A stretch of 49,323 bases of DNA from Telmatospirillum sp. GTDB taxonomy: Bacteria; Pseudomonadota; Alphaproteobacteria; Rhodospirillales; Magnetospirillaceae. A program made the position numbers and the translations under genes. Within the stretch, counting starts at the first letter, position 1, and each line of letters begins with the position of its first letter. This document shows, piece after piece, positions 1 through 49,323 of the stretch. The notes beneath the pieces were generated by a model. That model did not search any database, was not told where the DNA came from, and saw only the letters and a program-made list of their open reading frames with translations. The DNA is taken from NCBI GenBank assembly GCA_031291415.1, contig JARLJB010000012.1, positions 1 to 49,323 of the forward strand, in the 5' to 3' direction.

Positions 1-62
1 CAGGCGGCGTCATCGGGAAACCGGCGCTGGAATTCCAGCAGCGAGCGCGGAAAATCGGACAT
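1..62 (-). mobile_element. IS1595-family transposase, N-terminal fragment cut by the window edge
   Basis: Reading leftward from an ATG at 62, the 20 visible codons give MSDFPRSLLEFQRRFPDDAA. This resembles the start of IS1595-family transposases, which continue into a zinc-ribbon domain. A GAGGTG ribosome binding site lies just upstream of the start on the minus strand. The rest of the gene and the left end of the element are outside the window, so intactness cannot be judged. The right end probably lies near 108-140, where the minus strand reads GGCTTATCCCTCTGGCTCCG, but the partner repeat needed to prove this is not visible. Confidence 0.6.
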
Positions 63-480
63 CGGGGCACCTCGGCATGATCGTTGTTCGTGATATGTTC
101 TACCATGCCTCGGGGGTGCGGAGCCAGAGGGATAAGCCTTATCGAGGTATTGCTTTTTCGGTTTTCCATTGCTGTCAGTGTGTGGAATTTCGCACAGAAA
201 TGTCACAGGACAGGCATTGGGTTTCCCTGTACGGAACGCTTGCTGTTTGCCACGCAGAGAGGAGTGTGCCGATCTCTATGTGGATTGACGAAAGTACTGT
301 CATGTCATCCATCAAGAACACCTGAGGGTGGATATCCTGAGGTTTGCCGGGAAGCCGCGTCCAGAATACGGACGCGCTCCCGGTCGGGGCCAACCCTGTG
401 GGCGAGGGAGCCAGTCGGCCCGCTACTCTGATCAAGATTTCCGGCCGTCAGATCCCAACGACCGGGCGGAGAGCACGGAA
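63..480. other. Non-coding stretch between IS element and BPSL0067 gene
   Basis: I see no convincing gene in these 418 bases. The left part is probably the leader and right terminus of the IS element. A short inverted repeat (GCGTCC / GGACGC, about 357-375) is present. The right end carries a GGAGAG ribosome binding site about 8 bases before the ATG at 481. Short open frames here lack ribosome binding sites and family resemblance. Confidence 0.4.
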
Positions 481-876
481 ATGTCGCATATCTATGGTAA
501 AGTCGATTCTCTCGTCACCACTCCACCTAAGCCAAATGTCGGAACCGGGCAATGTGTTGCCCTTGTCGAAAAATATACTGACGTGAGGGCGCCTGCAGAT
601 CACTTTTGGAAGCCGGGGGGCGTTGTCCGAGGCAATACGACAATCGCGCGGGGGACGGCCATTGCGACTTTTGTCGATGGGAAATACCAAAGCCTCAAGC
701 AAGGCAACCATGCGGCTTTTTACATCAGTCAGGATTCTGCGGGAATCTGGGTGGTGGACCAATATGTCGGCAGCGGTGGAATTCGGAAGCGCCATCTTCG
801 TTTCAAGGGGAAAAAACAAGACGGAAGCTTTATCGATCCAAGCAATAACGGTGACGCCTTTTCTGTAATTGAGTGA
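481..876 (+). CDS. BPSL0067-family protein, putative NlpC/P60-like amidase (possible T6SS effector)
   Basis: This 131-residue protein resembles the BPSL0067 family, small papain-fold proteins related to NlpC/P60 cell-wall amidases. A plausible catalytic set is visible: Cys25 in GQCVALV, His77 in GNHAAFY and Asp93 in VVDQYVG. The ATG at 481 is preferred over upstream in-frame starts because a GGAGAG site lies about 8 bases before it and family similarity begins at that point. There is no signal peptide, as expected for a type VI cargo or a cytoplasmic protein. The next gene starts 6 bases after the stop and encodes an STY0301-like secreted protein, suggesting an effector-immunity pair. Base composition is AT-richer than the flanks. 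No VgrG, Hcp or PAAR gene is nearby, so delivery is unproven. Confidence 0.65.
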   Translation: MSHIYGKVDSLVTTPPKPNVGTGQCVALVEKYTDVRAPADHFWKPGGVVRGNTTIARGTAIATFVDGKYQSLKQGNHAAFYISQDSAGIWVVDQYVGSGGIRKRHLRFKGKKQDGSFIDPSNNGDAFSVIE

Positions 877-882
877 TCTATC

Positions 883-1323
883 ATGAGATATTTTTTGTAC
901 ATCATATTTTTTATGACGAATTTGGCTGCTGCCAGCATTTCGATTGCAGCCGAGGCTATTCCACAATGCCCAAAAAATCTGAGTGTAATTGAAACCGTAA
1001 CTGCGATTCCTTCCGGCTTTCATCCGTATGTCGACGGGAATCCTCCGTTAGAAGCCAATTCGGAGCCGATCCAATTGCCGCTTCGGCAAATAATGTTTTC
1101 CGATGGGGTGCCGGTCGATCAAGGCTGGCTGTCCCCAAGCAATACAAAAAAAGCTTCTCTGACGTGGGATCTTCGGGGGTCTTCGGATCAGGGAATATGG
1201 GTTTCCTGCGCGTATACGGGTACGGCCATCATTATTTCGGCCAAACTTCCACAACCGGTCACGCAATGCCAAGTCCTTCTTGAGGACGACAGTCAGACGG
1301 CGAAGACTTTTAGCTGCCGATAA
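883..1323 (+). CDS. STY0301-family secreted protein, putative immunity partner
   Basis: The 146-residue product starts with a short hydrophobic signal peptide (about residues 1-23, ending near SIAAEA), so it should be exported. The mature part has the layout of STY0301-family proteins: an early CP motif (QCPKNL), a central W-x-L segment, VSCAYTG, and a closing TQCQVLL stretch with paired cysteines. It starts 6 bases after the BPSL0067-like gene and is probably co-transcribed. A periplasmic protein beside a predicted cell-wall amidase fits an immunity role, but this is inferred from order and topology only. The gene is notably AT-rich at its start, consistent with recent acquisition. Confidence 0.6.
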   Translation: MRYFLYIIFFMTNLAAASISIAAEAIPQCPKNLSVIETVTAIPSGFHPYVDGNPPLEANSEPIQLPLRQIMFSDGVPVDQGWLSPSNTKKASLTWDLRGSSDQGIWVSCAYTGTAIIISAKLPQPVTQCQVLLEDDSQTAKTFSCR

Positions 1324-1362
1324 TCGATCCCCATTCTTGTGCCAAGTCTCGATGAGAAGGAC

Positions 1363-1457
1363 TTGTCGGCGACCTGGTAGCTCATGCCGGGGCGCAAAGG
1401 TCCGGCCGTCTTTCAGTTCGGTCAGCAGTTCGCCTTCAAGGCATAGAAGAATGTGGC
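1363..1457 (-). pseudogene. Truncated, frameshifted copy of the DHCW-cupin gene
   Basis: This 95-base stretch matches 3181-3280 of the intact cupin gene at 90 of 95 aligned positions, in the same orientation, with a 5-base deletion after position 1395. The deletion breaks the frame and the flanks do not match, so only a fragment of the coding region survives. It lies about 1.8 kb from the intact copy. Confidence 0.8.
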
Positions 1458-1477
1458 GACACGGCGCTCGTCACGCC

Positions 1478-1768
1478 TCAGAATCCCGCTTCCTTTGTGT
1501 GACGCACGGCCAGAACGACGACATCCCGCCCATCATAATGATAACGCGCAACGGAACCGCCATCGCCAAACTCTATGAGCCAATCACGGAATTCCTGCTC
1601 CATGTCGTCGACTGGCCGGCCGATTTCGGGATGCGCCGCCAGGATCTTCACGCTTTCGCGGATCGCCCTCACCGCGCGGGACGCGGCCTTCCGGCTTTTC
1701 GGCGTCAGAAACGCGTGGAGCCCCGCGACGTCCTGCAACGCCAGAGGCGACCAGATCAGCCGTGGCAT
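1478..1768 (-). CDS. RelE/ParE-family toxin
   Basis: The 96-residue protein has the size and sequence pattern of ParE/RelE-superfamily toxins: an N-terminal WSPLALQDVAGLHAFL helix region, a central HPEIGRPVDDM turn, an FGDGGSVARYHYDG strand pair, and a C-terminal VVVLAVRHTKEAGF strand with the usual basic residue. ParE-type members poison gyrase and RelE-type members cut ribosome-bound mRNA; the sequence alone does not decide between them. The ATG lies inside the end of the antitoxin frame (13-base overlap), the usual arrangement for translational coupling. Because the partner lacks an ordinary start codon, this toxin may be poorly expressed or carry tolerated mutations. Confidence 0.8.
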   Translation of the reverse strand: MPRLIWSPLALQDVAGLHAFLTPKSRKAASRAVRAIRESVKILAAHPEIGRPVDDMEQEFRDWLIEFGDGGSVARYHYDGRDVVVLAVRHTKEAGF

Positions 1769-2049
1769 TCAGGGGTTTCGGCGTCCTCGCCATCTTCGAG
1801 CCTGGCAAGCCAGGCATCGGCTTCGGTGGCCGTCACGTGCAGGCCGGTCGCTTGATAGTCGTTCCAGGCCGCGATCGCTGACTGCCGAAACTGTTCGCGT
1901 TTTTCCTCGCGTTCCACATATTGCGCAATGGCCTCGCGCATGATCCAGTGCGCCGAACGGCGCCGAGCCGCGGCAAGTCGCTGTATCTTGCCCTTTATCT
2001 CCGCGTCGAGTTTCAGGCTTGTCGTTGATGCGGCGACGGTGTGGTGCTC
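1756..2049 (-). pseudogene. Ribbon-helix-helix antitoxin frame without a canonical start codon
   Basis: The frame ends in the 13-base overlap with the toxin. Its 3' part from the ATG at 1941 encodes MREAIAQYVEREEKREQF and a C-terminal toxin-binding tail. The family's DNA-binding segment lies upstream of that ATG: codons 1942-2025 read TTSLKLDAEIKGKIQRLAAA-RRRSAHWI, a classic ribbon-helix-helix domain. Between the in-frame TAG (2050-2052) and the ATG at 1941 there is no ATG, GTG or TTG in this frame, although an AGGAG motif sits at about 2047-2051. Either the start was lost by mutation, a rare start such as CTG or ACG is used, or only a truncated antitoxin without its DNA-binding strand is made. 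Confidence 0.6.
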
Positions 2050-2186
2050 CTAGGTGTTACCTTGGATCACTTTATCGCTTTCCCCAGGCCGAATTCAACG
2101 TCGCCGGTCCCAAAGTCTTCCGCTCAGCCGCCCCGGCTACGCTTGCCGCAGTGCACCCATCCTTGCCGTTCCGCACGGCTCACAGA

Positions 2187-2294
2187 TCACCGACACCGGA
2201 CGTTGTGTTGAATATTTGCGCCGACTGCGAGATCATCATATCGACGCTCCATCCAGCATCGATCCATCGCCTGAACGAATGAGATGAGGTCCAT
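2187..2294 (-). pseudogene. N-terminal remnant of an NTF2/SnoaL-like protein
   Basis: An ATG at 2294, behind a good AGGAGA site, opens a frame reading MDLISFVQAMDRCWMERRYD-DLA, which resembles the first helix of SnoaL/DUF4440-type NTF2-fold proteins. The similarity stops after DLA and the frame closes at 2187, giving only 35 codons. I could not reassemble the rest in another frame, so this is at best a broken gene. The remainder of 2053-2366 shows no other recognisable feature. Confidence 0.3.
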
Positions 2295-2366
2295 CGACAT
2301 CTCCTGAAAATTCAGCGTTCATGTCAACCGGGTAAGCCAAGGACGTCGAGCACTGACCCAACTCGG

Positions 2367-3062
2367 TCACCCAAGTGCGTAGTCCAGCGCCGCCGCGCAA
2401 TGAATCAGCGTTGTGTCAAAAACCGGTACGGGAACATTTCTTTGATTGAGAAGCATGCCCACTTCAGTACATCCCAATATCAGGCAGTCCGCGCCCGATT
2501 CGGCCAGTCTCTTCGCGATTGCCACGTAAGCGGCGGTGCTTTGGTCGGTCGTCACGTCCTTGCACAGCTCTTCGTATATGATGCGATGTGTCTCGGCCCG
2601 ATCAGTCTCGTTTGGGAGAACGGGGTTTAGACCAGCAGCCATCAGTCTCTCGGTATAGAACGACTGCTCCATGGTGAAGGCGGTTGCCATGAGCCCCGGG
2701 CTCTTGAGCCCCTGAGCCCTGATTGCCTGGGCTGTTGCATCGGCGATGTGAATGAACGGGATTTTTACTCCCGCCATCATCTGGTCCACCAATTTGTGCA
2801 TCGTGTTCGTTGCGAGAACGATCACCTGCGCGCCTCCGCGTTCAAGCGCCTTCGCCTCATCGTTGAGAACAGCTCCTGCGGCGTTCCAATCACCTTTCAT
2901 CTGAAGCGCCTCGATCTTGGCAAAATCGAGCGAGCGAATCAGCAACTCGGGCGAGTGAAGACCTCCAAGACGCGAGCGTGTCATATTGCAGAGCTCACGA
3001 TAGTATATCTGCGTCGATGCCGCCGACATTCCACCAAGTATGCCGATTGTTTTCATGATCAT
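2367..3062 (-). CDS. Aspartate/glutamate racemase family protein (RacX/YgeA-like)
   Basis: The protein belongs to the PLP-independent Asp/Glu racemase superfamily and begins with the family's TIGILGGMS motif. The two catalytic positions are Thr85 (in ATNTMHK) and Cys198 (in LGCTEVG). The usual enzymes carry two cysteines; the Thr/Cys pair is that of Escherichia coli YgeA (Thr83/Cys197), reported to act on L-Asp and L-Glu only. A similar activity is therefore likely. The ATG at 3062 is chosen because an AAGAG site lies 9 bases before it; the ATG two codons later (3056) would match the E. coli numbering better. Length (231 residues) is normal. The gene stands between the cupin gene and the decayed region. 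Confidence 0.85.
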   Translation of the reverse strand: MIMKTIGILGGMSAASTQIYYRELCNMTRSRLGGLHSPELLIRSLDFAKIEALQMKGDWNAAGAVLNDEAKALERGGAQVIVLATNTMHKLVDQMMAGVKIPFIHIADATAQAIRAQGLKSPGLMATAFTMEQSFYTERLMAAGLNPVLPNETDRAETHRIIYEELCKDVTTDQSTAAYVAIAKRLAESGADCLILGCTEVGMLLNQRNVPVPVFDTTLIHCAAALDYALG

Positions 3063-3122
3063 TATCGCCAACTCTTGCGGTCAAATAGCATGGGAACTTT
3101 CCTTACACGCGGTTGACGGACA

Positions 3123-3452
3123 TCAATCGACGATAAACAGCTTGGCTCCTGTTGCGGTGGACGACCGCTGCGGCTCGGCATTGTCGGCGACCTGGTAGCT
3201 CATGCCGGGCCGCAGCGTAAAGGTCCTGCCGTCTTTCAGTTCTGTCAGCAGTTCGCCTTCGAGGCACAGAAGAATGTGGCCTTTGGCGCACCAGTGATCG
3301 GCGAGGTAGCCCGGCGTGTATTCGACCATGCGCACGCGGGTCGACCCGAAGGTTTGGGTTCGCCAATAGGCGGTGCCGCTTTCGCCTTTGTGTTCGGTCG
3401 TCGGGATTGCTGACCAATCCGTCGTGCCAAACGGGGTATCCGAAATCTGCAT
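3123..3452 (-). CDS. DHCW-motif cupin-fold protein
   Basis: This is a 109-residue single-domain cupin. The ATG at 3452 is preferred over an upstream TTG because AAAGAG lies 7 bases before it and family members start with a similar MQISDTPF-TDWS segment. A DHWCAKGH segment followed by LLCLEGEL forms the first cupin motif, and LRPGMSYQVAD the second. Substrate and metal are unknown for the family. The gene follows the aldose-epimerase-like gene on the same strand, with 18 bases between the stop of the latter and this ATG, so the two are probably one operon. A damaged copy of its middle part lies at 1363-1457. Confidence 0.8.
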   Translation of the reverse strand: MQISDTPFGTTDWSAIPTTEHKGESGTAYWRTQTFGSTRVRMVEYTPGYLADHWCAKGHILLCLEGELLTELKDGRTFTLRPGMSYQVADNAEPQRSSTATGAKLFIVD

Positions 3453-3470
3453 CTTTGTACTCTTTGCCAA

Positions 3471-4370
3471 TCAGGGATTCATGGACAGATGTTCGACCGG
3501 ACGGATGCTCAGCGACCATTGCCGGCTGGCGCCCGGCGCGATGCTGGCGATGCCGGGTTTGTCGGCCTGCTCCCCGTGAAAGCCAAGCGGACTCATATGG
3601 CCCTGCCAGGGTTCCAGGCAGAGAAAACGGGCACCGCCGGGCTTGGTCCACACGCCAAAATGCGGAAAGTCATCGAACGTCATTTCGATGCCCTGCTGTC
3701 CGGGGACGCCGAAGGTCAGTTCTTTGCTGTTCAGGTGGTCCCAGACCATTGCGCCGATGTCGAACAGGGCGTCGTCGAGCGCCAGAACGCGGCCGGCGAC
3801 CGGCGTCGGAAAGGATTCGAGACTGAGGCCATTGTTGACGACGCGGCGAATCCCTTGCGGTTCGGCGCAAGCGAACACCAGGCGATGCGCCGCCCGATCC
3901 ATGGTCTCGGACAGCGGCCAGCGAAAGGCCGGATGGCCGCCCAGGCTGACCAGCAAAGTCTCGGTGGCCGGGTTATTGACCGAGAAGGTTTGGATCAGGC
4001 GATCGCCGTCGATGCGAAACGAAATCGTCAGTTCGAAGGCAAAGGGGTATTGCTGCCGCGTTTCCGCCGTATCGGTCAGGCGAAAGCTGGCCGCGTCGTC
4101 GGTTCGGGCGACCAGGGTGGTCAGACTGTGGCGCAGAAATCCATGGCTTTTCATGGCATAGCTGGCGCCTTGGTGCACCAGAGTGTCATTGGTCAGCGCG
4201 CCGACGATGGGGAAGAGATTGGGCGCATGCCAAGGCCAGACGGCCGGGTCGGCCTGCCAAATAACATCGCCGCCCCAGGCGGGAACCAGGGATTGCAGCT
4301 CTGCCCCTTTCGTGCTGATGCCGGCGGTGAGGGCGGCATTGCCGATGGTGACGATCTGGCTGGCTGTCAT
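3471..4370 (-). CDS. Aldose 1-epimerase family protein (LacX-like)
   Basis: The 299-residue protein matches the galactose-mutarotase superfamily, LacX-like branch. Motifs include KGAELQSL near residue 20, a WPWHAPNLFPIVG segment near 45-57, the SLGGHPAFRWPL active-site histidine region near the middle, and CLEPWQG carrying the probable catalytic glutamate. Members interconvert sugar anomers or related hexose phosphates; the exact sugar cannot be read from sequence. The ATG at 4370 is chosen over upstream in-frame codons because AAGGGG lies 5 bases before it and no similarity is seen earlier. It is followed at short distance by the cupin gene on the same strand. Confidence 0.85.
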   Translation of the reverse strand: MTASQIVTIGNAALTAGISTKGAELQSLVPAWGGDVIWQADPAVWPWHAPNLFPIVGALTNDTLVHQGASYAMKSHGFLRHSLTTLVARTDDAASFRLTDTAETRQQYPFAFELTISFRIDGDRLIQTFSVNNPATETLLVSLGGHPAFRWPLSETMDRAAHRLVFACAEPQGIRRVVNNGLSLESFPTPVAGRVLALDDALFDIGAMVWDHLNSKELTFGVPGQQGIEMTFDDFPHFGVWTKPGGARFLCLEPWQGHMSPLGFHGEQADKPGIASIAPGASRQWSLSIRPVEHLSMNP

Positions 4371-4445
4371 GGAAACCCCTTGTCCGAAGTGTGATTCCCC
4401 ATTTTGGCGACGCGATTCGTGTCGGGGCAAGCCTTTTGGACTCGA

Positions 4446-4673
4446 TCAGATCTTGCTGGCGAATTGACGAAACGCGCTGGCAAGGGCATCGACCGTCATT
4501 GCCGGGCCACGATCCGCCGCAAAACTCTCGCTCAGGCGCCAGCCCAGCGGCAGACAACGCTCGGCGTCGGCCAGTGACCACTGTTTGCCGGTCTCGGCGA
4601 CGGCAAGGAGGCTTCGCGCTGCTTTTTTGGCCAACAGGGCGGGAAGACGGCTGCGGTTCGGATGGTTGGTCAT
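4446..4673 (-). CDS. Small hypothetical protein (75 aa)
   Basis: I do not recognise a family. The frame is basic at its N-terminus (TNHPNRSRLPALLAKKAAR), has no membrane segment or signal peptide and appears helical. Support comes from a GGGGCAGAG-type site upstream of the ATG at 4673, a position that fills an otherwise empty gap, and the same strand as the downstream epimerase gene (75 bases away). It could be spurious. Confidence 0.45.
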   Translation of the reverse strand: MTNHPNRSRLPALLAKKAARSLLAVAETGKQWSLADAERCLPLGWRLSESFAADRGPAMTVDALASAFRQFASKI

Positions 4674-4900
4674 TTGTTTTCTCTGCCCCGGATCGACGAG
4701 GCGCTCGGCCCTCGAAAAGGCTCCATTCGGACGGATATCGATACGATAAGCGCCGTTTTAGCACAGAATGTCGTGCCGTCTCGTCAAATAGCCTCGAATG
4801 AGGAGGGGACTTATCCCGATCGGCCGGATCGCTGATCTGTCCTGATGTTTTTTCCTTCCTCGCAGGGGCGTGTCGACGGCTATCGAGGAGCGGGAACGAG

Positions 4901-5431
4901 TCACCGGGACCGAATGGAGTCCCAGTCGGCGCGCGTCATTTCATAGGTCGCCGTGTCGGTGTCGTACCACCGTTCAATGCCGCGAAATCGCATGCCCAGC
5001 CGTTCCATCACGCGCCGTGATGCGATGTTTTTCTGCGCCGCCACGGCCAGCAGGACCGGCGCGCCGACCGTTTCGAAGGCAAAACCGGCCATCGCCTGCG
5101 CGGCCTCGCTCGCCAAACCCTGGTGCCAGTGATCGGGACGCAGCCGCCAGCCGATTTCATGGGGATTGGCCCGGTCACGTCCAAGATGCTGGATGCATCC
5201 GCTGCCGATGATCTGGTCATTGGTCCGATCGACAAAGGCCCACCATGAAAAGCCAAACTCGGCCCATCGCTCCTTGACGCGTTCGATGACGATGGCGGTC
5301 TCCGCCGGGCTCTCCGGGCGACCGGTTATGTAACGCATGACGTCGGGATCGCCGTTGATCGCGTTCAGTCCGTCAAGGTGACCCTCGGCAAAGGGTTCAA
5401 GGCGGAGCCGCGACGTTGTCAGAATGGTCAC
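4901..5431 (-). CDS. GNAT-family N-acetyltransferase (RimJ/RimL type)
   Basis: The 176-residue protein has the RimJ/RimL-like acetyltransferase pattern: TSRLRLEPFAEGHLDGL at the N-terminus, a central GSGCIQHLG strand, an EIGWRLRPDHWHQGLASEAA acetyl-CoA-binding segment, then VAAQKNIASRRVMERLGM and a short closing strand. Such enzymes use acetyl-CoA to modify an amine of a small molecule or a protein N-terminus; the acceptor is unknown. The start is a GTG at 5431, supported by GAGGAG 7 bases upstream. It is transcribed away from the secreted-protein gene at 5582. Confidence 0.9.
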   Translation of the reverse strand: MTILTTSRLRLEPFAEGHLDGLNAINGDPDVMRYITGRPESPAETAIVIERVKERWAEFGFSWWAFVDRTNDQIIGSGCIQHLGRDRANPHEIGWRLRPDHWHQGLASEAAQAMAGFAFETVGAPVLLAVAAQKNIASRRVMERLGMRFRGIERWYDTDTATYEMTRADWDSIRSR

Positions 5432-5581
5432 TTGTCGCTCCTCGGCCGGGGGAAAATGGCTGGCCTGGTCGTCTGGCGGGCTCGGATCACCCCGGTTTGT
5501 GCTAAGGTTCGGGTGTTTGGAACGGAGGCATCTTTCTATGCCGCCGTTATCCTATCGCCAATAGGGAAAAAGGTGTTTGTC

Positions 5582-6049
5582 ATGTCGGTTATTCGCGTCG
5601 GATCAGTTGCCGCAACCGCCTTTGTGTTGATGGCAGGGCTCGCCAATACAGCTTTCGCCGAGAATGGCCGCAAGGATCCGCCCGCCTGTGGGGCCATCAC
5701 ATTCCGGTCCCTGGGGGCGGCGCCGCAAGAAGGAACCCAGAATGCCGGGCTTTATCGGTCCCGCTTCGGCAAGATCGTGTTGCGCGCCGACGTGAATGGC
5801 GGTCAGGCGAAAACCTACTTCCTGGAAGTCAACGGCAAGCAGCTCGATCCGCTGAAGGGCGCCTTGCCGGCATCGCTCAACGAATGTCTCAACAGCAAGC
5901 ATGTCAAGATGCCGGCGCCGGCAGCCGGGGCAAGTTGTCTTGGTGAGCGCTTCCGTGTTGTGTTGGACAATACGGGCAAGCAAAAGTACGTCATGCTGTT
6001 TGCGCTCAAGGGCGATGTCTGGGCACTCTGCAACGCTTCACAGATGTAG
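5582..6049 (+). CDS. Secreted hypothetical protein
   Basis: This 155-residue protein starts with a clear Sec signal peptide (MSVIRVG, a hydrophobic core, and cleavage near NTAFA-EN at about residue 24). The mature part is small and has cysteines in PPACGAI, LNECLNS, ASCLGER and WALCNAS, which could form two disulfides in the periplasm. I do not recognise a family. The ATG at 5582 is preferred because AAAAAGG lies 9 bases upstream and the signal peptide begins there; longer in-frame extensions have no signal. It is followed by a strong hairpin at 6086-6119 that probably ends the transcript. Confidence 0.75.
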   Translation: MSVIRVGSVAATAFVLMAGLANTAFAENGRKDPPACGAITFRSLGAAPQEGTQNAGLYRSRFGKIVLRADVNGGQAKTYFLEVNGKQLDPLKGALPASLNECLNSKHVKMPAPAAGASCLGERFRVVLDNTGKQKYVMLFALKGDVWALCNASQM

Positions 6050-6085
6050 GCGCCGCAGGCCTTCGGCGTGGACTGTCGATAAACC

Positions 6086-6119
6086 GGGGCGCTGACTCAT
6101 TCACATGACTCAGTGCCCC
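6086..6119 (+). terminator. Hairpin after secreted-protein gene
   Basis: GGGGCGCTGACTCA and TGACTCAGTGCCCC form a 14-bp stem with one mismatch and one wobble around the loop TTCACA. There is no U-tract after it, so it may work as an mRNA 3' end or a weak terminator. A second perfect 8-bp inverted repeat (GCATCGGA / TCCGATGC) follows at 6139-6168. Confidence 0.5.
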
Positions 6120-6274
6120 AGGCCCGAGCGGCGTCTGAGCATCGGATGCAACTTATGTTCTCCGATGCCTGTTATTGTTCTATCATGACGTTTGTTTGGG
6201 CGCGACGAAGCCTGTTTCCGGGAAATGTCCGATGGACGGTCTCGATGGGCGCACCGCCGGGAAAGGGGGCATCG

Positions 6275-8221
6275 ATGAAGAAGCTTCTGATGACCGTTGT
6301 CGGGGTGATCGTACTGTTCGGCCTTGCGTTTCTTCTACTGCCATCGCTGATTTCCACCGAGAAGATCAAAGGCGATCTGACGGCTGAGGTGAAGGCCGCG
6401 ACGGGGCGCGATCTGTCGATCGACGGCAAGGTCTCCTTCTCGGTTTTTCCGGCATTGGCCATCAGGATGAGTGACCTTTCGCTGGCCAATCCACCAGGGT
6501 TTCGGACCCGCTATTTCGTCCGTCTGGGCGGGCTTGACGTCAGATTGAAGCTGCTGCCGCTGCTGGCGGGGAATGTCGAAATCGACAGTTTCATCCTTAC
6601 CAATCCGGCCGTGGCGTTGGAGATCGATGCAACCGGGCGCGCCAACTGGCTGTTTGCCCCACCGTCGGTCGAGACGGCGCCGGCGCCATCCGCGGCCGCG
6701 GCCCCTGCCGCCAGTTGGATGTCGCTGACCGACATCCAACTCCGCGACGTGCGACTCGCCGATGGAGTGTTAAGTTATCGCGATGACAAAGTTGGCGTCA
6801 GCGAAGTGGTCGATGGCGTCAATTTAGCCCTGTCGCTGAAAAATCTCGACTCGCCGCTGGTGGTGAAAGGCAAGTTCGTCTGGCGTGGACAGGCGGTGGC
6901 AGTCGGTCTCGATATCGCCCGGCCGCGGGTCATCGTCGATGGTTCCGGGATCACCCCGGCAGCGGTCACCTTGACCGCCAATCCCCTGACTTTGTCTCTG
7001 AACGGCGACGTCGTTGGCAAGGACAAGTCATTCACCTCGGCGCTCGACCTTGCCGTGCCGTCCGTGCGGGGAGTGATTGCCTGGCTGAACGGCAAGACGC
7101 CCAATGTGTCCGGCGACGGATTGGGACCGCTGTCGATCAAAGGAAAACTGTCGGCGGGCGGCGACCGTCTGGCGTTAAGTCAGGCGGCGATCACCTTGGA
7201 CGCCACCAAGACGACAGGCGACCTTGCCGTCGATAACGGCGGTGGCAGGCCGGCCATAAAGGCCGCCTTGACCGTCGAGACGCTCGATCTCACCCCCTAT
7301 CTGACGACTGCCGATGGGCGGGGCAAAGCCGGTGCCGGTAGCGGCAAGGCGGATTGGAGCGATGATCCGATCGATGCGTCCGCCCTCAAGACCGTCGAGG
7401 CCGATCTGGCGCTGACCGTGGGGTCCGTCAAGGCCGGAGCGCTGGACGTGGGACGAAGCCGGTTGGGAGTGGCCGTACATGGTGGCCGGATGACCCTCGA
7501 TGTGATCGAGACCCTGCTTTACAAAGGGCAGGGCAAGGGGCGTTTGCTTGTTGATGGAACGCAGGCTGGCGTCGGGGTGGACGTCGCCTTCAGCCTCAAA
7601 GGGCTGGACGCCTATCCCTTCCTGGTCGCGGCTACCGGTTTCGAAGGCATTGAAGGGACCGGAAACTGCGACGTCGCGATTTCCGGGCGTGGTGCCAGCC
7701 AACGGCAGATCGTCGCCTCGCTGGGTGGCAAGGGGAATATGAGCTTCCTGAACGGCGCCGTCAGAGGGATCAATCTGGCGGCCATGCTGCGCAATGTCAC
7801 GACGGCCTTCGCCGATACGGGCGGCGCTCAGAAGACCGATTTCGCGGAATTGTCGGGCACCTTTACCATGGCCGCCGGCATCGTCTCCAACCAGGATCTC
7901 TCCATGAAGGCACCGCTGCTGCGGTTGGCCGCGGCCGGCACGGTTGATTTGCCCAAGCGGACCCTGTCCTACCGGATTGAACCGAAGATGGCGGCGACCA
8001 CCGAAGGACAGGGCGGCAAACAGAACGTCGGCGGCGTGACGGTTCCGGTCATTGTCGCAGGACCCTGGGAGCATCCGTCTTTTCGTCCCGATCTTGCCGG
8101 GCTGGTCAAAGGAAAAGCTGGACAGGCCGTTCAGAAAGCTCTGGAAGGTGCTATTCCAGGGAGGAAATCCGGAGATGGAATGCAGCTTCCGGTTAATCCT
8201 GGTAACATTTGGGGGAGATGA
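6275..8221 (+). CDS. AsmA family protein
   Basis: This 648-residue protein has the AsmA layout: an N-terminal membrane anchor (MKKLLMTVVGVIVLFGLAFL), the AsmA signature region with TGRDLSIDGKVSFS and LSLANPPGF near residues 35-80, a low-complexity Ala/Pro linker near 135-150, and a C-terminal AsmA_2-like domain with repeated beta segments (GRGASQRQIVASLGGKG, LRLAAAGTVDLP). Family members are inner-membrane anchored periplasmic proteins linked to outer-membrane biogenesis and, by recent models, bridge-like lipid transport. The ATG at 6275 is chosen because the anchor starts there and AAAGGGGG lies just upstream; an extended frame from 6113 lacks support. Confidence 0.9.
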   Translation: MKKLLMTVVGVIVLFGLAFLLLPSLISTEKIKGDLTAEVKAATGRDLSIDGKVSFSVFPALAIRMSDLSLANPPGFRTRYFVRLGGLDVRLKLLPLLAGNVEIDSFILTNPAVALEIDATGRANWLFAPPSVETAPAPSAAAAPAASWMSLTDIQLRDVRLADGVLSYRDDKVGVSEVVDGVNLALSLKNLDSPLVVKGKFVWRGQAVAVGLDIARPRVIVDGSGITPAAVTLTANPLTLSLNGDVVGKDKSFTSALDLAVPSVRGVIAWLNGKTPNVSGDGLGPLSIKGKLSAGGDRLALSQAAITLDATKTTGDLAVDNGGGRPAIKAALTVETLDLTPYLTTADGRGKAGAGSGKADWSDDPIDASALKTVEADLALTVGSVKAGALDVGRSRLGVAVHGGRMTLDVIETLLYKGQGKGRLLVDGTQAGVGVDVAFSLKGLDAYPFLVAATGFEGIEGTGNCDVAISGRGASQRQIVASLGGKGNMSFLNGAVRGINLAAMLRNVTTAFADTGGAQKTDFAELSGTFTMAAGIVSNQDLSMKAPLLRLAAAGTVDLPKRTLSYRIEPKMAATTEGQGGKQNVGGVTVPVIVAGPWEHPSFRPDLAGLVKGKAGQAVQKALEGAIPGRKSGDGMQLPVNPGNIWGR

Positions 8222-8260
8222 TTGAACTGCTGATCTGCGTCGTAACGGAAGGGACAGGCG

Positions 8261-9418
8261 ATGGCACTCTTCGAAATGCGGAAGTTCGTCGCACCGGAAT
8301 TTATTTTTGGTGTCGGCGCTCGCCATCGAGCCGCCTTCTATGCAAAAAATCTTGCGGCAAAGCGTGTCTTCGTAGTCACCGACCCTGGGGTCGTGGCGGC
8401 CGGTTGGCTTGACGGTCTTCTGGCCGATCTCGATCAGGAAGGGATCGATGCCACGGTGTTCCAGGGCGTGACGCCCAATCCCAAGGATTACGAAGTCATG
8501 GCGGGAGCCGAGGCCTATCGGCAGGCCGGTTCCGATGTTCTCATCGCCTTGGGGGGCGGCAGTGTCATCGATTGTGCCAAAGGGATCGGCATCGTCGCCA
8601 CCAATCAAGGACAGATCAGCGACTTCGAAGGGGTCGATGCCATCGCCCTGCCTGGGCCACCGCTGATCTGCATTCCAACGACGGCGGGAAGCGCCGCCGA
8701 CATTTCGCAGTTCGCCATCATCGTCGACACTCCGCGGCGAACCAAGATCGCCATCATCAGCAAGACTGTGGTGCCCGATGTCGCTCTGGTCGATCCCGAA
8801 ACGACACTGACGATGGATCCCTATCTGACAGCCTGCACCGGGCTCGACGCGCTGACACACGCCATCGAGGCCTTCGTCTCGACTGCGAGTTCGCCGGTGG
8901 TCGACGTCCATGCTTTGGCGGGGATTACCGGAGTGCAGCAGAATCTGTTGACGGCGGTCGGCAATCCCGGCGATCTCGAAGCGCGCGAGAAGATGATGTT
9001 GGCCAGTCTTCAGGCGGGATTGGCCTTTTCCAACGCCAGTCTTGGCGCGGTGCATGCCATGTCCCACAGCATCGGTGGTTTTCTTGGCCTTCCGCATGGC
9101 GAAACGAATGCGCTGTTGTTGGAGCATGTTATCGATTTCAATTATCCGGCCGCCGAAGCGCGGTTTCAGAAAATTGGCGAGGCCTTGGGCGTGCCGATGC
9201 GCGGGCGGCGGCCGGCTGACGGCCGGCGCGCCATTCTCGAAGAGGTCCGGCGGCTGCGAACGGCGGCTGGTATCGAAAACGGCCTGGCATCTCGGGGGCT
9301 GCGGTCCGATGCGCTTCACGAGCTGTCGGAAAATGCTATTCGCGACGCCTGCATCTACACCAATCCCCGGCGGATCAATGTGGCGGACATCGAGGTGATT
9401 TATGCGGAATCCCTCTGA
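8261..9418 (+). CDS. ercA: ErcA-like iron-containing alcohol dehydrogenase (regulatory type)
   Basis: The 385-residue protein is a group III, iron-dependent alcohol dehydrogenase of the ErcA branch. The NAD-binding GGGSVIDCAKG loop lies near residue 97. All metal ligands are present: Asp196 and His200 (GLDALTHAIEAF), His265 (AVHAMSHSIGG) and His279 (LPHGETNA), almost at the same numbers as in FucO. In Pseudomonas, ErcA is tied to regulation of ethanol oxidation and is encoded near sensor kinases. Here the stop overlaps the start of a PAS-GGDEF-EAL gene by 17 bases, so the two are translationally coupled and probably work together. An AAGGGA site precedes the ATG. Confidence 0.85.
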   Translation: MALFEMRKFVAPEFIFGVGARHRAAFYAKNLAAKRVFVVTDPGVVAAGWLDGLLADLDQEGIDATVFQGVTPNPKDYEVMAGAEAYRQAGSDVLIALGGGSVIDCAKGIGIVATNQGQISDFEGVDAIALPGPPLICIPTTAGSAADISQFAIIVDTPRRTKIAIISKTVVPDVALVDPETTLTMDPYLTACTGLDALTHAIEAFVSTASSPVVDVHALAGITGVQQNLLTAVGNPGDLEAREKMMLASLQAGLAFSNASLGAVHAMSHSIGGFLGLPHGETNALLLEHVIDFNYPAAEARFQKIGEALGVPMRGRRPADGRRAILEEVRRLRTAAGIENGLASRGLRSDALHELSENAIRDACIYTNPRRINVADIEVIYAESL

Positions 9419-11963
9419 CGCCGACGACGAGTGGGAACGTCAACGGAACAGAATTATCGGGCTTGGGGAACTTTCCGTCCGTAAAAACTATTATCCGGCG
9501 CTGCGCCGTAATTTGTCTGAACTGAAATTGATGCTGGCGGCGGTGGACCAGACAACGGTCGGTATTGTTGTTTGCGATCCCGATGGCGTTATCGAGTTCG
9601 CCAATGAAGCCCAATGCAGGATTACCGGTTATGCAATGGAGGAATTGATCGGACACACGCCGCAACTTTATCGTTCACAGCAGACTCCCGGTGAGCTGTT
9701 CACCGATATGTGGCAAAAAATCCGTGCTGGCGAGACATGGCATGGCGAACTTTGGAACCGGCGCAAGACGGGCGAAGAGATTTGGACCCGTCTGTCGATC
9801 GCGCCGGTTCACGCCGACGCCGATGACATCACGCATTTCGTCAGTGTTCTCGACGACGTTACCGAGCTCAAGAATGCAGAGGAGGCGCGTCGGTCGAGTG
9901 ACACATTGCTCAGGACGGTTATCGAATCGATACCGGATCTGGTCTGGCTTAAGGATTTGGAGGGCATCTATCTTGGATGCAATCCGGCTTTCGCGGAACT
10001 ATACGGCACGGACGAGATCGATATTATCGGGAAAACCGACTTTGACTTCGTGTCGCCGAAAAGTGCCGCATTCTTTCGTGAAAAGGACTTGCTGGCGATC
10101 CACACCAACGCGCCAATCACCTTTGAGGAAATGGTCACCTTCGCGTCGAATGGTCGCGAGGCGCTTCTGGAAACCTCGAAAGTGCCGCTGCGGGACGTAC
10201 ATGGGGCGATCATCGGGGTTTTGGGTGTGGCCCGCGACATCACCGATCGGAAGAAAATAGAGATGGAGTTGCGGGCCAGCGAAGATCGCTACCGCTCTCT
10301 TTTCGAAAATAACCTTGCCGGATTTGCCTATCACGAAATTATTTTCTCGGGCGGAAAACCGGTCGACTTCGTTTACCTGGCCAATAACCATCGTTTTGAG
10401 GTTTTGACCGGTCTGTCCGATGTCGTCGGTAAGACCGGTTCGGATGTACTGCCGCATCTGCGCGTCACCGATGCCGATCTCATCGACGCGTTTTTTCGCG
10501 TCGCGGTGACCGGCAAGCCGGAACGCTTTGAGCGATTTATCAGCGCGTTGGAGCAGTGGTTCTTTATTTCGATCTATAGTAACGAGAAAAATCATTTTGC
10601 CGTGCTGCTCGATAATATTACGGATCGAAAGAACGCGGAAAGACGGGTTGAATTTTTGGCCTTTCATGATCCGTTGACGGAACTGCCCAACCGGCTGTTA
10701 ACCCAGGATCGTCTGAGCCAGGCGATGGCTTTGGCCGAACGGTCGGGGGCGATGGTCGCTATTCTTTATCTCGACGTCGACAATTTTAAATTCATCAACG
10801 ATTCTCTGGGCCATTCGGTGGGCGACGACCTGTTGCGGAAAATGGCGTCGCGCGTTGTCGGCTGTGTGCGCGATACCGATACCGTGGGACGCCAAAGCGG
10901 CGATGAGTTTCTTGTCATCCTTCCGGAAATTCGTGATGCCGAGGCGATTTCCACCGCTTGCGAGAAGATTCTCCTGTGCCTGGTCGATCCCATCGATGTC
11001 GATGGTCAGGTCATTCCGACGAGCATATCGATCGGCATCTCAGTCTTTCCCAATGATGGCGCGGACTATGCGACGCTGATCCGCAAGGCCGATCGGGCGC
11101 TGTATTCGGCCAAAGAAGCCGGCCGCAATACCTATCGGTTCTTCGACCCGAAAATGAACTTCGATCAGGTCGAGAATCTTCGTTTGCGAACCGGCCTGCG
11201 CCAGGCCTTGGAAAATTCGGAATTCGTTCTGCATTACCAGCCGCAAATCAATCTTTCGACCGGCGCGACGACCGGTGTCGAAGCTCTGATCCGCTGGAAT
11301 AGTCCGGATATGGGGCTGGTCGCCCCAGGACGTTTCATCTCGGTTGCCGAAGACAGCGGACTCATCGTGCCGATCGGCGAATGGGTGTTGCGCGAGGCCT
11401 GCCGGCAGGCTGCCATTTGGCAGAAAGCATGGGGCTATGGCTTGACCATGGCCGTCAATCTATCGGCCTTGCAGTTCCGGCGGGGAAGCCTGGAACAGGT
11501 GGTGAAAAGCGCGCTCGATGACTCGGGGTTGGCTCCCCAGCTTCTCGAACTGGAGATCACCGAGTCGGTGCTGATCGGCGATACCGAAGCGGTGTTTTCC
11601 AGTATCAGAAGTTTGAAGGAACTCGGTGTTCGTCTTTCTATTGACGATTTTGGAACAGGTTATTCCAGTCTTTCTTATCTTAAGAAATTAAAAGTAGATA
11701 AGCTGAAGATAGACCAGTCTTTTGTTCGAGATATTTCCAGAGATCCGGAAAATGCGGCGATTGTTTTAGCTATCATCCAGATGGCCAAAAGTCTCAATTT
11801 GCGTTGCATTGCCGAAGGTGTCGAGACGGAAAAAACCCTCAATCATCTGATCTCGGTCGATTGCCAGGAAGTGCAGGGATTCTATTTTGCGCGTCCGATG
11901 CCAGCCGACGAACTGGCGGTGTTTCTGGAGACAAGACGCGCTTCGAACGAAGCGCCGCGGTAG
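9402..11963 (+). CDS. PAS-PAS-PAS GGDEF/EAL cyclic-di-GMP protein
   Basis: The 853-residue soluble protein contains two clear N-terminal PAS domains (about 44-150 and 165-285), a third PAS-like domain (about 290-405), a GGDEF domain (about 415-575) and an EAL domain (about 590-840). The cyclase signature is SGDEF (residues 499-503), a variant found in active cyclases, and an inhibitory-site RDTD (490-493) sits five residues before it. The EAL domain has EAL at 627-629 and DDFGTGYSSLSYLKKL, so a working phosphodiesterase is likely. No membrane segment is seen. The ATG lies inside the ercA gene behind GAGGTG, so the input signal may relate to alcohol or aldehyde redox state; this link is inferred. 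Confidence 0.92.
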   Translation: MRNPSDADDEWERQRNRIIGLGELSVRKNYYPALRRNLSELKLMLAAVDQTTVGIVVCDPDGVIEFANEAQCRITGYAMEELIGHTPQLYRSQQTPGELFTDMWQKIRAGETWHGELWNRRKTGEEIWTRLSIAPVHADADDITHFVSVLDDVTELKNAEEARRSSDTLLRTVIESIPDLVWLKDLEGIYLGCNPAFAELYGTDEIDIIGKTDFDFVSPKSAAFFREKDLLAIHTNAPITFEEMVTFASNGREALLETSKVPLRDVHGAIIGVLGVARDITDRKKIEMELRASEDRYRSLFENNLAGFAYHEIIFSGGKPVDFVYLANNHRFEVLTGLSDVVGKTGSDVLPHLRVTDADLIDAFFRVAVTGKPERFERFISALEQWFFISIYSNEKNHFAVLLDNITDRKNAERRVEFLAFHDPLTELPNRLLTQDRLSQAMALAERSGAMVAILYLDVDNFKFINDSLGHSVGDDLLRKMASRVVGCVRDTDTVGRQSGDEFLVILPEIRDAEAISTACEKILLCLVDPIDVDGQVIPTSISIGISVFPNDGADYATLIRKADRALYSAKEAGRNTYRFFDPKMNFDQVENLRLRTGLRQALENSEFVLHYQPQINLSTGATTGVEALIRWNSPDMGLVAPGRFISVAEDSGLIVPIGEWVLREACRQAAIWQKAWGYGLTMAVNLSALQFRRGSLEQVVKSALDDSGLAPQLLELEITESVLIGDTEAVFSSIRSLKELGVRLSIDDFGTGYSSLSYLKKLKVDKLKIDQSFVRDISRDPENAAIVLAIIQMAKSLNLRCIAEGVETEKTLNHLISVDCQEVQGFYFARPMPADELAVFLETRRASNEAPR

Positions 11964-11986
11964 TCAAAGACGCCATTTGACATTCG

Positions 11987-12069
11987 TTCACCACGGAGAT
12001 CACAGAGTCGAAATATCGCGCGGCCCAGACGCCTTTTTTTCTCCGTGTCCTCAGTGCCTCCGTGGTGAA
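11987..12069. repeat. Palindromic intergenic repeat of the 'CACGGAG' type
   Basis: A perfect 12-bp inverted repeat (TTCACCACGGAG at 11987-11998, CTCCGTGGTGAA at 12058-12069) brackets further CACAGAG and CTCCGTGTCCTCAGTGC blocks. Translated on the minus strand it reads HHGGTEDTEKK, a string I recognise from recurring intergenic repeats in many unrelated bacterial genomes. It is most likely a repetitive element, not a gene. Confidence 0.7.
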
Positions 12070-12250
12070 ATCTGTCGATAAAATTTGATTTTCTCTCAAT
12101 CGCCCCCACTCTGACCGTGAGAGCCACCGGAAACCGGGCCAACGTTTTCCGCCCTTGGTATTGGTGTGGTAAGCTGACCGGTCATTGATGCCGGTGAAAG
12201 GTTGGCGCGCCGGCCCCATGTCTTCGTCGATAGAATCAAAATGGTGCATC

Positions 12251-12853
12251 ATGGATTCCGATTTTTGGGATAGTCGCTTTTCATCCGAAGATTACATTTA
12301 TGGTCTTGAGCCCAATGCGCATCTGGTTTCCGCGGCAAGATATTTGAAACCGGGCTCGCGCATCCTGGTTCCCGGTGACGGCGAGGGGCGAAACGGTGTG
12401 TGGTTGGCCGGCCGCGGCATGGACGTTCTGTCGGTCGACGGTTCCCCGGCCGGTCTGGCAAAGGCCAGGAAATTGGCACAGTCCAGAGGCGTGACGATCG
12501 CCACCCAGCAGGCCGATTTGCTGAACTGGCAATGGCCGATTGCCGCGTTCGATGCGGTCGTTTCCATCTTTCTTCATTTTGTGCCGGACGACCGCAAGAA
12601 GATCCACGCTGCCATGGTATCGGCATTACGCTCTGGTGGCATTTTGATTTTCGAGGTCTTCGCACCGGAACAATTGGCATTCAGCAGCGGCGGACCGAAG
12701 GATCTGGCGTTGCTCTGTCGCGCTGACGATTTGCGGGCCGACTTCGCATCGCTTGAGATTTTGGCGCTGGACGAGGCAGAGGTCGTCCTCGACGAAGGGT
12801 CGTTTCACCAGGGGAAGGCGGCTGTCGTCAGGATGGTGGCGCGCAAACCGTAG
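12251..12853 (+). CDS. Class I SAM-dependent methyltransferase (TehB-like)
   Basis: This 200-residue protein begins FWDSRFSSEDYIYGLEPN, typical of small TehB-like or thiol-type methyltransferases, followed by the SAM-binding motif I ILVPGDGEGRNGVWLA (about 34-49), an acidic ribose-binding position in VLSVDGS, motif II around FDAVVSIFLHF, and a GGILIFEVF strand. The methyl acceptor is unknown. ATG at 12251 fits the family start; upstream in-frame ATGs at 12185 and 12218 are possible, and none has a strong ribosome binding site. It stands alone between a repeat and the isochorismatase-like gene. Confidence 0.8.
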   Translation: MDSDFWDSRFSSEDYIYGLEPNAHLVSAARYLKPGSRILVPGDGEGRNGVWLAGRGMDVLSVDGSPAGLAKARKLAQSRGVTIATQQADLLNWQWPIAAFDAVVSIFLHFVPDDRKKIHAAMVSALRSGGILIFEVFAPEQLAFSSGGPKDLALLCRADDLRADFASLEILALDEAEVVLDEGSFHQGKAAVVRMVARKP

Positions 12854-12882
12854 GACGTGTTATCCGCACTGAACCGGAGAAG

Positions 12883-13524
12883 ATGATGAAACCTCTGAAC
12901 GGATTGTCTCGGGTCGCTGCACTGGCTTGGTTCGCCGCACAGGTATCGCCGACGTCACTTGCGGCGCAAAGCATCATTGAAGACTGGGCAACCGTTCAGG
13001 TTCCGCCGCCGCCTTCTCTCAGCGAAGTGACGGTCGCCCCCCAGACGACAGCGCTGCTGGTTCTCGACATCGTCCAGAAAGCCTGCAATGCCGAGGTGCG
13101 GCCGCGCTGCATCGCGATGCTGCCGCGGGTTCAGACCCTGCTGGCCAATGCCCGGGCCAAGGGGCTGTTCGTCGTCTATACCCTGCGAGCCGGCGATACG
13201 CGGGCCGATATCCGGCCGGAGGTAGCGATGCGGGGCGACGAGCCGCTCATCACGTCGACGCCCGACAAATATGTCGGTAGCGAGCTCGAGAAGATCCTCA
13301 AGGACAGGGGTATTAAAACGGTTATTACGATCGGTGTCGCGGCGCAGGGCGCCGTTCTGCATACCGCAGCCGGGTCGGCGTTCCGTGGCTTCAACGTCAT
13401 CGTGCCGGTCGACGGGGTTGCCTCGGAAACCGCCTATGCCGAGCAGTACACCGCCTGGGACCTGGTCAATGCGCCGCGGTTGGCCGACAAGGTGCGACTA
13501 ACCAAGATCGACATGATCAAATAG
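12883..13524 (+). CDS. Exported isochorismatase-like protein lacking the catalytic cysteine
   Basis: The 213-residue protein has an N-terminal signal-like segment (to about SLAAQS, residue 28) and an isochorismatase/cysteine-hydrolase fold. Two of the three catalytic residues are in place: Asp62 in LLVLDIV and Lys129 in TPDKYVG. The nucleophile motif, usually G-[VI]-A-T-N-x-C-V, reads GVAAQGAV here, so the cysteine is Ala157 and the neighbouring cis-peptide Thr-Asn is changed as well. It is therefore probably not a hydrolase of the usual mechanism; a binding role or another chemistry would be inference. An export signal is unusual for the family. No partner gene is adjacent. Confidence 0.75.
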   Translation: MMKPLNGLSRVAALAWFAAQVSPTSLAAQSIIEDWATVQVPPPPSLSEVTVAPQTTALLVLDIVQKACNAEVRPRCIAMLPRVQTLLANARAKGLFVVYTLRAGDTRADIRPEVAMRGDEPLITSTPDKYVGSELEKILKDRGIKTVITIGVAAQGAVLHTAAGSAFRGFNVIVPVDGVASETAYAEQYTAWDLVNAPRLADKVRLTKIDMIK

Positions 13525-13648
13525 ACAGCGAATCTGCTCAAAAAATAGACGTTTTAGCGTAGGTGCTTTGCGGGGTGCCTAATGTGTGGGCTTTCTTGCG
13601 CCGAGGCGAGATTGGCAGGCTGTTGCTGTGCGTTCTCCGTCCCGCATT

Positions 13649-13670
13649 CGAACCACTTTCGAAAATGGTC
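13649..13670 (+). promoter_or_regulatory. Putative operator, copy 1, upstream of GntR gene
   Basis: CGAACCACTT followed by a spacer and AAATGGTC. The dyad ACCA-N10-TGGT recurs 64 bases downstream with the same CGAACCACTT arm. A T-GGT/ACC-A type dyad suits GntR/FCD regulators, so autoregulation is a reasonable guess. Confidence 0.4.
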
Positions 13671-13712
13671 CGGTTATTGCTTGGCTTGTGGTGCGCGCTT
13701 TCGATTTGATCG

Positions 13713-13735
13713 CGAACCACTTGAGCAAATTGGTT
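13713..13735 (+). promoter_or_regulatory. Putative operator, copy 2, upstream of GntR gene
   Basis: CGAACCACTT and AAATTGGTT form a dyad AACCA-N11-TGGTT that ends 17 bases before the GntR start codon. It shares a 10-base arm and AT-rich centre with copy 1. Binding here would cover the translation start region and repress the whole transporter operon. Confidence 0.4.
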
Positions 13736-13752
13736 TTGATGGATGACCCGGC

Positions 13753-14466
13753 ATGGCGACGGTTTCGGACGATGGGCAGAATTCAAATCTGGCATTGGCG
13801 AGTTTGCGGCGCCTCGTCGATCATCTGATCGCAAGCGGCGAGAGACGGCTGCCGCCGGAACGCCAGTTGGCTCTGGATTTCAACGTCGGGCGGCGGGCCA
13901 TACGGCGGTCTCTTGAGGTTCTGGAGGCGGAAGGCGTGTTGCAGCGCCGCCATGGCAGCGGCAATTTCATCGCCTTTCACCCCAGCCCGTTTTCCGGATC
14001 GGCGCTTCTTGACGTGGCGGCGGCCTCGACGCCGATCGAGGTGATGGAGGTGAGATTGCAGATCGAGCCGGCCCTGGCGCGCATGGCGGCGCTGCGGGCA
14101 AGGGAAGGCGACATCGAGCAATTGCGCGGTCTGGCCGACAAGGCGGCGGCCAGCGACGACGCCGACAGTCACGAATTGTGGGACGGCGCACTGCACCGCA
14201 AGATTGCGCAGGCGGCCGGAAATGCCTTGTTTCTCGCCCTCTTCGATACGGTCGATCATGTCCGCAAGGAGAAACCCTGGCGTTCGCTGCGACAACGGGC
14301 AAGATCCGGGGCGCGCCACCGTCTCTATGTCGATCAACACCAGCGAATCGTCGAGGCGATCGCCGCCCGCGATCCATCGGCGGCGGCATCGACCATGCGC
14401 GAGCATCTTCTGGCACTGCAGGGGGCAATGCTGGAATGCCTGGTGGAGGATGGCGATGTCGGCTGA
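13753..14466 (+). CDS. GntR-family regulator, FCD (FadR) subfamily
   Basis: The 237-residue protein has an N-terminal winged helix (about 15-78; LPPERQLALDFNVGRRAIRR is the recognition segment, then EGVLQRRHGSGNFI as the wing) and a C-terminal FCD ligand domain (about 95-225) with the histidines expected for a metal-ligand site (ELWDGALHRKIAQ and DQHQRIVEAI). FCD regulators respond to small carboxylates or amino-acid-like ligands. The gene overlaps the first ABC ATPase gene by 11 bases, so it is part of the operon and probably controls it, with a gamma-glutamyl compound or product as plausible effector (inferred). Confidence 0.88.
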   Translation: MATVSDDGQNSNLALASLRRLVDHLIASGERRLPPERQLALDFNVGRRAIRRSLEVLEAEGVLQRRHGSGNFIAFHPSPFSGSALLDVAAASTPIEVMEVRLQIEPALARMAALRAREGDIEQLRGLADKAAASDDADSHELWDGALHRKIAQAAGNALFLALFDTVDHVRKEKPWRSLRQRARSGARHRLYVDQHQRIVEAIAARDPSAAASTMREHLLALQGAMLECLVEDGDVG

Positions 14467-15463
14467 TCCATCAGTGCTTCCCGAGGATGTCGTTCTCGCT
14501 GTCGAAGGATTGTCGATCGGTTTCGGCGGATCGCCGGTCAATCTCGTCGATGGCGTGTCGCTGACCGTGCGTCGCGGGCGGACCCTGGCGGTGGTTGGCG
14601 AATCGGGATGCGGCAAGAGCATCACCTCGCTGGCCTTGATGGGCTTACTGCCACACCCACCCGCCCGCATCGGCCACCAGTCCGCCCGGTTTCAAGGCAT
14701 CGATCCCTTGACGCTCGGCCAGCGGGCCTTTGCCGATTTACGCGGCGACCGCTTGGCGATGATCTTTCAAGAGCCGATGACCTCGCTCAACCCGGTCTTC
14801 ACCGTTGGTGATCAGATTACCGAGGTCGTGCTGCGGCACAAGAAGGTCGGCCGGAGCGAGGCCTTGGCGCGCGCCGTCAAAATCCTCAATCAGGTTCGCA
14901 TTCCGGCGGCGGAACAGCGGCTGTCCGCCTATCCGCATGAGTTGTCGGGCGGCATGCGCCAGCGGGTGATGATCGCTATGGCGCTGGTCAACGGTCCCGA
15001 TCTGCTGATCGCCGACGAACCGACCACCGCGCTCGACGTGACGATCCAGGCGCAAATCCTCTCTTTGATCGAGGATCTGCAGGCGACCACGGGTACCGCG
15101 ATGTTGCTGATCACCCACGACCTTGGGGTGGTGGCCGAGACGGCTCACGACGTGGCCGTGATGTATGCCGGGCGGATTGTCGAAAGCGGGCCGGTCGAAG
15201 CCCTGTTCGCCGATCCACAGCATCCCTACACGGTCGGTCTGATGGGGGCGATGCCGCAGATGGGACGCCGCGAGGGCCGGCTGTTGTCGATCCCGGGATC
15301 GGTGCCGGCTCCGGCCCTGTTCCCGGCCGGTTGCCGGTTCGCCACGCGCTGTCCCTTTGCCGACGACGCCTGCCGCCGATCGGTGCCGCCTGCCACCGTC
15401 GTGACGCCCGGGCATTCGGTCAGTTGCTGGAAGGCGCCGCTTGAGGAGCATATCGTCCGATGA
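14456..15463 (+). CDS. Peptide-type ABC transporter ATP-binding protein (DppD/OppD type)
   Basis: This is one of two ATPases of a dipeptide/glutathione-type importer. At 335 residues it shows Walker [10 protein letters not shown] (about 46-54), the Q-loop [10 protein letters not shown], the signature LSGGMRQR, Walker B LLIADEP and the C-terminal oligopeptide-transporter cysteine segment ([14 protein letters not shown]), which in related ATPases binds an iron-sulfur cluster. The ATG at 14456 overlaps the regulator gene and matches the family start; much longer in-frame extensions run through the regulator and are rejected. The stop overlaps the next ATPase by 4 bases (ATGA). Confidence 0.92.
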
Positions 15464-16566
15464 CCCCGGTTCGTCCCATCATTGAGGCGATCGGCCTCGA
15501 GAAACGTTTCGCGGTGGATAGCGGTCCGTTCCATCCCCGGTCGGTCGTTCATGCGGTCGATGGCGTCGATCTCGCCGTGCAACCGGGCGAGACACTCGCC
15601 CTGGTCGGCGAATCCGGCTGTGGCAAGTCGACGCTGGGTCGGATGCTGGTTGGCCTGATGGCTCCTTCGGACGGCGACGTCATCTACGGCGGTCGGAACC
15701 TGCCGGGGTTCAGCGAAACGGAGCGACGGAAGCTTCGCCGCGATCTTCAGATCATCTTCCAGGACCCGTTCTCTTCGCTCAATCCGCGCATGCTGGTCGG
15801 CGATATCGTCGGTGAACCTGTGTGGCTGCATGAAGGCCTGGGGCGTCGGGCCAGGCGTGAAAAGGTCGCCGATCTTTTGTCGCTGGTCGGTCTTGCCCCG
15901 GAGCATGCGGAGCGTTATCCGCACGAATTTTCCGGCGGTCAGCGCCAGCGTATCGGCATTGCCCGCGCGCTGGCCAGCCGGCCGAAGGTGATCGTCGGCG
16001 ACGAGCCGGTGTCGGCGCTCGATATCTCGGTACAGGCCCAGATCGTCAATTTGCTTGAAGACATCAAGCAACGTCTGGGATTGACCCTGGTCGTCGTGGC
16101 GCATGGCCTTGCGGTGATCCGCCATATGAGCGATCGGGTGGCGGTGATGTATTTGGGGCAGATCGTCGAGATCGCACCGGTCGACGCCTTGTTCGAGACG
16201 CCTTTGCATCCCTATACGCAGGCTCTGATGGCGGCCAATCCGGTGGCCGCCGCCGGGGTGCGTGGCAAGCGGCGCCTGCTCGAAGGCGAGGTGCCGAGCC
16301 CGACAGCGCCGCCGCCCGGCTGCCGGTTCCATACCCGTTGCCCGCACGCCGGCCCGCTTTGCCGCGAAAGCCGGCCTGAGTTGGTGGCGGCGGGAGATGA
16401 GGCCGGTCGGCAGATCGCCTGCCATTTCTGGTTGGAGATTTCGGCGGCGGGGAGTGGTGCGCCGGGGGTATCGGTGCGACCGCCCGCCCTGACACGCCGC
16501 CTTTCCCTGTTTACCGCCCATGTGCCGACAGGCACCGAAGACCATGATTCCCGTCACGAGGACTAA
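15460..16566 (+). CDS. Peptide-type ABC transporter ATP-binding protein (DppF/OppF type)
   Basis: Second ATPase of the importer, 368 residues. Walker A is [12 protein letters not shown]-loop [11 protein letters not shown], signature [10 protein letters not shown], Walker [13 protein letters not shown], and the cysteine-rich segment [14 protein letters not shown] follows near residue 290. A C-terminal extension of about 50 residues beyond the usual end ([10 protein letters not shown] and onward) is present and has no recognisable domain. Coupled to the previous gene by an ATGA overlap and followed after 12 bases by the binding-protein gene. Confidence 0.92.
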
Positions 16567-16578
16567 GGACCTTAGAAG

Positions 16579-18114
16579 ATGAACTCGCCAACCCGTCCTT
16601 TCCTGCCGCAGTGGCGTCGCGCCACGCTCGCCGGCCTCACCCTGCTGTTTCTCGGGTCCGGCACCGCATTGGCGGCAGGCTCCATCCGTATCGGTCTGCA
16701 AGATGATGCCGATGCTTTGGATCCTCATCTCTCGCGCAGCTACGTCGGGCGAATCGTCTTCGCTTCGATGTGCGACAAATTGCTGGATGTCGATACGACG
16801 CTGCAATTCGTGCCGCAGCTCGCCACCGAATGGCATTGGAGCAACAACGGCAAGACGCTGACCATGAAGCTGCGTCCCGGCGTCAAGTTTCACGACGGCA
16901 CGGCCTTCAATGCGGCGGCGGTAAAGGCGAATATCGATCGGGCCAAGACCTTGCCCGAGTCGGTTCGCAAGAATGAATTGTCGATGGTTGAAAGCGTCAC
17001 CGCGAGCGATCCGCTGACGGTGGTTTTCGAGCTGAAGCATCCCGACGCCACCTTGCTCGCCCAGCTTTCCGACAGGGCCGGAATGATGCTGTCGCCCACC
17101 GCCGCCGCCAAACCGGATTTCGTCACCCACCCGGTCTGCGCCGGTCCCTACAAGTTCGTCGAACGGGTGCAGCAGGGCCGGATGGTGCTGCAGAAATTCG
17201 AGGACTATTGGGACAAGGATGCCTACAAGATCGACAGGGTCGAGTTCCTGCCGATCCCTGATACGACGGTGCGTCTTGCCAATCTGAAGTCGGGCGGGCT
17301 CGATCTGATCGAGCGCGTCGCCACCAGCGACATCAAGTCCGTCAAGGGGACCGCCAGTCTCCAGTTGGCGATGGCTCCCGGTCTGGGGTTCATGTCGATC
17401 GAGTTCAATCTCGCCAACGGCGACAAGGCCAAGACCGCATTGGGGCAGAACAAGCTCCTGCGACAGGCCTTTTCGCTGTCAATCGACCGTGAGGCGATCA
17501 ATCAGGCGGTCTTCGACGGCGTCTTCACGCCCGGCAACCAACCGGTGCCGCCCTCCAGTCCCTACTATGCGGGCGCTTTCCCGGTGCAGGGGCGCGATAT
17601 CGACAAGGCCAGGAAGCTGGTGAGCCAGGCGGGCGGCGGGCCGGTTCCGGTCGATCTGCAGGTGCCCAACAACCCGATCACGATGCAGGTGGCGCAGGTC
17701 ATCCAGGCGATGGCCGGTGAAGCAGGTTTCAATGTCACCTTGCGGGCCACGGAATTCGCCACCCTGTTGAGCGACGCGCAGAAGGGGGCCTTTCAGGCGA
17801 CACTGCTCGCCTGGTCGGGGCGCGTCGATCCTGACGGCAACATCGGCCCCTTCATGACCTGCGGCGCCGGTTTGAACGACCCGCACTACTGCAATGCCGA
17901 TGTCGACAAGGCGTTGGCCGAGGCGCGCGGCACGCCGACGGAAAGCGAGCGCAAAGCCTTTTACGCAACCGCCGCCGCTCATTACATGGACGATGTGCCG
18001 ACGCTTTACCTCTATCACGAGATGCGTCTTTTCGCGGTTTCGAAGAAGGTCTCCGGTTTTACCGCTCATCCTGACGGGCTGATCCGCCTGCGCGGCGTCA
18101 GCGTGACGCAATAA
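16579..18114 (+). CDS. ABC transporter periplasmic substrate-binding protein, family 5
   Basis: The 511-residue protein has a Sec signal peptide (cleavage near ALA-AG, about residue 33) and the SBP_bac_5 fold used by DppA, OppA and GsiB: IRIGLQDDADALDPH at the mature N-terminus, LKPGVKFHDG-like LRPGVKFHDGTAF near 95-105, and a C-terminal lobe around LLAWSGRVDPDGNIGP. It captures the substrate in the periplasm and hands it to the two permeases. Because the operon ends with a gamma-glutamyltransferase, the ligand is probably a gamma-glutamyl peptide or glutathione-like compound; similarity alone does not show this. AAGGA lies upstream of the ATG. Confidence 0.92.
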   Translation: MNSPTRPFLPQWRRATLAGLTLLFLGSGTALAAGSIRIGLQDDADALDPHLSRSYVGRIVFASMCDKLLDVDTTLQFVPQLATEWHWSNNGKTLTMKLRPGVKFHDGTAFNAAAVKANIDRAKTLPESVRKNELSMVESVTASDPLTVVFELKHPDATLLAQLSDRAGMMLSPTAAAKPDFVTHPVCAGPYKFVERVQQGRMVLQKFEDYWDKDAYKIDRVEFLPIPDTTVRLANLKSGGLDLIERVATSDIKSVKGTASLQLAMAPGLGFMSIEFNLANGDKAKTALGQNKLLRQAFSLSIDREAINQAVFDGVFTPGNQPVPPSSPYYAGAFPVQGRDIDKARKLVSQAGGGPVPVDLQVPNNPITMQVAQVIQAMAGEAGFNVTLRATEFATLLSDAQKGAFQATLLAWSGRVDPDGNIGPFMTCGAGLNDPHYCNADVDKALAEARGTPTESERKAFYATAAAHYMDDVPTLYLYHEMRLFAVSKKVSGFTAHPDGLIRLRGVSVTQ

Positions 18115-18133
18115 GGAAAAGGTGGGCGTCGCC

Positions 18134-19081
18134 ATGTTGAGTTTTGTCTTGCGTCGTCTCGCCGTGGCGATACCCACCCTGGTTCTGGTGTCGATGCTGG
18201 TGTTTGGCTTGCAAAAGCTGTTGCCCGGCGATCCCGTTCTGGCGATGGCCGGCGAGGACCGCGATCCTCAGGTTATCGAGCAGTTGCGCGAGCGCTATGG
18301 TTTCAACGATCCCGTACCGGTGCAGTATGTCCATTGGGCCGAAAGGGTGCTGCAGGGAGATCTCGGCACATCACTGCGGACCCACCAAACGGTGACGACG
18401 CTGCTTGCCGAGAAATTGCCGCCGACCATCGAGCTTGCCGTCCTGTCCATGCTGATCGCCCTGGCGATCGGCATCCCGACCGGCATCCTGTCGGCGGTCC
18501 GCAAGGGAACCTGGACCGATCATCTGGCCAACGTCGTCGCCCTTTCGGGGTTGTCGATTCCGCATTTCTGGCTTGGCATTCTGTTGATCCTGCTTTTCTC
18601 GGTGACCTTGCACTGGCTGCCGGCAGTCGGCTATGTCCCCTTCGGCGGTGATCCCGCGGCCAATCTGGTAGCGATGATCATGCCGTCGGTGGTGGTCGGC
18701 GGCGGCCTGGCGGCCGCCCTGATGCGTCACACCCGCAGCGCCATGCTGGGGGTCCTCAAAAGCGACTATGTGCGCACGGCCAGGGCCAAGGGGCTGTTGT
18801 CGCCGGCGGTGATCCTGCGCCATGCGTTCCGCAATGCGCTGTTCCCCATCGTGACAATGAGCACGCTGCTGTTCGGCGAATTGCTGGGCGGCGCCGTGCT
18901 GACCGAGCAGGTGTTCACCATTCCCGGCTTCGGCAAGCTGATCGTCGACGCGGTGTTCAACCGCGACTATGCGGTGGTGCAGGGGGTGGTGCTCTGCGTC
19001 GCCGCGGCTTTCCTTCTTCTCAATCTTATCGCCGATGTCGTCTATATGCTGATCAATCCACGCCTGCGGAGACCGCGATGA
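18134..19081 (+). CDS. Peptide-type ABC transporter permease (DppB/GsiC type)
   Basis: The 315-residue membrane protein has a first transmembrane helix at the N-terminus (LRRLAVAIPTLVLVSMLVFG), a periplasmic stretch carrying LPGDPVLAMAG, and five further helices. The EAA loop that contacts the ATPases is near residues 213-232 (DYVRTARAKGLLSPAVILRH). The ATG at 18134 is chosen over the GTG at 18122 because AAGGTGG lies about 8 bases before it. It overlaps the next permease gene by 4 bases. Confidence 0.92.
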   Translation: MLSFVLRRLAVAIPTLVLVSMLVFGLQKLLPGDPVLAMAGEDRDPQVIEQLRERYGFNDPVPVQYVHWAERVLQGDLGTSLRTHQTVTTLLAEKLPPTIELAVLSMLIALAIGIPTGILSAVRKGTWTDHLANVVALSGLSIPHFWLGILLILLFSVTLHWLPAVGYVPFGGDPAANLVAMIMPSVVVGGGLAAALMRHTRSAMLGVLKSDYVRTARAKGLLSPAVILRHAFRNALFPIVTMSTLLFGELLGGAVLTEQVFTIPGFGKLIVDAVFNRDYAVVQGVVLCVAAAFLLLNLIADVVYMLINPRLRRPR

Positions 19082-19908
19082 CAAGCCGCAGCCTTCGGAA
19101 ATTTCTGAACCATCACAGTGCCCTGGCGGGCTTGGTGGTTGTCGTCTTCTTCGTCCTGGTCGCCGCACTGGCGCCGCTGATCATGCCCGACGATCCGCTG
19201 AAAACGAATTTCCTGGCGGTGCGCAAGGCGCCGTCCATGGCGCATTGGCTGGGAACCGACGAACTCGGCCGCGATATCTTGTCGCGGATGATGCTGGGGG
19301 CGCGGGCGTCGTTGCTGGCCGGCGGGATTTCGGTGGTCATCGCCATGGCCATTGGAGTGCCCCTGGGGATGGTCGCCGGCTATTTCGGCAAGACGGCCGA
19401 TCAGGTGATTTCGCGGCTGACCGATGCCCTGCTGTCCTGTCCGTTTCTGATCCTGGCCATCGCTCTTGGCGCCTTTCTCGGTCCCAGTCTCGGCAATGCG
19501 ATGATCGCCATCGCGCTTTCCGCCGCACCGATCTTCATTCGGCTGACCCGCGGCGAAGTCATGGCGGTTGTCCAGGAAGACTATGTCGAGGGGGCGCGGG
19601 CGATCGGGTTGCCGCATCGCTGGATCATCGTTCGCTACATCCTGCCCAATATCCTTTCGCCGCTTTTGGTCCAGGCGACGCTGACGGTGGCCACGGCGAT
19701 CATCGCCGAGGCGAGCCTGTCTTTCCTGGGACTCGGTCAGCAGCCACCGTCTCCCTCCTGGGGCGCCATGCTGAACGTCGCCAAGAATTTCATGGAACAG
19801 GCGCCCTGGATGTCGGTGTCGCCGGGCGTGGCGATCTTTCTTGTGGTGCTGGGGCTTAATCTGTTAGGCGACGGATTGCGGGACGCGCTCGATCCCAGGG
19901 GGGATTGA
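19078..19908 (+). CDS. Peptide-type ABC transporter permease (DppC/GsiD type)
   Basis: The 276-residue second permease has an N-terminal OppC-like helix (LAGLVVVVFFVLVAALAPLI), the characteristic WLGTDELGRDILSRMMLGAR segment after it, and five more helices. The EAA motif is near residues 163-182 (DYVEGARAIGLPHRWIIVRY). It pairs with the preceding permease to form the channel. The coupled start (ATGA overlap) and 55-base gap to the transferase gene indicate a single transcript. Confidence 0.92.
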   Translation: MTSRSLRKFLNHHSALAGLVVVVFFVLVAALAPLIMPDDPLKTNFLAVRKAPSMAHWLGTDELGRDILSRMMLGARASLLAGGISVVIAMAIGVPLGMVAGYFGKTADQVISRLTDALLSCPFLILAIALGAFLGPSLGNAMIAIALSAAPIFIRLTRGEVMAVVQEDYVEGARAIGLPHRWIIVRYILPNILSPLLVQATLTVATAIIAEASLSFLGLGQQPPSPSWGAMLNVAKNFMEQAPWMSVSPGVAIFLVVLGLNLLGDGLRDALDPRGD

Positions 19909-19963
19909 CCGAGGTGTTATCCATCAGATCAAATCCATCATGTCTTGTAACGGAGAGTTCGTC

Positions 19964-21571
19964 TTGAAGGCTTCATCTCTCGACTACCACATCGCCTATC
20001 CGTCCGCGCGGTCGCCGGTGATGGGGCGCAACATGGTTTCCACCTCGCAACCGTTGGCGGCGCAGGCCGGGCTTGCGATGTTGCACAAGGGCGGCAACGC
20101 GGTCGATGCCGCGCTGGCGACGGCGATGACGCTGACGGTCGTCGAGCCAACCGGCTGCGGCCTTGGCAGCGATGCTTTCGCCATCGTCTGGGACGGTAAG
20201 CGGTTGCACGGCCTGAACGGTTCCGGACGCTCCCCCGCCGCCTGGACGCCAGAGCGTTTCGCCGGCCGGACCGTCATGCCGGAACGGGGCTGGGAGGCGG
20301 TGACGACGCCCGGCGTGGTTTCCGCCTGGATGGCCCTGCACGAGCGGTTCGGCACGCTGCCGCTCGAAGTGATCGCGGCGCCGGCCATCGGCTATGCCCG
20401 CGCCGGCTTTTCGGTGACGCCGATCATCGCCACCCTGTGGGGGCGGGCCGCCACGCTTCTCGGCGATCAGCCAGGCTTCGCCGAAGCCTTTCTGCCGGAC
20501 GGCCGAGCTCCCAGGGCGGGCGAGTTGTTTCGATCGGAGGCGCACGCCAGCACGCTCGAACGGATCGTCGCCAGCAAGGGCGAGGCTTTCTATCGCGGAG
20601 AGATCGCCGAAAAGATCGCCGCGTTTGCCAAACAGGGCGGCGGAGCGCTCAGTCTTGATGATCTCGGCCAGCATAAGGCCGATTGGGTCGATCTTTTAAG
20701 CCAAGACTTCACGGGTGGCGCGGTCCATGAATTGCCGCCGAACGGGCAGGGGATCGCCACGCTGATCGGTCTTGGCCTGCTTCAGGCCTACGGGATCGGC
20801 AAGGCGCCGGTCGACGATGTCGAAACCGTCCATGCGGCGATCGAGGCGACCAAGATCGCCCTTGCCGATATTTACCATTTCGTTGCCGACCGGCAGGCCA
20901 TGGGCATCGATCCGGCGGCGCTGCTCGATGCCGGATATCTGGCCGATCGGGTCCGGCTCATCGATCCCCGCCGCGCCGGAGATCCTGGTCACGGGCAACC
21001 GCGTCCGGGCGGCACCGTTTATCTGTCGGCGGCCGATGCCAACGGTATGATGGTGTCCTTCATCCAATCGAATTACATGGGGTTCGGCTCGGGAATCGTC
21101 GTGCCGGGAACCGGGATCAGTCTGCAAAATCGCGGCGCCGGTTTCGTGCTGACGCCCGGTCATGCCAATCAGGTCGGGCCGCGCAAACGGCCGTTTCACA
21201 CCATCATTCCGGGCTTTGCCACCAACGCCGATGGTTCTCCCCTGATGTCCTTCGGTGTCATGGGGGGGCCGATCCAGGCCCAGGGACATCTGCAAATGGC
21301 CTTGCGGATCATGGCCTATGGCCAGAATCCACAGGCGGCGGCCGACGCGCCACGCTGGCGCGTGCTGGCTGGGCGGAAGATCGCTGTCGAGAGCAGTATG
21401 AATGCCGATCTGATCACGGCGCTCAAATCGCTGGGCCATGAGGTGGTGGTCGAGGCGACGGATAGTTCCTTTGCCTTCGGCGGCGCCCAGATTATCGTTC
21501 GCGACGGCGAATCCGGCCACTATATCGCTGGGTCCGACCCCCGCAAAGATGGGCAGGCCGTGACGTTCTGA
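19964..21571 (+). CDS. ggt: Gamma-glutamyltransferase family protein without signal peptide
   Basis: The protein (about 535 residues) has the Ntn-hydrolase gamma-glutamyltransferase pattern: GRNMVSTSQPLAAQAG at the start, KGGNAVDAALA near 40, and the autocleavage site GGTVYLSAADANG, where Thr351 would be the new N-terminal nucleophile. Downstream SNYMGFGSG and GTGISLQNRGAGF match the small subunit. There is no signal peptide, unlike the E. coli periplasmic enzyme, so it probably acts in the cytoplasm on imported substrate. The start is taken as TTG at 19964 because GGAGAG lies 6 bases upstream; the ATG at 19940 has no ribosome binding site. Substrate (glutathione or another gamma-glutamyl amide) is not resolved. 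Confidence 0.88.
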   Translation: MKASSLDYHIAYPSARSPVMGRNMVSTSQPLAAQAGLAMLHKGGNAVDAALATAMTLTVVEPTGCGLGSDAFAIVWDGKRLHGLNGSGRSPAAWTPERFAGRTVMPERGWEAVTTPGVVSAWMALHERFGTLPLEVIAAPAIGYARAGFSVTPIIATLWGRAATLLGDQPGFAEAFLPDGRAPRAGELFRSEAHASTLERIVASKGEAFYRGEIAEKIAAFAKQGGGALSLDDLGQHKADWVDLLSQDFTGGAVHELPPNGQGIATLIGLGLLQAYGIGKAPVDDVETVHAAIEATKIALADIYHFVADRQAMGIDPAALLDAGYLADRVRLIDPRRAGDPGHGQPRPGGTVYLSAADANGMMVSFIQSNYMGFGSGIVVPGTGISLQNRGAGFVLTPGHANQVGPRKRPFHTIIPGFATNADGSPLMSFGVMGGPIQAQGHLQMALRIMAYGQNPQAAADAPRWRVLAGRKIAVESSMNADLITALKSLGHEVVVEATDSSFAFGGAQIIVRDGESGHYIAGSDPRKDGQAVTF

Positions 21572-21588
21572 CCCTGGGAGAGCGCTAT

Positions 21589-21993
21589 TTACACCAGGGA
21601 CATGAGGTAAGGCTTGAAGGGAAGGTCGTCGTCGCGGATGTGGGCGAGCAGCAGATTGGCGAGGAATTCCGACTTGTCGCAGGTCTGGTCGTGCAGCAAG
21701 GCGCCGTCCTTGTAGGGCGAGATGAAGGCTTCCAGACGGACCAGCATCTGCTGGTGGCGTTCCGCGTGGCCCAGGCGGTCTGCATAATCGTAACGGTCGA
21801 GGAGCGCTTCCTCCCATCGGCAATGGGCGGCCAAGCCTTCCGCAAACTGATCGAGAATGACTCCCAAGGCCCGCGTATCGACGCCGCTTTCGGTTGCGGC
21901 CAGAAAACGGTTGAGAATATCGACGAGATTGCGGTGATCGTCATCCAGCCTCGGAATTCCAAGCCGATAGGCATCAGTCCATTCGATAACCAT
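21589..21993 (-). CDS. Bacteriohemerythrin
   Basis: The 134-residue single-domain protein carries the full di-iron ligand set: His20, His57, Glu61, His76, His80, His118 and Asp123, in the H, HxxxE, HxxxH, HxxxxD order. Bacteriohemerythrins bind O2 reversibly and serve in O2 delivery, storage or sensing in microaerobic bacteria. The start is ATG 21993 behind AAGGAG. The gene converges on ggt, with 17 bases between the two stops, so each transcript may need the other strand for termination. Confidence 0.92.
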   Translation of the reverse strand: MVIEWTDAYRLGIPRLDDDHRNLVDILNRFLAATESGVDTRALGVILDQFAEGLAAHCRWEEALLDRYDYADRLGHAERHQQMLVRLEAFISPYKDGALLHDQTCDKSEFLANLLLAHIRDDDLPFKPYLMSLV

Positions 21994-22138
21994 GGAGCAT
22001 CTCCTTCGCTGGCGCCCTGCTGGCCGTTTCGCGGCGGCCCGCTCGAAAACGGGAGAAGACCGTCACGACGGGTCGATATAACATTACGAACTAAATAGTT
22101 ACGCTATTTTTAATTGCTAGCGATATCAAATGTCTTTT

Positions 22139-22780
22139 TTATTGCCGCAATGCAGCAAGAGCCGAGTCGAACATTTGATGAAACATGCTTTCTGTCAATC
22201 GACCTGTGTTCGTGTTGAGGCGCGAGCAGTGATAGCTGTCGATCAACAGAAGACCATTCGGCAGCTTGTGCAGGGCGCCATGGGCAAAGGGGTAAGCGTT
22301 CTTTTTTTGCCCAAGGGCCGCGAGGATGGCGTTATGGGCAAAGCCGCCGATGGCTAGAACGCCCCGCAGTCGCGGCATGGCGGCGATTTCGGCCGTGAGA
22401 AAGGGTCGGCAGGCCGATCCCTCGGCGCCGGTCGGACGATTGGCGGGCGGCACGCAACGCACGGCGTTGGTGATCCGGCAATCGATCAATTCCAGCCCAT
22501 CGTCGGGCCGTTCGTCGTAGGAGCCCCGCGCGCACCCTTTCGCCAGCAGGGTGTCGTACAGGAGGTCTCCAGCCCAGTCGCCGGTGAAGGGGCGGCCGGT
22601 GGCATTGGCGCCCCGCAGGCCGGGCCCCAAGCCGACGATCAGGAGACTGGCATCGATCGGACCGAAGGAGGGAACCGGCGCGTTGTGCCAATCCGGATGC
22701 TTGCCCCGCATGTCCAGACGGAATGCGACGAGTCGCGGACAGAGCGGGCAGTCCCGTCCTGGGAGTGTCTCGGTGGTCAT
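22139..22780 (-). CDS. Family 5 uracil-DNA glycosylase (UdgB type)
   Basis: This 213-residue DNA-repair enzyme shows the family-4/5 arrangement: CPLC near residue 11 with later VRC and SAC cysteines for a 4Fe-4S cluster, motif A GLGPGLRGANATGRPFTGDW (without the acidic residue of family 4, as in family 5), and motif B SYHCSRLNTNTGRL. Family-5 enzymes remove uracil, and often hypoxanthine or hydroxymethyluracil, from double-stranded DNA. It starts 9 bases after the NYN gene on the same strand, so the two form an operon. Confidence 0.88.
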   Translation of the reverse strand: MTTETLPGRDCPLCPRLVAFRLDMRGKHPDWHNAPVPSFGPIDASLLIVGLGPGLRGANATGRPFTGDWAGDLLYDTLLAKGCARGSYDERPDDGLELIDCRITNAVRCVPPANRPTGAEGSACRPFLTAEIAAMPRLRGVLAIGGFAHNAILAALGQKKNAYPFAHGALHKLPNGLLLIDSYHCSRLNTNTGRLTESMFHQMFDSALAALRQ

Positions 22781-22789
22781 TGTCGCGTC

Positions 22790-23368
22790 TCAGTCGTCGT
22801 AGTCGGGAGCGGCCCGATCGTCGCGATGAAGCGGCGCGGTCCGGGCGATCATCGATTCGAGATCCTGCAATTCGACGAAGGTATCGGCCTGACGGCGCAA
22901 TTCGTCGGCGACCATCGGCGGTTGCGAACGCACCGTGCTGACCACGGTAACGCGGACTCCCTTGCGCTGAACCGCCTCGACCAGGCGGCGGAAATCGCCG
23001 TCGCCGGAAAACAACACGACATGATCGAGATACTGGGCCATTTCCATCACGTCGATGGCGAGCTCGATGTCCATGTTTCCCTTGATTTTACGCCGGCCGG
23101 TGGCGTCGGTGAATTCTTTGGTCGGCTTGGTGACCATGGTATAGCCATTGTAGTCCAGCCAATCGACCAACGGACGAATCGGCGAATATTCCTGGTCCTC
23201 GACCAGCGCGGTGTAATAGAAAGCCCGGATCAGGCGTCCCTTGGCGGCGAAAAGATCAAGCAGACGCTTGTAGTCAATGTCAAAACCGAGAGCACGGGCG
23301 GCCGCGTAAAGATTCGAACCATCAATGAATAACCCGATACGTTCTTGGGAATAAAAAACCATCGTCAT
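22790..23368 (-). CDS. NYN domain protein (LabA/DUF88 family)
   Basis: The 192-residue protein is a PIN-like NYN nuclease. Acidic active-site positions are visible in IGLFIDGSNLY (near residue 16), KGNMDIELAIDVM (near 96-105) and LFSGDGDFRRLV (near 122). Such proteins are predicted metal-dependent RNases; several relatives act in RNA processing or regulation. The start is ATG 23368 behind GTGAGA. It is divergent from folK and sits upstream of the uracil-DNA glycosylase gene. A conserved position near folK-rpoZ-rsh in alphaproteobacteria is known to me from general gene-order knowledge. Confidence 0.88.
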   Translation of the reverse strand: MTMVFYSQERIGLFIDGSNLYAAARALGFDIDYKRLLDLFAAKGRLIRAFYYTALVEDQEYSPIRPLVDWLDYNGYTMVTKPTKEFTDATGRRKIKGNMDIELAIDVMEMAQYLDHVVLFSGDGDFRRLVEAVQRKGVRVTVVSTVRSQPPMVADELRRQADTFVELQDLESMIARTAPLHRDDRAAPDYDD

Positions 23369-23467
23369 GATATCTCACTGTAACCTTATGGTTTCCGGCG
23401 GTATTGCCGTTTCGCTGATAATGACCGTTAACGTAGGCGCCAGGGTGCGCCGTCGCAAGAGGATGTC

Positions 23468-23983
23468 GTGTTGCTTTCCGAAGATTGCAATTTGATACTC
23501 GTCGGTTTGGGCGCCAATCTGCCGAGTGCTGTTGGAACGCCGCGCCAGACTTTGGAGGCTGCTTTGGCGCGGATGGGCGTCGAGGGGCTTGAGGTTGTTC
23601 GCCGTTCCCGGTTTTGGCGAACCAGGCCCGTGCCGATATCCGATCAGCCCTGGTTCGTCAATGCGGTTGCGGCGATCGAGACAAAATTACCGCCCGACGG
23701 CCTGCTCGATGTGCTGCATCGGATCGAGTCCTCCTTCGGCCGCGTCCGGTCGGTTGTCAACGCGCCCCGCGTTCTCGATCTCGATCTGCTGGCCTATGAT
23801 CGGGTCGTTCTCGACGTCCCGCCGCGGCCGCTCGTGCCGCATCCGCGCATGTCGGACCGGGCTTTCGTGCTGCTGCCGATGGCCGAAGTCGCGCCGCTTT
23901 GGCGCCACCCGGTGACCGGCGACGCCCTTGCCGAAATGATCGCCCGCCTGCCCACGGATCAGTTGTGTCAGGTCGAGGAATGA
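23468..23983 (+). CDS. folK: 2-amino-4-hydroxy-6-hydroxymethyldihydropteridine diphosphokinase
   Basis: FolK transfers pyrophosphate from ATP to 6-hydroxymethyl-7,8-dihydropterin in folate synthesis. The 171-residue protein has the signature VGLGANLPS, SRFWRTRPVP, DQPWFVNAVAAIET, the HRIESSFGRVR segment, the RVLDLDLLAYD ATP/Mg site and the PHPRMSDRAFVLLPMAEVAP closing motif. The start is a GTG at 23468 with AGAGGA upstream. No folP or folB is adjacent; the gene leads into rpoZ. Confidence 0.93.
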   Translation: MLLSEDCNLILVGLGANLPSAVGTPRQTLEAALARMGVEGLEVVRRSRFWRTRPVPISDQPWFVNAVAAIETKLPPDGLLDVLHRIESSFGRVRSVVNAPRVLDLDLLAYDRVVLDVPPRPLVPHPRMSDRAFVLLPMAEVAPLWRHPVTGDALAEMIARLPTDQLCQVEE

Positions 23984-24113
23984 GCATACAAAGGTGTCGC
24001 CGCAGGACAGACATGCCCTCAGGTTATGTGACCGGGCGACAGTAACCTTGCTTTCATTGGCTCAAGAAAATATATATCCTGACCAACTGCGCCCTTCCTG
24101 GAGAATAGAGTAG

Positions 24114-24506
24114 ATGGCCCGTGTTACGGTAGAAGATTGCGTTCTGAAGATTCCCAACCGCTTCGAGCTCGTCCTGCTGTCCGGTCAGCGGGCACGCGAC
24201 ATCTCGTCGGGCGGGCAACTGACCGTCGATCGGGACAATGACAAGAACCCGGTCGTGGCCTTGCGCGAGATCGCCGACGAAACCGTGGACCTCGAAATTT
24301 TGCGGAATTCCCTCATTCAAGGGCTGCAGAAACACGTCGAGGTCGATGAACCGGAAGAAGACGAGATCGATGTGCTGGCGGCCCACGACCTGGCGCTCGA
24401 TACCACGGCCACCGCCTTGGAAGACGATTCGATCGAAGACGGCATGTCCATTCACGATGACGCTGCCGATATCGACAACGAACCGAACATTCCCGACGAA
24501 GAATGA
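24114..24506 (+). CDS. rpoZ: RNA polymerase omega subunit
   Basis: Omega helps assemble RNA polymerase and forms part of a ppGpp-binding site in proteobacteria. The N-terminal half is typical ([43 protein letters not shown]). The 130-residue length exceeds the usual 80-90 because of an acidic C-terminal tail, common in alphaproteobacteria. It is followed by the ppGpp synthase gene, a widespread pairing. Confidence 0.95.
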
Positions 24507-24576
24507 GCATATGGCGTTGCCTCTCGGTCCGCTGATAGAGAGTGACTGCGCCCAATGTGCCCATGTTTCTTGTCCC

Positions 24577-24611
24577 AAGGCCCGAGGGCGTAGCCGCGCC
24601 GATCGGGCCTT
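24577..24611 (+). terminator. Hairpin between rpoZ and rsh
   Basis: AAGGCCCGA (24577-24585) pairs perfectly with TCGGGCCTT (24603-24611), followed by TGTGATTTT. It probably ends or attenuates the rpoZ transcript before the next gene. Confidence 0.55.
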
Positions 24612-24659
24612 GTGATTTTGGACTGAGTTTGCCGTGATCAAAGGTGCTGGTGACCGGAA

Positions 24660-26819
<2,160 letters not shown>

Positions 26820-26844
26820 TGGTTGAGAGAATTTGGGAGAAGAC

Positions 26845-27576
26845 ATGAATCGCGTCCTTCGTCTCGGAGTGAACATCGACCACGTCGCGACCATTCGCAA
26901 CGCCCGCGGTGGTTTGCATCCCGATCCGGTTCGCGCCGCCAAACTGGCGGCGGATTCGGGCGCCGACGGCATCACGGCGCATTTGCGCGAGGATCGCCGG
27001 CACATTGCCGACGAGGACATCGGCCGCCTGATCCAAGCTGTCTCGCTGCCGCTCAACCTCGAAATGGCGGCGACGCCGGAAATGGTTGTGGTTGCGCTTC
27101 GCCATAAGCCGCACGCCGTTTGCATCGTTCCTGAGCGGCGCGAGGAGCGGACGACCGAAGGCGGCCTGGACGTCGTTCGTTATCGGGAAAACTTGCGGCC
27201 GATGGTGGCTGCGCTGGTCGGTGCCGGGATTCGGGTGTCGATGTTCGTGGAACCCGACCTTCGGCAAATCGATGCCGCCAAAGACGTCGGCGCGCCGGTG
27301 GTGGAACTGCATACCGGCGCTTACTGCGACGCCGTCGGTGACCAGCACGAGCGCCAGCTGGCACGCGTCGTCGCTGCGGCAGCCCATGCCGAGACCCTGG
27401 GCCTGGAATGCCATGCCGGTCATGGCTTGACCTTCGATACGGTTTTGCCGATTGCCGCCATTCCAACGATCACCGAGCTGAATATCGGACATTTCCTGAT
27501 CGGCGAGGCGATCTTTATCGGGCTTGAGGCCGCCATCCGGCAGATGCGCAGGCTGATGGCCGAGGCGCGGGCGTGA
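26845..27576 (+). CDS. pdxJ: Pyridoxine 5'-phosphate synthase
   Basis: PdxJ condenses 1-deoxyxylulose 5-phosphate with 3-amino-2-oxopropyl phosphate in the DXP-dependent vitamin B6 pathway. The 243-residue TIM-barrel protein has [62 protein letters not shown] and [14 protein letters not shown], including the catalytic His and Glu positions. ATG 26845 is preferred, with GGGAGAAG upstream; an upstream TTG would add four residues. It follows rsh by 25 bases. Confidence 0.95.
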
Positions 27577-27589
27577 TGAGAGCGATCCG

Positions 27590-28012
27590 GTGATTCTCGG
27601 GCTTGGCAACGACCTGATCGATATTCGGCGGATCGAGAAGAGCCTGGAGAGGTTCGGCGATCGCTTCGTCGCCAGAATTTTCACCGATGAGGAACGAGCC
27701 AAGGCGGAACGCCGCGCCGGGACGGCTCGTGGTCGGGCGTCGACTTACGCGAAGCGCTACGCCGCCAAGGAAGCCTGCGCCAAGGCCCTGGGCACGGGAT
27801 TCCGTGCAGGTGTGTTCTGGCGCGATATGGGCGTGGTCAATTTGGCGTCTGGCCAACCAACTTTGCGTCTGACCGGCGGGGCGGCCCGTCGGCTGGCTGA
27901 AATGCTGCCGGCCGGCATGGTGGCCCGCATCGATCTGACCATGACCGATGAATATCCCATGGCCGAGGCTGTGGTGATCATTTCGGCGATACCGGCGGAC
28001 TCTTCGATATGA
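27590..28012 (+). CDS. acpS: Holo-[acyl-carrier-protein] synthase
   Basis: AcpS transfers 4'-phosphopantetheine from CoA to acyl carrier protein. The 140-residue protein has [20 protein letters not shown] with the Mg-binding Asp, and the [17 protein letters not shown] motif with the second ligand Glu. The start is a GTG at 27590, 13 bases after pdxJ. The next gene makes pantothenate kinase, the first step toward the CoA that AcpS uses. Confidence 0.95.
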
Positions 28013-28039
28013 TCGGCCGATGAAGATGTCGACGGCATC

Positions 28040-28978
28040 ATGACGGCGATGAACTTCAGTCCGGCGTCCTATCTCGTGTTCGGCCGCGAAGATTGGGCGG
28101 CGTTACGGGCCAATACGCCGCTGTCTCTTTCTCATTCGGAACTGCAAGAGCTGTGTGGACTGAACGAACCGGTTTCATTCGCCGATGTCGCTGACATCTA
28201 TCTGCCGCTGTCGCGATTGCTCAATCTTTATGTCCGGGCGGCTCGTCGCCTCAGCGGCGTCGTCGAAGGGGCTTTCCTTGGCCGGCCAAGTCCGGCGCCA
28301 CCGTGTATCATCGGGGTCGCCGGGAGCGTTGCGGTCGGCAAGAGCACTTTTGCCCGTGTGCTTCGGGCCCTGCTGAGCCGTTGGCCTGATCATCCTCATG
28401 TGGAGCTGGTCACCACCGATGGTTTTCTGCTTCCGACGCAGGTGTTGGAGCGACGGGGCCTGATGTCGCGCAAGGGCTTCCCGGAAAGCTATGATCTGCG
28501 GCGCATGCTGAACTTCCTGATGTCGGTGAAGGCGGGCGAGGCATCTCTCCGGGTGCCGGTCTATTCGCACGAGGCTTATGACATCGTGCCGGGCGAGTTC
28601 CAGTATGTCGATCGACCGGATGTCCTGATCTTCGAAGGTCTCAATGTGCTGCAGGTGGTTGCCGGCGCACCGGCCGTCGCATCCGATTTCTTTGATTTCT
28701 CGATCTATCTCGATGCCGACGTCACCGACATCGAACGGTGGTACAGCGAGCGGTTCTCGCTTTTGCAGCGCACTGTGTTCCAGAGACCGTCGTCCTATTT
28801 TCATCATTTCAAGGACCTGACGCCGGCACAGGCCGACGACGTCGCCAGGGACATCTGGCAACACACCAATCTTCCCAATCTGCTGCACAATATCGAGCCG
28901 ACACGCGAGCGGGCACGCCTGGTGATTCGAAAGGATGCGTCGCATGCTATCAAGGAGATGTGGCTTCGCCGGGCCTAA
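28040..28978 (+). CDS. coaA: Type I pantothenate kinase
   Basis: CoaA phosphorylates pantothenate, the committed step of CoA synthesis. The 312-residue protein has the P-loop GVAGSVAVGKST (about 92-103), the LVTTDGFLLP and RKGFPESYD pantothenate and ATP region, VPVYSHEAYDIV, and FEGLNVLQ. A eukaryote-like or type III enzyme is excluded by these motifs. The gene follows acpS by 27 bases; in many alphaproteobacteria this place is taken by lepB-rnc-era, so its position here is a local rearrangement or a lineage trait. Confidence 0.94.
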   Translation: MTAMNFSPASYLVFGREDWAALRANTPLSLSHSELQELCGLNEPVSFADVADIYLPLSRLLNLYVRAARRLSGVVEGAFLGRPSPAPPCIIGVAGSVAVGKSTFARVLRALLSRWPDHPHVELVTTDGFLLPTQVLERRGLMSRKGFPESYDLRRMLNFLMSVKAGEASLRVPVYSHEAYDIVPGEFQYVDRPDVLIFEGLNVLQVVAGAPAVASDFFDFSIYLDADVTDIERWYSERFSLLQRTVFQRPSSYFHHFKDLTPAQADDVARDIWQHTNLPNLLHNIEPTRERARLVIRKDASHAIKEMWLRRA

Positions 28979-28999
28979 AAGCGCGATGACATTCAGACC

Positions 29000-29230
29000 C
29001 TAATGCGCCGGTTTGCTTTCTTTTATGATTTGAACCGGAACCACACCCGCTTCCCTTTTAGCGAACGGGGCCGGGGACGATGGTTGGGCTGCTGGTGCCG
29101 ACAAAGCGCCGACCGCGGCGACAAACTTCGATCCGAAGACATAGAGCTGCAGCACATAAAGCGACATCCCACCGGCGACGACCAGTGCGGCAAGGCGGAT
29201 CGGCCAGGAAAGGTTCGGCGGCTTGAGCAT
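29000..29230 (-). CDS. Small single-pass membrane protein
   Basis: The 76-residue product has one clear membrane helix (about residues 9-30, WPIRLAALVVAGGMSLYVLQ) followed by an Ala/Pro-rich tail. I do not recognise a family. The ATG at 29230 is a guess because the ribosome binding site is weak; longer in-frame starts upstream overlap the VOC gene. It is on the same strand as the VOC and cupin genes. Confidence 0.45.
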   Translation of the reverse strand: MLKPPNLSWPIRLAALVVAGGMSLYVLQLYVFGSKFVAAVGALSAPAAQPSSPAPFAKREAGVVPVQIIKESKPAH

Positions 29231-29283
29231 GGCTTTTAATACGGGGCCAGCGGCAGTCGACACAAGACTTTCTTTGACGCGCT

Positions 29284-29703
29284 CTACGTCTTCTCGGCCG
29301 GCGCGTCGTCGCCGTCTGCTGAGTAGACGCGCGGCGGATTGAGCGCCCAGGAAGGCGAGATGCGATTTTCTCCCGCTGAAAACAGGCAGATCCGGTTGCC
29401 ATCGGGGTCGCGTAACCTGGCTTCCCGCCATGCCCATTGCTGAAGGGCGGGATCGCTGTCGAAGACGATGCCACGGGATTTGAAGATCTTTACGTCGTGA
29501 TCGAGATCAGCGCATTCGAAATAGACGACGATGCCCGGGATGACGGCCTCGGCCTTTTCGACGGAAAAGGTCGATCCGCCATCGGGGCACAGGAACCGCG
29601 CATAATGCGGTGATCCAACGATCTGTGTCAGGCCGAGGCGTAGATAAAACGATATGGCGCGGGGGACATCGGTGACCGGAACGGTGACTTGGTTTAGCCG
29701 CAT
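29284..29703 (-). CDS. VOC-family (glyoxalase/bleomycin-resistance fold) protein
   Basis: The 139-residue protein has one VOC domain: LNQVTVPVTDVPRAISFYLRLG, the central CADLDHDVKIFKSRG and the closing ARLRDPDGNRICLFSAG strand. These carry plausible metal-ligand positions, although the N-terminal His is Gln here (LNQV). Members include glyoxalases, dioxygenases and resistance proteins; the substrate cannot be named. AGGAGA lies about 11 bases before the ATG at 29703. A short C-terminal tail follows the domain. Confidence 0.85.
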   Translation of the reverse strand: MRLNQVTVPVTDVPRAISFYLRLGLTQIVGSPHYARFLCPDGGSTFSVEKAEAVIPGIVVYFECADLDHDVKIFKSRGIVFDSDPALQQWAWREARLRDPDGNRICLFSAGENRISPSWALNPPRVYSADGDDAPAEKT

Positions 29704-29821
29704 GGATGCCAGCTCTCCTGGTTACATTTATGTCCCTTGGTCCTGCCCCCGAATCCTCAACGCTTGGCCGCGACCTTAATGGTCGCTGGGGCGACGCACG
29801 TCAGATTTGACGCCCGCCGCT

Positions 29822-30331
29822 CTAAAACGGACCATTCGACGCGCGAAGCGCGTCGGGCAAGCCGTCATGCGGCCCCAGTTTTCGAGGTGGCGCATCGTTC
29901 CACCATTGCTTGCCGATCGTTTGGTCGTATGCCGCGTGCAATGGGTAGTGAAATCTGTTGTCCGGTCGGTTGCGGTCGCCCACGACCAACAGGCGGACCA
30001 GTGCATCGGTGTTGTTGAGAAAACAATGTGCCTGGCCGGTGCCAGCGGGAAAACCGACACCATCACCAGGCTTCAGTCGGTAAAGGTCGCCATCGAGCCA
30101 GACGTCGGGGGTCCCTTCGACGACGAAGATGAACTCGTCTTCCTTCTCTTCCGCATGCGGCCAGGAGGTGCGACGCCCGGGCGGCAGTACCTCGTGATGG
30201 ATGCCAAGGCGCTGGAAACCGAAGATCTTGCCGAACGGAGACCCGATGGACATCAACTCCCGGCTGCCGGGATAGTGGGACTCGTCGGTGTCCTGGATGT
30301 CCTGATAATAGCGGATGCAATCGGGCGTCAT
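29822..30331 (-). CDS. Cupin-domain protein
   Basis: The 169-residue protein has a central cupin barrel: HHEVLPPGRRTSWPHAEEKEDEFIFVVEG is motif 1 (positions about 45-73, with two His and two Glu-type ligands) and GDGVGFPAGTGQAHCFLNN is motif 2 with its His. The tail (HYPLHAAYDQTIGKQWW) is typical of cupins that are annotated near sugar or carboxylate metabolism. Function is unknown. The ATG at 30331 has GAGAGG 9 bases upstream. Confidence 0.8.
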   Translation of the reverse strand: MTPDCIRYYQDIQDTDESHYPGSRELMSIGSPFGKIFGFQRLGIHHEVLPPGRRTSWPHAEEKEDEFIFVVEGTPDVWLDGDLYRLKPGDGVGFPAGTGQAHCFLNNTDALVRLLVVGDRNRPDNRFHYPLHAAYDQTIGKQWWNDAPPRKLGPHDGLPDALRASNGPF

Positions 30332-30445
30332 CACCGGAAACCTCTCGACTATGGTCCGAATCCGCGGACCTGAACGTCAGGATCGTAGAGAGAAAATGCG
30401 GACACGGGCCCAAAAATCAATCCCATCGGTCCATTCGCGCCAGAG

Positions 30446-30646
30446 TTACCTCGCCTGGTGGTCAGCGAGAACGATCTGCGTCGATGGGCTGCCCAGCAGG
30501 TCCTGGACATGGATGCAGGCGCCGCCGCTTTGTCCGCAACCACTGGCGGCATTGAGGCCGACGAAGGCGAAAAAGCATCCAATGACGAGAGCGCAGGCGC
30601 TGTTGGCGAGATGATCCTTAAGGGTCCGCGGGTGGGGATACAGCAT
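30446..30646 (-). CDS. Small membrane protein (66 aa)
   Basis: A strong AAGGAGG site 5-6 bases before the ATG at 30646 supports this as a real gene. The product has a basic N-terminus, one hydrophobic stretch (ACALVIGCFFAFVGLNAA, about residues 18-35) and a short tail with three further cysteines or a CGQSGGAC-type segment that could be extracytoplasmic. I do not recognise it. It is divergent from hupU, and the two starts are separated by 117 bases. Confidence 0.6.
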   Translation of the reverse strand: MLYPHPRTLKDHLANSACALVIGCFFAFVGLNAASGCGQSGGACIHVQDLLGSPSTQIVLADHQAR

Positions 30647-30718
30647 GGTGTCCTCCTTGTCGGAAAGGGAACATAACGTGAACATTGGCCGTCGGCAAGG
30701 GGATTTTTGGCTTGTTCT

Positions 30719-30734
30719 CATCAATTGGTTGATG
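30719..30734 (+). promoter_or_regulatory. Perfect palindrome upstream of hupU
   Basis: CATCAATTGGTTGATG is a perfect 16-base dyad (CATCAA / TTGATG around TTGG) ending 29 bases before the hupU start. It may be a binding site for a dimeric regulator. No GG-N10-GC sigma-54 element was found beside it by eye. Confidence 0.4.
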
Positions 30735-30763
30735 GCGTTGGCCTGTCGGTCCTAGAGTTGGGT

Positions 30764-31777
30764 ATGGTTACTCGTTTGAAATCTCGTTTGAGCGTGCTGT
30801 GGTTGCAGGCCGGCAGTTGCGGCGGTTGCACGATGTCGGCTCTTGGTGCTGAGACGCTTGGGTTGAGCGAAACCCTTGAGCGCGCCGATATCGAGCTGCT
30901 GTGGCACCCCTCGTTGGCCGAAGAGGGCGGCCCCGAGGTGTTGCGTCTGCTGGAACAGTGTCGAAGCGGCGAACGGGCCTTCGACGTGCTGTGTGTTGAA
31001 GGGGCCTTGCTGACCGGTTCGAACGGCAATGGCCGATTCCAAATTCTCGCCGGCGGGCTGCGGCCGGTGTCCTGCTGGGTACGGGACCTTGCGCAAAGGG
31101 CGCGCTATGTGGTGGCCGTCGGAAGCTGCGCGGCGTTCGGCGCCATTCCGGCCTCTCCGGCGGTTCCGACCGAAGCCAAGGGATTGCAATATACCGGTGA
31201 GGAGCCGGGTGGTCTATTGGGGGCGGGATGGTTGTCGGGCAGCGGCCTGCCGGTCATCAATGTGTCGGGATGCGCCCCGCATCCCGGTTGGGTGGTGGAA
31301 ACGCTTATGGGGTTGGGGCAGGGTATTCTGCAAACGGCCGATCTGGACAGTTTCGGGCGACCGCGGTTTTGGGCAGACCATCTGGTGCACCATGGCTGCG
31401 CCCGTAACGAGTTTTACGAGTTCAAGGCCAGTGCCGCCGCACCTTCGCAACTCGGCTGTCTGTTGGAGAACCTGGGCTGCAAGGGAACGCAGGCGCCGGG
31501 AGACTGTAACCTCCGGCTGTGGAACGGCGGCTGGTCCTGCCCGAACGCTGGCTATGCCTGCATCAACTGCACGTCTCCTGCTTTTGAAGATCCGATCGGG
31601 GCCTTTCTTGAAACGCCGAAGGTTGCCGGCGTGCCTCTTGGACTGCCGGTCGATATGCCGAAGGCATGGTACGTCGCGCTGTCGGTTCTCTCCAAATCGG
31701 CGACTCCCGACCGCGTTCGCAAAAACGCTTGCGAGGACCACGTGGTCGTGCCGCCGCATTGTCGTTCGACATCGTGA
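30764..31777 (+). CDS. hupU: Regulatory [NiFe]-hydrogenase small subunit
   Basis: This 337-residue protein matches HupU/HoxB, the small subunit of H2-sensing hydrogenases (group 2b). It begins LSVLWLQAGSCGGCTMS with proximal-cluster cysteines and has no Tat signal and no C-terminal anchor, so it stays in the cytoplasm. Further cluster ligands lie in VAVGSCAAFGA, VSGCAPHPGW, HHGCARNEFYEF, NLGCKGTQ and GYACINCTSP. The sensor complex detects H2 and passes the signal to a HupT-type kinase. The ATG at 30764 fits the family start; an earlier in-frame ATG at 30707 lacks similarity. The large-subunit gene follows after 10 bases. Confidence 0.92.
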   Translation: MVTRLKSRLSVLWLQAGSCGGCTMSALGAETLGLSETLERADIELLWHPSLAEEGGPEVLRLLEQCRSGERAFDVLCVEGALLTGSNGNGRFQILAGGLRPVSCWVRDLAQRARYVVAVGSCAAFGAIPASPAVPTEAKGLQYTGEEPGGLLGAGWLSGSGLPVINVSGCAPHPGWVVETLMGLGQGILQTADLDSFGRPRFWADHLVHHGCARNEFYEFKASAAAPSQLGCLLENLGCKGTQAPGDCNLRLWNGGWSCPNAGYACINCTSPAFEDPIGAFLETPKVAGVPLGLPVDMPKAWYVALSVLSKSATPDRVRKNACEDHVVVPPHCRSTS

Positions 31778-31787
31778 GGTTTTTCCT

Positions 31788-33239
31788 GTGAGCGAGCTGA
31801 TCCTTGGACCTTTCAGCAGGGTCGAGGGCGATCTGGAAGTCAGGATCGAGATCAACGACAACCGGGTTGCCCAGGCTTTTGTGGCGGCACCGCTCTATCG
31901 TGGTTTCGAGCAGATCCTACAGGGGCGTCCAGCCCAGGACGCGCTGGTCATTGCACCGCGCATCTGCGGAAGCTGCTCAGTTTCGCAGTCGGTCGCCAGC
32001 GCCCAGGCTCTCGCCATGGCGATGGATGTCGTGCCGCCGGCCAACGGCGTGATAGCCGCCAATCTGATTCTCGCCTGTGAGAATGCTGCCGATCATCTGA
32101 CGCACTTCTATCTTTTCTTCATGCCGGATTTCGCCTCGGGCACTTATGGCGGTCGGGGGTGGCATGACCGCGCGGTGGAACGATTCAAGGCACAGTCGGG
32201 CGTTGCCGGACGTCAGGCGCAGAAGGCCCGCGTCGCCTTTTTGCATGCGATGGGAATCCTGGCAGGAAAGTGGCCGCACAATCTCGCGGTGCAGCCTGGT
32301 GGAACCACCAAATCGGTCGATCTCGGCGAGCGGATGCGACTTCTGGCAGTGCTGGCGGAGTTTCGCAGTTTTCTTGAGACGACGCTGTTTGCCGACTCCT
32401 TGGAAAACATCGCCGCTCTGACCTCTGTCGATGCCCTGGAGAGGTGGCGGGAAGAGCGTCCGGCGGAGGTGGGCGACTTTCGTCTGTTCCTGCATATCGC
32501 CGAGGACTTGCACCTTTCCACGGTCGGCCGCGGGCCGGCACGGTTTCTCAGTTATGGAGCCTTTGGCGGAAACGACGGACAGTTGTTCGCGTCCGGCCTG
32601 TGGCGCGACGGCGATCTCTCGCCTCTCGATCTGGCGGGACTGCGCGAGGATCTCAGTCACGCCTGGATGTGTGGCGGCAGCCAGCATCCGGATGACGGCG
32701 TGACCATGCCCGATGCCGACAGGCTCGACGCCTATAGTTGGTGCAAAGCGCCGCGTCTCAACGGCGAGACCTGCGAGGTTGGGGCTTTCGCCAGGCAGAT
32801 GGTGGCCGGACATCCGTTGATCCGGGCCCTGGCGGTCGTTGCCGACGGTCGTGCCAGCGTCCAGGGGCGGGTCGTCGCGCGCTTGCTGGAACTGGCGCTC
32901 CTGGTGCCGGCGATGGAACGCTGGGTGCATTCCCTGGCCGGCGCCGAAGCCTATTGCCAATCGGTGGCTGTGCCGGATCGCGCTGACGGTTTCGGCCTGG
33001 TCGAAGCGGCTCGGGGAAGCCTCGGTCACTGGTTGTCGGTGGAGGGTGGGCAAATTCGCCAATACCAGGTTGTCGCGCCGACCACATGGAATTTCTCGCC
33101 GCGCGACAAAGCCGGCCAGCCTGGCCCCCTGGAAGAGGCGTTGGTTGGCGCGGCGGTTCTTCCGGGAGAGGAGTTTCCTCTCACGGTTCAGCATGTCATT
33201 CGATCGTTCGATCCCTGTATGCGCTGTGCCGTGCACTAA
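31788..33239 (+). CDS. hupV: Regulatory [NiFe]-hydrogenase large subunit
   Basis: The 483-residue HupV/HoxC-like subunit holds the [NiFe] centre. N-terminal ligands are Cys60 and Cys63 (RICGSCSVSQS) and C-terminal ligands Cys477 and Cys480 in DPCMRCAVH. The protein ends exactly at that His, with no extension to be cut off, which marks sensory hydrogenases and means no maturation protease is needed. The start is a GTG at 31788 with GAGG 8 bases upstream; the frame extending left to 31029 overlaps hupU and is rejected. The CGSC form in place of CGIC is a minor variation. Confidence 0.93.
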   Translation: MSELILGPFSRVEGDLEVRIEINDNRVAQAFVAAPLYRGFEQILQGRPAQDALVIAPRICGSCSVSQSVASAQALAMAMDVVPPANGVIAANLILACENAADHLTHFYLFFMPDFASGTYGGRGWHDRAVERFKAQSGVAGRQAQKARVAFLHAMGILAGKWPHNLAVQPGGTTKSVDLGERMRLLAVLAEFRSFLETTLFADSLENIAALTSVDALERWREERPAEVGDFRLFLHIAEDLHLSTVGRGPARFLSYGAFGGNDGQLFASGLWRDGDLSPLDLAGLREDLSHAWMCGGSQHPDDGVTMPDADRLDAYSWCKAPRLNGETCEVGAFARQMVAGHPLIRALAVVADGRASVQGRVVARLLELALLVPAMERWVHSLAGAEAYCQSVAVPDRADGFGLVEAARGSLGHWLSVEGGQIRQYQVVAPTTWNFSPRDKAGQPGPLEEALVGAAVLPGEEFPLTVQHVIRSFDPCMRCAVH

Positions 33240-33254
33240 AAATACCGTGCAAAA

Positions 33255-34817
33255 TCAAAATGTATTCACCAACTGACCATCCATGCTCATCTCGGAGACA
33301 AGCGTATGGACATGGTAGTGCATGGCAGATTTGACCGCATAAACCTGCAGTACGTCGGTCGGCGGTAAATGGCGCAGAAGCCGGCCCATGGAACGGCGGT
33401 AGTGTCGACGAAGGTCTCTGTCCTTCACTTTGGTTTGCAGGCGCAGGAAAATGAAGGCCGCCTCGGCGACCAGGCTGACGTCGAGCAGGAAGCGGCGCCA
33501 CGGCCTGTCGCGAAGATGCTCGCGACGCGGGTTGCTCTGACGCAACCGGCCTGTCAAATAAAGGTCGTCGAGACGTTGGAAATAGGCCTCGGGGTCATAG
33601 AGTTCGCGCATCACCCGAAGATATCCTTCGCGCAACGCATGGCGATCCATGCCCACGGGGATCACGTTCGTCCCGTAAAGCGGACGGTCATCGGGATCGA
33701 GACGGCCCTCCCGGGCCAGTCGGTCATGGAGTGGCGTCTTCGGGATGGCCGATAGCATGCCGACCATGCTGCTGACGATGCGCGCCTGCTGGATGAAACG
33801 AATCTGGCGCTCGAAAATGTCGTGGCCGTCGTTGTCGAACCCAAGGATCATGCCGCTCCACACTTCCATTCCGGCATTCTGGATGGCGTGGACCTTTTCG
33901 GCCATCGACCCTCCTTTTCGCAAGTTTTGTGTTTTTCCGGTTTCCTTGAGGGAGTCCTCGTTGGGCGTTTCGATGCCGACGAAGACGATGCGTATATTGG
34001 CTGCGACCATCAGGGCCATCAGTTCCGCGTCGTCGGCGAGATCGAGGGAGGCCTCGGTGAAGAAGATCATCGGATAGTCATGGGCGCGCTGCCAGGCGAC
34101 GACCTCAAGCAACACCTCCCTGATCGCCTTCTTGTTGCCGATCAGGTTGTCGTCGACGATGAAAACGGTGTCGACGCCGGGCGTCTTCCTGAGAGCTTCC
34201 AATTCGGCGATGACCTGGCCTGAGGTTTTGATGCGTGGGCGCCGGCCGAAGGTGACGATGATGTCGCAGAATTCGCAATTGAATGGGCAGCCTCGCGAAA
34301 ACTGGATACTGGCCAGCGCGTAGCGGCTCATTTTCAGCAGGTCATGACGCGGAACCGGTACCTTGGTCATATCGGTCTTTTCCGTCTGCTCATAACGTCC
34401 TGCGTGTTTGCCGTCGGCCCACTGCTCAAGGAACAGCGGCCAAGTGTTTTCCGCCTCGCCAACGAAGATGACGTCGGCAAGGGTGCCGAAATAATCCTCC
34501 TGCACCGTGACCCAGGGTCCGCCCACCACCGTGAAGACTCCTCGGCGTTTGAGTTCCTCGAGAACTTCCGTCATGCGGAATCGTTGCACCGACATGCCCG
34601 TCACTCCGACGATGTCGGCGCGGGCGCAGCGTTCGAAATCGATGGCTTCGACATTCTCGTCGATCAGGGTGAAGCTATGCCCTTCCGGCGTCAGCGCGGC
34701 CAGCAAGGGTAACGCCGCCACCGGAAGATTGGCCTGGTAGCCAAGCAAATGGAGTGCGTGTTCAAGTCCCCAATAGCTCGGCTCGAAACGTGGGTTGATC
34801 AAGACTATGTCGGCCAT
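33255..34817 (-). CDS. B12-binding radical SAM protein (DUF4070, HpnP-like)
   Basis: The 520-residue protein has an N-terminal cobalamin-binding Rossmann domain (about 1-130; LINPRFEPSYWGLEHAL, GVTGMSVQRF, VVGGPWVT), a radical SAM barrel with the cluster motif Cys177-x3-Cys181-x2-Cys184 (SRGCPFNCEFCD), and a C-terminal DUF4070-type region. HpnP, the hopanoid C-2 methylase, shares this architecture and the segments FVGIETPN and GMILGFDND, so a methyl transfer or ring chemistry on a lipid-like or polycyclic substrate is possible but not shown. ATG 34817 is taken since similarity begins there. The gene is divergent from the hyb operon and convergent with hupV. Confidence 0.85.
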   Translation of the reverse strand: MADIVLINPRFEPSYWGLEHALHLLGYQANLPVAALPLLAALTPEGHSFTLIDENVEAIDFERCARADIVGVTGMSVQRFRMTEVLEELKRRGVFTVVGGPWVTVQEDYFGTLADVIFVGEAENTWPLFLEQWADGKHAGRYEQTEKTDMTKVPVPRHDLLKMSRYALASIQFSRGCPFNCEFCDIIVTFGRRPRIKTSGQVIAELEALRKTPGVDTVFIVDDNLIGNKKAIREVLLEVVAWQRAHDYPMIFFTEASLDLADDAELMALMVAANIRIVFVGIETPNEDSLKETGKTQNLRKGGSMAEKVHAIQNAGMEVWSGMILGFDNDGHDIFERQIRFIQQARIVSSMVGMLSAIPKTPLHDRLAREGRLDPDDRPLYGTNVIPVGMDRHALREGYLRVMRELYDPEAYFQRLDDLYLTGRLRQSNPRREHLRDRPWRRFLLDVSLVAEAAFIFLRLQTKVKDRDLRRHYRRSMGRLLRHLPPTDVLQVYAVKSAMHYHVHTLVSEMSMDGQLVNTF

Positions 34818-35085
34818 GGTTATCCCATCAAGATGTCGGACTATTGCTGCCCACGCCGATGTAATGACCTGATCGGAAAATGTGCTACGTCGTGATTGCG
34901 TCGTTACATCGTATATTGAAGTGCATTTCATTTTTAGACAGCGATCGGCTCTCGACCGTGAACGCTTCGCCGAAGTCGGTGCGCAAGACAGCAGCAGAGC
35001 ACAGGCTGACCAACATTAATCATTAATTTTCGCCTTCAGTCCTCGCAAACGATGTCAACGTGGCGGCGATCGCTAGAAAGATACC

Positions 35086-35100
35086 TTCCACTGGGTGGAA
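35086..35100 (+). promoter_or_regulatory. Candidate upstream activator site for HupR
   Basis: TTCCACTGGGTGGAA is a perfect 6-3-6 palindrome centred about 107 bases upstream of the sigma-54 element's GG, a usual distance for an enhancer site. A CTTCCAC half-site follows near 35107. Assignment to HupR is inferred from context. Confidence 0.5.
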
Positions 35101-35199
35101 CGTGATCTTCCACTCATCGGGGTTAATGCGTTCCGGAATTATCCCGATATTGCTGATAACCATTTGCGAAATAAGGTGATGCTGCATTTGGCTGACATC

Positions 35200-35214
35200 T
35201 GGCCCGGGTCTTGC
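35200..35214 (+). promoter_or_regulatory. Sigma-54 (-24/-12) promoter of the hydrogenase operon
   Basis: TGGCCCGGGTCTTGC has the invariant GG at 35201-35202 and GC at 35213-35214, exactly ten bases apart, and matches the TGGC-N8-TTGC pattern at most positions. Transcription would start near 35226. The window's HupR-like regulator has the GAFTGA loop needed to activate such promoters. Confidence 0.7.
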
Positions 35215-35456
35215 GTTGGTCCTTGCTATTCATGAGACCAAGAAGGTCCGACGTGGGAGGGTGAGGGGTGTTCGCTCACTGTCTAGAGATTGTCCAGCCG
35301 CCGCGCAGTCGCAAGATGGCGCCGGCCTGTCGTCTTTGTCACGACGCCATCCCCGGGCCCATCGGAAGTCTTTATCGGTTTTGACCATTTCCCCGCCGAT
35401 GGCTGCGCGCCGCGGCGGCGATTCGTTCTTCGCGCGAGCAGAGAGAGGTTGGGAAT

Positions 35457-36581
35457 ATGAGCGACGACATCTTGAACGCGATCGAGACGAGACTGGGGCT
35501 CTCTCGCCGCAGTTTCATGCAGTTCTGTGCGGCCATGGCAGCGACGATGGGCTTGCCGGCCGGCGCGGAAGCCGAGATCGCCAATGCCATCGTCTCCGGC
35601 AAGCGTCCGCCGGTCATTTGGTTGCATTTTCTGGAATGCACCGGCTGTACCGAATCGATGCTGCGCGCTGAACATCCCGCTCTCGACAAGCTGATCCTCG
35701 AGGTCATTTCGCTCGACTATCACGAAACCCTGTTCGCCGCCTCCGGGCATCAGGCGGAAGCCGCCCGCAAGAGTGCGATGGCAGCCAACAAGGGCAAGTA
35801 TGTGCTGGTCGTCGAAGGGGCTATTTCGACCAAGGACGGTGGCATCTACTGCAAGGTCGGCGGCCAGACCTCCCTCGACCTGGTCAAGGAATGCGCGGCT
35901 GACGCAGCTGCCGTGATCGCCATCGGCTCCTGCGCCGCCTGGGGTGGCATGCCGTCTTCGGCCCCCAATCCGACCGGTGCGGTGGGCGTGGCCGAGATTA
36001 TCAAGGACAAGCCGGTGGTGAATATCCCCGGCTGCCCGCCCAGCCCCTACAATTTCCTGTCGACTGTCGTGCATTATCTGACGTTCGGCGTGCTGCCCGA
36101 TCTCGACGACAAAGGTCGGCCGAAATTCGCCTATGGGCGTATCATTCACGAGAATTGCGAACGTCGTCCGCATTTCGATGCTGGTCGTTTTGCCCAGGAA
36201 TTCGGCGACGAGGGGCATCGCAAGGGGTACTGTCTGTACAAGTTGGGATGCAAAGGCCCCGAAACGTTCGCCAACTGTCCGTCGATTCTTTTCAACGATG
36301 TCGGGGGTGGAAGCTGGCCGGTCGGGACGGGGCATCCCTGCATCGGTTGTTCCGAGAAAGGAATCGGCTTCACCAAGCCGATTCATGCCCTGGCTGATCC
36401 GCTTTACATCACGCCGCCGGAATCCTATCCGCGAATTGTCGAAGAACAGGGGCAGGGAGTGACGTTGGGCTCCGCCGCGACCGTGGCCGTTATCGGTGGT
36501 TTGGCTGTGGGTGCCGGGTTGCGGGTCGCCCGCAATCTCGGCAAGAGCAAGCCGGAAGATACGTCGATCGGGAAGGAATGA
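35457..36581 (+). CDS. hybO: Uptake [NiFe]-hydrogenase small subunit (HybO type)
   Basis: The 374-residue protein carries a Tat signal (LSRRSFMQF, Arg17-Arg18) and a C-terminal membrane helix (about 345-365, GSAATVAVIGGLAVGAGL), so the enzyme faces the periplasm. Proximal-cluster cysteines are in LECTGCTES; other ligands lie in AIGSCAAWGG, IPGCPPSPYN, HENCERRPHF, YKLGCKGPETFANCP and HPCIGCSEKG. Gene order with HybA, HybB and the large subunit afterwards is that of E. coli hydrogenase 2 (group 1c), not hupSLC. It would channel electrons from the active site to HybA. Transcribed from the sigma-54 promoter upstream. Named hybO by position; hupS would also be used. Confidence 0.93.
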   Translation: MSDDILNAIETRLGLSRRSFMQFCAAMAATMGLPAGAEAEIANAIVSGKRPPVIWLHFLECTGCTESMLRAEHPALDKLILEVISLDYHETLFAASGHQAEAARKSAMAANKGKYVLVVEGAISTKDGGIYCKVGGQTSLDLVKECAADAAAVIAIGSCAAWGGMPSSAPNPTGAVGVAEIIKDKPVVNIPGCPPSPYNFLSTVVHYLTFGVLPDLDDKGRPKFAYGRIIHENCERRPHFDAGRFAQEFGDEGHRKGYCLYKLGCKGPETFANCPSILFNDVGGGSWPVGTGHPCIGCSEKGIGFTKPIHALADPLYITPPESYPRIVEEQGQGVTLGSAATVAVIGGLAVGAGLRVARNLGKSKPEDTSIGKE

Positions 36582-36585
36582 TCCC

Positions 36586-37557
36586 ATGGCTCTCTCCAGA
36601 CGCAATTTTCTCAAGGGAGCGGCCGCCGGCAGTGCCGCCGCGGCTTGCGCCGCGGCCACGACCACACCGGCCGACGCCCGCGAGAACCAGACCTTGCCGC
36701 CAAAGGCGGTCGGTCTGCTTTACGATTCGACGCTTTGTGTCGGCTGCAAGGCCTGTGTCGTGGCTTGCCGCGACGCCAACGACACCAAGCCGGAATTCTC
36801 GACGGACGAGAAGATATGGGATACCGCCCTCGACATCTCGGGCAAGACCATCACGGTCATCAAGATGTACTCAGAGGGAACCGGGCAGCATAAGGACCAG
36901 GAAAAGGACGGTTTCGCCTTCATGAAGCGGTCCTGCCTGCACTGCGTCGATCCGTCTTGCGTGTCGGTCTGTCCGGTCAGCGCGATGACCAAGGATCCGG
37001 TGACCGGCATCGTCAGCCACGAACCGGCGGACTGCATCGGTTGCCGCTATTGTATCGTCGCCTGTCCGTTCGCTGTGCCGCAATTCGAATTCGACAAGCC
37101 GTTTCCCAAGCTTCTGAAATGCCAACTCTGCAAGCAGCGGTTGGCGGTTGGCAAGATCCCGGCCTGCGCCGAAGTCTGCCCGACCGGCGCGACGCTGTTC
37201 GGTCCGGTAACCGCTTTGAAAGAAGAGGCGGCGCGCCGTACCGGCACTCCGGCGGGACAACCGACCAATTATCCCCGCAAAGTCGTCGACTCGACCGATG
37301 TGCATGAACGTCCTAACGCCAAATATGTTCAGCATACCTACGGTGCCACCGAGATGGGGGGCACGCAGATGCTGCTGCTTTCGGGCGTGCCGTTCGAAAA
37401 GATGGGCTATCCGACGCTTCGAGAGAAGTCTTATGCCGCCGAGGCCGAGACCATCCAGGATGGCATTTACGGTGGGTTTGTCGCACCGGTCGCGCTGTTC
37501 GCCGGGCTGCTTTACATGGCCCACAAGAACACCAAAAACCATGATGAGGAGGAATAA
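36586..37557 (+). CDS. hybA: HybA-type ferredoxin subunit of hydrogenase
   Basis: The 323-residue protein has a Tat signal (LSRRNFLKGA, Arg5-Arg6), four clusters' worth of cysteines for 4Fe-4S centres (CVGCKACVVAC, CLHCVDPSCVSVCP, CIGCRYCIVACP, CQLCKQR with CAEVCP) and a C-terminal membrane helix (FVAPVALFAGLLYMAH). In hydrogenase 2 it relays electrons from the small subunit to HybB. The ATG at 36586 is four bases after the stop of the small-subunit gene, with AAGGA upstream. Confidence 0.93.
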   Translation: MALSRRNFLKGAAAGSAAAACAAATTTPADARENQTLPPKAVGLLYDSTLCVGCKACVVACRDANDTKPEFSTDEKIWDTALDISGKTITVIKMYSEGTGQHKDQEKDGFAFMKRSCLHCVDPSCVSVCPVSAMTKDPVTGIVSHEPADCIGCRYCIVACPFAVPQFEFDKPFPKLLKCQLCKQRLAVGKIPACAEVCPTGATLFGPVTALKEEAARRTGTPAGQPTNYPRKVVDSTDVHERPNAKYVQHTYGATEMGGTQMLLLSGVPFEKMGYPTLREKSYAAEAETIQDGIYGGFVAPVALFAGLLYMAHKNTKNHDEEE

Positions 37558-37559
37558 CC

Positions 37560-38753
37560 ATGTCCAAGGCTTCTCCTCTGGGCGGTCCATACATCACCAA
37601 GACGACGGTGATCACTGCCATCTTGACCGCGATCATGGGGGCACTGCTGCTCTATCGCCTGGTTTTCGGGCTGGGTGCGGTGACCAATCTTTCCAACGGC
37701 TACGGTTTCGGCCTGTGGATCGCCTATGACGTGTTCATCAGCACCGCCTTCGCCTGCGGCGGCTATTCCATGGCCATCCTGGTCTACATCTTCAACAAGG
37801 GCGAGTTCCATCCACTGGTTCGACCGGCTTTGCTGGCTTCCGCCTTCGGCTACAGTTTGGGCGGTATGTCGATCATGTTCGACATCGGCCGTTACTGGAA
37901 CGCCTGGCATCTGTTCCTGCCCGCATGGGCCAACACGACGTCGATCATGTTGGAGGTGGCCTGCTGCATCGGCGCCTATTGCTGCGTTCTGTGGGTTGAG
38001 TTCGCCCCGGTGATCGCCGCGAAATGGGGCACGCCGAAAATCCAGAAGATGTTGACGAAAACCGCCTTCATTCCGATCGCCGTCGGATGCCTGTTGCCGA
38101 CCATGCACCAGTCTTCTCTGGGATCGCTGCTCATTCCGGCGGGATATCTGGTCCATCCCCTGTGGCAGACCAACGTTTTGCCGCTTCTGGCGCTCAGTTC
38201 GGCGATCTGCATGGGCTATTCCATCGTCATCTTCGAAGGCAGCCTGGTTGCCGAAGCCTATAACCGCCCCAGCGAGGCGCCGATGCTGGGCAAGATCTCG
38301 CGGATTATCTCCTGGTTGCTGATATTCTACCTGGTGGTCCGTTGGGGAAATCTCATTTACGCGAACAAGCTGGGCCTGGTCCTGACATCGGGGAAATATT
38401 CGGCGTTCTTTATCATCGAGAACGTGCTGTTCTTGCTCCCGATTATTCTTCTTGCCTCGCAGCGGACCAGGTTCAACCCGCAAATTCTCTTCATCGCCGC
38501 GGTATCCATGTTGCTTGCCGGCGCCCTTTATCGCCTCGACCTGGTGCTGATCGCCTATGGTCGTGAGGGGTGGCACTATTTCCCGTCGATCGGCGAGATC
38601 CTGATTACCGTCGGTTTTGTGGCCCTGGAGATCCTGGGTTACATCGTCTGCGTCAGATTGTTCCCTGTTCTTTCCAGCCATCATCCGGCCTCGGGGTCGG
38701 ATTCCCATAGCGTTCGGCGTGCCCCAAGCGTGGCCGCGACGACCAACAAGTAA
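37560..38753 (+). CDS. hybB: HybB-type integral membrane subunit (NrfD/PsrC family)
   Basis: The 397-residue protein is almost wholly membrane-spanning (about ten helices) and belongs to the NrfD/PsrC family, which exchanges electrons with quinones and binds no heme. It replaces the cytochrome b (HupC) of most proteobacterial uptake hydrogenases. In E. coli, hydrogenase 2 can drive proton-coupled reverse electron flow through HybB, so this enzyme may be coupled to proton movement. GAGGAGG ends 8 bases before the ATG, which follows hybA by two bases. Confidence 0.93.
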   Translation: MSKASPLGGPYITKTTVITAILTAIMGALLLYRLVFGLGAVTNLSNGYGFGLWIAYDVFISTAFACGGYSMAILVYIFNKGEFHPLVRPALLASAFGYSLGGMSIMFDIGRYWNAWHLFLPAWANTTSIMLEVACCIGAYCCVLWVEFAPVIAAKWGTPKIQKMLTKTAFIPIAVGCLLPTMHQSSLGSLLIPAGYLVHPLWQTNVLPLLALSSAICMGYSIVIFEGSLVAEAYNRPSEAPMLGKISRIISWLLIFYLVVRWGNLIYANKLGLVLTSGKYSAFFIIENVLFLLPIILLASQRTRFNPQILFIAAVSMLLAGALYRLDLVLIAYGREGWHYFPSIGEILITVGFVALEILGYIVCVRLFPVLSSHHPASGSDSHSVRRAPSVAATTNK

Positions 38754-38768
38754 AAAAGGAGAGTTGCC

Positions 38769-40478
38769 GTGGCGACGAGAATCACCATCGATCCTATTAC
38801 CCGCATCGAGGGCCATCTGCGCGTCGACGTCGAGGTGGAAAACGGGAAAGTCTCCAAGGCCTGGTCATCGGGCCAGATGTGGCGGGGCATCGAGCAGATC
38901 GTGCAAGGGCGCGATCCACGCGACGCCTGGACCATCGTGCAACGGATTTGCGGCGTCTGTACCACCGTGCATGCAATGGCCTCGGTACGGTCGGTCGAGA
39001 ACGCGCTCAATCTCGAAATTCCGCTGAACGCCCAGTACATCCGCAACATGATCATGTGCGCCCATTCGGTGCATGATCACATCGTCCACTTCTACCATCT
39101 GTCAGCGCTCGATTGGGTCGACGTGGTATCGGCCTTGAAGGCCGATCCGGCCAAGGCGGCACAGCTGGCGGAAAGCCTTTCCGATTGGGAAGGAAACAGC
39201 CGCCATGTGATGACCGACGTTCAGAATCGTCTGAAGACCTTCGTCGGGTCGGGGCAGTTGGGTGTCTTCACCAACGGCTATTGGGGTCATCCGGCGATGA
39301 AGTTGCCGCCGGAAGTCAATCTGATGGCTGTCGCCCATTATCTGCAGGCACTGGAAGTGCAGCGCTACGCCAACAAGATCGTGGCGACCCTGGGATCGAA
39401 GACTCCGCACATCCAAAATCTGGCGGTTGGCGGCGTCTCGAACCCAATCGCGACAGACAGCCAGTCGGTGCTGACCATCGAGCGCCTTCTGCTGATCAAG
39501 GAGATGATGGACAAGCTTGGTTCTTTCATCCGCAACTGTTATCAGGTCGATGTCGCCGCGGTCGGCGCCTTCTATTCCGACTGGACGGCCATCGGCGCCG
39601 GCATTACCGACTATCTGTCGGTCCCCGACATGCCGCTCGACACCAAATGCACCAAGTTCATGACACCGGGCGGCTTCATCAAGGGCGGCGATCTCTCGAC
39701 GTTCAAGCCGATCACCTCGTACAGCGATGCCTATTTCCGTGACGGAGTCGCCGAATCGGTGAAGCATTCCTGGTACAAATATTCTGGCGGGTCGGGTGCG
39801 CTGCATCCGTGGAAGGGCGAGACGACGCCGGCCTACACGGATTTTCAGGATAACGGGAAATATTCCTGGGTGAAGTCTCCGACCTTTTACGGAAAGCCGG
39901 CCCAGGTCGGGCCGCTGGCCAATGTGCTGTGCGGCGTTGCCGCCGGCCATCAGCAGACCATCAGCCACCTGAACCGCGTGGTCGATCTGGTCAGTCATCT
40001 GTCGGGCACGAAGATTCCGCTGACGGCCCTGCATTCGACCATCGGCCGTCATGCGGCGCGCGCCGTGCGCTGTGGTGTCATGCACGAAAACCTTCAGGCC
40101 AATTGGCAGGCATTGATGGAAAACATCGCCAAAGGCGACGTGACGACCTACAACAAGCCGGTTTTCCCGAAAGGGGAAATCATGGGTGTCGGTCTGCACG
40201 AGGCACCGCGTGGCGTGCTGTCTCACTGGTCGGTGATCAAGGATGGCAAGATCGCCAACTATCAGGCGGTGGTGCCGACGACTTGGCTGGCGGCGCCGCG
40301 TAACGAAGAGGATCAGATCGGTCCCTACGAAGCGTCCTTGCTCAACACGCCGGTGGCCGACCCCGAGCGTCCTCTCGAAGTGTTGCGGACCGTCCATTCG
40401 TTCGATCCTTGCCTGGCCTGTGCGGTTCATTTGACCGACAAGGAACATAAGACGGCCGTTCAGGTGAAGGCGCTTTAG
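38769..40478 (+). CDS. hybC: Uptake [NiFe]-hydrogenase large subunit (HybC type)
   Basis: The 569-residue catalytic subunit oxidises H2 at its [NiFe] centre. Ligands are Cys61 and Cys64 (RICGVCTTVHA) and Cys548 and Cys551 (DPCLACAVH). After His554 a 15-residue tail follows, the part removed by the maturation protease once nickel is in. There is no signal; it is exported with the small subunit by the Tat route. The start is GTG 38769 behind AAAAGGAGAG. A terminator-like hairpin follows before the protease gene. Confidence 0.95.
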   Translation: MATRITIDPITRIEGHLRVDVEVENGKVSKAWSSGQMWRGIEQIVQGRDPRDAWTIVQRICGVCTTVHAMASVRSVENALNLEIPLNAQYIRNMIMCAHSVHDHIVHFYHLSALDWVDVVSALKADPAKAAQLAESLSDWEGNSRHVMTDVQNRLKTFVGSGQLGVFTNGYWGHPAMKLPPEVNLMAVAHYLQALEVQRYANKIVATLGSKTPHIQNLAVGGVSNPIATDSQSVLTIERLLLIKEMMDKLGSFIRNCYQVDVAAVGAFYSDWTAIGAGITDYLSVPDMPLDTKCTKFMTPGGFIKGGDLSTFKPITSYSDAYFRDGVAESVKHSWYKYSGGSGALHPWKGETTPAYTDFQDNGKYSWVKSPTFYGKPAQVGPLANVLCGVAAGHQQTISHLNRVVDLVSHLSGTKIPLTALHSTIGRHAARAVRCGVMHENLQANWQALMENIAKGDVTTYNKPVFPKGEIMGVGLHEAPRGVLSHWSVIKDGKIANYQAVVPTTWLAAPRNEEDQIGPYEASLLNTPVADPERPLEVLRTVHSFDPCLACAVHLTDKEHKTAVQVKAL

Positions 40479-40525
40479 CTTCACCTGGGCGATCGTTTGC
40501 GATACCCTTGGCAAGGCTCGCGGTT

Positions 40526-40557
40526 GCCCGCTTTCGTTGGCGGCCGCGGGCCTTTTT
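40526..40557 (+). terminator. Terminator-like hairpin between structural and maturation genes
   Basis: GCCCGC (40526-40531) pairs with GCGGGC (40546-40551), followed by CTTTTT. It lies inside the operon, 15 bases before the protease gene, and could limit read-through so that structural subunits are made in excess of maturation factors. Confidence 0.6.
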
Positions 40558-40571
40558 ATCAGGTGACAAGT

Positions 40572-41051
40572 ATGCGAGTGGTTGTTCTGGGCATTGGCAA
40601 TGTGCTGATGTCGGACGAGGGAATAGGGGTCCACGCCGTCGACGCGTTGCAAAAGCGCTTTGCCCTGCATGACGATGTCGAAGTGATTGACGGCGGGACC
40701 ACCGGCATGGAGTTGTTGCCCGATCTCGAAGGGGCGCAATATCTGGTCGTGATCGATGCCGTCCGCGTCGGAAAACCGGCGGGTAGTGTCGTGCGGTTGG
40801 AGGGTGACGAGGTGCCGGCCTTCTTCAAGACCAAGCTGTCACCGCATCAGGTCGGACTGTCCGATGTGCTCGCGGCTCTGCGGTTTTCCGGCGGAGCGCC
40901 CGACCATGTGATATTGATCGGCGTGCAACCGGCGTCGCTCGACATGGGGATGGATTTGTCGCCCACGGTCGCGGCGCGGATGGACGAGGTCTTGGACCTG
41001 GTGACGACGGAACTGGCGACAATCGGCGTACCAGCCCGGGCGCTGGTCTGA
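40572..41051 (+). CDS. hybD: Hydrogenase maturation protease (HybD/HupD type)
   Basis: The 159-residue endopeptidase cuts the C-terminal tail of the hydrogenase large subunit. Nickel-probing residues match E. coli HybD: Glu16 (LMSDEGIGV), Asp62 (VVIDAVR) and His92 (SPHQVGL). GTGMELL-like GGTTGMELL is also present. The start ATG 40572 follows AGGTGA; an upstream in-frame ATG at 40497 precedes the terminator and is rejected. The regulatory large subunit has no tail and is not a target, so this protease serves the HybC-type subunit. Confidence 0.93.
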   Translation: MRVVVLGIGNVLMSDEGIGVHAVDALQKRFALHDDVEVIDGGTTGMELLPDLEGAQYLVVIDAVRVGKPAGSVVRLEGDEVPAFFKTKLSPHQVGLSDVLAALRFSGGAPDHVILIGVQPASLDMGMDLSPTVAARMDEVLDLVTTELATIGVPARALV

Positions 41052-41068
41052 TCGGGAGCGGGGAAATC

Positions 41069-41314
41069 ATGTGCATGGCCATTCCGTCGCGTGTTCTGGC
41101 CATCGAGGGCGACATGGCCACGGTCGAATGTTTCGGGGTGGAACGCCGGGTCAGCCTGATGCTGATGGATGAACCGGTCGCCCTCGGCGATTTTCTGATC
41201 ATTCAGTCGGGTGCTTTCGCGGTGGAGCGCGTGTCGCCGGAACAAGCCCGCGAGTCGCTCGACTATTTTGCGGAAGCCATGCGAGAGGTTCCGCCACCCA
41301 ACGAGGCGATATGA
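41069..41314 (+). CDS. hupF: HypC/HybG/HupF-family chaperone (dedicated paralogue)
   Basis: An 81-residue HypC-like protein with the essential N-terminal Cys2 (MCMAIPSRV), which in the family contacts HypD and the large subunit to deliver the Fe(CN)2CO unit. It is one of two such proteins in the island; the C-terminal part (EAMREVPPPNEAI) is longer than in the second. HupF-type proteins in other bacteria protect HupL under oxygen. It overlaps the next gene by 4 bases. Confidence 0.9.
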   Translation: MCMAIPSRVLAIEGDMATVECFGVERRVSLMLMDEPVALGDFLIIQSGAFAVERVSPEQARESLDYFAEAMREVPPPNEAI

Positions 41315-42450
41315 CCGGCACGCCTGCGGAGGGGGCCATCCACATTCGTCTTGGTGTGGAGGCGGGGTTGTTTTCCAAGGTCGTCATCGGAAATCACCGG
41401 ATCTTGCGGGCGACGGCGCCCTTGGCCGGGCGGTCCGGTGACGATGTTCCGGACTTGGTGGCGCGGTTGTTTTCCGTCTGCCGGATTGCCCAGGGTGTTG
41501 CTTCCGTCAGCGCCATCGAAGGGGCGTCGGCGGTTCGGCCCGACGGCCGACAGAAAGCGGCACGGCATTTTCTGATCCAAAGCGAGACTTTGCTCGAACA
41601 TGCCGGACGGGCTTGTCTCGACTGGACCCGGTTGCTTGGCGAAGCGCCATTGGTGGCCGTGCTTAAGCGGCTTCGTTCGGCTTTGGTGGACTTGCCGGAC
41701 CGACTTTTCCCGGACGGCGACTGGCTGCGGCCCGGTGGTGGCCGGCTTCTCACTGAGGCCCCCTTGTTGACAGACCGTCTGACCGCCGTGGCCGAAGCGG
41801 TCGACCAAGCCATTCTGGGCCGGTTCGGTGACGATGGAATTCCGGTGGGCGACGCCACCATCCTCGGCCGACTGGCCGGGAAATTCCTGACCGACGGCGT
41901 CGCCGGTTTTGGGGCGATGACAATCGGTCCTTTGCCGATTTTTGAGGCCGGGCCGCTTGACGCCCGATTGGCGGCCGACGCCGATGGTGGCTTCATCGCC
42001 CGTCCGGACTGGGGAGGCATGCCTTATTTGACCGGCCCGCTGGCCCGTCGTTGGGACCATCCGGCGGTGCGGGCTGTCATTGCCCGTCATGGCAGCGGGC
42101 TGTTGGCGCATGTGGCTGCCAGGGCGGTGGAAATGGCGGCGACCTTGCGCGAAATGCAGGACTTCGCGCAAGGTCTGTGCAAAGATACCAGTTCGCAATC
42201 GGAGCCGGCTGATGGAGGTCTGGCGGTCGTCGAGGCGGCTCGCGGTCGGCTGGTGCATCGGGTGGAACTCGATGCGGGGAAGGTAATGCGTTATCAAATT
42301 CTGGCTCCCACCGAATGGAATTTTCATCCGAACGGCCCGTTGGTCCAGGGGCTTTTGGGGCATCCCGCCGGCGTCGATCCGGTCAGCCGGGCCGGTATGC
42401 TTGTCACCGCTCTTGATCCTTGCGTCGCCTTTCGTGTCGAGATGCTGTGA
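41311..42450 (+). CDS. hupK: HupK-like large-subunit homologue lacking [NiFe] ligands
   Basis: The 379-residue protein resembles a hydrogenase large subunit over its length but has lost catalytic ligands. The terminal motif, normally DPCxxCxxH, reads DPCVAFRVE, keeping Cys371 while Cys is Phe374 and His is Glu377. The N-terminal pair has decayed to SVCRIAQGV. HupK proteins are thought to be a scaffold on which the Fe cofactor is built or held before transfer to HupL. It is placed between hupF and hypA, sharing one base (TGATG) with hypA. Confidence 0.85.
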   Translation: MTGTPAEGAIHIRLGVEAGLFSKVVIGNHRILRATAPLAGRSGDDVPDLVARLFSVCRIAQGVASVSAIEGASAVRPDGRQKAARHFLIQSETLLEHAGRACLDWTRLLGEAPLVAVLKRLRSALVDLPDRLFPDGDWLRPGGGRLLTEAPLLTDRLTAVAEAVDQAILGRFGDDGIPVGDATILGRLAGKFLTDGVAGFGAMTIGPLPIFEAGPLDARLAADADGGFIARPDWGGMPYLTGPLARRWDHPAVRAVIARHGSGLLAHVAARAVEMAATLREMQDFAQGLCKDTSSQSEPADGGLAVVEAARGRLVHRVELDAGKVMRYQILAPTEWNFHPNGPLVQGLLGHPAGVDPVSRAGMLVTALDPCVAFRVEML

Positions 42451-42791
42451 TGCATGAAATGTCGTTGACCGAGGGTATCCTTCGGGTGTTGGAAGAGCAG
42501 GCGGCGGTGCATGGGTTTGCCCGGGTGAAGACCGTCTGGCTGGAGATCGGCGAGTTGTCGCCGGTCGATCCCGAGGCACTGCAGTTTTGTTTCGAGGCGA
42601 TCCGGATCGGAACTCTGGCTGAAGAGGCCAAAATGGAAATCGTCCGGGTTCCCGGCCAAGCGCTTTGCATCGATTGCGGCAAGCAGGTACATCTGGTTCA
42701 CCGGTTTGCCTCCTGCCCGGACTGCGGGGGAGAAAAACTCCAGGTCAGCGGTGGTGACGAGATGCGGATCAAGGAATTGGAGGTCGAGTGA
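42450..42791 (+). CDS. hypA: Hydrogenase nickel incorporation protein HypA
   Basis: The 113-residue protein delivers nickel to the large subunit with HypB. His2 (MHEMSLTEG) is the Ni ligand, and a zinc site is formed by CIDCG and CPDCG in the C-terminal half. The ATG overlaps the hupK stop (TGATG), and the stop shares a base with the hypB ATG. Confidence 0.95.
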
Positions 42792-43765
42792 TGTGCACGG
42801 TATGTGGCTGCGGTAATGACACCGTCGGTGGCGCCGAAGGCCATGAACACGATCACGATCATGGGCACCCTCATGACCATGGACACGAGCATGGTCATGA
42901 TCACGATCATCCGCACGATCATGGCGATGGTCCTCACCATCATCACGACCATGACCATCTTCATGAGCATGTTTCCGAAGACGCCGCCGGCGACATGCAT
43001 TTCGGTCAAGGACCGGCGGGAACCCACGTTCCGGGACTGAGCCAGGCCCGCATGGTCAAGATCGAGCAGGATATTCTCGGCTACAACAACGGTTTCGCGG
43101 CGGAGAACCGCGCCTATTTCGCCGAAAACGGTGTGCTGGCGCTCAATCTGGTGTCAAGCCCCGGATCGGGGAAGACAACACTGCTGTGCCGGACCGCCGT
43201 TGATCTCAAATCGCGCTTTCCGGTGTCCGTCATCGAGGGAGACCAGCAGACCAGCAACGATGCCGATCGCATCCGGGAAACCGGCGTGCCGGCTTTGCAG
43301 GTGAACACCGGCAAGGGCTGCCATCTCGATGCCCACATGGTTGGCCGCGCCGTCGAAAAGCTCGGTCCGGCCGAGGATTCTGTGCTCTTTATCGAAAATG
43401 TCGGCAATCTGGTGTGTCCGGCCGGTTTCGACCTTGGGGAAGCCGCGAAAGTGGTCATCCTTTCGGTGACCGAGGGCGAGGACAAGCCAATTAAATATCC
43501 CGACATGTTCGCCGCCGCCGAGGTGATGATCCTCAACAAGGTGGATCTGCTGCCTTATCTCACATTCGATGTCGAACGATCGATCGCCTACGCCCGCAAG
43601 ATCAACCCGCAGATCGACGTGCTGAAGGTTTCGGCGACCTCGGGCGAGGGGTTGGACGGTTGGTACCAGTGGATCGACAAAAAGCGGACGGCGGTGTTGT
43701 CCGAGCGGATCGCCGCCCTTGAGGCCAAACTGGCGAGTGTGCGTAACCGTCTGGCATCGCATTGA
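42791..43765 (+). CDS. hypB: Hydrogenase nickel GTPase HypB with His-rich N-terminus
   Basis: The 324-residue SIMIBI GTPase has three parts: an N-terminal high-affinity nickel motif (Cys2, Cys5, Cys7 in CTVCGCG), a His/Asp-rich segment with 22 histidines in about 45 residues (about 17-61), and the GTPase domain with Walker [28 protein letters not shown], and NKVD. It stores nickel and loads it onto HypA and the large subunit. The ATG at 42791 is preferred over GTG at 42788. The DNA of the His region is a tandem of near-repeats, prone to length change. Confidence 0.95.
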
Positions 43766-43782
43766 TCTAAAGGAGCATCTCC

Positions 43783-44007
43783 ATGTGTCTTGCCCTGCCT
43801 GCTCTGGTTAAGGACGTGTTGCCCGATGACCTCGCCCTGGTCGAACTGGGCGGCGTGACCAAGGAAATCTCGCTTGCCCTGGTCGAAGATGTGGTCGCTG
43901 GCGACTATGTCATCGTTCATGTCGGATATGCCCTGTCGAAGGTCGATCCGGCCGAGGCCGCGAAGACCTTGGCGCTGTTCGCCGAAATGTCGGCGGCCGT
44001 GCAATGA
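43783..44007 (+). CDS. hypC: Hydrogenase assembly chaperone HypC
   Basis: The 74-residue protein starts MCLALPALV with the essential Cys2 and continues with VGDYVIVHVGYAL-like VAGDYVIVHVGYALSKVD. It forms the HypC-HypD scaffold for the Fe(CN)2CO unit. It overlaps hypD by 4 bases (ATGA). Its closeness to hypD suggests it is the general partner, with hupF the substrate-specific one. Confidence 0.94.
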   Translation: MCLALPALVKDVLPDDLALVELGGVTKEISLALVEDVVAGDYVIVHVGYALSKVDPAEAAKTLALFAEMSAAVQ

Positions 44008-45131
44008 AATATATCGATGAATACCGTGACGGGCAGTTGGCGCGGCAAATCGCCGCGACGATCGCGGCGGAGGTGACGCCTGGACGGCACTACGGATTGA
44101 TGGAGTTTTGCGGCGGCCATACGCACGCCATTTCGCGCTACGGCATCGAAGATTTGCTGCCCGCCAATGTTCGGATGATTCATGGACCGGGATGCCCGGT
44201 TTGCGTCCTGCCGATCGGGCGCGTCGATAATGCCATCGACATCGCCAGCCAGCCGGACGTGATTCTTTGCACCTATGGCGATCTGTTGCGGGTTCCCGGC
44301 TCGGGGCGGCGCAGTTTGCTGAAGATCAAGGCGGCGGGCGCCGACGTGCGAATGGTCTATTCGGCGGCCGACAGTCTGACGGTTGCGCGTGAAAATCCGG
44401 GCAAAAGGGTGGTCTTTTTCGCCATCGGCTTCGAAACGACGACGCCGCCGACGGCGCTCGTCCTGCAGCAGGCGAAAGCCATGGGGCTCGCCAACTATTC
44501 GGTGTTCTCCAATCATGTTCTGACCCCGTCGGCCATCGGCGCCATTCTCGACAGTCCCGAGGTGAAGGATCTGGGAACGGTGCCGCTTGATGGGTTCATC
44601 GGTCCCGCCCACGTCTCGACGGTGATCGGCAGCCGTCCCTACGAGGCCTTCGCCAGCGACTATCGGAAACCCGTGGTTATTGCCGGCTTCGAACCGCTCG
44701 ACGTGCTGCAGGCCATTCTCATGCTGGTGCGCCAACTGAACGAGGGGCGCTTCGAGGTGGAAAACGAGTTCAGCCGCGCGGTGACCCGGGACGGCAATCG
44801 TAAGGCACAGGCGATCGTCGCCGACGTTTTCGAACTGCGCCCGACCTTCGAGTGGCGCGGCCTCGGCATGCTGCCCAATAGCGCGCTTGCCATCCGGGAA
44901 TCCTATGCCGCCTGGGATGCCGAACGATCGTTCCATATCGAAACCAAGACCGTTCCCGACAACAAAGCCTGCGAATGCGGCGACATTCTGCGCGGCGTGA
45001 AGAGACCGGCCGACTGCAAGCTGTTCGGAACCGTCTGCACGCCTGAAAATCCCATGGGATCCTGCATGGTTTCGGCCGAGGGCGCCTGCGCTGCGCACTG
45101 GACCTACGGTCGTTTCCGCCAGGCCAGCTGA
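44004..45131 (+). CDS. hypD: Hydrogenase maturation protein HypD
   Basis: The 375-residue iron-sulfur protein is the site of Fe(CN)2CO assembly. Motifs: MEFCGGHTHAISRYG, HGPGCPVCVLP, FAIGFETTTPPTA, and a C-terminal cysteine group (CECGDILRG, CKLFG, CTPENPMGSCMVS) that holds the 4Fe-4S cluster. The start overlaps hypC; the stop is followed by about 100 bases with a long hairpin before hypE. Confidence 0.95.
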   Translation: MKYIDEYRDGQLARQIAATIAAEVTPGRHYGLMEFCGGHTHAISRYGIEDLLPANVRMIHGPGCPVCVLPIGRVDNAIDIASQPDVILCTYGDLLRVPGSGRRSLLKIKAAGADVRMVYSAADSLTVARENPGKRVVFFAIGFETTTPPTALVLQQAKAMGLANYSVFSNHVLTPSAIGAILDSPEVKDLGTVPLDGFIGPAHVSTVIGSRPYEAFASDYRKPVVIAGFEPLDVLQAILMLVRQLNEGRFEVENEFSRAVTRDGNRKAQAIVADVFELRPTFEWRGLGMLPNSALAIRESYAAWDAERSFHIETKTVPDNKACECGDILRGVKRPADCKLFGTVCTPENPMGSCMVSAEGACAAHWTYGRFRQAS

Positions 45132-45144
45132 TACAATGAGCCGC

Positions 45145-45202
45145 CAAGACACCTGACGAAAAGGACGTGCCGGCGTGGCCGGCGTTCGTTTTTGGCGTCT
45201 TG
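45145..45202 (+). other. Long imperfect hairpin between hypD and hypE
   Basis: CAAGAC (45145-45150) pairs with GTCTTG (45197-45202), with an inner GCCGGC-GTG-GCCGGC stem and several mismatched pairs between. The T-rich 3' arm (CGTTTTT) lies inside the stem. It may reduce read-through into hypE or stabilise the upstream message. Confidence 0.45.
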
Positions 45203-45232
45203 ATGCTTAACCTTTAGAATGACGAGCTTTGA

Positions 45233-46279
45233 ATGACCACTCTGCAACGCAAAGGTCCCTCCCTCGATTTCAAAAATGGCCGTGTCGATCTGTCGCATGG
45301 CGGCGGCGGGCGCGCCATGGCGCAATTGGTCGAGGAATTGTTCGTCGAGAGTTTCGATAACGATATGTTGCGTCAGCGCAACGATCAGGCGTCGATGGCC
45401 GTCGAGGCCGGACGCCTGGTGATGACCACCGATGGTTACGTCATCTCGCCGATGTTTTTTCCCGGTGGCGATATCGGGTCGCTTTCCGTGCATGGCACCA
45501 TCAACGATGTGGCGATGGCCGGTGCCGTGCCGATGGCGCTGTCGGCCTCCTTCATTATTGAGGAGGGGCTGCCGCTTGCCGATCTGAAACGGATCGTCGT
45601 TTCGATGGCGGCGGCCAGCAAGGCGTCCGGCGTACCGGTGGTGACCGGCGATACCAAGGTGGTGGAGAAGGGAAAGGGCGACGGTCTGTTCATCGCCACC
45701 ACCGGAATTGGGCGGGTTCCCGACGGCATCAATATTTCCGGCGACCGGGCGCGGCCGGGCGACGCCATCCTGATCAGCGGCAGCATGGGTGACCATGGCG
45801 TGGCGGTGATGAGCTTGCGCGAAAGCCTGGGCTTCGAAACCACTTTGCATTCCGATTCGGCGGCCCTGCACCGGCTGGTCGCGGCCATGGTGGCCGCTGT
45901 GCCGGACATCCACTGCCTGCGCGACCCGACGCGGGGCGGGCTGGCGTCGACTTTGAACGAATTGGCCAGCCAATCGGGCGTTGGCATGCGGATCCGCGAG
46001 ACAGCCATTCCGATCCGCGAGGAGGTGCGCGGCGCCTGCGAGTTGTTGGGGCTCGACCCGCTTTACGTGGCCAACGAGGGCAAGCTGATCGCCATCGTGC
46101 CGGGGGCCGAGGCCGAACGGCTGCTGGCGGTCATGCAAGCCGATCCGCTGGGGCGCGAATCATCGATCATCGGAACCGTGGTCGAGGATTCCCATCATTT
46201 CATCCAGATGGAAACCTCGTTTGGTGGCAATCGCGTCGTCGATTGGCTGGCCGGCGAACAGTTGCCGCGAATCTGCTGA
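45233..46279 (+). CDS. hypE: Hydrogenase maturation protein HypE
   Basis: The 348-residue protein takes carbamoyl from HypF on its terminal cysteine and dehydrates it to thiocyanate for the Fe centre. It ends in PRIC, with Cys348 as acceptor, and has the AIR-synthetase-like ATP fold: DLSHGGGGRAMAQL, MTTDGYVISP, GTINDVAMAGA, GDTKVVEKGKGDG, ISGSMGDHGVAVM and DPTRGGLAS. ATG 45233 has GAG about 6 bases upstream. HypF, needed to supply carbamoyl, is not in the window. Confidence 0.95.
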   Translation: MTTLQRKGPSLDFKNGRVDLSHGGGGRAMAQLVEELFVESFDNDMLRQRNDQASMAVEAGRLVMTTDGYVISPMFFPGGDIGSLSVHGTINDVAMAGAVPMALSASFIIEEGLPLADLKRIVVSMAAASKASGVPVVTGDTKVVEKGKGDGLFIATTGIGRVPDGINISGDRARPGDAILISGSMGDHGVAVMSLRESLGFETTLHSDSAALHRLVAAMVAAVPDIHCLRDPTRGGLASTLNELASQSGVGMRIRETAIPIREEVRGACELLGLDPLYVANEGKLIAIVPGAEAERLLAVMQADPLGRESSIIGTVVEDSHHFIQMETSFGGNRVVDWLAGEQLPRIC

Positions 46280-46297
46280 CATGCGCCGCAGGCAGCC

Positions 46298-47743
46298 ATG
46301 AGCGAAATACCGATTGTTCTGATTGTCGATGACGAGGTGCGTTCGCAAGAAGCGTTACGCCGGGTTCTCGCCGATGAGTTCGAGGTATTGACGGCATCGT
46401 CTGCTGCCGAAGCCGAGGCATTGCTCGACGTCGAGATGGTCGATGTCGTCCTTTGCGATCAGAAGATGCCGGGCTGCACCGGCGTGGAGTTTCTGAAGGA
46501 GGTGCGACATCGGTGGCCGGATTCGGTGCGGATGATCATCTCGGGTTATACGGACTCCGAGGACATCATCGCCGGATTGAACGAGGCCGGCATCTATCAG
46601 TACATCACCAAGCCGTGGGATCCGGACGAACTGATCCGGTCGATCAAAGGGGCGGTCGATGCCTATCGCTTGCAGCGCGAGAATCAGAACGCCAGCGTCG
46701 AGATCCGCGTCGCGACGGAGTCGTTGCAGCAGCAGGTGAGCGCCAAAAGAAATGTGCTGAAAAGCCGGTTCGGTTTTGACCGCATCATCCACGCCGCCGA
46801 CAGTCCGATGGCCGACGCGATCAGGACCGCCGAGAAGATCGCCGGTTACGACATCTCGGTGCTGATCACCGGCGAATCGGGAACCGGAAAGGAACTCTTG
46901 GCCCGCGCGCTGCACTATAACTCGCCGCGCGCCGACAAACCTTTCGTTGTCGAAAACTGCGCGGCGCTGCCCGACCAGCTTCTCGAATCGGAACTGTTCG
47001 GCGCGAAGAAGGGGGCCTTCACCGGTGCCTACGAGGACCGCATCGGCCTGTTCGAACAGGCCGACGGCGGGACCATGTTTCTCGATGAAATCGGCGAGAC
47101 CTCTCCCGCCTTCCAGGTAAAATTGCTGCGTGTCCTGCAGGAAGGCGAAATCAGGCCGCTGGGTGCCCGATTGACCCGCAAGGTCAATGTCCGGGTGATC
47201 TCGGCGACCAACCGGAATCTTGAGCTGGAGGTGGCGAGCGACCGGTTCCGCCGCGACCTCTACTATCGTCTGGCGGCGTTCCGTCTGCATTTACCGCCTT
47301 TGCGGGAGCGTCCCACCGATGTGCCGTTGCTGGCCGAGGTCCTGCTGGAGGAGACCGGCAAAGCCTTCGGCAAGACCATTCTTGGGTTTTCCGACGAGGT
47401 GCTGGCCCGTCTGGCGACGCACGACTGGCCCGGCAATGTGCGCGAATTACAGAACGAGATTCAACGGATGGTCGCACTGGCCGAGCATCCGACGATCGGG
47501 GCCGATCTGTTGTCGTCGGCATTGTCGCATACGGCCGGCGAGCCGGTCCTGCGACCGCCCGTCGCCGCGAGGAGCAGTGGAAATACGCTGCGCGAGCGCG
47601 TCGAGGTGCTGGAAGAGGAAATCATTCGCGAGGCGCTCACCCGGCACAGTTGGAACATCAGCCGTGTTGCCGACGAGCTCGGTTTGTCGCGGGTGGGCTT
47701 GCGCGCCAAGCTGCAGAGATACGGGCTTGAGAGGATGAACTGA
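46298..47743 (+). CDS. hupR: NtrC-type hydrogenase response regulator HupR/HoxA
   Basis: The 481-residue activator has a receiver domain with phospho-acceptor Asp54 (VVLCDQKMPG) and the acidic pair Asp11-Asp12, an AAA+ domain with Walker A GESGTGKE, the sigma-54 contact loop GAFTGA and FLDEIGE, and a Fis-type helix-turn-helix near the end (NISRVADELGLSRVGLRAKL). HupR/HoxA proteins are known to activate hydrogenase genes in the unphosphorylated state. The intact GAFTGA fits the sigma-54 element before hybO. It follows hypE by 18 bases and hupT by 4. Confidence 0.93.
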   Translation: MSEIPIVLIVDDEVRSQEALRRVLADEFEVLTASSAAEAEALLDVEMVDVVLCDQKMPGCTGVEFLKEVRHRWPDSVRMIISGYTDSEDIIAGLNEAGIYQYITKPWDPDELIRSIKGAVDAYRLQRENQNASVEIRVATESLQQQVSAKRNVLKSRFGFDRIIHAADSPMADAIRTAEKIAGYDISVLITGESGTGKELLARALHYNSPRADKPFVVENCAALPDQLLESELFGAKKGAFTGAYEDRIGLFEQADGGTMFLDEIGETSPAFQVKLLRVLQEGEIRPLGARLTRKVNVRVISATNRNLELEVASDRFRRDLYYRLAAFRLHLPPLRERPTDVPLLAEVLLEETGKAFGKTILGFSDEVLARLATHDWPGNVRELQNEIQRMVALAEHPTIGADLLSSALSHTAGEPVLRPPVAARSSGNTLRERVEVLEEEIIREALTRHSWNISRVADELGLSRVGLRAKLQRYGLERMN

Positions 47744-47747
47744 GCCG

Positions 47748-49085
47748 ATGGCAGATCCGCACCGGCCCGACACCGACAAATCCACCGAATCGGTTGCCGC
47801 TGACGGCGACAAGCCGGCAGCTGCCGCCGAAGCAGCCTGGATCGAGGTGATTCGCAAGATGGATGAGGTCTATTCCGACCTCATTCGCTACGAAGTCGAT
47901 CTCGAACAGAAAAATGCCGCGCTGGAACAGGCGCAGCAGTTCATCGGCAGCGTCATGGCGTCGATGTCCGACATCCTGGTGGTGTGCGATCAGAAGGGGC
48001 GGATTGTGCAGGTCAATCCGGCGCTTTTGCATCTCACCTCATTTTCCCTCGATGATCTCGCCGGCCAGCCCCTGTCAATTCTATTGGCAGAACAAGACGC
48101 TCAGGTCTTTCGACCCGGCTGCATGGTTTCGGAGCATGAGGCCCGGCTGAAGAGCAAAGATGGCGGTTTCACCGATTTGGTGGCGATGAACTGTTCGCCT
48201 CGGCTGGAGAGGGACCGCCGCCCGCCCGGCATGGTTATCGTCGGTCGTCCGGTCGGCGAACTGCGTCAGGCCTATGAGGCGTTGCACGACGCCCATCTCG
48301 ATCTCAAGCGGGCCCAGTTGCAATTGGTCCAGGCCGAGAAAATGGCGTCCCTCGGCCGTCTGGTCGCCGGTGTCGCTCACGAGCTCAACAATCCAGTCAG
48401 CTTTGTCTATAGCAACGTGCATACGCTGTCCCGGTACCGCGAAAAATTGGCGCGTTATCTCGAGGCCGTCCATGCCGGCGTCGATCAGGACATCCGCGAG
48501 GACATGCGACGCAACCTGAAGATCGACAAACTGATGGCCGATTTCGGTCCGTTGATCGAAGGGACGCTGGAAGGTTCGCTGCGGATCACCGAGATCGTCA
48601 AAAATCTTCGCAAACTGTCCTTTGTCGATCCGACCGAAAACCAGAAAGTCAATATTGCCGAGGTGGCGCGCAATGCCCTGCAATGGGTGAAGCGTTCCGG
48701 CAAGCAACTGATCAATCTTGAGGACCATCTGCCGAAGGAACTGATGGTGGAAGGAATCGAAGGTCCCTTGCATCAGGTCTTCGTCAACCTCATCCAGAAC
48801 GCCGTCGATGCAATGAAATCGGTGCCACATCCACTGATTACACTGTCGGGTAGGCGGCTTGGTCTTCAGGTTGTGATTGTCGTGCGTGACAATGGTTCGG
48901 GCATTCCCGCCGATAATTTGTCCAAGGTTTTCGAGCCGTTTTTCAGCACCAAAGGCATCGGCAGTGGCACTGGACTAGGTCTCTGGGTCAGTTGGAGCAT
49001 CATTCGCGACCACGGCGGTCGCATCGAGGTTGCCAACAGTCCTGACGGCGGCGCCGCTTTTACGATCATCCTGCCAGCCGCGTGA
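47748..49085 (+). CDS. hupT: Hydrogenase sensor histidine kinase HupT/HoxJ
   Basis: The 445-residue soluble kinase has a PAS domain (about 65-175), a HisKA domain with His211 in GVAHELNNPVSFVYSN and an HATPase domain (NLIQNAVDAM, DNGSGIP, GTGLGLWVS). No membrane helix is seen, as for HupT, which interacts with the cytoplasmic HupUV. Without H2 it would phosphorylate HupR and switch it off. The gene starts 4 bases after hupR and is the last of the island within the window. Confidence 0.92.
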   Translation: MADPHRPDTDKSTESVAADGDKPAAAAEAAWIEVIRKMDEVYSDLIRYEVDLEQKNAALEQAQQFIGSVMASMSDILVVCDQKGRIVQVNPALLHLTSFSLDDLAGQPLSILLAEQDAQVFRPGCMVSEHEARLKSKDGGFTDLVAMNCSPRLERDRRPPGMVIVGRPVGELRQAYEALHDAHLDLKRAQLQLVQAEKMASLGRLVAGVAHELNNPVSFVYSNVHTLSRYREKLARYLEAVHAGVDQDIREDMRRNLKIDKLMADFGPLIEGTLEGSLRITEIVKNLRKLSFVDPTENQKVNIAEVARNALQWVKRSGKQLINLEDHLPKELMVEGIEGPLHQVFVNLIQNAVDAMKSVPHPLITLSGRRLGLQVVIVVRDNGSGIPADNLSKVFEPFFSTKGIGSGTGLGLWVSWSIIRDHGGRIEVANSPDGGAAFTIILPAA

Positions 49086-49182
49086 GGGGCTAGATGTGTA
49101 ACCGGCAGACCAATGAACTGACCTGCCGTCAAGCCCGTTGGCCCTGCGCGGGCGTTGAGGCTGAGAATTAAATCAAAAGTGT

Positions 49183-49273
49183 TGGCACCGGCCTCCGCGC
49201 CGGTGTTCGCCGCAAAGCGGCGAAAATCCTTGCTTTCGACTTCGCCCCTTCACCGGCAGAGACGCCGGTGCCA
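49183..49273. repeat. Composite inverted repeat downstream of hupT
   Basis: TGGCACCGGC (49183-49192) and GCCGGTGCCA (49264-49273) form a perfect 10-bp terminal inverted repeat. Each arm also makes its own hairpin (CACCGGCCTCCGCGCCGGTG and CACCGGCAGAGACGCCGGTG), and GCCGC/GCGGC repeats lie between. It resembles an intergenic repeat element and could also end the hupT transcript. The rest of 49086-49323 has no gene that I can see. Confidence 0.55.
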
Positions 49274-49323
49274 CTCGTATGAGGGTTTCGTTGTCAAGGT
49301 CCAAAGTCGGAGTCGGTCGGTAA

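Follow-up and report, generated by a model that had tools for sequence, protein, structure and literature searches.

Between positions 30764 and 49085 of the window, the whole stretch of 49,323 nucleotides analysed here, hydrogenase genes follow one another in the order hupUV, hybO-A-B-C, protease, hypC, hupK, hypABCDE, hupR and hupT, each as an open frame (Table 1). The genes from hybO to hupT form an operon-like run, with gaps of -4 to 101 bp, and hupUV lies 2.2 kb from hybO, with a minus-strand gene in between. None of the 25 further loci examined gave a match to this radical SAM/B12 gene. Scans for sigma-70 promoters (5 found versus 5.2 expected) and for terminators (22 versus 18.1) stayed at chance level.

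Table 1. Features of the hydrogenase island, in positions of the window
Feature	Position	Strand	Description and evidence
hupU	30764..31777	+	group 2b small subunit; PF01058, PF14720; ATG at 30764
hupV	31788..33239	+	regulatory hydrogenase large subunit, GTG start; ends DPCMRCAVH-stop
B12-binding radical SAM gene	33255..34931	-	PF04055, PF02310, PF13282; neighbour outside the shared island
sigma-54-type -24/-12 site TGGCCCGGGTCTTGCG	35200..35215	+	10/12 consensus letters; 242-257 bp upstream of hybO
hybO	35457..36581	+	small subunit, predicted Tat export; TIGR00391 469.6 bits, above cut-off
hybA	36586..37557	+	ferredoxin-like subunit, Tat motif; NF008134 429.6 bits (cut-off 263)
hybB	37560..38753	+	NrfD-like quinone/proton membrane subunit; NF008133 484.5 bits (cut-off 450)
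hybC	38769..40478	+	group 1c large subunit of the [NiFe] enzyme, C-terminal tail present; tree and identity
hybD-type maturation protease	40572..41051	+	TIGR00140 167.3 bits, above cut-off
hypC paralogue, first copy	41069..41314	+	PF01455, TIGR00074
hupK, HoxV-like large-subunit homologue	41311..42450	+	PF00374; 30% to HoxV over 366 aligned columns
hypA	42450..42791	+	TIGR00100, above cut-off
hypB	42788..43765	+	TIGR00073, above cut-off
hypC, second copy	43783..44007	+	TIGR00074, above cut-off
hypD	44004..45131	+	TIGR00075, above cut-off
hypE	45233..46279	+	TIGR02124, above cut-off
hupR, NtrC-type regulator	46298..47743	+	receiver, GAFTGA, Fis-type HTH; domains and motifs
hupT, PAS histidine kinase	47748..49085	+	PAS, HisKA, HATPase_c

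Classes of the enzyme and of the sensor

In a large-subunit tree of 58 rows, none of them from group 1b or 1e, HybC clustered with hydrogenase-2 (Hyd-2) of E. coli and Salmonella in the 1c clade (25 rows, support 100/99), separate from the 1d clade (support 100/99), and HupV grouped with HoxC in the 2b clade (22 rows, support 100/99). This is the placement that a first-pass annotation of the sequence had anticipated when it proposed the tree as a check. In a comparison with PDB molecules Hyd-2 gave 812 bits and the next molecule 574, and HybC is 60.5% identical to E. coli HybC versus 44.0% to HyaB. Its best-matching model, NF007778, gave 908.3 bits and stayed below the curated cut-off of 969, a shortfall that costs HybC the NCBI equivalog name and not its place in phylogenetic group 1c. 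The model scores of HybC, HybA and HybB are too high for chance matches. HybC extends 15 residues past the last CxxCxxH. HybO carries a Tat RR motif and a hydrophobic stretch at its C-terminus, and its proximal cluster motif is the standard ECTGC, unlike the ECTCC of HyaA. HybA has 17 Cys, 16 of them past the signal region; together with the NrfD-like HybB it replaces the haem b cytochrome, and both exceed their curated cut-offs.

The order small subunit, HybA, HybB, large subunit had been read as that of enteric hydrogenase-2, and it is indeed identical to hybOABC of E. coli K-12; the order O-A-B-C-D is also that of the complete E. coli operon (hybOABCDEFG, group 1c). The likeness extends to the standard proximal cluster motif and the NrfD-like HybB present in both, HybB and HybA being 46.9% and 45.1% identical to their E. 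coli counterparts. The island differs, however, in possessing hupK, two hypC and hypABDE where E. coli has hybE, hybF and hybG, in including genes for an H2 sensor and a sigma-54 regulator, and in that the best HypF match of the genome lies outside the island and is short (a 417-aa frame, below the family cut-off). HybB residues of E. coli have been probed by mutation, and their replacement lowers H2 oxidation according to the part of the published work available to us. The window HybB retains the residues mutated in E. coli and linked to proton coupling, and departs at five of the 91 positions invariant among the other genomes compared (P49G, Y83F, V129I, A227G, G269N); Y83 is E. coli Tyr84, which the accessible part of the source lists among the proton-path residues.

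As had been described from the sequence, HupV has no C-terminal extension, the frame ending directly after CAVH, and the island encodes a HupT/HupR pair, a PAS kinase and a GAFTGA regulator. HupU has no Tat signal (N-terminus MVTRLKSRLSVLW). All four proteins of the C. necator regulatory hydrogenase (RH)/HoxJ/HoxA system have counterparts in the window, 47-59% identical: 58.8% for HupU-HoxB, 54.3% for HupV-HoxC, 57.3% for HupR-HoxA and 47.2% for HupT-HoxJ. The receiver Asp of HupR lies in VLCDQKMPG, and GAFTGA and this Asp are present in all eight HupR compared. The tailless HupV and GAFTGA are shared with both C. necator RH and HupUV/HupT/HupR of R. capsulatus; the structural neighbour of those H2-sensing systems, however, is of group 1d, whereas in the window it is of the Hyd-2-type group 1c.

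Pairing of HybB and HupV across Rhodospirillales

Where HupUV-type sensors have been studied best, they serve uptake enzymes of the 1d type. The first-pass annotation took small subunit, large subunit and cytochrome b as the usual order of alphaproteobacterial uptake enzymes and considered the island an unusual hybrid, and it suggested a survey of neighbouring genes. In the 297 genomes of Rhodospirillales that we surveyed the first view does not hold, and the second is not supported. HybB was matched in 66 genomes versus 41 with a 1d-type b cytochrome above the cut-off. HybB and HupV are found together in 51 genomes (14 genera, 6 families), 45 of which have no 1d-type cytochrome b above the cut-off. 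Among the 71 genomes with HupV, 51 possess HybB versus 21 with a 1d-type cytochrome, and HybB without a 1d cytochrome above the cut-off is the commonest HupV pairing in the order (45/71). The two genes lie at most 10 kb apart in 22 of the 51 genomes, always on the same strand; in the other 29 they are on different contigs (25) or far apart on one (4). The gene order hupUV-hybOABC...hupR is common to relatives. This pairing makes it testable whether an H2 sensor gates an enzyme that is potentially reversible, and which direction of catalysis the gating serves. The parts available to us of PMC5786683, PMC6933298, PMC5665086, PMC10073562, PMC6981441 and PMC8076601 hold no statement on 1c-2b wiring, in a search that mostly lay outside subscription journals.

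Telmatospirillum siberiense 26-4b1 has the same island as the window, with HybC 93% identical, but shows none of the radical SAM insertion that parts hupUV from hybO in the window. A 2018 paper (PMC5786683) lists, in the part accessible to us, hydrogenase groups 1c, 1d and 2b for this organism; its additional 1d sets it apart from the window. The hup region of Azospirillum lipoferum 4B (NC_016623), also from Rhodospirillales, resembles the window in hupU, hupV and a sigma-54 regulator gene; its structural enzyme, however, is annotated with cybH and falls in the 1d clade, and HybA and HybB are not annotated in that stretch.

In the window's genome no 1d-type cytochrome b above the cut-off was found, and the remaining PF00374 matches resemble group 3 or group 4 and none of them group 1. 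HybOABC is therefore the one quinone-linked [NiFe] uptake enzyme we found that HupR could serve. The genome encodes nifD twice and menD twice, above cut-off.

Residue 62 of the sensor

The unexpected feature of the island, on which the first-pass annotation was silent, is the change of sensor residue 62 from Ile to Ser. We take Ile62 and Phe110 of HoxC to be gas-channel residues, typical of group 2b though not decisive for membership, and Ile62 to be an O2-filter residue; a 2005 study by Duche is said to bear on the residues of this channel. A narrow gas channel is stated in the portions of the literature available to us. The window HupV has Ser62 in place of Ile62 of C. necator HoxC. The residue is Ile in 79 of the 82 readable HupV sequences; the window shares Ser with a single sister MAG (L069), and one other sequence has Ala. 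HupV of T. siberiense retains both Ile62 and Phe110, the window only the latter. The Ser codon is AGC in the window (31971-31973) and AGT in L069, with ATC for Ile in T. siberiense; a sequencing error is unlikely, since the two Ser codons differ and come from separate genomes.

The window HupV retains F110, D475, H483 and the four CxxC cysteines, and deviates at five of 153 otherwise near-invariant positions (S10, I20, S62, I471, A481), so that sensing may be altered. The HupV of L069 carries F110S, D475N, P476L and the terminal H483Q besides Ser62. In all six pairs compared HupV changed faster than HybC. A structure model of HupV alone had a mean pLDDT of 36.7 and was set aside.

Proposed H2 control of HybOABC and alternative explanations

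A sigma-54-type site scoring at least 9/12 precedes hybO in 22 of the 24 upstream regions compared, and hupU in none of 19. In the window, shuffling the 450 bp that hold the hybO site gave p 0.023, which is modest alone, and three further sites have an equal score, two of which fall within hupV and hupR. Among five loci without hupUV in the stretch compared, the match between site and hupUV is imperfect: L071, L095 and L096 have a site, and none was found upstream of hybO in L072 and L076. The genomes of L095 (G281) and L096 (G102) encode HupV elsewhere; that of L071 was outside the search. TTG-N5-CAA, which we take to be the HupR operator motif, was absent from the up to 500 bp scanned upstream of hybO and hupU in the window.

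We consider it likely that the island encodes a respiratory hydrogenase of the Hyd-2 type (1c) that is under the control of H2, and the wiring of HupUV/HupTR to hyb is well supported by sequence evidence. Cytoplasmic HupUV would report H2 to the kinase HupT. HupR, an NtrC-type regulator thought to be active when unphosphorylated, would thereby be freed to open the putative promoter, which would drive the run from hybO to hupT; since hupR and hupT are inside this run, their products would act back on their own expression. Tat would export HybO together with HybC, and electrons would pass through HybA to HybB, which would reduce quinone, possibly menaquinone, in a step coupled to the movement of protons. 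Synthesis of hyb on H2 would point to H2 oxidation as the main direction, with H2 coming from nitrogenase, from the cell's own group 3-/group 4-like enzymes or from fermenting neighbours. The conservation of the HybB proton-coupling residues, with MenD encoded, makes it possible that HybOABC works both ways with quinone. HupR binding and action here, H2 induction, the catalytic direction and the quinone used are what we infer.

HupUV/HupTR might instead stand beside hyb by inheritance, their real target being another promoter and hyb being under anaerobic regulators as in enterics. The distance and the opposite-strand gene that part hupUV from hybO would fit this, as would the 1d-type cytochrome b also found in T. 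siberiense (G133). However, the site upstream of hybO is common to relatives, the gene run that starts with hybO has hupR and hupT at its 3' end, and the window's genome has no other group 1-like hydrogenase that we found, and of all the readings we give this one the least probability. It is also very unlikely that the enzyme mainly evolves H2, dumping excess electrons of the quinone pool with the help of the proton gradient and tuned by the H2 sensor. The 1c/HybB type, the retention in HybB of residues at which a replacement lowers H2 oxidation in E. coli, and menD would agree with it, together with the mixed acid fermentation genes that PMC5786683, in the part available, reports in T. siberiense; but the same part reports autotrophic growth of that organism on hydrogen, H2 induction would suit uptake and not production, and the group 3-/group 4-like enzymes of the genome are better suited to evolution.

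The sensor itself could be vestigial or repurposed, HupUV of the window lineage misreporting H2 and HupR being constitutive or under another input. Ser62 and the four other HupV deviations, with the additional changes in L069, speak for this reading, which we regard as improbable: the hupU and hupV frames are open, the CxxC cysteines and F110, D475 and H483 are intact in the window, and dN/dS of hupU and hupV between the window and two relatives is 0.09-0.17 (0.09 for hupU versus T. siberiense), inside the 0.08-0.22 of other family pairs, of which L089/L090 has the highest value (0.22). Relaxed selection on hupUV was rejected, as dN/dS of the window lineage is unexceptional; general decay is unsupported, and the argument for an altered sensor rests on single residues. 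These residues could also mean that the O2 filter has been opened naturally in the window lineage (Ile62 to Ser, joined by Phe110 to Ser in the sister MAG) and that the sensor is now O2-sensitive, an idea we hold to be unlikely, if less so than a vestigial sensor. Were it true, one molecule would read both the presence of H2 and the absence of O2, matching a 1c enzyme with a standard cluster, and no separate O2 regulator would be needed. The residue-62 variants offer a natural series in which to ask whether the O2 filter of the sensor is matched to how well its target tolerates O2.

Classification and content of the hydrogenase island

A maximum-likelihood tree was built from 58 large subunits (17 reference, 23 HybC and 18 HupV rows, the window included), in which we gave the reference rows their group labels from annotation and background knowledge of their classes. 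The structural large subunit of the window, HybC, clusters with E. coli and Salmonella HybC (support 100/99), the six 1d rows form a separate clade (100/99), and the regulatory large subunit, HupV, shares a clade with C. necator HoxC and a further three 2b rows (100/99). This tree places the structural enzyme in group 1c, outside 1d, and the regulatory one in 2b, in agreement with the first-pass annotation. The tree covers no 1b or 1e rows; in a PDB comparison HybC scored 812 bits against Hyd-2, 574 against 3myr (a 1e enzyme), 531 against 4c3o (1d) and 519 against 1h2a (from Desulfovibrio). HybC is 60.5% identical to E. coli HybC and 44.0% to HyaB; HupV is 54.3% identical to HoxC, HupU 58.8% to HoxB, HupR 57.3% to HoxA and HupT 47.2% to HoxJ. 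HybO has the motif ECTGC where HyaA has ECTCC, and therefore lacks the extra Cys known from O2-tolerant 1d enzymes.

The window is the entire contig C226 (49,323 bases) of a draft genome of 7.1 Mb in 412 contigs. The island opens with hupU and hupV; past a radical-SAM gene on the opposite strand come hybO, hybA, hybB, hybC, a HybD-type protease gene, hypC, hupK, hypA, hypB, hypC, hypD, hypE, hupR and hupT, with the + strand used throughout from hybO to hupT and intergenic gaps of -4 to 101 bp. Tat motifs are present in HybO and HybA and absent from HupU. HupV ends at its last His (CAVH-stop), and HybC continues for 15 residues beyond that position; gene order and tails had been read correctly from the sequence. 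Among the island genes compared within Telmatospirillum, hupK has the highest dN/dS (0.23-0.42).

Coordinates of the features discussed
Feature	Sequence	Position	Strand	Remark
Hydrogenase island	window	30764-49085		hupU to hupT
B12-binding radical SAM protein with DUF4070	window	33255-34931	-	between hupUV and hybO
Predicted -24/-12 site	window	35200-35215		upstream of hybO
hupK	window	41311-42450	+	
[FeFe] group A hydrogenase gene with the HmcB/HybA-like and HmcC/HybB-like genes after it	L146	10069-13609	+	upstream of hupU in L069

Distribution of the pairing and its proposed regulatory wiring

The combination of a HybB-type enzyme with an H2 sensor had been presented as an unusual hybrid. 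That claim is not borne out, since such pairings are widespread in the order: HybB and HupV occur together in 51 of 297 genomes, in 14 genera and 6 families (raw counts, kinship ignored). HybB has a match in 66/297 genomes (65 of them were used, G288 being left out for its short partial match), and 2b-type HupV in 71/297, a count that includes five fragments and excludes weaker matches to other hydrogenases. Of the 51, 45 have no 1d-type b cytochrome above its cut-off; HybB occurs without HupV in 14 genomes and HupV without HybB in 20, of which 15 have that cytochrome over the cut-off. The two genes lie at most 10 kb apart in 22 of the 51 genomes, always on the same strand and with hupUV upstream in 21; in 4 a single contig carries both at a great distance from each other, and in 25 they sit on separate contigs. 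Of 385 genomes drawn from the whole class, only 6 had HupV at E 1e-100 or better, two of these being already in the set. PMC8076601 counts HybB in only 11 species (2%) of Alphaproteobacteria.

For gene order we compared the window with 20 fetched genome stretches and five further loci; two genomes are represented both among the 20 and among the five. The common plan is hupUV, hybOABC, protease, hypC, hupK, hypAB, hypCDE, then hupR where the stretch reaches it; in G109, hupUV sits between hypA and hypB. Only the window has a match to the radical SAM gene, the 25 other loci examined having none.

We scanned 450 bp upstream of hybO for -24/-12 sites with GG and GC anchors, scored out of 12. A predicted site scoring at least 9 was found in 22/24 loci, while the same scan upstream of hupU reached 9 in 0/19. 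The two loci lacking it, from a Deltaproteobacteria MAG (L072) and Azospirillum brasilense (L076), have neither hupUV nor hupR in the fetched stretches. Three further loci (L071, L095, L096) have the predicted site and no hupUV in the stretch, HupV being present elsewhere in the genomes of the last two. For the predicted site of the window itself, shuffles give p 0.023; a score of 10 is reached at three other places in the window. HupR keeps GAFTGA and the receiver Asp in 8/8 compared. The putative wiring of HupUV/HupTR to the hyb operon is well supported. PMC10073562 describes HoxA D55A, which cannot be phosphorylated, as constitutively active, and gives HupUV, HupT and HupR as the equivalents in R. 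capsulatus.

Gas-filter residues of the sensor

What is new here is a natural substitution at a gas-filter residue of the sensor; Ile62 and Phe110 are regarded as forming its O2 filter. The title of a study by Duche et al. (2005), cited in PMC6981441, reports an effect of enlarging the gas channel. PMC5665086 ties the O2 resistance of such sensors to a narrow hydrophobic gas channel.

Position 62 is the X of CGXC and 110 the relevant F of HFYLFF, with the same numbering in HoxC and the window's HupV. Four exact duplicates were set aside, as was the C-terminal half of G296, and 83 distinct HupV were then compared: from the order, 66 of its 71 matches (window included; G050, G214, G220, G261 and G286 left out), from the class search 4, and 13 reference or plasmid records. 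At position 62, 79 of them have Ile, 2 have Ser (the window and its sister MAG, L069), 1 has Ala (L131) and 1 a gap; at position 110, 80 have Phe, 2 have Ser (L069, L131) and 1 has a gap. The four CxxC cysteines are kept in 82/82 readable HupV. The window and L069 are sisters (100/99) and L131 is placed elsewhere; the tree requires two changes, the placement of L131, a long branch, being unsure.

Further changes are D475A in L131 and D475N, P476L and H483Q in L069, which ends in NLCLRCAAQ against the usual DPCMxCTVH, both Cys kept and the conserved Asp and terminal His lost. For hupU and hupV, dN/dS between the window and two relatives is 0.09-0.17 (synonymous distances of 1.3-1.7, near saturation), so the bacterium probably still uses this sensor.

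At the locus L151 (G255:C24), hupU and hupV are grouped with hupR, hupT and a HypF-like gene, and none of the structural hydrogenase genes sought is present; its HupV has A62, S110 and A475, and its genome has no HybB and no 1d cytochrome b over the cut-off.

Direction of catalysis and other hydrogenases

According to PMC8076601 (on Lubek 2019), replacement of Arg89, Tyr99, Glu148 or His184 in E. coli HybB lowered H2 oxidation. All four are invariant in 20 HybB, window included; Tyr84, also listed there, is Phe in the window. MenD is over the cut-off twice in the window's genome (C111 and C282), of which one may be a paralogue or stem from contamination (estimated at 3.56%), and NifD likewise twice. 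With these four HybB residues kept and MenD encoded, quinone-linked, proton-coupled work in either direction, as first proposed, would be possible. PMC5786683 lists groups 1c, 1d and 2b and three nitrogenase operons for T. siberiense, which it reports to grow autotrophically on hydrogen.

Other large subunits in the window's genome are group 3-like (C222), NuoCD/Hyf-like (C42) and group 4-like (C212), each with both CxxC motifs. The C212 frame (locus L007), of 395 residues with RICSLCSNSHP and DPCISC, presumably resembles the CooH/Ech types. No [FeFe] group A hydrogenase is over the cut-off in this genome. In L069, by contrast, an [FeFe] group A hydrogenase gene does score above its cut-off; between it and hupUV, directly upstream of the latter, lie one HmcB/HybA-like and one HmcC/HybB-like gene, both scoring below their cut-offs. 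The set may encode a quinone-linked [FeFe] enzyme controlled by the same sensor.
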